NCBI GenBank assembly: GCA_947561395.2
Contig: OX387187.1
Span: 37,367,829 to 37,431,828 of the forward strand
Source: Buxus sempervirens
Taxonomy: Eukaryota > Streptophyta > Magnoliopsida > Buxales > Buxaceae
Direction of reading: 5' to 3'
DNA length: 64,000 nucleotides
The notes under the pieces were generated by a model. That model ran no database searches and was not told the origin of the DNA. It was given only the letters and a program-made list of their open reading frames with translations. How positions within the stretch are numbered: position 1 is the first letter of the stretch; each line of letters starts with the position of its first letter. Below, one piece after another: positions 1 through 64,000 of this stretch. The translations under genes and the position numbers were made by a program.

Positions 1-850
1 CTAAGTTGTTTGTTTACATTGGAAGGAAAACAATTAGTAGTTCAGTATTATTCTTGTAGGTGTGCTCCAATGGATTAGATTTTGAAGGTAAGAGAATAAA
101 ATCGATCTACTTGCTGCTTGCAAGTGCAGGTAAGGAAATTAGTATAGGCAAGCAACAGAAACTAAAAAGTAATTGCATATTGGCGGCCTAGCGTACTCCC
201 GAGTCTGCATGGTTCAAGCTCGGTAAAGAACGATAAGGCAAGTGCGGGTGATATTTTTTAGGAACTACGAGGGATGTCCCTGTTGGAAGTATGTAAATAA
301 TCTTATGGTAAATGAACTACTTGCAGTAAAGGAAATGCATGCACCATTTTGGCTCATAGCAAAGGAACTAAGAAAGTGCAGATTGAAGAAGATGCAAAAC
401 AAATTAATCAATGCCATTAGTCGATTGCGGCAAGTACGTACCATGTGAAGCATAAATAGTTTTTCAAGAAGTTGTCCAACTACTTTCAGAATTTAGAGAT
501 TTTTAGGTCTTGTTTGTTCCAAGACTTACAGTTAGAGATGACAGCTGATTTAATTGCTAATCTGTGTTTTAGCTTAGGTTGCAGGTATACATGGTCCAAT
601 AATTTTTCAACAACCACTTTGGAACATATAGCTAGCCAAAGCTTATGAAGAATACAGTTTAATATAATAAATTTCGTTACCCAAAAAAGAAAAATTATAA
701 TACATCTACTTGCTGGTAGGACTAATAATAGTATCCACAAGCTTATAATGAGATTAGAGTTATCGGTTGCAATATTGTTGCAATGTATTTTTGTGCAATG
801 CAACTACGTATTAACAACTTACATTGAAATCACTTGGGATCTTTGATTCT
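1..850. other. no gene recognised
   Basis: This stretch lies just downstream of the receptor kinase stop codon. It is AT-rich and holds only short open frames (for example 242-448) without a recognisable domain or codon bias. The part next to the kinase gene should hold its 3' UTR. I see no RNA gene or complete mobile element. Confidence 0.5.
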
Positions 851-4086
<3,236 letters not shown>

Positions 4087-4775
4087 TAGGCATAAAAGGA
4101 AAGATTTTACTTACACGGAGCACAATTGTATCCTCTCGTCTGCTTCATAGGCGGTAGTTTCTCATCAACTTCAAGGGAGGACGGTTAGGGATGAATGACT
4201 CGATGTGGTTCCGATAATTTAGAGGATGCTAGTTTCTTCAGACGATGACAACTTGATTCAGTCGACCACTTAATTTAAAGGAAACATTGACAATCAAACA
4301 ATTTGACTTAGAAAGTCTACTTTTCTACCCCTACTTTTCTACCCCAAATTAAGCTCGCTGCACCGGTTGCTTTCGATGTTAGGCTAGTTCTGACGGTAAA
4401 GAGCGTGATCAAACCACTATTGGGTGTTAAACCAAGTAGCCACGCTAGCGATGATAATATCGTTCTCCGACTCATGTTGGGTCACAATCAACGGTGGAGG
4501 GAGTGATCAAAACGAACCTAGATGGGGTAATCAATCAATTCACAGGATGGACCAACTGGTTGCAAAATTAAGATTTAGTTATTCTTTTATTGAATTAAAA
4601 GTGATTAAGTAATTGTTTCTAACATAATTAACAATTAGTCATATTTCTATTAAAAAATTCAAACTAAGTGCTTTCTTAAGGATACAATTTTTACTCCAAC
4701 CCAACTAACTAATTTACTCTAAAATTCCAATGACAATTGCAAAACTAAACATTCACTATTTTTAAATATTTTTTA
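4087..4775. other. upstream region of the receptor kinase
   Basis: Intergenic DNA between the kinase start and the duplicated units. It should contain the kinase promoter, but I see no convincing TATA box at a clear distance. No coding sequence is recognisable. Confidence 0.4.
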
Positions 4776-5269
4776 GAACCCAATCCTCACGGTACACATG
4801 CAATCAAGACAGATGTAAATAGTCTACACCCAAATTCAAATTCCTACACTCGATATGAGGTATGGTTGATGCGTTCATTTCAAAATAAAATTAGAGGAAG
4901 GTGCGTGTTGATGTTAGAAAACCAAAGAGTTAATTTTCTTTTAATTATCTAGAAAATAATTTTCTTATATTTTAAAAACTAATTTTGAAACTAAGTATAT
5001 TAATTATAAACAAAACGAAATATTATTATGTAAAGATTAGGATGGCCAAAGAAGTGATTATCTATTTGTTAAAATTTAAAAATAATTATCTCATCCTAAG
5101 ATGATTGATCTCTATATAATAATGATCTATCCACATAATTCCAATATATATAAAATTTATTTGATATAAGAAACCAATAGAATTTAAAATGGATAGTTAC
5201 ATCTAATTAGGAGAACATGGTTCTTTGGGATAAAAGACTGAGATAAGAAAGTCATTAGCAAAATTTCTT

Positions 5270-5364
5270 ATCTATAATATAAAAGTCAATTTAGAAAAAT
5301 CCGAGGTGCTTTTTGGGCATTGAATTTCGAATGTTGCAAGTTCCCTTTATATAATAGTATAGAT
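5270..5364. repeat. short inverted-repeat MITE-like element
   Basis: A 95-bp segment starts atctataatataaaag and ends ctttatataatagtatagat, so the ends are imperfect inverted repeats. The same structure is present in the second duplicated unit near 6551-6655. No coding capacity. It may be a MITE or a Helitron-derived end. Confidence 0.4.
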
Positions 5365-5894
5365 AAAATAAAATAAAATATTTCGAGGTAAAAAATGAAG
5401 AAAAAGAGAACGCAAAGGTATATTTTGCAATTGCATAAGCTACAAAACTTTATTGATTTGTTCATTATTACATATATAAAAACTTATACATTAATATGCC
5501 CTTGTAATATGTTGCTTTACAATATCATTCCAAGGCAAGCATTTACCTTTGATTCACTAATGACTCACAACGATAGAGTGAGAGTGAGAATCGCTCGTTT
5601 ATGAACTTTATATTTATCCTTTTTTTCTAATTAACATTTGATACATTAGTAAGATGTAGAAAATTATATCCATCTGTAGCAAATTTACTCATTTAACTTT
5701 AATAAAATGGTTGTAATACGATGTTCTTCATTAGTTTAATTTCCCATGTTATCACATACATTTGCGCATTAGTTTCCACTAGTACCAGTATTGAAAGGAC
5801 AACAGTTTGAAGTACCAAATATCATGTTTCAAAAACAAATTTCGAAAATTGTGAAGTAGAGACAAAAATGGTGCTAAGAAATTAACCACCACTC

Positions 5895-6090
5895 TTATCT
5901 CCCTTTTAATCTAGTAATTGTTACTTCATTCGCACTAAAAGACTTTTTCTCTGTTGACGATGTATCTGTCTCGCTAAGAGACCTTTCTGTGAAAAATCCA
6001 GGTTGTTTAGGTTGGGCCAAGATTGCGTTCTCACTATCCAACATTAGAAGCACGATACACATGCTATTCATCATCAAAAGTGACAAGCTA
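5895..6090 (-). pseudogene. receptor kinase last-exon relic, copy A
   Basis: The minus strand reads VLLMLDSENAILAQPKQPGF and then FTERSLSETDTSS...SANEVTITRLKGR, the typical C-terminal tail of S-domain receptor kinases. The upstream kinase part of the exon is lost within a few dozen bases and replaced by unrelated sequence. No other kinase exon is nearby, so this is a dead fragment. Confidence 0.8.
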
Positions 6091-6818
6091 GTCATCATCA
6101 AATAACCCAATCCTCACGGTACGCATGCGATCAAGACTGATGCAAATAGGACTACCCAAAAAAAAAAAAAAGACTGATGCAAATAGTCTACGCCCAAACT
6201 AGCGGAAGGCGTGGTGTTGAAGTTAATTAGAAAAATAAAATGTTAATTTTCTTTTAATTACTTAGATAATAATTTTATTATATTTTAAAAAATAAATTTG
6301 AAATGAAGTACATAAAATATAAACAAAGCATAATATTATTATATAAATATTAAGATGGCCAAAGAAGTGATTATCTATTTATTAAAAATAATTATCTCTT
6401 CCTAAGATGATTGATATATATATAATAATGACCTATTTACATAATTCATATAAGAAACCAATAGAATCTAAAATTGATAGTTACAACTAATTAGGAGAAT
6501 GTGGTTCTTTGGATAAAGGATTGAGATATGGATGTCGTTAGCATAATTTCTTATCTATAATATAAAATTAAATCTGGAAAAGGCCTTGGTGCTCTTTGAG
6601 CATTAAATATCAAGCTCGAATCTTGCAAGTTCCCTTTTATATAATAATATAGATAACATGAATAAAATGAAGAAAATGAGGATGCGAAGGTATATTCTGC
6701 AATTGTATAAACTAAAAAACTTTATTGATTTTTTCATTATTACATATATAAAAACTGTTACATTACTATTCTATTATAATATGTTGCTTTACAATTATCA
6801 TTCTAGGGCCCAGGCACT

Positions 6819-6958
6819 TAACTTTGATTCACTAGTGGCTCACTATGATGGAGCGAGAATCGCTCATCTATAAACTTTACATTTGTACTAACTTTGATTC
6901 ACTAGTGGCTCACTATGATGGAGCGAGAATCGCTCATCTATAAACTTTACATTTGTAC
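6819..6958. repeat. 70-bp exact tandem duplication
   Basis: The 70-bp unit at 6819-6888 (starting taactttgattcactagtg) is repeated without change at 6889-6958, inside duplicated unit B. Identity of the two copies means the duplication is much younger than the surrounding decayed segment. Confidence 0.9.
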
Positions 6959-7194
6959 GGTTTTTTATTTATTTATTAAAATTTGATGCATTGGTGAGAT
7001 GTAGAAAATTATATCCATCGGTAGCATATTTACTCATATGACATTAAAAGGGTTATAATATGGATGTTTTTCGTTAGTTCAATATTCGCGTTCATTTCCA
7101 CTAGTACCAAAACAGAAAGGACAAACAGTTTGAAAGTCCAATTTTGAAACTGTGAAGTAGAGAAAAAATAGTGGTAAGAAATTAACCACCCCTC

Positions 7195-7423
7195 CTTTTA
7201 TCTTGCTTTTAAACTAGTAATGGTTACTTCATTCGCACTAAAAGACTTTTTCTCTGTTGACGACGTATCTGTCTCGCCAAGCCACCTTTCTGTGAAAAAT
7301 CCAGGTTGTTTTAGCTTGGGCCAAGATTGCGTTCTCACCATCCAACATTAGAAGCACGGCTGACATTCTTGGTCTATCTTTTGAGCGTTGTTGCAGACAC
7401 AACAGACCCACTTGGATGCATCT
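7195..7423 (-). pseudogene. receptor kinase last-exon relic, copy B
   Basis: Minus-strand reading gives RCIQVGLLC-like text followed by DRPRMSAVLLMLDGENAI and a frame-disturbed tail ending before SANEVTIT. It covers more of the exon than copy A: it includes the conserved kinase end with RP.MS.V..ML. It is cut at 7423/7424, exactly where a hAT-like end (tagagc) begins. Frameshifts rule out function. Confidence 0.75.
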
Positions 7424-8087
7424 TAGAGCGGGTTGGATTGGGTTATGTTAAGTTCGGGCTCAACCGATTCACTAGCCCAAAAGTTGCCATTAGCTCTCCC
7501 TAACCCAAACTCATTAAACCCAAACTTAGGTTCTGGTGGCCCAAAAAAAACGTAAAATTTTGAATATTTCTTTTATTTTTTTGATATAAATGCAAATATT
7601 GGAATCATAAATTGAAATCATCTACTAACAAACAATAGCCTCTTAATCGGTCTCTTGAATTTGGAAAAAAGGTACTTAATTAATTTATTTCTTAATAGAT
7701 ATATATATATATATATATTACTTTTAATATAATGAGCCAATCACACATGCTCATTGTATTTGGGGTTGCACAATCTTTGTTTCCAAGGATGTGCACAATA
7801 TCATATTCGTTATAGCGTATATGTGTTTGTGTGTATAAAATTACTTATTTGAGAATAAATTCAAAAAAGTTGTTATTACATGTTACTAATTTTATGTTTT
7901 CCTTGGACTCAACTTCGAGCTTTTCAAGTTATATGTCACAAACCTTATCCCAACCAAAACTCAACTTCAATTCGGGCTAGAAATGAAGCCTAGTCCAAAC
8001 CCAAACCCAAACTCAATGCTTAGTTCGGGCTCTTATTCGGGTTTGGTTGGATGGGCTTCAGGCGCTTGGGTTACATTTATAGCTCTA
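7424..8087. mobile_element. hAT-like non-autonomous relic
   Basis: Starts tagagcgggttggattggg and ends ttatagctcta, with the long runs of gggttcgggct/cccaaaccc text typical of plant hAT ends. The right end resembles the right end of the 2.7-kb element at 15887-18597 (acttacagctcta). The flanks do not form an 8-bp duplication (atgcatct versus gtaccaat), and they belong to two different duplicated units, so recombination or deletion followed insertion. No transposase frame. Confidence 0.5.
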
Positions 8088-8200
8088 GTACCAATGTTGA
8101 AAGGAAGACAATTTGAAGTACCAAATATCATGTTTCAAAAACAAATTTCGACAATTGTGAAGTAGTGACAAAAATAGTGGTAAGAAATTAACCACCCCTC

Positions 8201-8395
8201 TTATCTCCCTTTTAAGCTAGTAATAGTTACTTCATTCGCACTAAAAAACTCTCTCTTTGTTGACGACGTATTTGTCTTGCTAAGACACCTTTCTGTGAAA
8301 AATCCAGGTTGTTTAGGTTGGGCCAAGATTGTGTTCTCACTATCCAACATTAGAAGCACGGTACACATGCTAGCCACATAGATTAAATTCATATT
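8201..8395 (-). pseudogene. receptor kinase last-exon relic, copy C
   Basis: Minus strand reads CTVLLMLDSENTILAQPKQP followed by GFFTERCLSKTNTSSTKREF and SANEVTITSLKGR with its stop. Nearly the same as copy A, again with the kinase part missing. The flanking sequence from 8088 also matches the flank of copy A (gaagtaccaaatatcatg). Confidence 0.8.
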
Positions 8396-8577
8396 ATTTT
8401 TTATCGTGTCTCCAGGTAGAACTCTTGAAGGCAAAGCTTATTAGCCTCCTCTCTTCTCCAATACTTTACTCTTTCTATTCCATCTCTAATCTCTAAAATA
8501 TTTAATAAATCCCTAATGGGCTAATTAGTTAAGGGGTTGTGCAATTGTGCAACTCAAAGCTTGTATATATAATACAT

Positions 8578-8743
8578 AGTCGGTTCGGTTTCACCTTAAA
8601 ATTGTAATTGAACCGTAACTGCATTGGTTTTTAAAATTAAAAACCAAAATCGAACCGAAACCGTTTATTAAAAACCCAAAACTGACCCTAATAGGTTTGG
8701 TTCAGTTCGGTTTGTCGGTTTTAACCGAACCGTTGCGATCCCT
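8578..8743. repeat. hAT-MITE-like relic rich in ccgaacc/ggttcgg
   Basis: A block of alternating ggttcggttt and aaccgaaccg text ends with aaccgttgcgatcccta, close to the right end of common plant hAT MITEs. The left end is not clean and I see no target duplication. It sits about 160 bp upstream of the TGD4 start codon, so it could lie in that promoter. Confidence 0.4.
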
Positions 8744-8904
8744 ATTTTCTGCCCTTGGCATCTGCTATTCTAAAATGCGCCGGTGGAGAAGAGACGCCTA
8801 AAATGCCTCCCGTAGACGGAGCCAAAACAAATCAAAACGAATTTTATTTCTAATGCGGGAAAGATAAGGAGGAGAAGAGGAAGAAGAAGAAGAAAATAGC
8901 TAAC

Positions 8905-11900
8905 ATGGCGAATCTGAGATTGGCCATGGACTCAGCATTTTGGGATTTGAACATTTCTAGTCCCCAAAACCTAGATGGGACAGCTCGGTATGTGCCTGGC
9001 GAGCCCTTTCCGCTGGATGGTGCACGAGCAAGCCGAGCGCTTCGAGCTCAGCAGCTTGGACTATTGAGCAATGGATTCCCTCTTGGAATTATTCCTTCGT
9101 ACTCTCCTACTTGTCAAAAGGAGTTGGGTTCTTTCTGTCTTCAGTCTCTCTTGCTCAAACCCGCCACCTCCAAATGGTGAGTACTGCATTTCGTTTTGTA
9201 ACTTCTGATATTGAGGTTTTGGAGCGACATTTTATTTTTTCTTTTAATAGCTCTTTATAGGTCGTGGTATTGGAAATTAATTTGATTTCTGATTAAGATT
9301 TTTTTGAACTTTCAGTATAGTAGAATTGAGTAGTGTAGCTGGTTGCTTCTTTTACGTATCGTTGAACTAAATTTGGATGTGAGATGGAGCATGATTAGAT
9401 GAAATTCATGTTTATTTATTACGCTTGCTGATGTTTAGGAGAGGTTTGGTGGTGATTTTCTCTGTTTCATTTCTGGGTTATCCTTTTTTATTCATATATC
9501 TTAGTGGGTTGGGAATATGTTTAGATTTGGGATGGAATGTTGTCAGGTACATGCATTTCATTTTTCCATTCTGGATAAGAGTTACTTCTTTTAACTGTGT
9601 TGTTTTCTCTTAAAATTTTCCTCAAATCAATGGTGAAATTGAATTTCCACAGTCAGTGAATGGATTAATGTTTTTTTTTGGGCTTGTCTTACGCTCTCTT
9701 GGTCTTGGTTCTTGTTTGAAACCTCTTGCAATTTTTTGAAATAAAATCTTAGAATGAACTTTTTTTCTTTTTTTTAAAAAATTTAGATTCTCTATTTTTT
9801 ATTGTAAGGTAAAAGTTCCACTTAAGTTCTTGATATTAAAGGAAGTCATGCATGTAGAATGCTTGGGCGTTTTAATGGTTTATTTTACGTGGGAAACATT
9901 TCAAGTGACTGTATGTGTGTCAGTGTTTATGTTTATGGAATTACTAACTTCAAGCTGGAACTGTTTCAACCTTCTTTATTTATATTTGATTTGGTGGTGA
10001 TATTTCTTAGAAACTGTATGCATACTTACCCAGTACATCTTGCTTATTTCAGGGAATTTTAATATTCAAGTTTTCTTTTGCATGGCATTCAAGATTTTGA
10101 TGGTCTCCTTCTCTCTAATTATATCTCCTTCTAAGAGATGTGATATAGGTTAAATTGAAATCTAGATATGTAAATACTAATTGATAAGTGAAATTTGATT
10201 GAGGTATTTTTAAGAGGCCTTTCAAGCTGGGTTGGGCTGTGGCTGTAAACGTTGGTTATGGCATAAGCTCAGCTCATTCTTGTTATTATGTTTATTATCA
10301 TCTTAGGCTTAGGCTTCGCTCAACATTGCTATTACTTTTGGGGGTTAGATTCAATCTGATAACGTCATTGGACCATGTGAGCAATTGCAAATCTACAAAG
10401 GCCCTGAGTTGGGCACATGAAGAGTTAAAAACTAACTGAGAATCTATAAATTGTGATACATCATATTCAAAACTCATTATTATCATATTTGTATGTTACC
10501 TTTTTCATGATATGAAAATTATATAAAAAAATGATTCATAAGAGCTTTAAATAGGACGAGTCCACTCAAGTTTGTCTTAGGCTTGTTAAGGAAATGAGCA
10601 TTTTTTTCAAACTTAAGCTCAAGCTTTTCTCATGCAAGCCAAAACTGATATCGAGGCAAGCTAGCTTGGCTCATTGACGGCCCTATTATTTGGTATTGAT
10701 GCCTCATTTTGACTCATATCGTTTCAGTTAAAAAAATAAAAAACAAAATATTCAAAACTGATGATAAGTTTCTTTGAACCTTGACCTTGCTGATTGATAA
10801 TGTCCTATGGTCCTCTTGTGGTATAGGTGGCTTGGAATAATTGGGCAGTTCCGTCCAAAGAAATTGATATCTTCCATTAAATCTGAAGTGGCTGGTGGTG
10901 ATGAGTTGGAGCTACCTGCATTTAAGGATGTGGTGAAGCATTTCTTGGATAAATCACTCTATTCACTTGGTTTATGTTCACAGTTTTCTCTTACTTCTAC
11001 ATCATCTTTGCTTTTAAGCACAGAACGACATGGTGAAAGAAAAGGCCGCCGTTCTAAATTAATGTACTTTCACAAGGCAAGCTTGTCAGGCATCTTTTAT
11101 ATATTTCTATAACATTCTCAACAGATTAAATATGCTTTCATGGTTAAAGATGCAGGTTTTGTAAATGATGTTTTTTTTTCTCTTCCCCTCTTCTTTCTTT
11201 TACGATTTTTCATTATGAAGTCATTTTAGTATTCGTGGGAGGTGTTTTAGCAACAGTTTCAGCAGAGACAGACATGAAACCTAAATCTTGTGTATAAAAT
11301 TTGTCTTATTTCATGGCCATCTGAATTTAGCCTTCCATATATGCAGTGTTGGTTGTAGTATATGTGTCTGGAAGTGATAGGAAATTGTATAAACAATTAG
11401 ATTTTTTTTTCATGTTTCCTGCTTTCATGTTTTTGTAATAAGCTATTGTTGAATCATGGAGTCCTTCTTTCCACAAAATTTTTTGGTTACACATGGTGAG
11501 ATTTTTTTCTTCTTTAAATAAATGTGTTTCCCTTTTTATTTTAAATACACGACTAATAAATGTTTAAAGCTTTAATTTGATTTATAATTTACTAGCATTT
11601 TTTTGTTTATATGAGTTACTTAGATGATAAAATATTAATTTCTTGACCAATGCCACCTACGTTAACAATGGTCTAAGTGGCTTGCCTCACAGGAGGGTTC
11701 TGTGTTCCTTCACCATGAACCTAAAGGTGGCCTAGTGAGGGCTTCTAAAGAAATAGAACTGTTAGATTAATGCTATATTTGTCTCAATAATATGTGGATA
11801 GGTAAGTTTTAGTCATTGAATTACTGCATACCATGACTTCACTCTTCAATGTCCACTTAATGTGTTACACCTATGTCTGCGTGGCACTAGTATGCAAGGC

Positions 11901-14828
11901 ATAAACTTCCCGTCTTATCATCTTGGACAAACATAGGTGCTTTTAGCAAGATGGAGTTTGGAATCTAAATTAATAATGCTATTTTGGTAGGAAATTTCAC
12001 ATTTTGCAGAATTCAATTAACTATTTTCACATGCATGCTCTTTCTTTCTTTCGTATTATGCAACTATTGTGAGCTAGGTGGCTTAACATCTCACACATGT
12101 ATTTGCAGCTTCCTTATCATGATATTACCCTTGAAGCAGCATGGCCTGAGCTGTTTGTTGACCGCAATGGAGGATACTGGAATGTGCCTGAGTCAATATC
12201 ATTAGATTTGGCATCTATTGTTTCTGAATCTGGTTTAAGATACCGTTTTGGTGTTCACAAAAGTAGCGGTAATCCGCAGGCTGTTAATGCCACAACTGGT
12301 GAACCGCCATTAGCTCTAATGCCTGGATTATGTGCAACAACTGCCTTTTCTTATGAGAAAAGCTGGGACATTTGGAGAGAAAAGGAGACTAAAAAGGATC
12401 TCATAGTGAAGACAGAGAAGGGTCAGTTTCGGCGACCAGCATATGATATACGTCTAAAAGAACCTCATGCAACAATATCGGGGATTATTGGTAATGCTGC
12501 TGATGCACTTAGTTTCTTTTATTAAGTGCTAAACTGCTGATCCATTCCATTTTATTATGAGATAATCCATTTTTCATGGCAAACATATTTTATATAACAC
12601 AAGACTTACATGAACATTAATTAACTAAAGATATGATTTTTGATAGAATGGGATGGAGGGACAATGTCTTTAATAAGATAAATTAACTGAAAATGTCCTT
12701 AATGACATAAAATAAATGTTATATTATGTCACATGCCATGTTATGGTGTCTATACCATACAAAAATAAAATTTTATTCTCCTACATGATTAATCCTTGTT
12801 TTTCAAGTTTTATGTGATCGCTTAGTTGCTGTGTATTTGTACATTCAAGCCATGGTCCTCTTCTTTTATGGCAAATTAGCAAGGAAATCATACCAGCAAG
12901 AGAATCAGAGCTTCACAATATGGGTAAACTACTAATAAAATTTTCATTTCTTTTTTTCTGTTCCGGTGGGCCTATTACAGAATACCGGGTAAAAGCTTTG
13001 TTGTTGCTGTTGTTGGGTTGTATGCACTGCTTATATTATATCTGAAGATTATAAAATTTATGTACATAAAATCTCAGCGTCTGTATCTAAAATTTTAATT
13101 TTTAAGTCATTCATCAAAAATTAATATGTGAATCATTGATTTTCCTTTTTTACTTATATGTTTTTGATGATATGTGTCTTTTTCTTACCATGTTATATCT
13201 TGTCACCATATGAATCAGGTGGTGCATGTACAGCTTGGTTTGGGGGTGGAGAGAAAAAACAATCTGTCGATTCAAGGGTTCAATCAAGGGAGGGAGAGAC
13301 CATATCTACGAGTTCCAAAGAGCGGAATCCATTTAGTGCTGATCTGTTTGGCTCAATGTGCTATACATTCCAACACGGAAAATTCAGGAAGTTATATGGG
13401 GACCTGACCCGAGTAGACGCTCGCCTGGATATATGTTCAGCTTCTGCCTTTGTCAAGAGTACTGCCTATCTGGTTTCCAAAGTCCTTGGGAGTTCTCAGG
13501 TTAAAAGCGAAGAAAATCCACTCTCTTCCCCTAGGTTTAATGTCATCATTCAACAGCAGGTATTGGCTTTTTTCATTATAATTGCCACTGTCTTTGTATG
13601 TAGTGCCAAAAAATTACTTGCAGTAAGAATCTGTCAGCCAGGTATCCTGGTTGCCATAGCTGACAGTCATTTTGGAACTGAAAGATCTCCTTGAGAGCAT
13701 CTGTAGCAATTTGCATTGCTGAAAATCATTGTATCCAATCATTATGTTGTGAGGAAATAGGGATGGCAATGGGATGGGCAACCCGCCCCGAACCCACCCT
13801 AGCCCAACCTTAGTCTATTAAAATATTATTTTCATATGTTCAAAATATTATTTAATGTATATTATATATAAAAAATACTTACTTAATGATAAATATTTTA
13901 TTAATTGATATGTTCTACTTAAAAAGACATTTGTTTTTTGCATTTTTAATACAACTGGGTTGACCCGCCGCGCCCCATTACCAACCCAATAGGGGGGTGG
14001 GTTAGTGTTTGCTATTGGCTAAACCCTTATGGGGGCAGGTTCAGGATTACCAAAACCCACCACAAACCTGTGCCAGATGCCATCCCTATGAGGAAATATG
14101 ACTGAAAATTGAGTAATGTCCAATAATTATTCTCCTTTTTATCCAATCATTCCGTGGCTGTCTGAAGATTTTATTATTGGCCTGCATGATTATGATAACC
14201 TAACAGGACTGGTTTTCTTACTGAGTCTTAAACGTCAATCTTGAGACATTATTAGATTGTGAGTAGATTTAATATTGACAAAGATCTCCATGTCGAGATA
14301 TATCAGTTGGTGAGTGCAGAATATGATTCATGTGTATGGATCATAGAGGACAGTACCAAGATTCTAATTTGAAAATATTAGTCATTATCAACAGACAGAA
14401 ATTGGGTATGAAGAAGTAATTTTATCTGTAACATTTTCTATTTTGTGTTGAAAGTCAGAATAAGAAAAAAGGTATGAAAACTTACAAAATAAGGATGAAC
14501 TCTATAGTCACCCTCTATATAAAACTCTATGGAATTCTGTTTGCTTCATGTTCACATAAAGAATTCATCTTGTTATTATTTCATAGCTAAAGCAACAGAA
14601 AATGATACTATGAGGCTTTTTGTTCGCCAGGTTGCAGGACCAATTGTGTTCCGGATAGATTCCAAGTTGTTATTTGATGTCTCATCTGGGAGGCATGGCC
14701 TACATATTGAGGATATTATGTATAGTATGAGTTACTCTCTAAGGCTCCTACGCTCAGGGAAAGTTGTAGCTTGGTATTCTCCTAAAAGAAAAGAGGGAAT
14801 GATTGAGTTACGCCTATTCGAGTTCTAA
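8905..14828 (+). CDS. TGD4: TRIGALACTOSYLDIACYLGLYCEROL 4 (TGD4), 5 exons
   Basis: Chloroplast outer-envelope lipid transfer protein. In Arabidopsis TGD4 is a beta-barrel that binds phosphatidic acid and passes ER-made lipid to the TGD1/2/3 ABC transporter of the inner envelope. Exons: 8905-9176, 10827-11076, 12109-12490, 13219-13559, 14631-14828. Phases agree and give 480 residues, the same size as the Arabidopsis protein (about 479). Conserved blocks include FWDLNIS near the start, LDKSLYSLGLCSQF, AAWPELFVDRNGGYWNVPES, PHATISGIIG, YGDLTRVDARLD and the end WYSPKRKEGMIELRLFEF. Intron 2 begins GC (AAG/GCAAGC), the other introns GT. Intron 4 carries a hAT MITE. Start chosen at 8905 because the next residues match the family N-terminus. 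Confidence 0.93.
10213..10685. repeat. probable MITE in TGD4 intron 1
   Basis: Right end reads ggctcattgacggccctat, a common plant hAT-MITE terminus, and the left end aggcctttcaagctgggttg is a loose inverted match. Internal text has the usual ggcttaggctt and caagctagctt runs. No clear 8-bp target duplication, so boundaries are approximate. Confidence 0.4.
13758..14088. mobile_element. hAT MITE in TGD4 intron 4
   Basis: 331-bp element with 11-bp terminal inverted repeats (tagggatggca at the left, tgccatcccta at the right) and an exact 8-bp target duplication tgaggaaa at 13750-13757 and 14089-14096. This fits the hAT superfamily. It has no coding capacity and contains gggttggg/cccaaccc runs. 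It lies within the intron, clear of both splice sites. Confidence 0.92.
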
Positions 14829-15886
14829 AATTTTAAAATTTCTCTCAAGAGGTGAGGAAGAAAAAACAAAATTCAGCAGCAATGATTTTGAGCTTTACAT
14901 CTGCTTGCTTGTTTGAGAATCATTTATTTGATATCATGGCTCACCTTTTCTTATTTAGAAATTTTGGTTGAACCACAATATTTTATGACAAGAATAAGAA
15001 TTAAACCCTAAAATATAGCTTCTTTTTACTCATATTTAATTTGGCACATCAAATTGTTTCTTGCTATAGAGTTGGGATATAGCACTTGTTAAGTGCTGTT
15101 GAAGGTGGTGGAAAATGTTCATCAGATATCATTACAATGGTACCTGTTGTTACTTAATAACTGAATCCTGCTGGGCTGGGTTTCCATGGTAACTGAATCC
15201 TCCTTTTGCAGGATATTGTGAATCCAGCTACAAGATATGGATTTTATTGTTTAAAAGTGTGAACTTTAACTTTCAAATTTGTGCTCTCCTATTAATCTAT
15301 ACTGACATTACAATTCATTTATTAATCAAATTTCAAACATGACTATTTTAATTATTTTCTTACATTTCATATATATGATTAGGATAGGATAACATAAGAA
15401 ATAATTTTGTTTCAAGTTTCAAGTTTAGGAACATGCATCTCTCTTTTTTTATTAAGGTAATTGAATTTTTTCTTCATTGAATTGTGAAAAGATAATAAAT
15501 ATTTTTCATTTGCAGTGAAAATAGATTTTTCAATACTCAGAATTTAGCATGTGCCTTCCTGTAGTACTTAAAGTTCCTTGACATTAACTAATGAGAACCG
15601 CAAGAACTCAGTTTTAGTTACTTCCTTTCATTATATGCTGGTTCAAACTAGATTAAAAGTTCTAAGTGTTTGCTTATCTTCTCTTTCCCTCACTATGTAT
15701 TGATTGTAAATCAAATTTAACGCTTGACTTGAAATCTTTAAAACTCTTCTACAATTCATTTTATTTATCTAGTTGCATTCATATCTTTGTTGCAATTGAA
15801 CTCAATAAACAAAAAAGGAAAAACTTGTTTGATGGGTATTGCATTCATCATCCCCGAAGAATGCTAAATCCTTTTTGTATCATTGG
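14829..15886. other. TGD4 downstream region, no gene
   Basis: AT-rich DNA that should include the TGD4 3' UTR in its first few hundred bases. No coding sequence, RNA gene or complete mobile element is visible up to the hAT element at 15887. Confidence 0.5.
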
Positions 15887-16346
15887 TAGAGCTGTAAGTT
15901 TTGCCCAGACCGCCCGAAGCCCGCCCAATCCAACCAGAATAACAACCCGATTTAAGAAATAAGTTTGGGTTTGGGTTTGGGTTGGGTTCAATCTTGAGCC
16001 CGAAGTTGAGTTCGGGCTGGGCTCGGGCTCACAAGGTACAGCCCGAAAAACCCGAAGTATATATACCACTAAAAACCCAAAACTGTCTCCTGCAAATTTA
16101 AAACTTTCTCATCTTCTCCTATCTCTCTACCACAGCAGTCCAAACTGCTCGCCCCTCTCACTATCCCGCTCTTCTATTATCAATACCTCACATTTCAAAA
16201 ACAATCTAGCTAGAGAAATCCCCCAACCCAACAAAGGAGCTCGATCAGCGATTCGGCAAGAGCTAGCAAATAGCAATATTGTTGCCGTCAATACAGTGCC
16301 TCTGCCTGTTCCGGGAAAATCAGTTGCCGTCAATACGGTTCCGGCA

Positions 16347-16889
16347 AGGGCTAGCAATGGGTTGGATATATATCCGAATCCGATCCGAAATTACCAAATT
16401 CGGATATAGGATTTAGATCCACTGTTCGGATACGGATTTCGAATTTCGGATCCGAATTTTTTCGGATTCGGATTCGGATATACATGTATCCAATCCGAAA
16501 AAGATCCGAACCGAAAACATACTTATAATATATATAAATTTAGCGCAGACCATGGTTCAACCAAAAGTTAAAAAGGTTAAATCATCATTTGATCATTAAA
16601 CACTTGGATTTGTGTTAAAATTTATAGTTAAATTTACTTTAATTGTTAAAATTATTTTTTAAGTTTCAGGTTCAAACAGGCTCGAATTCGGATTTCGATT
16701 TTGAATTTGGATTTAGGATCAGATATATGATCGAATTTGGATTTCGGATATTAATTGAATTTCGAATTCGGATTTAAGTATTAAAGATCCGTCGGATATC
16801 AGATCGAATTCGGATATCGGTAAATTTTTTTCGGATCGGATTCGGATCTTAACAAATCCGTATCATATTCAACCGATTGTCACCCCTAG
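16347..16889. mobile_element. nested hAT MITE
   Basis: 543-bp insertion inside the larger hAT element. Left end agggctagcaatgggttgga pairs imperfectly with the right end aaccgattgtcacccctag, and the flanks carry the exact 8-bp duplication ttccggca (16339-16346 and 16890-16897). The body is dense in variants of ttcggatatcggatcgga, a known style of plant hAT MITE. No open frame. Confidence 0.85.
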
Positions 16890-17072
16890 TTCCGGCAGCA
16901 ACTAGCAATACAATTGCCGTCAATACTCATTCGATTGACATCCATCGTTCACAAGGGATTTTCAGGTACTGTTTTATCTCTATTTTCGTTTTTTTCATCG
17001 TTGGTATCACGAGGAAGTCGGTGATTGATTGATTTTTTCGATTTCGGTTTCGGAAGCTACCCTAACACGTGA

Positions 17073-17188
17073 CGCCAATGGTTTTGTATATTTGGGTGTC
17101 CTTTTCGTCAAAACGACTGAATCATCTTCCCGCCAATGGTTTTGTATATTTGGGTGTCCTTTTCGTCAAAACGACTGAATCATCTTCC
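17073..17188. repeat. 58-bp exact tandem duplication
   Basis: The unit cgccaatggttttgtatatt... (17073-17130) is repeated exactly at 17131-17188, inside the 2.7-kb hAT element. Confidence 0.9.
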
Positions 17189-18605
17189 TTTTCGAGTTTC
17201 TTCGACCTTTATGTCTTTGTCGTTGGGCAATAATTATTAACGTCTATAAATTTGAGTGTTTCAGCTGCTGCCGCTTTCCATCAGCGGCTCCTGGTCAAAT
17301 CGTGGGCAAGTAACCGTTTCATTTCAACACTTTGAGCCCTCTTAGCTCTGTAAATATAGATGGTAAATAAACCAAACAAGTTTGGATAGGTATGTGAGTG
17401 AAACCAAACATTAATTTCAGTTTTTTTTTTTTTTGCCCTTTACAATGTGATTGGGGATATTACTTGAACAAACAAGTCCACCATTGATTTTGTCCCAACT
17501 CATCTTTTTAATGAGAACAAGGGGTATTTATGCAATAAAACAAAGACTGCGTAGATTGTTGTGATAAAGAGTTTTCTTTATCTCTCATCTTTCCCCATTT
17601 TGTCATCGCTTTCAGGTACTGTTTTATCTCTATATTCGTTTTTTTCTTTCGTTGTTGAAGCTATGTTCTGCTTTGCTTTTCCGATTCATAGTTTTGAATA
17701 ACGATCCCGTGGGGACAAACGAGGTTGGATTTTCTATTTTTTTTGCCCTTTATTATTGATCCTTCTAGGTGTTCATGGATTGATTTCTACGATCTCATTG
17801 GCATTTATTTGTTCTAATTGTTCCATGGATCCATGTGATATTAGTGCTATTAGATTAGTTCTTTATGTGTTTTGATGTTATGTTGGTTGTTTGAGTTCCG
17901 CTGGTTTTGATTTTAATTTGATCATTTGTTCAGATCAATATGGAGTTTTTTAGTTGCATTTAGGGGTTTCCATCTATGGTTTGTACCATGTTCTTCTTCT
18001 TCTTTTCTTCCTCCCAATAACTTGTGGACTTGTGTTCATGAAAGGATGCTGTAACTGTAAAGCTTTGCTTTCAAATTCATTGGTTTGGGCTTGTAACCAA
18101 GTATGTAATAAATTTAACTTTTGCCTGCTTAATACCAAGAAATGAACTTGAAGTTTAAATTGAATTACCTTACTTTAATATGTTCTAAAATTTCTGTTTG
18201 TTTGAAAGTTGTTATTATGTCTAAATATCCTTGCTTTATTGTGCTACTTAGTTTCATAAACTAGTTTACCTAATACCACAGGTCTACAACAAGCTCAAAA
18301 GTTTGGTGGACTTATAGGAATCATTTTTTAACCTAATACACAAACAATCAATGTATACCAATAAACTTTATTATATATATCGAAATATTGTAGTCTTATA
18401 TATGTGAATGTATCATTGTATCAAGTAGAAAAAAAGGTTTGGACTGGCCCGAACTCAAGAAATAATTTTAGGGTTGGGTTTGGGCTCAAAGAGTTTGAGT
18501 TAGGGCGGGCCGAGAAGAGTTTAGGTTCACTAATTTTAGTTAGGGTTGAGTCCGAACTCATTGAAACCCAGCTCAGCCCGCTCTACTTACAGCTCTAATC
18601 ATTGG

Positions 18606-19270
18606 GTATTGCAACCAGTCTTGGTCAATTGTTAGCAAACATGTTCTCTAGTCAGCAATCAGAAAATTTAGAAGTTCAAAAGCACCTAGCAGGGAGTGAT
18701 TTTCCTTTTAAAATGGTAAAATTTGCGGTCAATGTGGCCATTAAGGTGGCTGGTGGTTGTGAAGCTCATTTATGTTGCGTGAAATAAAGCAGCAATAAAC
18801 ATTGAACAAGCTCGGAACATTGTACTTTTAAATTGGGAAATGTTTGAGCCAGTTTAGTGCAAAATGTCTCCAAATATGAGAATTTTTCTTGAGGTACTTC
18901 ATAAGAACTTGATCCAGTCATCAATCTCACAGATGATGAGAATCACCGAACCAAGGAAACCATGATCCAGGCAGACTACCCACCATTTTTGTTCTTACAG
19001 TAACTTCATAAGTATGTGTAGACACTAGACACATCATAGGAGTCTTCATTCATATTCATTATCCTTTCCTAATAACCAAGTTATGTCAACAACGTGTTAA
19101 TTTTCAATTTCAAGAAAAAGCTTAAATTGGTTTTCTGAAAATTCAAGAATTCAGAAAAAAAGGAAAAAATTCACTTATTCAGTAAAATAATTTACAAAGA
19201 ACTACTTTTTCTGACGAATTTTTCTTCCTGGTATCGGATAACTGAAAATTACAACTTCATGTCAAATTTA
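18606..19270. other. no gene recognised
   Basis: Short frame at 18602-18787 has no family I recognise. The rest is AT-rich non-coding DNA between the hAT element and the Helitron. Confidence 0.4.
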
Positions 19271-19548
19271 TCTACTATATATAAAGCGAGGCGCCCTTTT
19301 TGGGAATCGTGCCAAACAACAAGTTACAACTTTCACAAAATGCCCATCTCCTGTATAGTTTAGTTTCAATAATATAAGGTTATACCTGTCTCAACTCACT
19401 ATTTTCGTTCAAAAACAATTAGTTTGTAACTACCTCACTTCTCCTCTCTCCATTTTCTTTCTTCCCACTTATTCTCTCTCCACGTGCAGTTTTAAAACTA
19501 CTCCCTCCCTTTTTTACGTGCGTGCAGTACTGCACGTGACCCTGCTAG
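19271..19548 (+). mobile_element. small non-autonomous Helitron
   Basis: 278 bp. Starts TCTACTATATATAAAGCG and ends CTAG, sits between an A and a T, and has a 16-bp perfect palindrome (cgtgcagtactgcacg, 19521-19536) eight bases before the terminal CTAG. These are the hallmarks of a plant Helitron. No coding capacity. The DNA right after the end (tctataaagcgaactcgcc at 19551) looks like the 5' end of a second family member. Confidence 0.85.
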
Positions 19549-22265
19549 TATCTATAAAGCGAACTCGCCTGAACTTTGCAGTCGTAAATACTCCCCCGGC
19601 TGATACTTATATTCTAATAACTGCAGGATATAGTTTGGTAACTGCCTAGGCAATACTCTTCTTTCTGCCTTCGCCGGGTTATCTGCAAAAGGGAAAAAGA
19701 AAAGTGCAGTAAGATCAATTTGATAAAATAACTTCAGCCAAAGATTATGGATTTTTTCTTGAATTTCTCATAATTTTATCCTAAAAATATGGAAAATCAT
19801 AAGGTCTTTTAAATTTTTTTTTTTTTTTTTGCCTTTATTATTATTCTGATAAAACAGACGGATGGTATTACACGGAAGACATTTTGTTTGCCTTCACGAA
19901 GGACAATTTTATATAAATTTAAAATCGTGAAGGACGTTATTTCCTATGTGTAATAGGATATTATGAAAAAGTATTTCAGGGATCAGCATCCATATCAAGC
20001 CTGCTTCTCTTTCTCAACTCAAAAGTAGTACTATTAAGTTCCACCTACACCAAAGAAATGCGCTTCTGTAATTGGAAAAAAAAGTAAAAAGCACTTGAGC
20101 AACACTGGATGCAGCTTTAAAAATCTTGGTGTTCTCTGTGAAGGGTCACAACAGCAGTAGTAGTCACGACATGTAAATGAAAACAAACTTCAAGACACAT
20201 GAGAGAATCAAATGTAGCGAGGCTCCGATGCGTGTAGTATCAAACCGGCAAAATACGGAGCTCGTAAGTTCACATTAAGCTGGTGAAATTTGGTTTGATA
20301 TGTGAGTCAATCTTCAATTTGTATCAATATTCAAGCAATCTGTAACTAAACTCCTCAAGGCTCCCCTCACTGAAAAGGCATAAATGAAAATTAATGTCAG
20401 CAACCTAGATTGAACAAATTTTGGAGGAGATTCAAATGTTATGAGCAACTCCTTACACATTTCAAAGCTGCCATAGGGAAAAAGAAGCAAAAGAAAGAGG
20501 AAGAAAAAAAAGTTAAAATTCGAGGAAAATACTACGAGGTTGTGAAGATACGGAATAACATAAATAGGAGAAGCTACACAAATATGAGTAACATACGTTT
20601 ATCGCATAATTAGCATCATGATTGAATTACTTTCCAGATAATGTTAGCAGGGGAAATCACAGAAAAAACAACATTAGACAAGCTATATTAGTTTTCTACT
20701 AGAAATAATGGTGGAGCTCTGAACAGATAGATCAATCAACTAAAATGGAAGAAGTATACAAGAGTGATATTGATTCGGCTCCTCTCAAAGCTTTGATGGC
20801 AAGAAAGAAGATGAGCCGACTCAATACCACACCATGTATACTTTCCCAAGAGATGATCTCTTCATTTACCAAGCTTCTATGTTTAGTAGAAAGGAACCTC
20901 CTCCCTTTAAATAGGAAGAAAAGGCATCAAAGATTAAGACTGTACACAGCACCTTACCATCAAAGTTTCAAAAGATAAGTCAAAAAGATGTATCATGATT
21001 AAGATCATGGTATCCCCACTAATAATCCATTCATTGTTTATCTAATATGCTTGGCAGAATCTGTGGCTGTCATCAAACTTGAAATTATGCACCATGTCAT
21101 CCGTACTGTAAATGCATGTGTCATAGTTAACATCACAGAATGTCAATAATTGAACTTTGGATGCAACAATCTTTCTATTGCAAAATGGTATATGTTCTAA
21201 ATCAATAATGTGGCTTGCAATCAATTACTTTCACACACAATGTACTGAAACAAAGAATAATTGATCTTCTTATCAGCACAAATGAGTTGACTATCCTAGG
21301 TTATCCCTATACTTCGTCTTATCCCTGAAAGAAAAAGATAAAAAGTAAACCCCACTGCTCAATTAGCATCTGAACTTTAAAAAGGCAGATATTTGTTTAT
21401 GGTTGTTTTTGTTTAATCACATTTCTCACATGTTCAGTCACAAGAACTGCTTTTTCTTTATGAAAAGAGGACTTTTTTCCATGGGCTACAAGTCTCAGAG
21501 TTTTTCTTCGCCCCCAAGAAGGAAACAATTTGTGGAGCATATATGTCCACTAAAAAAAGATGGGGAAAATCTAAGGTCCCTATTTAAAAAGAGAACAGAA
21601 TCCTTTCTAACCAGTAAAATTAAATATTCCTCAATAAAAAATCTAAGCCAACTGTGTTACTCTCTCATTCCCTCTAAATTAATCAGATTTGGCACTCTTT
21701 TTCTCTAAACGAATCAGATTGTCTGATAACAGTGAAAAGCGAATCACAAACAAGGTTCTTTCAGGGAAATCAGATTCACGACCATCTATGTAATTTTATT
21801 TATTAATTCCGAATGCATGAGAGATATTTTTATCAATCAAGACAAATGATTGGTCCTCAACTCAATCCCAGCCATTGAATCCTTTCAATACTCACCACTG
21901 AACAGAAAATATAGTCTAAGGAAAAATAGAAAGTTGGGTCAAAGGTTTCAGATTTAGACAAAAAAAAAATTTTAAATGAATATAGAAGATTAAATCAATA
22001 AAAGAAAGGAAAAACTACAAGAACACATGGGACCCATGATAGATGGGAAACTGCATCTGCTAAGAGAAGAATAGCAAATAAGAGTGTCAAAAACAACAGA
22101 ATCACTCTGCCATGATTTTGGCTAAGTCTCGAAGTACATCAACAGCAGAAATGGAGTTAAAATATTTCCTCATGCAGACCCTCGAAGATGCTACAGCCAA
22201 GATGTCATACAAAATCCTCCTTTTCTGAACTCCTCCCTCAAAAACGCAATTTTGTTCGAGCTAAC
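19549..22265. other. long intergenic stretch, no gene recognised
   Basis: Contains several open frames of 60-100 codons (20410, 20745, 21403) with no recognisable domain and low-complexity Lys/Phe-rich content. I see no RNA gene. A possible Helitron 5' end is at 19551. Otherwise nothing can be supported. Confidence 0.4.
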
Positions 22266-23975
22266 CAGCATCTCTCCTACAATTTGAAGATGACATAATA
22301 TCCTTTTTAGAAGCAGCCAAAGACTACGTTTAACGGACTAAATGTATTATTAGATGTTTTAAATGCTATTGGGCCTCAGTGAGTTTAGAGAAAAGTGAAG
22401 TGGGGATTCATGTAGGGGATTTGTTGGAAGGGTGTTCTCATTTGTTGGGTGCAGATATCAAGAATGGCCTATTGCTAACCTTGGGCTTCCCTTGGGGGCA
22501 AGTCCAAATAAGGGTAGTTCTTGGGACCGAGTTTTAGAAAAATCGGCCAAGAAGTTAACTCTTTGGAAAATTACCCAATCAAGGCATCCTTACTGAACCT
22601 CCCTGCATATTTCTTGTCCCACTTTAGGGCTCCAAAAATTATAGTAGGATGACTTGAAAAAATGCATAGGAATTTTCTTTGGGAAGGAGGGGAGATCAAG
22701 AAGGATCAACTTGTTTGGTGGAGTAAGGTTTGCACTAGTATTAGTGTAGGAGATCTGGAATATCCATCTCAGAAACCCAGCTCTATTGGGGAAGTGATTG
22801 TGGTAGTTTGGTGAAGAGGAAGGGACTTTGTGACAAATAGTTATTTCTAGTAAATGTCATTCAAGATAATGGACAAAATCCCAAGTCAACAGTTAGATGA
22901 CAATGCGCTATCCCTTGGAAAGCAATTTCTGCCTCTTTTTCAGTCGTTGGTAATCTTTAAAGTTTAAACTTCAGTCAGGTTCTACCTCCAGGTTTTGGCA
23001 TGATGTCTGGTGGGGAAATAGGCCTCTTTCCAATCATTTTCCAGGGCTCTTTGGTATTCGTTTCCTTTTTGAGCCATTAGTTTCTGAAATTCTCACTTGG
23101 CCATCCATGGGCCCGAAATTCTCACTTGGCCATCTAAAATCCTATAGAGACCTCTGGTTGACAAAGCTAGATGAGCTAGGTAGCCTTTTGGAGGAACTCA
23201 GTGCTCTTGTACTTAAGCCTTCCCTTCCTGACGTTGGTATTTGGTCTCCCTCCTCAAAAGGGTTTAAGTCCTTTTTCTGGTATTTGTGTTTGTCTCATAG
23301 CTCATCAAAACCTCCATTCTCTCCCTCTTTTGTTTGGAAAGCCCAGGCTCCCCAAAGTTAGAGCCTTTCTTTGGACGGCCTTATGGAATAGCATCAACAC
23401 TCTGGATAACCTTCAAAGGTGTAAGAAGTTCATTGCTATTTCCTAAATGCACGTTTGTTGTGTATGAAGGATGGGGAATCGGTAGATCATATTATTGTAC
23501 TGTGTTTGTGAGATTTATTTGGTCTTCTCTCTTAAATTTTGATCGGATTGAAGTGGGTGCTTCCCAAGAACTTCTCTAATATGGTAAATCAATGGCGGTT
23601 TCCTTCACTAAGAAGTTAAGGGAAATTAATGTATTATGCAGCCCTCTTTGCAACTGCATGGACCATCTAGTTGACTAGAAATGGGTATTTATTTCAAGGA
23701 TAAAAGGCTAGCAAGCTAAGGGTCCTTCAGGACTTTCTGTCATCGGCTACTTTATGGGTTTGCATTGGGGAATAGTTCAAGACCAATTATCCAAAGGACA
23801 CGTTGGATTGGCCTAAGTTCGCTATGGAGAGCTTATACGCAGCTCTAGCCATGGGGGTGTTGTTGATTATTAGATTGATCTGCTGTTTAGTAGTAGCATT
23901 TGGAAGTTGGGATCCAAGATTGTCTGTAGTAGGATTCTGCTCACTTCTCGTGGGGCCCTTTATATTTTCAATAAA
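22266..23975 (+). pseudogene. decayed LINE (L1-type) reverse transcriptase
   Basis: Broken plus-strand frames follow the order of a plant L1 ORF2. First a YADD-box remnant (LLQFEDDIISFLEA, about 22270), then LEKSEVGIHVG, the LGLPLG-like segment and LWEGGEIKKDQLVWWSK. Then the linker WHDVWWGNRPLSNHFPGLFG, and finally the zinc-binding domain (VRAFLWTALWNSINTLDNLQ, then CLLCMKDGESVDHI). Many stops and frameshifts. Only the 3' half is present. Confidence 0.8.
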
Positions 23976-25006
23976 ATCTTTTCTTGTTAACCATCAGATC
24001 AAAAAGAAGAAAAGATAGAAAGAGTGTAGCACCAACATAGCAGGCACAAACACAAAAATAATCTCTGCTTTTTTTTTTTTACATGACATGATATAATTAG
24101 TCTATCCAATTTCTTTCCTGACATTTTCAAGTTGAGATTGCTTCATCTTAAGGATCAACTAGAAATGTAAAATTTGGTTATGGACAAAGGACGGCATGAT
24201 TTCAACATAGACCAGAGGAAGAAGAAATCATAAAAGGCACAAGGACCTGAAACATGGTAAGCAAAACATTCTTTCTGAATGATGAAACAAAAATTATGAG
24301 CTCTAAAATTTAATTGAATGAGATAATGTTGTACATTGTACATTGAATCTCCTAATCCTGTCTAAAGCAAAACCATATATAACAAAGGAGAAATCATGGC
24401 ATAAAGATAGCCTTCATTATAAATAATGTAAGAACTTTGAGAAGTCAACAAAAAACCTGAGTCAGGAGCCTCCATCCAATAGCATATCATTCTCATCTGA
24501 TCCCAGCTGATCCACCTTACCATTTATTGAGCTGAACGTATGTATATCGGAGTAGATGGTGTTGACATAATCAAACAGTCTTCTGGGAAGACTTAGCCAT
24601 CAAAAAATTTAATTGCTGAGACAGGTCATTTTTTCGTATATAATCCTTCAACAACCCGCTAGTAACTTAAGTCTTACCAACCCCTGCCAAAGGATCATGC
24701 CTATAACAATTCCTCCACTATGACTTTTCAAGTGCCAAAACTATGGAGAATTCACTCTTTTAGCAGCTCAGGTTTTTAGGCCTACTATAGTAACCAATAT
24801 ATACAACAATATTTCTTATCTGACCATTCTTGTTAATCCATAAATATTATTGATCAGTTCCCCTGAAAATAAAGAGACTATTCAAAAAATTCAAGTCTCC
24901 ACAGGAAGATTGTGAATCTTAAACTCAGCATCCAACATGTCAACGTAAATTCCATAAACACCCAGTTTTCTTTTGCATGTAAATTATATCCTCAATGCAT
25001 CAATCT
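23976..25006. other. PPR gene downstream region
   Basis: Lies 3' of the minus-strand PPR gene. No coding sequence recognised; the part nearest 25006 should be its 3' UTR. Confidence 0.4.
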
Positions 25007-26674
25007 CTATGTAGAATTCTCTGACAATATCTTGTCAACAATAACTCTATAGCTACATGAACTTTTAATAATCTTGGTTACAAAAACTGCCCAAGAATCA
25101 GAATCAATAAGAACATCTCTACTTGAGGTTAGCATGAGAATAACCGTAGTTAACTCTTCTTCCATTCCTGAGCTGTAAAGCCCCTCAACCAAGATCATGT
25201 AAGTAGACTTATTTGGAATGCATCCCTTAACCAACATCTCATCCAAAACCCTAATCCCCTCCTTCGCCAAACCGACTTTACAGAACCCCTTAATCAATAT
25301 ATTATAAGTAAAAGCATTTGGAGCATATCCCTTCTCCACCATATCATCCCACAACCTTGCTGCCTCCTGCAACTCCCCATTCTCACACATTCCTGAAATA
25401 AGCGTATTGTACGTCAAAACACTAGGGATCGATCCCTTCTCAAACTCATCAAAAAGCCTTTTTGCTTCCAAGATCTTCCCTTTTTTGCAAAGCCAGTATA
25501 TAAGAGTGCTCGAAATTGCATTATCAGGAGTACAATTCTTTCTCAGCAGCTTCTTCCACATGACACAAGCATCTTCTACCTTCCCCTCTTCACACAAAAT
25601 ATCAATCAACCTACAACAAAGTGCCGAGCTCGGTATGTATTTCTTCTCAAGCATGTCGTCAAGCAGATTGAGAGCTTCCCCAGATTTCTTTTCCTTACAG
25701 TAAGCTTCAATCATAACTCCATAAGTGACATCAGTAGGATCAACTCCATTCTCCTCCATTTCATCCATGATCTTAACTGCATCCATTAACCTCCCTTGCT
25801 TGCAGAATCCATTCATGAAGATAGTATACGTAGTTGCATCTGGAATCCAACCTCGATCCAAGATTTCATCAAAGATCTTCTTCGCTCCAACCAAATCATT
25901 CATCGCACAATATCCGCCTAAAATCGTCGTATACGTCACAACATTCGGAATCATTCCCATCGCAGGCATTTCATCCAAAACCTTAATTGCTCCCTCCATA
26001 TCATGATTCTTACAGAGAGCTTTGATGAGAATGTTACACGTGAAGACATTAGGGGTTATTCCAAACTTGTTTTTACAGTTTTTGAACATCAAATGCACCA
26101 AATCATACCGCTGGTTCTGGATCAGAGCATTCAATAGCGTATTAAAAGATCTCACCGACCTCTCAACACCAAAATCCCCAATCCGTAGAAACGTCCGAAT
26201 GGCCAATTTTGGCTTGCTCGCGATTCCGTAGTTACGAATCACCGTGACGAACATGTTCTCACCACATCTGATTCGCGCCCTATGCAACTGCGTCATTAGG
26301 GTTTCCACGTGTTCGAAAGCTCGAGCGCGAGAGAGCCTCTCGATCATGGCGAGGTAGGTGTCGTAATTATGGGAAAATCCGGGGTGGAATTTACCGGCGT
26401 GATCGAAGATCTGGAGAGCGAGATCGAGGTTCTGTTGGCGCTTGATCATGAGGACGAGACGCTTGGGGTAGAGCCGGAGGGGCCAGGGTTTGATCGGTGG
26501 AGTGACGGTGTAGGATTTCAGGAGCTCCTCCTTGGAGTTAATGGCGGAGAGGTGGTGATGGGAGGGGTGAGTGGAGATGGGATCGACGGTGGAAGTTGAG
26601 AGAGAACGAGCGGTGGAGATTGAGACTAAAGATTTATTGAGGAGATGATGAGATCGCCGGAGAAGAAGCGGCAT
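25007..26674 (-). CDS. P-class pentatricopeptide repeat protein, probably mitochondrial
   Basis: Intronless, 555 residues. RNA-binding helical-repeat protein, expected to act in processing, stability or translation of organelle transcripts. The first 30 residues are Arg/Ser-rich and lack acidic residues (MPLLLRRSHHLLNKSLVSIS), as in mitochondrial presequences. About eleven to twelve 35-residue PPR motifs follow from about residue 105, for example FTCNILIKALCKNHDMEGAI, VTYTTILGGYC, FTYNILIKGFCKVG. No E, DYW or SMR tail is seen, so it is P class. It resembles the Arabidopsis At5g16420-type proteins, but that assignment is from memory and not certain. The start is the first Met of the frame, and it opens the presequence. 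Confidence 0.9.
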   Translation of the reverse strand: MPLLLRRSHHLLNKSLVSISTARSLSTSTVDPISTHPSHHHLSAINSKEELLKSYTVTPPIKPWPLRLYPKRLVLMIKRQQNLDLALQIFDHAGKFHPGFSHNYDTYLAMIERLSRARAFEHVETLMTQLHRARIRCGENMFVTVIRNYGIASKPKLAIRTFLRIGDFGVERSVRSFNTLLNALIQNQRYDLVHLMFKNCKNKFGITPNVFTCNILIKALCKNHDMEGAIKVLDEMPAMGMIPNVVTYTTILGGYCAMNDLVGAKKIFDEILDRGWIPDATTYTIFMNGFCKQGRLMDAVKIMDEMEENGVDPTDVTYGVMIEAYCKEKKSGEALNLLDDMLEKKYIPSSALCCRLIDILCEEGKVEDACVMWKKLLRKNCTPDNAISSTLIYWLCKKGKILEAKRLFDEFEKGSIPSVLTYNTLISGMCENGELQEAARLWDDMVEKGYAPNAFTYNILIKGFCKVGLAKEGIRVLDEMLVKGCIPNKSTYMILVEGLYSSGMEEELTTVILMLTSSRDVLIDSDSWAVFVTKIIKSSCSYRVIVDKILSENST

Positions 26675-27317
26675 CGTTCTGTTTCCGGTGCGACGAAAGA
26701 GAGAGACGAGATGGTTGAGTCTAACGAGTGCAGCGGTGCGCAGAGCGCCAAGTTGAAAGTTGTCGACTTATAAAAGAGAGAATTAGAACTGTTGACCTCC
26801 ATTTAAGAGAAATTACAATGAAAAGGCCTATGTTCAGGTCTAAGTGTAGATTAAGGCTTGCCTCATGATTTTATAACAGAAATTCCTTTCCAAGTTACCA
26901 TTTGCCGTAAAAAAAAGTGGAAAAAGAAAAAGAAAAAAAAAAGGAGCAAATTGTTATTAGGGAAAAGACGGGATTTATTCTTAAAAATATTTGAACTTAT
27001 GACATATGGCATTTTGGTTTTTCCACAGTAATTATCAAGATATATTTATTTAAGTAGTAACATTATAAGTCAGGGGCCATCGATTTTATAATGTCAAATT
27101 TGCATAGAGGGAGGCTACATAGCATACATGCGAGCTATATTGCTCCTTTGAGTAGCTTGGTGTATATTGATGCTTTTGGTTGATTAAATTATTTCATGAA
27201 TTAGATTTTAGGTTTCATTTTACATTGTGCATAAAAGTGAGTTCCAGATAAGGAGAGACCAGAGGAATTATCTCTTTATCTCGATTTATCAAAAATTATA
27301 TCTTTAATTAATTTATA
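26675..27317. other. PPR gene upstream region
   Basis: Non-coding DNA that should contain the PPR promoter. It includes an A/G-rich run near 26910-26950. No gene or complete element. Confidence 0.4.
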
Positions 27318-27539
27318 CTAACTGGTTGCACATGCAGTATTGCATGAACGAAGAAAGAAGCAGACGGAAAGGGAACAATTTTGCAACTAATTATTAAGTT
27401 TTTAAAAAATTGAGACAATTTTAACTTTGTACCCTTCTATTAATGAATTTTCACAATAATATGTAAGGATTGTTTTGAAAAATCGACATTTTAATTGACA
27501 TGATTCCCAAGGGAGCGTTAGCTTTATTTATAGTATAGA
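27318..27539 (-). mobile_element. small Helitron, minus strand
   Basis: On the minus strand it begins TCTATACTATAAATAAAGC (27539) and ends GTTAG at 27318, with the hairpin CATGCA..TGCATG near the 3' end, inserted between A and T. The last bases read TTAG instead of the usual CTRR. Hairpin and 5' end resemble the Helitron at 19271-19548, so they are probably one family. Confidence 0.65.
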
Positions 27540-27544
27540 TTTAT

Positions 27545-27880
27545 CTAGTCATGTTTCATTAACTCCATCTATATCTTGTTATGTCTTCCACATCTCTTAG
27601 GCCCTTCAAATATGCATCTTCTCATATCTATAATTCTTTGATTTATATGCCTAAACCAACTTTACTTACTCCTATTAATTTTATCCATGCTAGGCCAAAC
27701 TACTTTTAAATACGTTCATTTCTTACTCTGTCTTTTCTAATATTCACATCTCCATAATAATCATCTTCTGAATATGTTATTTTTTTTGCCACCCAATATT
27801 ATATACCGTACAACATACCTCGTACAATCACTTTATTATAAACTTATTATCGTTTAATTTGAATGAAATATCATACAAAA
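27545..27880 (-). pseudogene. RTE-type LINE C-terminal relic
   Basis: Minus-strand translation gives VVRGMLYGI.YWVAKK followed by RKDRVRNERI, matching the C-terminal part of plant RTE-like reverse transcriptases (usual pattern: MLYG.E.W..K, then RKD.IRNE.I). Stops and gaps are frequent. It ends about 80 bp before the giant Mutator element. Confidence 0.55.
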
Positions 27881-27953
27881 TCCTATCAGCATCCCTCATC
27901 TGACTTCAACCGCATAAACCAATGGGGCCAAAAGGTGCAACAGATGTCACCCC

Positions 27954-27962
27954 CTTCCGAAC
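27954..27962. repeat. left target-site duplication of the giant element
   Basis: cttccgaac, repeated at 48742-48750 directly outside the other terminus. Confidence 0.93.
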
Positions 27963-28118
27963 GCGCGCGGATCCTCTGTGAAGCGCATCGCCTGTGAAGC
28001 AAAGGCATCCTCTGTGAAGCGCAATCCAACGGACCAGAATAAGCGAAGGTTATAATAGTAATTTTGATCCAAACGCTTAAAAAACTATTAAAACTCTCCT
28101 CGGCTCTCTCCTCGGCAA
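27963..28118 (+). repeat. left terminal inverted repeat
   Basis: 156 bp, the exact reverse complement of 48586-48741. It contains repeated cctctgtgaagcg/ catcgcctgtgaagc text and starts GCGCGCGG. Such ends are where a MULE transposase binds and cuts. Partial similarity continues to about 28430. Confidence 0.95.
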
Positions 28119-28138
28119 TCTCCTCGTCTCGATGAAAA

Positions 28139-28230
28139 CGTGCGAAACATAGTATTTAATTTTGGATCCTCTCCACGTCCGCAACGTGCGAAACATATTA
28201 TTTATTTTTGGATCCTCTCCACGTCCGCAC
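28139..28230. repeat. 46-bp tandem pair just inside the left end
   Basis: cgtgcgaaacatagtattta... (28139-28184) is followed by a near-identical copy (28185-28230), each ending ctccacgtccgca. The right end has only one such segment (about 48530-48575, reverse strand). Confidence 0.85.
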
Positions 28231-28479
28231 TTTACCCGACATTGCGCCATTTCTGGACCTTCTTCGTCTTCGTCTTCGTCTTCGTCATCCTCATCGCATA
28301 CGAAAGGGACAGGATCATACTCCATTTGCTTCACAGAGGTTTCCCTTTCTTACAAACGCGCGCGCCCACTTGACGAAAGAAAGGGACCACCACCATCACA
28401 AGAACTTCGTAATTGAGGGACCACCACGACAGCCACCAGCCTCATTGAAAGACGACTGTAAGTCGTTATTTAATTTTAT

Positions 28480-29375
28480 AATATAATGAGTCAATGACCA
28501 AATGTATCATAAGGAGCCATGGGTACCAGGCGAAATAAGCCAAAGGTACTGCTCCAAATAACGATGGGTACCTTCTGAGTTAAGCTTTAGGTACGCCCGA
28601 AGAGCTCCCCAAAAAACATTTTCGTAGTCAACAAATAAACCTAAGGTACCCCACAAATCAGATTAAGGTACCCCACTCTTAGCCCAAGGTACCACATATA
28701 AGCCTAAGGTAGCTCCCATATAAACCTAAGGTACCCCATGGTAAGCCAAACCCACTCACGAAAATTAGCCTAAGGTACCCCCTAAACCTACAGTACCCAC
28801 AATATAAGCCCAAGGTATCCCCAATATAGGTCTAAGGTACTTCCTGAAATCGTGATTCGGCGATTTGTCCTGAGACCTAATCGCTACGAAACAGAGACAA
28901 TGTTTCACTGCTTACAGTTAATCGCAAATCTGCGATTCGTCATCTGATTAATCGCCGCACCTAATCGCCAGGTCACGATTAATCCTGTACTTAATCGTGA
29001 TGAAAATCTTGGGAAGTAAGGCTTAGATTCCTCTCCCCTCCCCAATTAATTCATAATTGGTGGGTTACTCAAGGCTTAGGGGGCTGGTACCTAAGGCTCA
29101 CTTGTTTGTACCAAGGCATTTTTGGGTGTACCTAGAACATTTTGGGTGGGGGTGGGGGGGAGGATATTTGGGGATACCCAAGGCTTATTTGTGGGGTACG
29201 AAAGCCTTATTTTGTTGGGGGTACCGAAGGCTTAATTGGGTTTTGGTAAGCCAATTTGTAGGTGTACGTAAACCAATTTAGGGGACCTATTTGTGGGTAC
29301 CCAATTCTTATTTGTGGGGTACAAAATGCATATTTGTGGGGTACGTAAGGCGTATTTCAATTTACATTTTGATTT
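28480..29375. repeat. left subterminal motif array of the giant element
   Basis: Three blocks. 28480-28845: many degenerate units of the form taagcctaaGGTACCcc. 28850-29010: a cluster of cgattaatcg-like words with a shared gaaacagagac motif. 29050-29370: GGTACC units again, but in the opposite orientation (ggGGTACCtaaggcttattt). The array therefore turns around the central cluster. Non-coding; may serve as transposase binding or as a promoter for the Ulp1-like gene. Function is inferred only. Confidence 0.8.
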
Positions 29376-29446
29376 TATAGATGGCACATGTAAATAGTCA
29401 CATTGCAAAGTTTTTTTTATCAATTTATGTATTTATTTGTAGATAA

Positions 29447-32400
29447 ATGGCACCAAGCGGGGAAGGAGTTCGCAATAGATGTAGTCCTCAACGACTTCTA
29501 AAAATTATCAAAAGGTTGAACGAGTCCCAGAAGCTAGCTGTTAGAGAAATTGGGCTGGGAAGCCTTCTGGATATGACGATTAAACACTGTTATAAGGGCA
29601 ACATTGTGTCCTTATTGGCTTCATTTGATCCCGAAAAATGTTGCCTTGAAGTAAGTGGAAGAACGTTTGAGATATCACCTCCTGATGTTCAGCGGATATT
29701 GGGGGTGACCTCTGCCGGGGAGAGTATAGAAATCGATGAGGTGGAAAATGACCTCACAGAATTAAAGAAAATGTATTGTGATGATAAAGGTAAGATACCT
29801 TTAGGAGAGCTGGAGAGAAGACTGCAAGAGAAGGAGACGGCGGATGAAGATTTTTTGAGGCTTTTTGTATTGCTTGCATTGGGCTCATTTTTATGCCCTC
29901 AAGCTAAGCCGGAGGCCAGCACAAAGTTCTTAAATCTCATAATGGATATGGAGGGACTCCGTACCCTCAACTGGTCGAAGTTGGTTCTTGATTGGCTCAT
30001 TGCTGCAATCCGCCGATACAAGGAGAAGCACCAAATATATGTCGGTGGTTGTTTGGTTTTTCTAAAGGTAAATTATTGTTATACACACATTTCATATATT
30101 TGGTATGCTTAAATTGTAATGGAAGAAATGTTTAATCAATCGCAGATGTTCTATTATGAATGCTTGCGCATGGATGGGAGCGCGATAGAGTTGGATGCAA
30201 CAGCTCCTCTCATCACCGTGTGGAATGATGAGGATGTGTTGGAAAGGGAGAAAGAAGGAAAGGAAAAGGACATGAATATTCCGGAACATATTGACTATGA
30301 AAATGTTCCGGAGTCCGATAAATCAAAGGGGAGGAAGAAGGTATATTATATTGTATTGTATTTATATTTTCGAATAGGGGGTACTCAATATGAATATTCA
30401 TTATACGTACATGGACATAAATTTTACTTGATTATGTGTTTTAGGAGGATAAACTGAGGGCAGCGATAAAGAAGCTAACAAAGGTAGTTGCTGCCCTTCA
30501 GCGTGAGGTAGCCAAATCCTCGAGATTGAAGGCTTTGGAGAAGGAGGTAATGGAAATCGGTTTTTGTCATTATTCATTATAAGTTCCAGATCTTATAGAA
30601 ATGCAAATGTTTGTGGCTTGATTTGTTTAGGTGGAGAGATTGAAGTTGATGATAAGCAATCTTGGAGTAGGGCAAGCTGAACTAAGAGAGATGGTTCTCG
30701 AGCTTGTTGGATATGCTCGTGACTACCGAAGCTACCCTACCCCTGAATGTCCACGTGAACCATTTGAGGTTCCAGTGAACGTTGCTTCTGCACCGGAGGG
30801 CCCTTGCCCGGTGTCGCCGATGGAAGATATTGAACCTAAGGCGGAATGTATCCCGGATCCAACAGCGGGAGAATATGAAGGTTCAATCGTTCCATTTCAA
30901 CCCGTTGAGGCTCCGAGATTGAAACGAATGAAGATTCCCGGCAAGGCAAAAAGGAGTCCTTTTACAACCATCACCGGGGAGAAAAAGAAAAGGGCCAGAA
31001 AGAGTAAGCAACCGCTCGATGCCGAGAGGCCAACGCAAACGGTAAGTAGTATATAATTGGATGTCTAATTGCATGTCAACCATTCATGTAAAACTTTACC
31101 ATAGTAGATTGAAGAGCAATATTGTCGATGTAATGATCATCGTGTGACCTACATGAAATATATTTCAGGTACCATCTTACGATGATGATCGTGCGGAGGC
31201 TAGGTTGTTGCCGGATCTGAACACTGCAGATCCGTCCATAGAGCCATTGGTATGTTTGTTCTCAGTTTTTCTAAAGGAATTGTTTTTGTTTTTCGGTTAG
31301 AATTAGGTTGACAGCCATATATTCATTTTTTGGAATTTTTAATAAACTTGTAGGCAAGCGAACCAGCGGATGCATCTTCTAGTAGGACGCCTGTGGATGC
31401 TGGAAGCGCGGTCTGCAACTATGCATTCCGTGAGGACCTCGATCCAGAGTACGTACTTTCGCATATTTATGTTTGACGCGTTGTTGCTTTGTAAATTGTT
31501 GCGTATGGTTTGACTGTTTCTTTTGTGGGATATATATGTAGCGAGGTTTTGGTGAGATTCTTTGATGTCTTCATTGCCCGCGGTGAGTTCGAATGTTTGA
31601 AGCCTGAGAAATGGGTTACCAACTGGGTAGGAGTCTAACAACCTAAGTATCTTGTCAGATCGCATAAATATTTGGATTCTTAGATTTTATTTTTTTCTAT
31701 GTAGATCTTGGATTGCTACATGCGGATGCTGAATTTCCAGGAACAGCAGGTTGGAGGCCCATGTTACTTCTTCCTGTCAGATATTGGGGTAATTATTACG
31801 ACATTCTTCAAAAGAATTTGACACTGTCTGTAATACTCCTGTTGAACCTATATTATAACTTTTCAGACTTTTTGCGCGGCAGAAGAAAACCGAGAACTTA
31901 CCAGACTTAATGATCAATTTGATCCATCGTACCTACTGAATATAGTGAACTACAAAATGGTAAGCTTAACTCACCATTGTTGCTGGGATCTTTTAATAGG
32001 GTAGGGCTAATAAATATGTTTGTATGCAGTTGTTTTTCCCTATATTGGAGCAAGAACATTGGTACATGTGTGTTGTTGACATGAATAAAAAGAAAGTCTT
32101 TTTTTTGAACTCGATGAAGGTGTGGATAACCCATGAAGTTCTCACTGGAGTGGTAAGTGATCAGCGTAATAATTTCTTGTGTCACTAATGTTGTTATTAA
32201 GTATCAATTTTTATATTTCAGCTAAAAGCAGTAGATATTATATGCACCTGGCAATGGGAAAAGCAAGTTTTAGTAAGCAAATTTCCAAGGACGAAAGCAG
32301 ATGCTCTTAAGCTTCCTCGGCAAGGCAACCCGTACGTTTTCCACCTATTCCTTCTTTTCTATACTTACTACGATATGATATTAATAGCATTAACTTGTAC

Positions 32401-32675
32401 TCGCATCTTTTGTAGCAATGACTGTGGAATCTTCACCATGAAGTTCGCCGCTTTCTGGAGAGGAGAACTTTCTCCTCGATTCACGCAGGTACGCTACAAC
32501 TCCTAACCTATCCAGTTGTGTTTTCAAAAGCTCCAAATGATCACATTATTAATATAGTTTTGTTAATTTTGAATAGAATGATATTCCGGGCTTCAGAAGA
32601 AGCATTGTGAGTGAGATGATCCTCCACGAAGAAAACACGGTGAAGGATGATATTGTGAAGAAGAGTTCTACCTAG
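29447..32675 (+). CDS. Ulp1-like cysteine protease of the giant element, 13 exons
   Basis: C48 (SUMO/ubiquitin-like) protease homologue. Exons: 29447-30067, 30146-30340, 30445-30546, 30631-31041, 31169-31249, 31354-31448, 31542-31626, 31705-31788, 31867-31959, 32030-32152, 32222-32331, 32416-32488, 32577-32675. Every junction is GT-AG, phases agree, and they join to 723 residues. The N-terminal 240 residues resemble the plant module found before Ulp1 domains in transposons (FEISPPDVQRILGV, LLALGSFLCP). A charged middle holds basic clusters. The C-terminal protease has His599 (EQEHWYMCVVD), Gln664 and Cys670 (RQGNPNDCGIFTMKF). The place of the catalytic Asp reads Asn616 (FFLNSM), unlike most active Ulp1 enzymes, so activity is uncertain. 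MULEs such as Kaonashi and CUMULE elements are known to carry Ulp1-like genes. Confidence 0.85.
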
Positions 32676-33009
32676 GGGGAGAGTTCGATGTATTAACATT
32701 TTTATATTATACATGCGTCACACTACAAACTAAAATTTTAATTTTTGGGGAATCTGTATGTATTTATTTGAGGACAAGGATGTTCCTGTAATGAATGCTG
32801 TAGCTGAATCAAGCATTCACTTGGATTTTACTTTTATGGCATGTTTAGTTTTTTATGATGTTTCACGATCATATTTTTGTAAAGTATTGTGTACATAGGA
32901 CATTGTATCCATTGAATAAAAGCTTGGTTATTTTGATTGCTTAAGTTCTGCCACAGATTCGTCAAACTCGTTGATCGTAAATTATGCCAAATTTTAAAAC
33001 AAGTTACTA
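32676..33009. other. 3' flank of the Ulp1-like gene
   Basis: Probable 3' UTR with an aataaaagc signal near 32917. No further coding sequence. Confidence 0.45.
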
Positions 33010-33620
33010 TACATTAGGTACTCCCCCCCAAAACAAAATGAAGGTACGGTTCGTGTGAAGTTTAAGGTAACCCCGTAACCGGCACAATGTACCACCCCCA
33101 CCCCATATAAGCTTAGGTGTCACCTAGTAAGAGTTGCGTACACGCCGAAATAAGGCCAAGGCGCCCACGAAATAAGCCTAAGTTACATCAGCAAATAAGC
33201 CAAAGTACCCCTAAGTAATACCCAGGTACCCCCAAAATTAATATTAAGGTAACCCATAAGTAAGCCGGAGGTACCCCCAAGTAGGAACTGATAATGAACA
33301 AAACGCGCGGACGTTAATCATTAACGCGCGGACGTTAATCATTAACGCCCGCACGTTGCAGCTTTAAAGTGCACAGTACGTGCGAGCGTTACCAGGAAAG
33401 ATTCGCGCGTTGAATATGCTCCCACTATTTTGTACGTGTGGGTACCTTCGGGTTTCTAGTGGGGTACCTCAAATTTACCTTTGGGGTACCTAAGTGTTAC
33501 TTGGAGGTACTCACCCCTTAATTTGGAGTATTTTTTGTGGATAAATTAAGGCTCGTGTGGGGGGTACCCTGGGCTGATTTGGGGGATACGTAGGCACGTT
33601 TGGAAGGGTATCTCAAGATT
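33010..33620. repeat. motif array between Ulp1-like and Transposase_32-like gene 1
   Basis: Left wing 33010-33290: GGTACC units in the taagcctaaGGTACCcc direction. Core 33302-33357: three 14-mers AACGCGCGGACGTT (the third varied) separated by 7-bp spacers aatcatt, so period 21. Then looser copies to 33415. Right wing 33420-33610: GGTACC units in the opposite direction (ggGGTACCttcgg, ggGGTACCtaagtg). The same wing-core-wing plan recurs throughout the element. Confidence 0.85.
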
Positions 33621-33966
33621 AAGATTAATATAAGCTGACTTTTTTTGCATTCCCCGTCTTCCCACGGCCTTCGTTGCAGATTTTAATCATTTCGTATAAT
33701 ACCTTAGTCTTGTAGGTGGAAGTTCATTACCATAGGCTAATATAACCAGCAACTTCGACTGGTTGTTTTGCATGTACACGCATTACGACGTGCTAGACCC
33801 AATGTGTGTGTATTGGGGAGATAGAGGAATATGACAAATGAAAGCTAAGACCAAACAATATTTGCTTTGCATGCACTTATCGCAACGTTTTACAGGCACA
33901 TAAGTAAAAAAAGATGGTCAAATAAGATGCATTCGATACTCAGATGACATGAAAAGAGGTTCAAGA

Positions 33967-35811
33967 CTATGGGGCAGGCCCTGCTGGATCAGGAACTTTG
34001 TGTGCAGGCTCAAGGGGTTCAAGCAACAAATGTTCATCTCGAATGTACTCCGCATCACTTGGAGGAATATGCTCTCCAACGACACCTTGAGAAGCTGCAT
34101 CGACAACTGTCCTCCGTTCTCCCTTGTCCCTATTCAGCCTGTGAAGCTCCTGATTTTCCAATTCAAAGTGCTTCATGGCCCGGCTGTAGTCTTGTTGCAT
34201 CTCCAAATATATCTCGTTCAGCCTGATCTGCTTCTGATGCACTGCTTTTAGTGTGTCATCAGAATTCCATACTGTTGACCTCACCCAACTCAACTTGCTG
34301 TCAATTTGTGCAAACTTCGGCTTAATCACTTCTCGTACATCCTTTCTCACAGAGTAGGTGTCACTTTCTACGTTCTGAAGAAGATGTTCCATTTTAGCAA
34401 CGTGGCGATCAGTTTCATGCTTGTATGCAAGCTGACCATCGTACAATTGTTTTATCTGCTGCTTCATTGTCTCCTGGTTCTCAAGAAGTAGCTTGGTTTG
34501 ATTCATCAACTCACATTGCATGCCCATAACCTGTGAAAGGATTGATGCGAGTCCACGAGGAAATTGGGAAGAAGTTGTTTGGTCTATAGGAGCAGCAGCA
34601 GGAGCAGGCGTCGATGAGGATGGAATATCATGTTCCACAGGTTGATCATGTGTAGCAGACTCCAGGAGAGGAAGATCATGCTCATGTCCTATAGAAACAT
34701 TGGGGGGAGGAGATGGAGGAGCAGGAGCATCTTCACCAGCAGTGGGAGGAGATGGAGGAGCAGGAGCATCTTCACCAGCAGGGGGAGGAGATGGAGGAGC
34801 AGCAGCATCCTCACCAGCAGGGGGAGGAGATGGAGGAGAAGGCGCATGGACCCCTGAAACAGGGGGAGGGGGTGGAGGAGCAGGAGCATCTTCACCAGCA
34901 GGGGGAGGAGATGGAGGAGAAGGCGCATGGACCCCTGGAACAGGGGGAGGGGGTGGAGGAGGAGGATGAGACTTGTTGTATTGCCCCTTGGACTTATTGT
35001 ATGTTGCAGTATTGATAGGAGGAAGGGGAGCAAGTAACTCATACTCGGGGAAGTCAATTTGATGCATCTTGACTATCTTTGCAATGGCACACCCGAGAGG
35101 AAGTCCACACCTACGTTTGGTATCGAGCAAACAGTCAAGCATAGTCGAAATCATGATGGTGGGAACATCAATTGAATGCCTGTTGACCAATGCATAAAGC
35201 AAGAGTGGCCTCATAGGAGGCACAGTTGATCTGTGACTCACCGGCGCAACGTTAGAGCATTGGATTTTGTATATGAATGAGGTGTCAAATGTAAACTTGG
35301 AGGAATCCAGAGCTTTGCCCTCATAGTCCCCCTCCCTCTCAGTGGTCAGTAAAAAAGCAGCCACTTCATTGAGCAATTGTGGTAAGGGAGCATCAACATA
35401 CGGGAATTCAGGATTCTCAACTCTCGGAATACCTAGGGCCCCAGCGATGGTATCAGAATCTACATGGATGGGCTGCCTTCTGAGAGAGGTATCGAAGGAT
35501 GGACCGTCTGCGATGTTGTGGATGTTTGAATAGAATTCATATACTAGGTGTTGGGATGGGAGCAGGAAGTTGGTGAAGAGGTTATCCCATCCCCTCCCGG
35601 TAAATGCTGAACTAATAGACTCGGGGAAGTCTTCTAGAATAACCCCTCTTTCAAGCAAGATTTGTCTGTGGCTGACATCATTCTCGTACAGCTTCTTGGC
35701 CTGCCGATCGATGAAGATTGAATTATCAAATGAATCAATCCTGCGTTTCTTATTGGCTATCCTGGAGGATTTCTTAGGTTTAGAAGATGAGGCTCTGGTC
35801 TTAGGGGCCAT
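33967..35811 (-). CDS. Transposase_32-like protein 1 of the giant element
   Basis: 614-residue uninterrupted frame. The N-terminus is strongly basic (KPKKSSRIANKKRR), a likely nuclear signal. Residues about 40-270 match the family annotated as putative plant transposon protein (Transposase_32): RGWDNLFT.FLLPSQHLVYEF, then IHVDSDTIAGALGIPR and MRPLLLYALVN. Residues about 280-390 are a proline-rich repeat made of PSPPPAGEDAP units. The C-terminal 200 residues are helical and likely coiled coil (QLYDGQLAYKHETDRHVAKM). The biochemical role of this family is unknown; it is usually found near retro- or DNA transposon genes. It is convergent with the Ulp1-like gene and divergent from gene 2, which starts MPRTKNSS, similar to MAPKTRASS here. 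Confidence 0.8.
   Translation of the reverse strand: MAPKTRASSSKPKKSSRIANKKRRIDSFDNSIFIDRQAKKLYENDVSHRQILLERGVILEDFPESISSAFTGRGWDNLFTNFLLPSQHLVYEFYSNIHNIADGPSFDTSLRRQPIHVDSDTIAGALGIPRVENPEFPYVDAPLPQLLNEVAAFLLTTEREGDYEGKALDSSKFTFDTSFIYKIQCSNVAPVSHRSTVPPMRPLLLYALVNRHSIDVPTIMISTMLDCLLDTKRRCGLPLGCAIAKIVKMHQIDFPEYELLAPLPPINTATYNKSKGQYNKSHPPPPPPPPVPGVHAPSPPSPPPAGEDAPAPPPPPPVSGVHAPSPPSPPPAGEDAAAPPSPPPAGEDAPAPPSPPTAGEDAPAPPSPPPNVSIGHEHDLPLLESATHDQPVEHDIPSSSTPAPAAAPIDQTTSSQFPRGLASILSQVMGMQCELMNQTKLLLENQETMKQQIKQLYDGQLAYKHETDRHVAKMEHLLQNVESDTYSVRKDVREVIKPKFAQIDSKLSWVRSTVWNSDDTLKAVHQKQIRLNEIYLEMQQDYSRAMKHFELENQELHRLNRDKGERRTVVDAASQGVVGEHIPPSDAEYIRDEHLLLEPLEPAHKVPDPAGPAP
34700..34970 (-). repeat. coding minisatellite in Transposase_32-like gene 1
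   Basis: Repeats based on gaggagatggaggagcagg (plus strand), in-frame units of roughly 36-42 bp that encode PSPPPAGEDAPAP-type blocks. All units keep the frame, so the tract can expand or shrink without breaking the protein. Confidence 0.85.
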
Positions 35812-36289
35812 CTAAGATTTCAGAAGAAGAGAGGAAGAAAAATAAATATGCACAAAACAACACATAGCAAACGATAATGTTAGACACAGAAAAGATGAGT
35901 GCTACCGAATGCAAATAATATAGAATGTGAATAATATGAATAATTGTGTGGAAAAAACCCACTCCCTATATACATAAAAAAAAAACCCCAACACTTGAGG
36001 AAAAAGTGCAGGCGTTATTCACACGTCAGGGAGATAACAATAGGGATGTGTACTTGTCAAAGGCTTATAGGAAAAGTGAATAGTAACTTGATTGCAACCG
36101 ATAATATAAACCATTCCGACGAAGATAAACCAAAATGTACCTCTTGAAGACATTAGAATAAACACATAGATCGGAAACCCTAAATGAACAAATTAATACC
36201 CTAATCGTAACATATAAAATCAAAGCAGTAAAGTTCGTAAAGCATCTCGTAAGTCCTACGAACCAGAAATATAGGCTTTGGAACTCTTC
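35812..36289. other. upstream region of Transposase_32-like gene 1
   Basis: Likely promoter and leader of the minus-strand gene. A TATA-like tatatagggag is readable on the minus strand near 35965-35977. No gene. Confidence 0.35.
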
Positions 36290-36690
36290 CAGAAGAGAAG
36301 TGGTACCCACCCTGAGAAGACTTTATCGCAATGAAGATGAAGCGCTTCGGATGGCTTTGATTCGCATGGACGAAATAACGCGCCAGACCTGTTTCTTTGT
36401 AAATATAGGCAAATGCCCGAATGCACGCGCCCAGCACGTGCGCGCGTTGATATTAAATATGTGCCAAAACATAAGGAATTCTTCAAAGGGTACCTTCGGT
36501 TTATGATTGGGGTACCCCAGGCAAAATGTGGGGATACCTCATGCAAAAACACGGCGGTACCCAAACCCGAAGCGAACGTCCGAGCGTTCACGAGAACGTG
36601 CGCGCGTTGATATTAAATATGTGTCATCCCTAGAGCCTCTTAACTTTTTTAAAGTGTCCCAACGGGTTTTGTTCACGAGAACGTCCGAGC
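36290..36690. repeat. left flank motif block of the core
   Basis: Contains GGTACC units (36482-36560) and a pair of 14-mers, AACGTCCGAGCGTT at 36575-36588 and AACGTGCGCGCGTT at 36595-36608 (6-bp spacer here). A further copy is near 36680. Confidence 0.75.
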
Positions 36691-36785
36691 GTTCATGTAT
36701 GTACATTTGTATATGTGTGTACACATGATTGTACACATGTGTGTACATGTGCACACATGTACATGTATATATGTGTACACATGTA

Positions 36786-37660
36786 CCCAGGTCTGTACAT
36801 GTGTACACATGTACATGATATATGTGTACACAAGTACATGTTCTTTAACGTGTACATGTACGGACATGTGTGCACATGTACACACATGTCTACATCTGTT
36901 CAAATGCATGTAAATGTACATGTATGTGTACAAATGTACACACATGTACATGTGTGCTCATATTGACATGTGTAAGCGTGTACACATGCACACACATGGG
37001 CACATGTGTGTACACACACGCACATGTGTACACATATACATATGTGTAAATGTGTACACAGATGACAATGTCCATGTGTACATTTGTAAGGTACATCAGC
37101 AAACAAGCCAGAGGTGCCCCCAAATGATAACTTACGGTAGGGACAATTACGAAAACAAGTACGTCATAGGTACCCCACATAAAACGTGGGTACCCCAACA
37201 ATAACATGACGGTACCCCACACGTAAGGCGAAGGTACCATATATAAGGAATTACTAGGAAACATTAACGCGCGGACGTTAAGGTCCAACGCGCGCGCGTT
37301 AAAGCTATTAATACGCGTCCGACAGCTGTCTTCTTCGGCAGGAACGTTCGCGCGTTCATGACCAACGTCCGCGCGTTGACGTCTCTTCCACTTTCCTTCT
37401 ACAGGGTACCTTCGCTTTTAAAACAGGGGTACCTTCGTATTATATCCTTGGGTACCCCCCTAATATTTGGGGGTACCTGTGTCCTACACTAATTTACGCT
37501 CCTGTGCTTGTACATACATGTGTACAAATACATGAAAGCAGCCGATACACATTAAAAAATGTAATAACACGTGTGCACAGATGACAATGTCATAGGAACC
37601 CCAACTAATACGTGGGTACCCAAGGATAGGGAATGAAGCTACCCCACACGTAAGGCGAAG
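36786..37660 (+). repeat. left arm of central inverted repeat
   Basis: About 880 bp, nearly identical in reverse complement to 39976-40858. Both arms share an unbroken 132-codon frame with the same translation (36890-37288 minus, 40356-40754 plus), so at least 400 bp is practically identical. The symmetry axis is near 38820. Confidence 0.88.
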
Positions 37661-39975
37661 GTACCATATATAAGGAATTACTAGGAAACATTAACGCGCG
37701 GACGTTAAGGTCCAACGCGCGCGCGTTAAAGCTATTAATGCGCGTCCGACAGCTGTCTTCTTCGGCAGGAACGTTCGCGCGTTCATGATCAACGTCCGCG
37801 CGTTGACGTCTCTTCCACTTTCCTTCTACAGGGTACCTTCGCTTTTAAAACAGGGGTACCTTCGTATTATATCCTTGGATACCCCCCCCCCAATATTTGG
37901 GGTACCTGTGTCCTACACTAATTTACGCACCTGTGCTTGAACATACATGTGTACAAATACATGAAAGAAGCCGATACACATCAAAAAATGTAGTAACACG
38001 TGTGCACAGTTGACAATGTCATAGAAACCCCAACTAAAACGTGGGTACCCAAGGATAAGGAATGAAGCTACCCCATACGTAAGGCGAAGGTACCCAATAT
38101 GAGGATTTACTAGGAAACGTTAACGCGCGGACGTTAATGTTGAACGCGCGAGCGTTAAAGTTATTAATGCGCGTGCGACAGCTCACTTCTTCGACCGGAA
38201 CGTTCGCGCGTTAGAGACCAACATCCGCGGGTTAACGTCTGTTGCCCTTTCCTTCTACTGGGGTACCTTCGCCTTAACACCTGGGTACCTTCATATTATA
38301 TTTTGTGGTACCTTAGGTTTAAGTGGGGTACCTGTGGCCTACCCTAATATACGCTTCGGTACATGTGTCTACTTGTGTACACATACATACAAGCAAGCCT
38401 ATACACATCAAAGAATGTACTTACATGTGTGTACACAATTACACACATGTGTGTGCGTGGGTATACGTACATGTACACAAGTACATGTTTACAGGTACAG
38501 AAATTTGTAGACATGTACAGACATGTGTGTACATGTACACATGTGTACATGTGTTAACATGTATGTACATGTACATGTGTACACACATGTACCTGTACCT
38601 GTGTACACACATGTACATGTGTAAACATGTATGTACATGTACATGTGTACACACATGTACCTGTACCTGTGTACACACATGTACATGTTTACAAATGTAC
38701 ACACATGGGCACATGTTTACACACATCTACATGTGTGCACATTGATACATGTCTACTCATATATAAATGTACATGTTTACACATATATGAGTACACATGT
38801 ACACACATGTCTACATCTGTTCAAATGCATATAAATGTACATGTATGTGTACAAATGTATGGTTAGGCACAGTTACGAAGAAAAGTACGTCATAGGAACC
38901 CCAACTACTACGTTGGTACCCAAGCATAGGGAATGAAGGTACCCCATGCGTAAGGCGAAGGTACCCAATATGAGGAATTACTAAGAAAAGTTAACGCGCG
39001 GACGTTAAAGTCAAACGCGCGAGCGTTAAAGCTAATAAAGCGACAACGGTCTTCTTCGGCCGAAACGTTCGCGCGTTAGAGACCAACGTCCGCGCCTTAA
39101 CGTCGGTTCCCCTTACCCTCTACTGGGTACCTTCGTTTTGAAGCCGGGATACCTTCGTATTATATATTGAGGTACCTTTGTTTTGATTAGGGTACCTGTG
39201 GCCAACCCTAATATACGCTTCTGTGCATGTCCATACATGTGTACATGTGTAAACATGTATGTACATGTACATGTGTACACACATGTACCTTTACCTTTGT
39301 ACATACATGTACATGTTTATACCTGTACACACATGGGAACATGTTTACACACATATACATGTGTGCACAGATACACATGTGAACATGTCTACTCATATAT
39401 ACATCTCCATGTTTACACATATACACATGTGTACATGTGTGTGCACGCATATATACATGTACATGTGCATTTATATATGAGTAGACATGTACCAATGTTT
39501 ACACATGTATATGTGTATAAACATGTGCCCATGTGTGTACATTTGTAAACATCTACATGTGTGTGCACAGGTACAGGTAAATGTGTGTACACATGTACAT
39601 GTACGTGTACCCACGCACACAGGAAAATGTGTACTTGTGTGCACAAATGTAAGAACATTCTTTGATGTGTATAGGCTTGCTTGTATGTATTTGTACACAT
39701 GTAAACACATGTACCGAAGCATATCTTAGGGTAGCCCACCGGTACCCCCACTTAAACCTAAGGTAGCACAAGATATAATACGAAGGTACCCCGGGGTTAA
39801 AACGAAGGTACCCGAGTAGAAGGAAAGGGCTACAGACGTTAACGCGCGGACGTTGGTCTCTAACGCGTGAACGTTCCGGCCGAAGAAGAGAGCTGTCACA
39901 CGCGCAATAATAACTTTCACGCTCGCGCGTTCGACATTAACGTCCGCGCGTTAACGTTTCCTAGTAATTCCTCAT

Positions 39976-40858
39976 ATTGGGTACCTTCGCCTTACGTGTG
40001 GGGTAGCTTCATTCCCTATCCTTGGGTACCCACGTATTAGTTGGGGTTCCTATGACATTGTCATCTGTGCACACGTGTTACTACATTTTTTGATGTGTAT
40101 CGGCTGCTTTCATGTATTTGTACACATGTATGTACAAGCACAGGAGCGTAAATTAGTGTAGGACACAGGTACCCCAAATATTAGGGGGGTACCCAAGGAT
40201 ATAATACGAAGGTACCCCTGTTTTAAAAGCGAAGGTACCCTGTAGAAGGAAAGTGGAAGAGACGTCAACGCGCGGACGTTGGTCATGAACGCGCGAACGT
40301 TCCTGCCGAAGAAGACAGCTGTCGGACGCGCATTAATAGCTTTAACGCGCGCGCGTTGGACCTTAACGTCCGCGCGTTAATGTTTCCTAGTAATTCCTTA
40401 TATATGGTACCTTCGCCTTACGTGTGGGGTACCGTCATGTTATTGTTGGGGTACCCACGTTTTATGTGGGGTACCTATGACGTACTTGTTTTCGTAATTG
40501 TCCCTACCGTAAGTTATCATTTGGGGGCACCTCTGGCTTGTTTGCTGATGTACCTTACAAATGTACACATGGACATTGTCATCTGTGTACACATTTACAC
40601 ATATGTATATGTGTACACATGTGCGTGTGTGTACACACATGTGCCCATGTGTGTGCATGTGTACACGCTTACACATGTCAATATGAGCACACATGTACAT
40701 GTGTGTACATTTGTACACATACATGTACATTTACATGCATTTGAACAGATGTAGACATGTGTGTACATGTGCACACATGTCCGTACATGTACACGTTAAA
40801 GAACATGTACTTGTGTACACATATATCATGTACATGTGTACACATGTACAGACCTGGG
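39976..40858 (-). repeat. right arm of central inverted repeat
   Basis: Reverse-complement partner of 36786-37660. The shared segment ends at cagacctggg (40858), matching cccaggtctg at 36786. Confidence 0.88.
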
Positions 40859-42109
40859 GAACATGTGTGTTCTTGTTTGCACACATGTAAGTACATTGTT
40901 TGGTGTGTACCGGCTTGCTTGTATGTATGTGTACACATGTATGTACATGCATAGACGCGTATATTATGGTTGGCCCCTGGTACCCCAATTAAAACTAAGG
41001 TACTGCACTATATAATACGAAGGTACCCCGGTTTCAAAACGAAGGTACCCGGTAGAGGGTGAGGGGAACAGAAGTGAACGCGCGGACGTTGGTCTTTAAC
41101 GCGCGAACGTTCTGGCCGAAGAAGATCGTTGCCGCTTTATTAGCTTTAACGCTCGCGCGTTTAACTTTAACGTCCGCGCGTTAACTTTTCTTAGTAATTC
41201 CTCATATTGGGTACCTTCGCCTTACGTATGGGGTACCTTCATTCCCTATGCGTGGGTATCCACGTATTAGTTGGGGTACCTATGACGTACTTGGCATGTG
41301 TACACATGTCTGTACGTGTACCCACGCACACACATATATACCTGCGTTTATATGTGTGTGTGTTCCTGTTTGCACACTTGTAAGTACATTTTTTGTTGTG
41401 TATCGGCTGCTTGTATGTATTTGTACACATGTATGTACAAGCACAGACGCGCATATTAGGGTAGGCCACAGGTACCCCAGTTAAAACTAAGGTAGCCATT
41501 GATATAATAAGAAGGTACCCCTGTGTTACAGGTAAGGTACCCCGTAGAAGGAAAGGGGCACAGACGTCAACGCGTGGACGTTTGTCTTTAACGCCCGCAC
41601 GTTCCAGATTAAGAGGACAACTGAAGCGCGCGCTTTCTGAAGGACCTTTCGCGCGCTATTGTATGGGGTACCTTCATATGTTTTTTTGGGTACCTGCGTT
41701 TTATGTGGGGTACCCATACAGTACCTGGCTTCTTAATTGTGGCAACCGTAAGGCATTATTGGGGGGCACCTTTGGCTTTTTTCCTGATGTACCTTAGAAT
41801 TTTTTGAGGGGTGCCGTGGTCGTATTTCTTGGGTTACCTCGCTACAACTCTGTGCTATTGGTTCTCTCTTCATGGGGTCACGTTTTGGAAAACTTTGCAC
41901 AGTACCTTGGGCTTAAGTCTGGGGTAGCATGGCCTTCTTTAGGGGGTACTCAGATTTGTATGTATTGAAGGTTCAAAAATACGTGCACATATCTTACATG
42001 AGTCACATTCATAACGTGACATGAATGTTATAAACTCTCACATCATTCAATACCTTTCCCATGATTTCTAGACACATTATTATATCATAAAAATATAATA
42101 TTTTCATAC

Positions 42110-42380
42110 AGCAAGTCGCTGTTTCATCAGGGTTAGGTCCCATGCATAATCGGAACATGGCGATTAAGCATGCGATTAATCTATTGATTTGTACGACTAA
42201 TCGTGCGGCCGTATGTATTATTTGTATGCGCACAAGCGAGGGTTTATGTTTGGGTGTATAAATAGAGGGTTTCGCTCCACTTCGTACTCACGAGTAATCT
42301 AGGGTTTCCTACGCATGGGTCCCCTTATTCCACTGTTCTCCTGCTGCCTCTCGCCTCCAAATCACGATTAATCTACGGTA
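42110..42380. promoter_or_regulatory. promoter of Transposase_32-like gene 2
   Basis: A strong TATA box, tataaata, lies at 42257-42264 and predicts a start near 42290. Upstream (42110-42215) are gattaagcatgcgattaatc and gactaatcg words plus ctgtttcatca, the same motif family as the clusters near both termini; another (cacgattaatc) is near 42364. Confidence 0.6.
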
Positions 42381-42459
42381 TACGCACTTCCTGTTTCTTC
42401 CAGGGTTCTCCAAGTCTGTATACTCTCCAACTCAAGGCCAAATATACGGGGTTTACGGT

Positions 42460-43863
42460 TTGGCTCCACCAAGTTTCCACTGTGAGTTGTGTCGAACATT
42501 GTTTTGTTCTCTGTCATTTTCTCAAATCATGCCTCGAACAAAGAATTCTAGCATGCGCCATAAGAGGAGAAGGGATAGGACTCCTGCACCTGCAAGTCCC
42601 TCATTATCTTCCGGCTCTCATTACAGCCCTTCTGAGACAGAGGAACCCAATCCCTCTCAGTCTACCATCCACAGGGAGCCTTATTCTCCTGATAATTCGT
42701 CGTCTGTACCTTCTGAAGCCGAGCAGATTCGGCAGCGACCCTTGATTGTTGAGAAACCGGTTCTTAGATCATGTTTAGAACCATATGGTATTGTACAGAT
42801 TCTGGAAGCTGTTGGTTGGTCCGGCATTCTAGATTGGGGGGATGCTGCCAACTCCTCGACTGTTGCTCAACTTTATGCCGGATCCCGTAACTTGTCCACC
42901 CCTCCTTTTCGTGAGCCTGCATTTGAGATCAAAGTGGCAGACTCTACATATACTGTCACACCTGACTTGATAAGTGATCTAATGGGTATACCTAGATCAG
43001 AGATCCGTTTCCTGAACCCACCAACGCAAGAGGAACTTGCTGAGGCCACTCAATGTCTGTGTGGGATTGATGCACCATGGAAAAAGACTGTGCTTCAAGC
43101 TAATCAGCTCTTCCCTGCGTATAGAATACTCCATCTCATCTTCACATTCAATGTCTATCCTAGGTGCGGTAATAAGTTCGAGCTGACCAAGCCCATGGTC
43201 TTCCTTCTCTACCGTCTCATTACTCGGACGCGCCTTTGTCTGCCCACATTCATTTGCAGACATATATGTCAAGTTGTCCATTCATCTCGTCCCAGAGCCC
43301 TTCCGTTTGCCTATCTTATGACCAGGATTGGGATGAGGTTTGGTTTACGTGGACCTCCTGATTCCATGGTTATTTCAAGGCAATTTTCACAGATGAATCT
43401 AAATCAAATGCAACTTGCACCTTTGCACCACCACTGTCACGCGGCTCAGAGATCCGAAGAATCAATGGCGCACCAACAGCAGCCACAACAAAGAGAGGAA
43501 GCAGAGCCAGCACAACCTTCGTCATCACATCCTCGTCCACCCACTTCTCAACCCAGCTCTTTCAAGACATATTCACGACGTGGACCGTCGTCAGAAGCCT
43601 TTCGTAGGCTTAGCCAAGATGTTGGAGAGATTCGAGAGGATTTTGGCAGTCTACGACGTGATTTTGGAATGTTTCAGGAATCTATCACTCATGAAGTTGG
43701 TGGACTAAAGAAGCTGGTCAAGAAAGCCGTGAAGATAGTGACTCATCTCTTCACTTGCTCCACTCAGCAGACTCCATCCCTCCCACCACTTCCCGGGTCT
43801 GATGACGATGACATTGCACCATATTGTGCTGATTTTAGACGTACTTCTATGTTTTGGATATAA
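42460..43863 (+). CDS. Transposase_32-like protein 2 of the giant element
   Basis: 467 codons from the first Met; the second Met at 42529 (MPRTKNSSMRHKRRRDR, 444 residues) is the better start because it opens a basic N-terminus like that of protein 1. After a Ser/Pro-rich stretch, residues about 90-330 follow the same plan as protein 1: VAQLYAGSRNL, YTVTPDLISDLMGIPRSE, LTKPMVFLLYRLITRTRL and a basic segment before RIGMRFGLRG. The C-terminus is Gln/Pro-rich and then helical (RLSQDVGEIREDFGSLRRDF) with a Leu/Lys helix. No intron needed. It is a diverged paralogue of protein 1, not a copy. Role unknown. Confidence 0.75.
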   Translation: MAPPSFHCELCRTLFCSLSFSQIMPRTKNSSMRHKRRRDRTPAPASPSLSSGSHYSPSETEEPNPSQSTIHREPYSPDNSSSVPSEAEQIRQRPLIVEKPVLRSCLEPYGIVQILEAVGWSGILDWGDAANSSTVAQLYAGSRNLSTPPFREPAFEIKVADSTYTVTPDLISDLMGIPRSEIRFLNPPTQEELAEATQCLCGIDAPWKKTVLQANQLFPAYRILHLIFTFNVYPRCGNKFELTKPMVFLLYRLITRTRLCLPTFICRHICQVVHSSRPRALPFAYLMTRIGMRFGLRGPPDSMVISRQFSQMNLNQMQLAPLHHHCHAAQRSEESMAHQQQPQQREEAEPAQPSSSHPRPPTSQPSSFKTYSRRGPSSEAFRRLSQDVGEIREDFGSLRRDFGMFQESITHEVGGLKKLVKKAVKIVTHLFTCSTQQTPSLPPLPGSDDDDIAPYCADFRRTSMFWI

Positions 43864-43989
43864 ATGTCTTTATCTCAACGCAACTCAGATGTGTAGAATG
43901 TACTCATTTCCCATAGTAAAAGTATTCGTAATTACAGCATCATAATCCTCTGTTGTTTCCATTTGATATAACTTTGTCCATCAATCTAC

Positions 43990-44500
43990 TCCGAATCAGT
44001 TCCTTCTTTGAAAAGATGATTGGCGGTGCACCGTAGGCCTCATTTGGGGGCTACCTAAGGCATCATTGGGGGGATTCCTTGAGGACAAGGGCATAATTAC
44101 AGGGAACAAAGTGGTACGTTAGGAAGTAGGAAGAATTTCCTTATAACGCGCGGACGTTACGAACCAACGTTCGCGCGTTGAAATCTCAATCACCAATTCG
44201 TACTGCAACGTTCGGGCGTTGATATCCCAGGTACGCGCGTCATGCTATTTGTGCAGAGGGTACCTTGCGCTTATTTGTGGGGTACCTAAAGCATGATTGT
44301 GGGTACCTAACGCGTAATCTACGGTACCTAAGGTCCAGATGGGTGGGTTCTTATTGTTGTTTCAGGGGATACCTTAACTCTTCAGTTGGGGTGTACAAAA
44401 TTTATATATTGGGGGGTTTTGGGAGCCATTATGGGTGGCGCCTAAGGGTTGATGTTGGATGTACCTGTGTTATTAATGGGGGAACCTTATTTTTATTTGG
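43990..44500. repeat. motif array between gene 2 and the transposase gene
   Basis: Left part has degenerate GGTACC-like units (ggctacctaaggcatcat). The core has 14-mers AACGCGCGGACGTT (44145-44158) and AACGTTCGCGCGTT (44166-44179), with a 7-bp spacer; a looser one is near 44208. To the right (44259-44440), GGTACC units read ggGGTACCtaaagc. Same layout as 33010-33620. Confidence 0.8.
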
Positions 44501-44945
44501 GATGTACTTGCAAGAGGAACAGCAAGAAGCTCTGAAAATATTAACCAATTAACAGAACTAAATAATTAACTCAAAATTGCGATTCTCATTCCACTGGAAG
44601 TATACATTTGGTACATACACATCCTTGTACAATTAGAAAAAATGAACACTTACATTGCACTACAAGAACAATATAATTACAAGACTAACACTGTCAACAC
44701 ATTCAATACACACAATTCACTCCCCCTTTCTTGTCGTACCAATATACAAAAGAATCACAAATCTCCAGGGAAATGATCTAAATCTCCTTCTTGACGATAT
44801 ACGCTCCCATCTCGACTATAAACTCCTGGAGATCTCCCTACAGTAGAGCTTGAACAGGAGCCAAATTGATTCTGGCCAACAGTATTGCTTGAGTTGGATT
44901 CTTGGAATATGTTTGGACTCATTGATTCCTGTCATTAATGGAATG

Positions 44946-47490
44946 TCATTGCAAAGCATTGAAAGTCTTCAAAAAGTATTGAAGAGTAGGATCTTCTAGA
45001 AAATATACCCGCAGTAGCTGTGTGTAAGTACCAGGTTGTTGGAATGGAGACAAAATTGCATATTCAGCCATAGGATATGTTCTCGATTGCATTCCCGTCA
45101 CCACTCCATCTGTTCGAAACTGATGAGAGGCCTATGGAATACATAAAATTCATAAAAAATAAGAAATCCCCCATAAAACCATAATCATGATATGATAAAA
45201 CAAATACATTAGTATGAGGTAAGTATTATACCATTGTCTCACTCCATCCAGAGCTTTGACTTGCATATTGTGTTTGTGGTGGAGTTTGAGTCTGAATTGT
45301 ATTTGCCGTTTGAGCTGGTCTGTCATGGTTCCTCTTGCTCTTTGGAGCCCTTTCTGAAAAATGTTTTGGTCGACGTCCACTACGACCTCGACCCGGCTTC
45401 CTCTTCAGTCCAGCAACGGTGATTTGGATATTTTCAGATAAATTCTCTCCTTCATTCACATCCACTGTGCTCGGAGGCTTGTTCTTCAGCACATTTCCAA
45501 CTTCAGTCATTAAAATGGCCAGCCCATTCGCAGCACATTCATATGCCTCGAAAGTTTCGGCAGCAATTGCTGATAATTTAACGGCATTATGGCAAAGTTC
45601 TCTGTACCGTTTAACCAAGGACAACTTTGCCACTTCCTCATCTGACATACGACTATAACTTGGGCTGCAACCCTTTGCATCCTTTGTCCACCGCTTTAAT
45701 ATGTATTGACTTGGGATCCTATTAATATTTCGCATGTCAAGTACTTTGAGTGCATGGCTACACAAAATCCCAACAAATTCAAACTTACGGCAACTGCATT
45801 TCAACATATCATCCTCAGTGTTAACTGTAACAACATGCCCTCGAGGATTATCAAATAAGCTAACTTTATAGATTTTGGATGTCTCAGTATGTGAAGTCTC
45901 ATTAACAACAAGATTCTGAGCTTTTGCATATTCCGATTGAAAAATCTCAAACAGCTTCGGTGTGTATACCTCCCTTCCATGCTTTAATATGATGATTTCT
46001 GCCATCATTCTTGGAATACGCTGGCTCATATTATAATTGTCTTCCTGTTCCTTGTAACGGATATCATCCAAAAGCCTTGCAAAATGCTGGAAAAAACACG
46101 AGACGTCCATGTTGTACTTCGTGTATTTCTTTAACCGGCTGTTGAAGCTTTCACTCAGTTGGGTGCTCTTCATGTCAGCACAAAATGTAGTTCTTCCATA
46201 TACAAGGGCCCATTTCTCCTTTATCTTAAATATGCCCTTCAGCCACTCATTGTCTTGGAGATCGTATTTTTGAATCATTGCATCCCACGCTTCCAAGAAC
46301 TCAGCCTCTTCCTCGTAATCATATATACACCGATTGAAATCAGATGAAAAGGAGGTTCTCGTTTGGAATATGTGACCGAGATGCTTCAATGAATTTTGGT
46401 GCAAATGCCATACACATAACCGATGATACGTGTTCGGCAAAACAAAAGCAATTGCAGCTGACATAGCTGCATCTTGGTCTGTCAAGATGGTAACTGGCCC
46501 TTTCCCATTCATTGCCTTTATAAATGTTTCAAACAACCAAACAAAGGATGCCTTCGTCTCATCATAAAGCATTGCAGCTCCGAACACTACCATTCGTCTG
46601 TGATGGTGGACTCCAACCAATGGTGCAAATGGCCTTTGAGCTTCGTTTGTCCTATAAGTTGTATCAAAACAAACAACATCTCCAAAATTATTGTAGTCTT
46701 CTTGCATCTTCCGATCAGCCCAGAAAAAGTTTGTAATTTCATTGTTCTCATCAACTTGTACAGCATAAAAGAAAGACGGATCGTCAATCAGTTGTCCTTC
46801 AAAATAAATTAATAACCTTGATCCATCTCCTACTTTCATTGCTCTCCGTCTGTCACGAATCTGGTTCTTATGGTCAATAGGTAGGAAGCCCAAATTCTCT
46901 CTTCCGCCGGCTTCTCTACCCATGAACTCAAAAGCATGCTTTGGTCGTATGCCACTGCTTTCTGCTAATACAATTTCTGCTAATTGCGCCTCTGTAACTT
47001 TCCTCTGTGAAGGTAGCATGTGGACCTTACTTGGGGTAACAACCTCATGATTATGCTCGTCCTCAAAGCTCGCTACAAAATACATGCCATTGTCTTGAGC
47101 TTTCACACTCATGTGTGCCAAACAACCCGTACGTGTTTCCTTTCTAGGGTTCTTCACATCTTTATCCCGTTTGTCTATTCCCTTCTTCCCTTCTTTATAG
47201 CAACAAAACTTCCTACACAACTCCTTACCATCTTTCCGACTTTTCCAGCTCGTACTCTTTCGAATACTGAAGCCCTTCTGTGCTGCATAAGCATTGTAAA
47301 ATCTATACGCTTCATCGGTAGATGGGAACTCCATTCCCACGGATGGCCTAAAATTTTGAGTATGCCCTTCGCCGTCATCGAACCTTAGTGCTCTTACAAC
47401 TCTAGGCACTGTATTTATATCCGCTATATCATCACTAACCTCATCTCCACTTAATTGCTCACTTCCACTTGTACAAATGACTTGCTCCAT
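44946..47490 (-). CDS. FAR1-type MULE transposase of the giant element
   Basis: Likely the transposase. Exon 1 is 47490-45232 and exon 2 45131-44946 (GT-AG, phase 0), giving 814 residues; a 5' UTR intron may end at ttgtag just before the start. In order: acidic leader; FAR1 DNA-binding zinc domain about 53-150 (MEFPSTDEAYRFYNAYAAQK ... TGCLAHMSVKAQ ... DEHNHEV); MULE DDE domain about 255-390 with VVCFDTTYRTN, TILTDQDAAMSAAIA and the CVWHLHQN motif, and a candidate third acidic residue in LSESFNSRLKKY; SWIM zinc finger (CSCRKFEFVGILCSHALKVL) near 575-600; basic tail (LKRKPGRGRSGRRPKH). The same architecture is found in the domesticated FHY3/FAR1 regulators and in the Jittery transposase. Its position between matching termini shows it belongs to a real transposon. 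Confidence 0.92.
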
Positions 47491-47559
47491 TTGTCCCTAC
47501 AACATAAAACTGATATTCCACTTAGAATATCATACTAATAACAATATATAGTACCCATG

Positions 47560-48200
47560 AACATCACAGGGTAACCATTCTCTTCAACCATGTGCCAAGT
47601 TGGTGTATTTTGACGGCTTATTACAAAACTTGAGTACGTCGGAATAATTTCTTAGTACCTACACACATGGTACCTACGAATTATTTTTACGGTACGCCAA
47701 GGGTACGAAGGTGGTACATAAGTTTTGGACCTTCTTCATTCCCATAGGTTTGGTTAAAATAAGATAGAATATACTGGCAACAAATAAAGTCAAAAAAAAG
47801 ACAAAACATGTCGGCGCGATTAGCCCAGAGATTAATCGTGAGATCCGCGATTAGCATCCACGACTAATCGCCCAGTCAAGATTAGGTCTCGCGATTAATC
47901 TCAAGATTAATCGCGACTGTCCCGATTAACTCTCCAGAGAACATGAAGTCTCTGTTTCATCACGATTAAATCCCAGGATTAATCGGTGCCAGACGATTTG
48001 GGATACCTACGACAATTTCTTGGGTACCTATGCCTTATTTTGGCTTAATTGGGGGTACCTAGGGCATTATTGGCGGTTTTTTGGTGGGTACCTACAGGTT
48101 CTTATGGTGTGTACCTAAGGCTTAATTGTGGTGAACCTCACATTTTTTCGGTGGGTACCTAAGGCTTGTTCGGGGGTGGTAATGGCTTATTTGACAGCTG
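47560..48200. repeat. right subterminal motif array of the giant element
   Basis: Mirror of the left array. 47570-47720: sparse GGTACC-like words. 47815-47998: about ten cgattaatcg-like words and the motif gtctctgtttcatcacg, the reverse complement of text in the left cluster (gaaacagagac). 48001-48180: GGTACC units in the ggGGTACCtaaggctta direction. Distances from the cluster to its terminus are about 0.74 kb here and 0.88 kb at the left. Confidence 0.8.
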
Positions 48201-48585
48201 TTTATTTCTGGGCGTACCCTGTCGATGTGTGGCGGCGCGGCATTGTTCGCCCGACTATCATTTCAATTTATTTAAGGTTCCACCATCTTCGGGGGTTGAC
48301 ATTAATGGAAAATGCCAAAAATCTGTTTATGTACCTGGTTTACATTGGTTGTTGGAGTCTTAAATAGAAACCCATAATGGTGGAGTGAGTGGTGGTCCCT
48401 TCTTCTTTAACACTTGGAAGTGGAACTGTGGTAGCTGCCTTCCTTTTCTTCGAAGTGAGAGTAAAGACAGCACCTTTCCCGCCAATGTCGGAGTAAACAC
48501 AGAAATGTCTGAGTAAGAACAGAGAAAGTTCGGACGTGGACAAGATTATAAGTTAAATAATATAAATGTTTCGCGCGTTTTCGTC

Positions 48586-48741
48586 TTGCCGAGGAGAGAG
48601 CCGAGGAGAGTTTTAATAGTTTTTTAAGCGTTTGGATCAAAATTACTATTATAACCTTCGCTTATTCTGGTCCGTTGGATTGCGCTTCACAGAGGATGCC
48701 TTTGCTTCACAGGCGATGCGCTTCACAGAGGATCCGCGCGC
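48586..48741 (-). repeat. right terminal inverted repeat
   Basis: 156 bp, exact reverse complement of 27963-28118, ending GGATCCGCGCGC at 48741. Confidence 0.95.
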
Positions 48742-48750
48742 CTTCCGAAC
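48742..48750. repeat. right target-site duplication of the giant element
   Basis: cttccgaac, the exact partner of 27954-27962. Confidence 0.93.
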
Positions 48751-48767
48751 GGGCAAACAAAGATAAC

Positions 48768-48791
48768 CTCTCTCTCTCTCTCTCTCTCTCT
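48768..48791. repeat. CT microsatellite
   Basis: Twelve CT units directly outside the right end of the giant element. Confidence 0.9.
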
Positions 48792-49002
48792 AAACGGTTC
48801 CTAATTAAGTAGGTCCCTTGTCTTCCTGTTCACGTCCAGAATCCCCTTCGGTCCAAGACGGAAAACAGCAAAGGCCGTCGAACTCTCGTCATCACTCACT
48901 GAAGTTGAACTCGCCCGACCGACTCGGTTCTCCAATTCGCTTACTCCAAACCCTTCCTTCTCCAACTCGTCCAGGCATTCATGCGTCGGAGCTCGAATCT
49001 CA

Positions 49003-49140
49003 TTCCACGTTCTTTTGCAGCCCTGGAAGCAGCGGTGCTATGTCGGTGAGAATGACTCGACCGGCGCCGAGAAGCACAGCCGTTAGACCCGGAATTCCAG
49101 TTCCGGCGCCGAGCTCAATTACGGTTGAGAAACCGTTGAG
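49003..49140 (-). pseudogene. METTL21-like methyltransferase fragment
   Basis: The minus strand encodes 46 residues containing VIELGAGTGIPGLTAVLLGA and VILTDIAPLLPGLQKNVE. These are motif I and the following segment of the SAM-binding fold of METTL21/lysine-methyltransferase-like proteins. The frame then stops (TGA at 49002-49000); a different frame stays open to about 48800, so a small deletion may have shifted it. No other exon of such a gene is visible on either side of the giant element. Either a gene fragment or a gene truncated by rearrangement. Confidence 0.55.
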
Positions 49141-50380
49141 TTGAGAATAGCTTTTTGTTATCATTAAGGTTGAGTTGAAAAGTGACCTATGATACGTATG
49201 TGGCCCCCGACGATGAAATGAATGCCAATATAAAATGAAAAGAAAAGAGGCATTTGACTTTTTTGATTGAATATTGTCACCCGCTGATGTTTGAGAGAAC
49301 GGAAGTTTTGTGAATTTGTTGTTATCACTGTGCAACTAGCCTGCCCTTTGGGTTGAACATTAATGGATCTGGCATTTTTCGTCATATTCTGCGTCTAGTT
49401 TTGATTGAGCATCGAGCCATCCATTCTGTTATTGCCATATCCCTTCTTCTTTTGTTTTCCTCCTTTTCCCCACTGACTACTGTATATATCAATTGTGATA
49501 CATTGTATCTTTTTGAATGTTTCAATCCTGTTGGGATAAAATTTTGTGGTATTAGCTAAGATGTGGTGGGTGATCCATAGGTGGAGCAAAGGAGAACAAT
49601 CAACTGCATTGGCAACTGCTACTGATTCTAGCTTGCAGGTTTGTGTACAGAAAGTTAACGAAATGAAAATTGAAAATATTTTATAAGCTAACAACGTCAA
49701 TCCCTACGGCCATTGCTAGTTCATTTGGCCAATCATTTATAATACTTATTTGGACAAGCATCTGATGATTGTGCCTGCCAAAATGTTATTGGGGACAAGG
49801 GAACTTCGGTGGTAGTCAACATAGATTTAATGGGCAACCTACAGAAATTGCATCTGACCCATCTGGCTCCAATTTCTTGGTTGACACTCTACCTAAGCAT
49901 AGTCAAAGGATCTATATAACAGGCTCTGCTAAGTCTCTTTTCCTTCCAGTTTCAAATTTATAGGAATTGTAGCCCTCTTTATGAACTAGTTTGTGCATAC
50001 TGAAACTTGATAACTTTCTTGTGGAAAGAAATGTTTGATGGAGCTAATTGAGAACTAAGCTCATTGTCTTTTCAGGAATTACATGAATGGAATGCTAGGT
50101 ACAAGCAGAAGTTTGGAATTGTTTTCCTTATATGCGCATCTGGGAGGACTACTTCTGAAATACTTGCTGAATTGAAGGTAAGATAGTCTGCATTAATTTA
50201 TTATTGTTGCCTTAAGACAACTTATGTTCTCAAATATGAACTGTCTGTTGAGCCCTATGACTAAATTTTGGGAATTAGCTGTATTTCCACATGACGTTCT
50301 CAAAAGTTCATTGAAAGTTGCTGATACCTTTAAAATACTAATACACAAGAAAAAGCTCTCTCTCTTTCACTGTTTCACAG

Positions 50381-50463
50381 GCGCACACGCACACACACAC
50401 ATGTCTGTCTGTCCCTTCTCCCCCTCTCTTATATGTGTGCATGTGTGTGTGTGTGTGTGTGTG
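50381..50463. repeat. CA and GT microsatellites in a TTL intron
   Basis: A (CA)n run near 50381-50401 and a (GT)n run near 50431-50463 lie within 30 bp of each other in opposite sense. They could pair as a hairpin in the transcript. Confidence 0.85.
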
Positions 50464-50901
50464 AATTGAAAATTTTCTTAGGAAGGCTATGTTCACAACT
50501 AAAATTTAATATCTGTGGGACATGCTGTAGCTGACTCTGTGCCTGTAACTTGTACTAGTGAGAAGAGATACTTTACTGACTTTTCATGCCTTTTGTTGAC
50601 AAATCAATTATTATGCAATCACATTACTTCATGGTTGTCTTTTGCGTGTCTCTTACAGAAACGTTATCCAAACCGGCCCATAATTGAATTTGAGGTTGCA
50701 GCTCAGGAGCAGATGAAGATCACTGAGCTACGCCTGGCCAAGCTATTTTCGGCCGAAGGGAGAACTGCTTTGGCCAGTGGCCAGTCTTGCAGTACCCTTG
50801 CATCTAAAGCAGAAGGTAGTTTATGTACTTTATATTTTAAAATTTGAATAAACCATTGAAGGGTTAAATTGGAAATGTGTGCCTAATGCTCTTGTTGCCC
50901 T

Positions 50902-51034
50902 GGTTTTTTTTTGTTTTTTCGTTTTTTTGGTTTTTTGTTTTTTCGTTTTTTTGGTTTTTCGTTTTTTCGTTTTTTCGTTTTTTCGTTTTTTCGTTTTTTC
51001 GTTTTTTCGTTTTTTCGTTTTTTCGTTTTTTCGT
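50902..51034. repeat. TTTTTTCG octamer satellite in a TTL intron
   Basis: About 15 units of cgtttttt, with a few units reading ggtttttt at the left edge. The Lys-rich open frames on the minus strand are artefacts of this repeat. Confidence 0.9.
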
Positions 51035-51967
51035 TGTCCAATGGATGATTCCATCATGTGTTCTGCTGGCATAAAGGTTTTTCTGTCCTGTCTCATGCAC
51101 TATTTTATCCAAGTCATGCTTATTCTGTTCTAAGCTCTTCCCTGCTTCTGCAAAATTTTCCAATTCATATCGTTTCCTCAAAGTCTCCATGCCCTTTGCT
51201 AGCTTTTTGCCTTTCAACTGCTATTTAACAACTCAGCTAGAGTCCGTGGTCTTTATATTCCTTCAGTTGATAGCAATCTTTATCAATTCAGACTCCAAAA
51301 ATTGAAGTGTTGGATGTACGTACTCTTGTTTTTTCTTTGCTAAGATACTCTCTAAGATGATACAGATGATATGAAGTGACTTTCTGTGTCAATCCCAAAA
51401 CAAGTCAAATTTGTCTCCACTGGACTAGTTTTGGGGTCATTGAGAATGATCACTTGTCCACTTTATAAACTAAATGACATGATTGTTGCGATCTTCTCAT
51501 TCTTCATAGAAGATCGTGTGAGTATCATTGGAGCACATCTGACAACCGCTGCTGACGCTCCTGCTGGTAAAACATCTCAAATCCCAGCAAGGACCCGCCC
51601 TCCCATCACGACTCATGTCTTGGATGTCGCTCGTGGTGGTCCAGCTTCTGGCATTGAGGTACAATTGGAGACGTGGAAGGGATCTCAACCAGACCAGTTG
51701 TTTGGTGATCCAGGTATAGGAGGTTGGGTGTTTCTAGGGTCTTCAACTACAAACCGTGACGGACGATGCGGCAATCTAATGGACATGGTGGATCCTGTGG
51801 AACCGGGGTTTTACAGGATAAGTTTTAACACCGGGAAGTACTCCCCAGTCAGCTTCTTTCCCTATGTCACCATCGTGTTTGAGATCAAGGAGTCCCAGAG
51901 GCTTGAACATTTTCATGTACCCTTGCTGCTGTCACCATTCTCCTTTACGACTTATCGTGGAAGCTGA

Positions 51968-52377
51968 GAGTTCTGTTATTATGACAGTCTAGTTAAATGC
52001 TCTGTAAATGAACTGAAGTGTGCCGTTGCAAACACTTCCAGATCCTTGTGATTTATTTTTCCTTCTTTTTATTTTTTAAATAGTTCCTGTATTGATCATA
52101 AGAAATAACTTTGATGTATTTTCTTTGTAATTCTTCTCTACCATGTTTGAACGAGAATCTGGGTACGTATAACTCGTTCTTTCAAGATATTCCAACTTGT
52201 AGTGCATTGTACTCAAGCTGCTGGTCCTCAATTTACTCTTGGAATAGCTTCCTTACTTCTACTTCCAAAAGCAACTCTCTTTTTATTCTCTCCTATCCGA
52301 TGGAAAACGAATCCTGCTTGTGCCTCTCCTCTCCATTAATAACATAATTCCTGTTTCTGATACAAGCAATTCAGGAG
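51968..52377. other. between TTL and the NLR
   Basis: TTL 3' flank and NLR 5' region. No gene or regulatory motif that I can support. Confidence 0.4.
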
Positions 52378-54764
52378 GTGCCAATGACAGAAGCATTGGT
52401 ATTGGGTCTTATAACCAAATTTGGAGAGTTTCTTGTAACCGAAGTGGGAGATTTTGTGATTGGTGAAGCAGGTTCGTTGGTCCAAGGCCAATTTCAGATA
52501 CGCAATGATGTCAAGTTCATCAAGGATGAGCTTTCCACCATGGAGGCCTTCTTGAGAGAAGTGGAGCGGAAAAGCATACGGGATGATTCTGTGAGAGAGT
52601 GGGTGGCTCAAGTGAGAGATGAAGCGTATGAGATGGAGGATGTTCTCGAAGAATTCATCGTTCGAATGCTTGTAATTGAAAACTCCATACGAGGCACTGG
52701 TTGCCGACATCTCGTGTCCTGCATCTCATATCCATGTTTTCTTCTAAAGCAATTTTTTCTGCGCCGTCAATTTCAAACTCGGATGCTAACTATCAAAAGA
52801 GAACTCCAACAAATCTCTGAGAGAAGGCCTCGATACAACCTTGAAGGAATTGCTAAAAGCTCAAGTCGGGAAGATGAAGGATATCCTGTTGCATCATACC
52901 CTTTTGAGGAAGAAGTTGATATCATAGGCATCGACAAAGATGTGCAGCGAATACAAGAGTGGTTAACAGAGGAACACCATCACCGCCTAATTGTGTCAGT
53001 GGTTGGTCATGGAGGTTCAGGCAAGACTACTCTTATTAGGAGGGTTTACAATAACATCAAGGGAAAGTTTGATTGCTATGCTTGGATCTCTGTATCCCAA
53101 GACTTTAAAATGCAACAGAATTTACAACAGATGCTTACACAATTCCATGAAATTCGATGAGTTGTAGTTTATCTGAGTGGGATGAGGTCTTAGAGAATCT
53201 AGATTGGGAATTGAATAACAACCAAGATCTAGAAAAGCTAAGTCGGGTCCTTTTGACAAGCTACAATTACTTGCCTCCTCGATTGAAATATTGTTTCTTA
53301 TATTGTGGTTTGTTCCCGGAGGATTATGAAATTCAACCATCAAGATTGATTCGTGTATGGGTGGCCGAAGGTCTTGTAGAAAGTCACCCTCGAAAAACAT
53401 TGGAGGAGGTTGCAAATGAATACCTCTCTCAACTCATTGATAGGGGCTTCCTTCAGCTTGATTCTGCGGTGATGTGGAAAAAACGTCTGCGAGTGCACGA
53501 TCTCATGCGGGATATTGCCATTCACATGATGAAAAAGGAAGAATTTGGTGAAATTCTCGACGATCGAAGCAATAACATAGTTTTAAAGGGACAACGTCGT
53601 GTGGCAATCCAGAGCAATGTGTCAAGTGTTCAATACAGTTTGGTTCATCTCAACACTCGCTCCTTCCAGACATTTGTAGAGATAAAGCTACCATATGAGA
53701 CAATATTGCGGCCTCTGTTGTCAAATCTCAAGCGACTAAGGGTGTTAGAACTATCAGGAATCGTATCCCTTGAGCAATTGCCGAGTGAAGTGGGGGAATT
53801 GATTCACTTGCGTTATTTGAGTATAAGGGGGACACGTGTATCTGAAATTCCTATTTCCTTGCAGAATTTGTACAATTTACAGACATTGGATGTTCGGGGT
53901 ACACTTGTTAAAAGTTTTCCACAAAGAATGCAACTTGGAAAGCTCCCACAATTAAGGCACCTTCTTCTAAAACCGCAAGAAGACTACTTCAGTTTTCAGA
54001 ACTTGACGATTGATCCCAACAACTCAATCAACCTGCAGACATTGTCCGGAGCACGTGCTGATGAAAGTTTAATAAGACAGCTGGACTACTTAACCGGGCT
54101 GAGAAAATTGAGTCTTGAAGTTATGAAAGGACAAGACTCTATGGAGCTATGTTCTCGTATTAAGAAGATGCAAAACCTTCGCGTCTTGAGAATGAAGTGC
54201 TATACTGAGAATGAATGTCTTGATCTGGAAACCATGTCTCCACCCCCACGCTACATCGAGAAATTGTATTTGTATGGAACTATTAAGGGGGAGTTACCTT
54301 CATGGATAGGCTCTCTCAACTGTCTTCATACCATGCTTTTGAAGGATAGCAACTTAAAGGAGGATCCAATGAGCACCCTTTCAAAATTGCCAAGTCTGGA
54401 AATCATTTCTCTAATATATGGTGCTTACGCTGGAAGAAAGATGAGTTGGGGTGATGGTTGTATGGAGCTATTTCCTAGACTTAAATATCTAGCTATAGGC
54501 CATATGTTGGAATTGGAGGAGTTAAGTGAGATAAAAGAGGGCACGATGCCACGCTTAGTTACTCTTGCTATGGTAAGATGCCCAGAGTTGAAAAGGATTC
54601 CACATGGGCTTCAACACCTCAAAGCACTCAAGCAGCTTCTCATCTATGGCATGGATGAGGACTTCTGCAAGAGATTGCGTCCAGGTGGGGAGGACCACTG
54701 GTTGATCCATCACATTCCCGATGTCAGCATTGGCGGAGAACGCATTCCCACGGTTAATTTCTAG
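52378..54764 (+). pseudogene. RPM1-like CC-NB-LRR gene with internal NB-ARC deletion
   Basis: Intracellular immune receptor type. Frame 1 (52378-53160) encodes an Rx-type coiled coil (YEMEDVLEEFIVRM), the P-loop VVGHGGSGKTTLIRRVY and RNBS-A (FDCYAWISVSQDF), then stops. Frame 2 (53157-54764) resumes with SEWDEVLENLDWEL, RNBS-D (CFLYCGLFPEDYEI), the MHD-position motif VHDLMRD and about 12 leucine-rich repeats, to a normal C-terminus. Kinase-2, RNBS-B and GLPL, roughly 120 residues, are missing at 53150-53165, and the two frames overlap by four bases (ATGA). The deletion is out of frame. The product could at most be a truncated CC-P-loop protein or an LRR fragment. The rest has no other damage, so the loss is fairly recent. 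Confidence 0.88.
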
Positions 54765-56080
54765 TGAAGATGGCCTATAGTCAACGATTGGAAAATTTCA
54801 CTTGTGAGTTTCTTTTTCTCTCTCTCTCTCTTTCTCTCTCCTTTCATGTGAGATCTAATCTTATAAATGCCAATTATCTCCTCTTTGTTTCAATGTCTAT
54901 TTTTATAATAAACTTGGAACTATCTTTTCTTAGTATTTTTATAAAGTGTGAGTTGACAATCCAATTTCCTAATTTATTTTCTTTTCTCATCTTTATGTGA
55001 AACTTTTTAACTTTTAGAATCATCTTCATTATTTCTCTCCATAGTCAAAACTATTCCTTTCTATTTTTAGGCTTCTCAGTTGAGAGCTTTATATATAAAA
55101 TCCCTAAGAGCTTATTCTTCGCACTTTTTTTTATTTATCTATCCTCTTTCCTTTAATGCTACTGATCTATATATATTCTACTCAATGTGAATTTATGGGA
55201 TTACATTTTGAGAGTTTTAGAGGGGTTTTTTTTAATGATAATGTCCAGTTTCCTTATGTTTGAAGAATCATGCAACATTGGGTGTCTTTTTTTAAACTTC
55301 AGAGATGTCTTGATCAACTTTATTGTCTCTTTAATTTCAGGTAATAAAGGGACACCTGCTTGATGTAGTGTTTTCATTGATACTGGACCCAATCAATGTG
55401 CCGTGCAGCTACTGCATCTTCTTCATTGGCAAGCATGATTTATATTTCACATTCAAAATCATTGTGTGTTTGGCATTTTTTTTCTCTGTTTACTAGACTT
55501 GTTCAAGATCTTTCTTTTGTGGCTTGTGTTATATATTTTACATGAATGTGTTGCTTTGTATTATTGTGGTGGCTACAGCCACAGACATGGGATTCTTATA
55601 AAGCTATCATTGCATGATATTTCAACTATAAGTTTCAATAGTTGGGTTTGGATTATCTGCATTAGGAGTTTTCTCTTTCTTTTTTTTTTTCTTTTTCAAA
55701 AAAGGTATCATCTGAAGAGGCTATGAAATGGATATGCCGAGGCACTGCTCTTCTTTGTACTTCTATTCACTTTTATCTCCAAATTGGTTGCCACACTTAT
55801 CTAATTCTTTTGATACGTGCATAGTGTGTGCGCCTTGCTTCTTTACATAGGATATAAGCACATCTTATATGGGATACAAATACATTCAACGTGGGATACA
55901 AGCGCATCATATGAACTACAATAAAATGACACTATTTTTTAATTTTTTAAAAGTAACCTTTTAGGTTAATTATGTTTGGAAAGTGATCTTTTTTGTAAAA
56001 TGAGATCCTTATGGATTGTTTTTATAAATACAGACCAAAAAATAACCTTTTTTCATAATTTTCTCAATTCAAATAGGTTA
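54765..56080. other. NLR downstream region, no gene
   Basis: AT-rich with a TC-rich run near 54810-54842. No coding sequence recognised. Confidence 0.4.
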
Positions 56081-56166
56081 CATCAAAATATATATATATA
56101 TATAGACACAGACACTAATCCTAAACCCGGTATTTTAAAAATCCCAAAAATACCCCTGTACTGTAC

Positions 56167-56448
56167 CATTTCTATTCCTGTGCAACTTTCCCTCAGTCTT
56201 CTCCAATCTGCCTTAATTCTTGAGCTGAAAAAACCGTTGCCATTTCTATTCCCACACAACTTTCACTGTCATCTCCAATCTGCCTCACTTCTTGAGTTGA
56301 GAAACTGTTGCCATTTCTACTCCTGCGTAACTTCCCTCTGTCCTCTCCAGTCTACCTTACTTCTTGAGCTGATAAAACCCTTACCTATCTCTATTCCTGT
56401 GCAACTTTCCCTTTGTCCTCTCCAGCCTACCTCTGAGTTGAGAAGAGA
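56167..56448. repeat. minisatellite, four units of about 70 bp
   Basis: Diverged units begin ccatttctattcctgtgcaa and run through tctccaatctgcc and cttgagctgaa: 56167-56240, 56241-56311, 56312-56384, 56385-56448. An open frame crosses it, but the copies are not kept in one frame. Confidence 0.85.
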
Positions 56449-56496
56449 AAGTAAGAGGTGAAAATAGCAGAAGCAGCCTTTGTCAACAAAATCCTA

Positions 56497-56940
56497 GAGA
56501 TGTTACATTCATCCGAAATGAGTTTTAAATCCTGGAGGCCTTCTTTAGTGATGAGGAGCAGAAAAGGTTGAAGATGTTATTGAAGAGTTCATTGTTAAAA
56601 TGTGTTTCATCAACCAACAAGCCAATTGTTGTGTACCTTTCAAGTCTTGCATGCCTCTGGTAAAGAAATGTTCGTTGTCCAAGGAATTTCATTCTTCGAT
56701 GCAAACTATCAGAGAAGAACTATATATTAACTTGCAGACATTGATTGGGGCAATTGATGACGAGAGTTTGATAGAACAACTGGATTACTTAATACGCTTA
56801 AGAAAACTGTTTGTTAAAATTGTGAAAGGATAAGATTATGTACATCTACACTCTCATATTAAGAAGATTTATGAGAATTATCAAGCTCTCAATTTGGAAA
56901 ACATGTCTCCACTCTTAGAGTATCTTGAGAAATTGGATTC
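56497..56940 (+). pseudogene. second NLR relic, CC joined directly to LRR
   Basis: Plus-strand pieces read VTFIRNEF.ILEAFFSDEEQ, VEDVIEEFIVKM (coiled coil), then without any NB-ARC part NLQTLIGAIDDESLIEQLDY and LENMSPLLEYLEKLDS (LRR). These match the neighbouring NLR at the corresponding places (NLQTLSGARADESLIRQLDY). It has stops and lacks the whole nucleotide-binding domain. A decayed tandem copy. Confidence 0.8.
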
Positions 56941-57039
56941 AGGGAACCATTAAGGGTTGTGCACACATGATCTTTTTTTATCATGAAAACACTTGTACAC
57001 AATAATATTATACACTACTTTGCCTTTCAAAGATAGGAG

Positions 57040-57480
57040 TGAAAGGAATCCAACCTGATTCCTATAGATCGATAAGAGCAATAATGAAGAAAGACATATA
57101 AAGAAAACACACAGATTTTACGTGGTTCACCCCAGAATAGGGTTACGTCGATGGCCGCCATTTTTTCACTATATCACACAAACAGAAGAATACAATGAAT
57201 GACTACAAGAACAAGGATATATCTTAATACAAAGTGAAATGCCCAAAATACCCTCGCAAATTTTCGCCTCGAGCAGAGGGGCGCTGCCCCCCTCAACCCC
57301 TTACGAGCTCATCGTGGAGCTCAACCTACGACAACTGTGGCTAGGTGTCCAATACAATTAAGCTCCACAAACCTCAACAAGGAGGCTCACTTGACACTGA
57401 CACAAAAGGGCTTAAACCTCACACACCCGCTACTGACACACACTTATCTCTCATTTTTTTCTCTCTCTTGAGTAGTCTCT
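57040..57480. repeat. possible LTR retroelement end
   Basis: Contains cagattttacgtggttcacc, a phrase common in plant LTRs, followed by gttacgtcgatgg. Also a GC-rich hairpin, gaggggcgctgcccccctc, near 57276-57295. No internal retroelement domain and no paired LTR nearby. Confidence 0.35.
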
Positions 57481-57832
57481 CTTAAATTCTCTCACTCAAT
57501 TTACTTACAATAGAGGTTTTGCTCCAATTTATAGACAACTTAATTAAGGAATCTTCTAGAGAGATATTTGTTATGAATATATTAGGAAATATGTATTTTT
57601 GTTTATTTTTGAAATAGTATTTGTTGGTTCTAACACGATTAAATGGTACAAAGTTCACTCGAAGTTTGATGAAATTACAATGGAATTTATTATTTATTTT
57701 CCTTTTTATTGTTGTCACTTTCTTGAGGTTAAATATTTATAAGTTTATTAAGCCAAAATTTTATAAAGATGATGATGTTTCAATTAGCAAAGCTATTGTA
57801 TTGAATGTTACAAACACTGGAGATTATTTTGA

Positions 57833-57899
57833 AAATGTGAAGAAATATATGTAAATTTTCCTTCAAATTTAGAAAATTTACATATATTTCTTCACATTT
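57833..57899. repeat. perfect 28-bp inverted repeat with 11-bp loop
   Basis: aaatgtgaagaaatatatgt... at 57833-57860 pairs exactly with 57872-57899. A strong hairpin in AT-rich DNA. It is not next to a gene end that I can identify; it may be a foldback element. Confidence 0.9.
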
Positions 57900-58117
57900 C
57901 GATCTGGCATATTCTAGTCAGACAGGACAGCAAATTTAGTCTCATACAGAATCATCTTTACCGTAGCCAGCAAGGAATAACATGTCCACAATATGCGATT
58001 AAGAGGCGTTTGGTTTAGATTCCTCCACGAAGGGTTTGCTCTGTAACGACCACACAAGTACACAACTGCTACGTGTCGCTTTACGAAACTAACGGCCGTT
58101 AATTTTCGTTACTTACG

Positions 58118-58148
58118 TTAGCAGGTCGCACGTGCAGTAGCGCATGGA
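58118..58148 (-). mobile_element. orphan Helitron 3' end
   Basis: On the minus strand, gcgctactgcacgtgcgacc leads to tgCTAA followed by C. The palindromic stem and spacing resemble the ends at 19521-19548 and 27318. No matching 5' end is seen to the right, so only the terminus is left. Confidence 0.45.
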
Positions 58149-58810
58149 TATCTGATTAAGAAATAAGACCAAACTATCACTATTTAAGAATTTAAAAAAC
58201 AAATACCGAACGAAACATATAAGATTATAAATCACAGGAAAGAGCTGGAGATACCGTTTTCAATCAAGAATAAAAGGAAAAATACTCTGTTATTATCTTT
58301 AATGAATTTTTTTTCAAAGTATTACGCTCTACTACAAGCGGAATTCTTACATGACCTTCGTTCCTTTTTTTCAACCCAGGGTCGTAAAATTTGGATCCTG
58401 TTGCAGGATGGAAAAAATTTCCAACCTTTACAATGTCATCTGAAGAACATAAAAAGAGTTGCATACATTCAAGCTTTTGGATTTCCAATACGCCCACCTC
58501 CAATGCCCAGTTTTGAATCTCTTTCCAAAGGAGAAAAATTGAGGGAAAAAACGCAAACCTGAGAACTTCCTGTATCCAAAATAAGTTACAGCCGAAACCT
58601 TGATCTTCATATCTAATACCTCCTGCTACAGAAAGAATCTACAGCAGAAATCCCAATCCTTACAGAGAATAACCCCCCAAAATATCATTGAAATGTCTAA
58701 ACCAGGATATCTCATGATCATATGTATTGATGCAGGATGTACCCTCTGGCCGGATTTACAAAGTTATCTTTTAGGTTGTTCGGGATCCGTGAATAGGGTT
58801 TCAAAGGTAC
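58149..58810. other. RPN1 downstream region
   Basis: Should include the RPN1 3' UTR near 58810 and below. Small open frames (58302, 58600) have no recognisable domain. Confidence 0.4.
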
Positions 58811-61800
58811 CTAATGATCATCGCGATACTCTGGGTTCTCTTTCAATATGACAAACCCTTCAAGAATAGGTGACAGTGGAATATACCTGCACAAGCACAC
58901 CCCTTGTTAGTTCAGAGTAATTGGTACTAGGTTGAAAGACGCTCCATGAGAAGTTTATGCAAGTATTTTACTTTTCAGTAGCTAGCTCTGCTCTATCACC
59001 AGCTGCTAGAAGAACTGGGGTTGAGTGCGTCTGAAATCCAGTTATAGTCTTCGGTCGACCAGCCTGGCCCACAACATCAACAGCTTGGCCCACGCGAACA
59101 GGCACAGAAAGCGGTTTCTGATTCTCATCCACAGTCATTAACATTCTAGGCTGTAACGTCAAAGAAAACGCAAAATGGTATACATAAGTCACCAAATTGT
59201 TCCCATCTTATGGAAGTTGTGAACCTGAAAATAACAAAGGAACTGGAGAACTAACCTGCATCGCCAAAACAAGGAAGTAGAGCACATAATGATATTTCCC
59301 CAAGATTATGGATTTCATGTCAAGACAGGCATGCAGCAAAGTTATTAATCCAGCAAGCGCTGTCCTGGAAGGAGAAACAAAAAACAAGTATTACATACTC
59401 CACTGAAAATAGAACAGAGTGCTAAACTGTCGATTAAGTGCCTCTTCCATGCCTGTGTCACATACCAATCTTCAATCAAGTGCGTTTTGTGGGGTGGGAA
59501 TCAGGTGTAGAGTTCATCACTCCAGTTGAGATGTGGATCTCATCCAGAGCTCGCAGTCAGGTCAGGGCAAGGTTATGGTCCAAACTCATGACAGTACAGG
59601 ATCAGATCCAAATACCAATTCCCTCTTATAGTTCACTCACAATGAACAAGTGGTTATTCTAATTGTTGGCTTTATCCATGAGTCAGTTTCTTCATACTTT
59701 ACGCTTGGTTCACGGAAAACATGGGCCCACTAGAAAGTTTCTTCCAGAGGAGCTTTATTTTTCACTTAAAATCACCAAACTTTTCATCTTAAAATTTGGG
59801 GAAGAAGGTAAAGGAAAGAGATATTTGCGTTCCTTCCTAGTTGTTTTCGATGTAACCAAACTCAACGGATGGTCCATTTAACACCCAAAAATAGGACAAG
59901 ATTCTTGATTTGGGTTTGGGTTTGGCACCTCCTAACTTCTCCAACAAATTCTGGCATGAGGTCTACGTGCAGGGCAAGTCAAATCAATCAAAGGGTCACA
60001 CAACACAGGAGGATTGAGATCAGATGACTAAAGCCATCAATCAAATGGAATTCTTTTCCATATCAGTATACACGAATTTCCTAACCATATCAGACTTCAC
60101 AAGTACCCTACCCCTACCACACCCCACCTCCAGCGCGCCCCCCCCCCCCCCCCCCCCCCCCCCCCCGCCGCAAAACAAAAACAAAAAAAGAGCTTCCTCT
60201 CCCTCCCTCCCATGTCTGCTTTGGATGTGATCCACGTGACCTGAATGCCAAGTCCACATGGCCCCTAGGATCTATATTTCCCTGTAAAAGGAAAGCAAGC
60301 TTACGGTGAAAGTAGGAATCGATCAGAATGGTAGGGAGCAAGAGTCAGCAAGCCCTTCCCCAAGTGTACAAGTCCTTGAGCAATCCGCACCTGCCCACGC
60401 AGACAAACAGAGTATCGGTACCAACGGAACAGAAAGCAACATAAAAGATATGATAACAGAAGTAAGGACCATACACAGAAAAGAAGGCTGGCATCTTTGT
60501 AGTAATAACTTGAGAGGTTCCGAAGCATGCCTGCTATTCGAGCATTGTTGGTTCCTGCACCTATCAGACCTAACGAGATGGTGGCAGCCTCCAATATTCA
60601 GAGAAAAATTTTAGTTTTTGAAATCTAAAATAAAGAAAATTGAAATAAGAAGGATTACAGTAAACCTCATTGGTACATACCATTGCTACCTCTGTATCTG
60701 TATCATGGCTAAGCCTACTTAATGTATCCATAACATTGACCTGGTCAGAACATGCAGACAATAGAGAGGCATTAACACAATTAGCAGAATCTATTTAAGG
60801 AACTCACTTACGAGAAACCTAAACTAACTGAACAGCATGAATAGAGGACTAATCCCAGTATTTTGTTAATTCTATAAGAATATGATCATAGCATACCCTG
60901 GGATGGCAAAAGGACAGTTTTTGACAAACAGTAACCGCCCTACAGCGGTTTAGCCAACATCAAATCCTCTCCTAACCCTATTAGGTTGGTAACAGGGTGG
61001 CACGGGTTGAACCGGGTGTACTATAAAATGGTAAAATATGATTGTTTTTAAATGGAATATATAAATCATAAAAATGCACTTTTATACTTGACGTCTATGA
61101 AATATAAAATTTCAATAGCTTAAGGCCAGGTGCAGGTCACGTTGGGCTAAGCTTAACCCGCCCTAACCTGATTACCTAACCATTAGGGGCAGATCAATGC
61201 AGATTAACCAATTATCCCACCATACTGCCATCCCTAAGTGTGCCACTCCACATCCAGAAAGGAATTCCACAGCACCTAGCCAAGTTCCTTCCATTGTTAA
61301 TTACCTTCGGATTGGATATGCAGAGGAGGCCAAGAGCCAATGGAACTGCCCGACGAATGTTCTGTTCTCCGTACTGTAAAAGATGCTCTAATGAGCGAAT
61401 GGACATCTCAAGACCCAGTTCTTCAGCCATTGCTACCATAGCAATTCCAAGAACAGCAGGTCCCTGGTGCGTCTCACCCTTTTCAAGATGTTGTGCACAG
61501 TGCCCCAGAAGATTTTGTACCTGTATGAAGAAAAAAGTTTATCAAATTCAATTAACTAATAGTAAGATAAGAGTGCTCATGATAGCAAAATAGAATACCT
61601 TCAGAACATTCCCAGTTCCAGCATAGGCACAAGACAGCAGAGTCATATCACAATATTTTCTGATCTTTTCATTAAATGTCTTGGAAACTTCTGCTGTAGC
61701 CTCTACACTTTCCTGCAGAAGCCAAACATTTCCAAAAACAATTACATTGAACGAGGAATATATTTACAAGCCTTCTTGCCTATGTAGTCCCATGAAAGAA

Positions 61801-62158
61801 AGAACAGCAAATCTAAAAGTAAATTTACAACGAGCCCAAATGCAGTGCATTTTACTTCAGTAGCCTGGATGAATAGTAACTACAGTTGTTTGTAACAGAT
61901 TCCAGAAAGCCTGCAAAACTTGATAACTTAAGTTACCTGTTTTCCAAGATAGAGAAGGCCAAGGGCTAAAGGAAGAAACCGAATAAGGGGCTCCCCCAAC
62001 TCCGACTCACTCCTGTCCATTAATGCAAAAATTATTGCCTGGGCAACCTCTTCATTGCATGAACCCACAAATATCAAGCCCAATGAGATTGCAGTGAACG
62101 CAATCACATCGAGTGGTGCTTTTCCATCTCCAAGAAATGGAGATAACTTTTGACGTAT
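58811..62158 (-). CDS. RPN1: 26S proteasome subunit RPN1, 3' part (9 exons)
   Basis: RPN1 (PSMD2) is the base scaffold of the 19S regulatory particle; it docks ubiquitin receptors, shuttle factors and Ubp6. Minus-strand exons: 62158-61937, 61712-61599, 61520-61305, 60740-60681, 60588-60475, 60390-60305, 59364-59256, 59150-58972, 58886-58811. All splice in phase. Recognised blocks in order: [132 protein letters not shown], the C-terminal [20 protein letters not shown], and [20 protein letters not shown] to the stop. These include proteasome/cyclosome repeats. Roughly the first half of the protein lies beyond 64000 or is absent. No damage in the visible exons. Confidence 0.93.
60138..60166. repeat. 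29-base C homopolymer in an RPN1 intron
   Basis: Uninterrupted C run followed by gccgc. Exact length may be a sequencing or assembly uncertainty. Confidence 0.8.
60899..61236. mobile_element. hAT-like MITE relic in an RPN1 intron
   Basis: Ends tgggatggca and tgccatcccta match the terminus of the MITE in TGD4 intron 4, and the interior has the same acgggttgaaccggg/cccgccctaacc style. The flanks do not form a clear 8-bp duplication, so it is older or rearranged. Confidence 0.6.
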
Positions 62159-63569
62159 CTGTAGTAAAATATGTTAGTCAGAAATAGCAGGTGCTTACAT
62201 TTCACACACACACACAAACAACAACAATTTCATATTTTCCAATGCCTTCAATAAATCATCTCATTGACCAAAATCTATCAAAATAGCATACAAAAACATT
62301 TCTAACCATGCCATCAAGTGAAACAAAATAACAGTATACAAGGCTTCAGTTTCGAGAGAGAACATGCAGGACTTCGCTTCAGTTTAAGAGATAACATGTA
62401 GATCATAAAAAAGTGTAACACCACCTCACAGGTCCCGCTTTACTTGTTTTACACCAGTAACACAAAAAATTTTCTGTTTAAAAGGAGCTGTTTTATTTAA
62501 GAATAAAATAATAGATAATGGCTCAATTCAGTAGATAAACCAATAGTAAATTATAATAGTCCCATCATTTAAATTAGTCATTCCCCCAAGTCACGAATTG
62601 AATGGTAATAGAGGTATCTAAAGGTCAAGGGATTGAGGTGATTATTGCATCAAGAGAAACCAAGGTGTCCTTTATGGGTTGATACTGTATAAGGTGTTAT
62701 TAAGGTGGCCCATCTTTAAAAGGAGAAGAAGTAAAGGCTTTGTCAACTCAAGTGTCCACTACGCGCAGAGATAGGAAAATATTAGCCATCTGTTCTTGAA
62801 GTGTGGTGCATGAAGGGGAATCCACTAACCATCACCTTGGACTCTGAAGTAGTTTCTTCTATGTGGTGTTACTCTTTTCAGGAGCTAAACAATCTCAGGG
62901 TGAGCCATTCGTCCTTTTTGGGGCATTGGAGCTTCAGGATTATGGGACTGGGGATTGAGGAAATTAGAGGATTCTGATGATTGTTGTTTATCAGCCATCA
63001 GAGCATAGCAAGTTCGGTTAAGTCAAACATATTGGAGGAAGTTGTGTCCTCTTAACTAGAGAAAAGAATTATTCATCCAGAATGGTGGCTCCTCACTCTA
63101 CTAATTGAATTTTACAAGTTTAACTTCAACAGCAGACGTTCTAGCAATTTAGGAGCGTTCAAAACCATCAGGGGGATTTCATTCATGTACATTCAGGTCC
63201 AACAGGGAATTGAAACAACATCAAAGTGAAAGAAACAACATGCAGTGGAAGGTGACCCGGCAACCATCATTACTTTAAGGGAAATATGTAGATATAGAAT
63301 CATCAAGAACATCCAACACCAAATTAGTTAAATCTATTGCCTCGATGAAAATTTCATTCTTCTTGGATGCATAAATTGGTATGATCGATAGCCTTTAGAA
63401 AAGGGGTGGTCACGGGGTTGTGACTGTCACAAGAAGCACATGGTTATTGTAGCTTTATTGCCAGTGTACTGATTAGTTGGGGCTGTCCAGTTTGTCACAC
63501 CCCAGGAATTATTGCCATTTGTTTTGGTCTGTGCTTCACTAAATCTTCAGTTATCCATCAATAAATAAA
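62159..63569. other. RPN1 intron, no gene
   Basis: Runs upstream from the first visible RPN1 exon. No exon of the N-terminal half could be found. Open frames are short and unrecognised; a LINE-derived origin of 62640-63140 is possible but not supported. Confidence 0.4.
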
Positions 63570-64000
63570 TAAGGAGTTTGATTCTTTGAACCTTGTGGGT
63601 GAGTGGTGGAAGGATTTGAATTTCCAAGGGACTTATTCCTATGTGTTTGCAAAAAAACTGTGGGCATTAAAGAACATCATAAGGTGGAATAGGGAAGTCT
63701 TTGGGAAGGTAGATCTTAAATTGAAGGCATAGTAGCAAGGTTAAAGGAACTAGAGAAATTGGAGGAAGAGGGAGGGATGCTGTTTAAGGACTAGATAGAA
63801 AAATAAAAGCTAAAAATGAAGTATAAGAAAATGTTAGCATTGTTGGAGATCAGTTGGAGACAGAAATCAAGAGCATTATGGTTGAAATTGGGGGATAACA
63901 ACACAGATTTCTTTCACAAGAAGGCAGCAGCGAGAGGGAGGAATAATTTTATTGACTATTTAGAAATGGAAGGTTCCCCTCTTTTTGAGGAAGAGGAAAT
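63570..64000 (+). pseudogene. LINE (L1-type) ORF2 fragment, running off the window
   Basis: Plus strand reads LVGEWWKDLNFQGTYSYVFA, KKLWALKNIIRWNREVFGKV, then after in-frame stops WRQKSRALWLKLGDNNTDFF and HKKAAARGRNN. This is the linker between endonuclease and reverse transcriptase in plant L1 ORF2 (usual form: W.QKSR..WL..GD.NT.FFH). Already broken by stops. Inserted opposite to RPN1, inside its intron. Confidence 0.8.

Follow-up and report, generated by a model that had tools for sequence, protein, structure and literature searches.

The 64,000-nucleotide stretch of Buxus sempervirens DNA analysed here (the window) contains a plant Mutator-like transposon (MULE) of ca. 20.8 kb, whose features are collected in Table 1. 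A preliminary description had proposed a single complete element of the Mutator kind, bounded by exact terminal inverted repeats (TIRs) of 156 bp and a 9-bp target site duplication (TSD), and both ends were found again without a single mismatch; the positions of TIRs and TSD give a span of 27963-48741, i.e., 20,779 bp. Long TIRs are what is expected for MULEs of the TIR type, and 9 bp is the usual length of MULE target duplications. The same description listed a FAR1-type transposase, a Ulp1-like protease and two Transposase_32-like proteins, all open, and fuller gene models bear this out, as all four predicted genes are open in the window copy. The outer two (the Ulp1-type gene and the transposase) point towards the middle of the element, with starts 1.3 and 1.1 kb from the TIRs, and the inner two, T32-A and T32-B, diverge from a central array.

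Table 1. Features of the Buxus element, in window positions.
Feature	Position	Strand	Evidence
Left target site duplication, CTTCCGAAC	27954..27962	.	exact match to 48742-48750
Left TIR, 156 bp	27963..28118	+	exact inverted match; 33/40 scored genome matches exact over 156 bp
Left spacer, upstream of Ulp1-type gene; 10 GGTACC and GATTAATC motifs	28119..29446	.	motif count
Ulp1-type cysteine protease gene, 13 exons encoding 723 aa (predicted)	29447..32675	+	gene model; Pfam C48; SENP2 alignment
Spacer between convergent Ulp1 and T32-A genes; 6 GGTACC	32676..33966	.	motif count
T32-A, Transposase_32-domain protein, 614 aa, proline-rich middle	33967..35811	-	PF20167 7.7e-20
Spacer adjoining T32-A start; 4 GGTACC	35812..36679	.	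motif count
Central array between divergent T32-A and T32-B starts	36680..41860	.	repeat and motif analysis
Spacer before T32-B; GATTAATC motifs, no GGTACC	41861..42528	.	motif count
T32-B, Transposase_32-domain protein, 444 aa	42529..43863	+	PF20167 1.3e-13
Spacer where the T32-B and transposase genes converge; 4 GGTACC, ~21-22 bp apart	43864..44754	.	motif count
FAR1-type MULE transposase, 851 aa in 3 exons; DDE and SWIM residues conserved	44755..47490	-	Pfam, gene model, alignment
Right spacer, upstream of transposase; 5 GGTACC, 4 GATTAATC	47491..48585	.	motif count
Right TIR, 156 bp	48586..48741	-	exact inverted match
Right target site duplication, CTTCCGAAC	48742..48750	.	exact match to left copy

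The transposase matches the Pfam families FAR1 (1.9e-26), MULE (3.2e-26) and SWIM (2.1e-07), with the FAR1 domain at the N-terminus, as in the Jittery/FAR1 type, and the combination of a DDE transposase with a SWIM finger that characterizes MULEs. Within an alignment of 60 rows, D276, D338 and E447, which we take to be the catalytic residues, are the same in 59, 56 and 54 rows, C359 and H362 in 60 and 54, and the four SWIM ligands in 60/60. In a tree of these rows, made with FRS-like relatives (59 chosen of 120 listed of 896 matches, Jittery itself not among them), the transposase forms a long separate branch. Capture of a host FRS gene was considered and rejected, as in this partial test (59 of 896 matches) the transposase fell inside none of the smaller clades, which are presumably made up of host genes.

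Proteases of the Ulp1/SENP type (C48) have a His-Asp-Cys triad plus a Gln, and a large DNA virus has a C48-like protease with an H-N-C triad. The predicted Ulp1-type protein, from a model with 12 GT-AG introns, matches Peptidase_C48 (E=3.9e-14) and retains the His, Cys and Gln positions when aligned to SENP2, but departs from the canonical triad in having Asn instead of Asp at the acidic position. This Asn was present in 9/9 copies, all of them young (the alignment of an older relative, described below, stops short of the acidic triad residue). The N-terminus has a weak match to DUF1985 (24.2 bits, under the Pfam gathering cut-off of 35.1), and there is also a weak match to PMD (25.9 bits, under the cut-off of 34.9). 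No homologue at E<=0.001 appeared among 8000 scored candidates, which says little because only words from residues 1-500 served as query and the protease domain lies outside them.

The T32 proteins match Transposase_32, a plant family other than VANC/DUF1985 that Pfam names only as a putative transposon protein. T32-B is longer in the window than in the 8 other whole copies (431 aa), and residues 30-275 of T32-A had no homologue among 1292 candidates. A common fold of the T32 pair and the Ulp1 N-terminus, based on a motif-like resemblance seen by eye, was discarded, since the profile comparison gave no match (hhalign probability 0.10 on a 0-100 scale).

The spacers between these genes are filled with short motifs. 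GGTACC occurs 79 times in them, in 6/7 spacer stretches, vs. ca. 5 expected by shuffling, with one occurrence in the gene spans and four in 43 kb of flank. In the central array, repeat units of ~429 bp form two arms that face each other, accompanied by stretches rich in TGTACA; the array contains 50 GGTACC, 27 CGCGCG and 81 TGTACA. Tandem repetition of a short motif in non-coding DNA (here GGTACC, in 21-22-bp repeats) is a trait of VANDAL-type elements.

A search of the host genome (676.5 Mb) with the 156-bp end gave 40 scored matches, of which 33 are exact over the full length, so that the end pair is not a product of chance. These matches resolve into 15 pairs and 10 single ends. Target duplications flank 13 of the 15 pairs (12 exact ones of 9 bp and one of 10 bp; two pairs were without TSD) and are all different, indicating that each of these copies occupies its own target site. 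Full-length copies with different duplications, the check suggested in the preliminary description, were thus recovered, and eight further copies were read whole. Termini that always enclose unrelated or shorter interiors, which would have spoken against a single unit, were not encountered, all eight having the same interior; seven have all four genes and one lacks T32-A, this last being 16 kb long and yet retaining exact ends and TSD. Overall, T32-A matches were found at 21 of 25 end-defined loci. The identity outside the central array was 99.31-99.67% between the window and each of the eight whole copies, and up to 99.89% among the others. Copies of the unit bounded by the TIRs occupy many sites, with target duplications of 9-10 bp, and their near identity at so many places suggests that the element, for all its unusual size, has spread recently.

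In an older relative, whose main blocks show 81-91% identity, Ulp1, T32-A and T32-B stand in the same order and orientation; it has 46 GGTACC, none inside these three genes. The dN/dS values between the window copy and this relative were 0.60 for Ulp1, 0.95-1.02 for T32-A and 0.92 for T32-B, so that there is no clear sign of purifying selection on the T32 genes. The relative's T32-B has three stops; its T32-A is free of stops with 154 substitutions in 551 codons, a number for which neutrality predicts ca. 5.6 nonsense changes (154 x 3.6%). Among the young copies, N/S was 0.46 for Ulp1, 0.38 for T32-A, 0.40 for the transposase and 2.00 for T32-B, and under strong transition bias only T32-A remains below expectation at p<0.05.

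MuDR is about 5 kb long and has two genes. These are oppositely read between long TIRs, in which it resembles the Buxus element (partly PMC9168764). It had been stated that FAR1/Jittery-type MULEs are a few kb long with one gene and that Ulp1-bearing MULEs have MURA-type transposases, and neither statement agrees with PMC2528002, where the grapevine Jittery-type Jitvine-1 and Jitvine-2 measure 11.9 and 14.4 kb, ULP sequences lie downstream of the transposase in some Jittery-like grape families and are cited also in Jittery-like MULEs of melon, and there are MuDR-side grapevine families of 16.2 and 17.7 kb. The Jittery group is listed with a single transposase gene (PMC6446971), whereas the Buxus element has four, but this trait cannot be strict given the grape families with ULP. 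Jitvine-1 and -2 are similar in transposase type and large size, but 6-9 kb shorter, and neither Transposase_32 genes nor spacer motif arrays were noticed in PMC2528002, whose Jitvine table gives no TIR or TSD length. That paper also cites MULEs with ULP from melon and rice; these share the Ulp1-type protease and include Jittery-like ones in melon, but no four-gene 20-kb structure was noticed in its account.

VANDAL and Kaonashi (KIU) MULEs, from Arabidopsis and other eudicots, are described as having a transposase plus further genes and short-motif tandem repeats in non-coding DNA, the KIU type carrying a ULP domain and VANC carrying DUF1985 (PMC5735166, PMC13317346, PMC6446971). However, they are typically non-TIR, some relatives having TIRs, and no FAR1 domain is listed for the VANDAL group in PMC6446971, while the Buxus element has long exact TIRs, a transposase with a FAR1 domain, another motif and, in place of a clear VANC, a pair of T32 proteins. 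For the barley MULE Abermu, large size, several ORFs, TIRs of 138-145 bp, a 9-bp TSD, recent transposition and high copy number are also reported, but it is just over 8 kb, has three ORFs and belongs to a MuDR-related clade rather than to Jittery (PMC9168764). Among other DNA transposons, the large En/Spm (CACTA) elements of Chondrus crispus measure 16-20 kb and have 4-5 ORFs, although they belong to another superfamily and to a red alga (PMC6431247). The initial claim of novelty was therefore too strong, as large size and ULP are known in Jittery-like MULEs; the exact set with two Transposase_32 genes was not seen in a search of open-licence PMC papers that was directed at Transposase_32 only in small part. 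It is the combination of a length of 20.8 kb, a set of four genes, a recent spread into many copies and spacers filled with motifs that is distinctive.

The interval 27963-48741 is one element and not a set of nested pieces. Capture and nesting are common in plants, and one of the Buxus copies (C19) does contain an 18.5-kb LTR retrotransposon, so one might imagine that separate elements, e.g., one with the T32 and Ulp1 genes and a FAR1 MULE, had come by chance to lie within a pair of older ends. We regard this as very improbable. No inner TIR and TSD pairs or LTRs were found in the window element outside the central array: of 250 inner matches, the 40 listed had zero mismatches and all fell within the palindromic array, and the best of the 37 candidates not wholly inside it (up to 5/14 mismatches allowed) had 3/14. 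Internal genes with ends of their own, the other outcome named beforehand as contrary, were thus not found outside the array. Moreover, the interior is common to 8/8 other whole copies at 8 other sites, and one motif family is common to the inter-gene spacers. Multiplication of the TIR pairs by segmental duplication instead of transposition would fit the high similarity of the copies and the two pairs without TSD, but is scarcely credible with different duplications, and hence separate target sites, at the 13 other pairs.

A more serious alternative, which we consider quite possible though short of even odds, is that of an ordinary MULE driven entirely by its transposase and TIRs. Ulp1 and the T32 genes would then be passengers, captured or inherited, with no function in the element, and slippage and gene conversion would have spread the spacer motifs as neutral minisatellites. 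ULP transduplication by MULEs is well reported (PMC2528002, PMC13317346), the T32 genes evolve nearly neutrally when compared with the old relative, and the 16-kb copy keeps its ends and TSD without T32-A. On the other hand, the four genes are full-length, two of them with introns, and not fragments; the T32-A of the old relative has remained free of the nonsense changes expected under neutrality; the order of three genes is conserved across 81-91% identity, and the motifs are absent or nearly absent from the genes in both subfamilies.

We believe that the best explanation is a complete, recently mobile and apparently autonomous giant MULE of the FAR1/Jittery type, with a probability of roughly 0.65. 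The FAR1-type DDE transposase would bind the TIRs, cut the element out and reinsert it with a 9-bp stagger, as is established for MULEs. The other proteins, chiefly T32-A and T32-B and perhaps also the Ulp1-type protein, could recognise the GGTACC-centred (and CGCGCG) spacer motifs, which resemble the VANDAL target repeats, and so counter host silencing, as VANC does for the Arabidopsis VANDAL elements; alternatively, they might load onto the element for its own expression. This is the likeliest form of a helper role, but we propose it only tentatively. Counterpoints are the DUF1985 and PMD matches below cut-off, the profile comparison of the T32 pair with the Ulp1 N-terminus that gave no match, the dN/dS values of the T32 genes and the three stops in the relative's T32-B, the two pairs without TSD and the exact ends and TSD of the copy without T32-A; spacer repeats may also arise by slippage alone. 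A bolder version, which we think rather unlikely, is that a sequence-specific system against silencing arose in a FAR1-type MULE lineage separately from that of VANDAL. Fast-evolving T32 proteins, perhaps with an H-N-C SUMO-protease-like partner, would read the GGTACC/CGCGCG arrays and let a 20.8-kb transposon escape silencing and spread in many near-identical copies.

If such a system exists, it would provide a function for the plant Transposase_32 family. The element in any case places that family in a defined genetic setting and offers intact copies. Judging by the identity of these copies, a TIR transposon of 20.8 kb has recently, and repeatedly, been mobilized as one unit. If the helper genes are what enables this spread, the element would be a natural test of how large DNA transposons can beat both the size limit and host silencing.

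The element is 20,779 bp long and is bounded, as had been claimed in the preliminary description, by identical terminal inverted repeats (TIRs) of 156 bp, past which the subterminal sequences differ, and by an exact 9-bp target duplication (TSD), CTTCCGAAC, that abuts each end. The four genes announced there could all be modelled as predictions from the sequence (see table). The Ulp1-type gene and the transposase gene start 1.3 and 1.1 kb, respectively, inside the nearest TIR and both read inwards. T32-A and T32-B, the two proteins with Transposase_32 domains (PF20167), are divergent and point away from the central array. They are related to each other, judging from 20% identity over 224 columns (E=8e-07, a single-comparison value).

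Features of the element and its surroundings (window positions)
Feature	Position	Strand	Description
Mutator-like element	27963-48741		TIRs and TSD at both ends
Ulp1-type gene	29447-32675	+	13 exons, 12/12 introns GT-AG, 723 aa; Peptidase_C48 3.9e-14 (Pfam); N-terminal similarity to PMD and DUF1985, both below Pfam cut-offs
T32-A	33967-35811	-	614 aa; Transposase_32 7.7e-20 (Pfam)
Central array	36680-41860		5.2 kb, ~429-bp units in two facing arms
Array arms	36786-37472 / 40172-40858		inverted, 687 bp, 100% identical
T32-B	42529-43863	+	444 aa; Transposase_32 1.3e-13 (Pfam)
FAR1-type transposase	47490 down to 44755	-	3 exons, 851 aa; FAR1 1.9e-26, MULE 3.2e-26, SWIM 2.1e-07 (Pfam)
S-locus lectin receptor-like ORF	2710-4110		B_lectin, S_locus_glycop, PAN; no kinase domain in the same ORF
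Direct-repeat families	4914-8372		130-290 bp, 83-92% alike, 1.0-2.3 kb spacing
PPR ORF	25007-26767		flanks element
TTTTTTCG-type array	50874-51057		8-bp repeat
HIUase/transthyretin-like ORF	51380-51967		flanks element
CC-NB-LRR disease resistance gene	52348-54764		two frames

Such a gene set might be a patchwork of nested transposons, each with its own ends. No inner TIR plus TSD or LTR pairs were found in the element outside the central array, and it is the end pairs in the host genome that settle the question. Searching the genome with the 156-bp end, a check already proposed in the preliminary description, gave 40 scored matches among 420 first-look candidates (33 exact over 156 bases, three exact over 154 and four at 99%), which resolve into 15 pairs and 10 single ends. 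Thirteen of the pairs are spaced by 19.3-21.4 kb; the other two have spacings of 16.0 and 38.9 kb. Exact 9-bp TSDs flank 12 of the 15. The pair at C8:45.6 (host-genome sequence and Mb position) has an exact 10-bp TSD inside a CT run, which the scripted 9-bp test overlooked. This TSD and that of C8:4.4, where the left end is altered at its outermost two bases, were read by eye from the flanks; none was found at C8:16.85 and C1:42.45. Among the TSD sequences of the 13 pairs no two are alike. T32-A matches occur in 14 of the 15 pairs and near seven of the 10 single ends, at distances of 11.0-16.9 kb where 12.9 kb would be expected, which makes 21 of 25 loci; this count used 33 of the 114 T32-A matches, none of the others lying near the remaining four loci. 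The element is one unit and no patchwork, and full-length copies with different TSDs do exist.

Apart from the window copy, eight of the 14 pairs were read whole. With the array excluded, their identity to the window copy is 99.31-99.67% (in two of them the alignment covers part of one side only) and reaches 99.89% among themselves, so that the window copy probably falls outside the youngest group. When the array is counted as well, identity in the larger blocks is 96.4-99.7%; the array is rearranged in C8:16.85. The transposase is open in seven of the eight (frameshifted in C11), as is Ulp1 (a stop in C19), with an altered Ulp1 splice dinucleotide in C9:5.3 and C8:48.5. T32-A is complete and open in five, missing from C8:48.5, frameshifted in C19, and only partially aligned in C1:52.5, yet open there at 627 aa in the protein search. 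T32-B stops at codon 432 in all eight, and the window protein thus carries 13 extra residues. The 38.9-kb C19 copy contains an 18.5-kb LTR retrotransposon in the T32-B/transposase spacer, with LTRs of 2,353 bp (99.83% identical) and a 5-bp duplication, CCAAC, read by eye.

The transposase retains D276, D338, E447, the C..H pair and the SWIM ligands. A tree built with 59 selected homologues places it on a long branch, nested within none of the smaller clades, and its top-scoring match among 5.8 billion proteins has 53% identity over 66% of the query. Against SENP2, the His, Gln and Cys of the Ulp1 protein align and the Asp is replaced by Asn. This Asn is present in 9/9 copies of the putative protease and is therefore a family trait and no new lesion.

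Older relatives were also detected. The T32-A protein search scored 72 of 7,216 candidates and yielded 114 matched stretches, of which 112 reach at least 78% identity, with two stretches at many loci. A relative on C3 preserves both the order and the orientation of Ulp1, T32-A and T32-B in the 19.8 kb read, a stretch that begins within Ulp1 and ends before it would reach a transposase, so that it takes in neither that gene nor the element ends. Its five longest blocks are 84-91% identical in DNA and the sixth 81%; the spacer array aligned piecemeal, mostly at 66-77%. Between this relative and the window, dN/dS was 0.60 for Ulp1 exons 4-13 (one stop in the relative), 0.92 for T32-B (three stops) and, for T32-A, 0.95 by protein alignment (2.35 for residues 1-72 and 0.70 for residues 73-252) and 1.02 by DNA mapping. 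The T32-A frame is intact across 154 substitutions, of which 3.6% would be expected to be nonsense if random. With dN/dS near 1 and the frame kept, T32-A looks open and fast-changing, a pattern compatible with an arms race or with weak constraint. The young copies give a weak selection signal.

The number of array units per arm varies among copies. The identical arms, with other array copies less alike, suggest that an inverted duplication or conversion took place recently. Between its TIRs the element has 79 GGTACC motifs in non-coding DNA (summed shuffle expectation ~5). Of these, 50 are in the array and 29 in the remaining stretches (10, 6, 4, 4, 5), all six of which carry the motif except spacer 41861-42528; there is one across the four gene spans, introns included, and four in the 43.2 kb of flank. 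Many are 21-22 bp apart. GGGTACC or its complement is found 70 times in the spacers and never in genes or flanks. The C3 relative has 46 GGTACC, none inside its three genes. The array is also rich in CGCGCG (27 vs. 0.5 expected) and TGTACA (81 vs. 9.9), and GATTAATC-type motifs cluster upstream of Ulp1, T32-B and the transposase, but not upstream of T32-A.

The PPR, NB-LRR and FAR1 genes of the window mark its host as a plant. As to the surroundings, the PPR ORF points away from the element and starts ~1.2 kb to its left, so that the insertion lies 5' of it. The CC-NB-LRR gene looks broken or truncated, since the NB-ARC match of its first frame is confined to profile positions 2-75 and the second starts near the winged-helix domain.

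The preliminary description held that FAR1/Jittery-type MULEs are a few kb long with one gene, and that Ulp1-bearing MULEs have MURA-type transposases. Neither generalization is supported by PMC2528002, which describes two Jittery-like MULEs as long as 11.9 and 14.4 kb and Jittery-like families with ULP, besides MuDR-side MULEs of up to 17.7 kb. According to the portions available, Kaonashi-type (KIU) versions carry Ulp1 (PMC13317346), PMD genes occur in many plant MULE clades and the plant Jittery group has one ORF (both PMC6446971), and CACTA elements of one red alga reach 16-20 kb with 4-5 ORFs (PMC6431247). A literature search with most subscription papers outside its scope found no paper joining Transposase_32 and Mutator; for "putative plant transposon protein" two association studies surfaced.

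As is general for the superfamily, the FAR1-type DDE transposase would act on the TIRs, insertion yielding the 9-bp duplications. The anatomy is reminiscent of VANDAL, the Arabidopsis MULEs with VANC anti-silencing proteins: dense short motifs sit in the spacers and not in the genes, and persist amid turnover of the surrounding sequence. Unlike VANDAL, the element has exact long TIRs, a FAR1 domain on its transposase and no clear VANC. Membership in VANDAL is not supported by the features compared here, but given the shared anatomy the element may work in a VANDAL-like manner.
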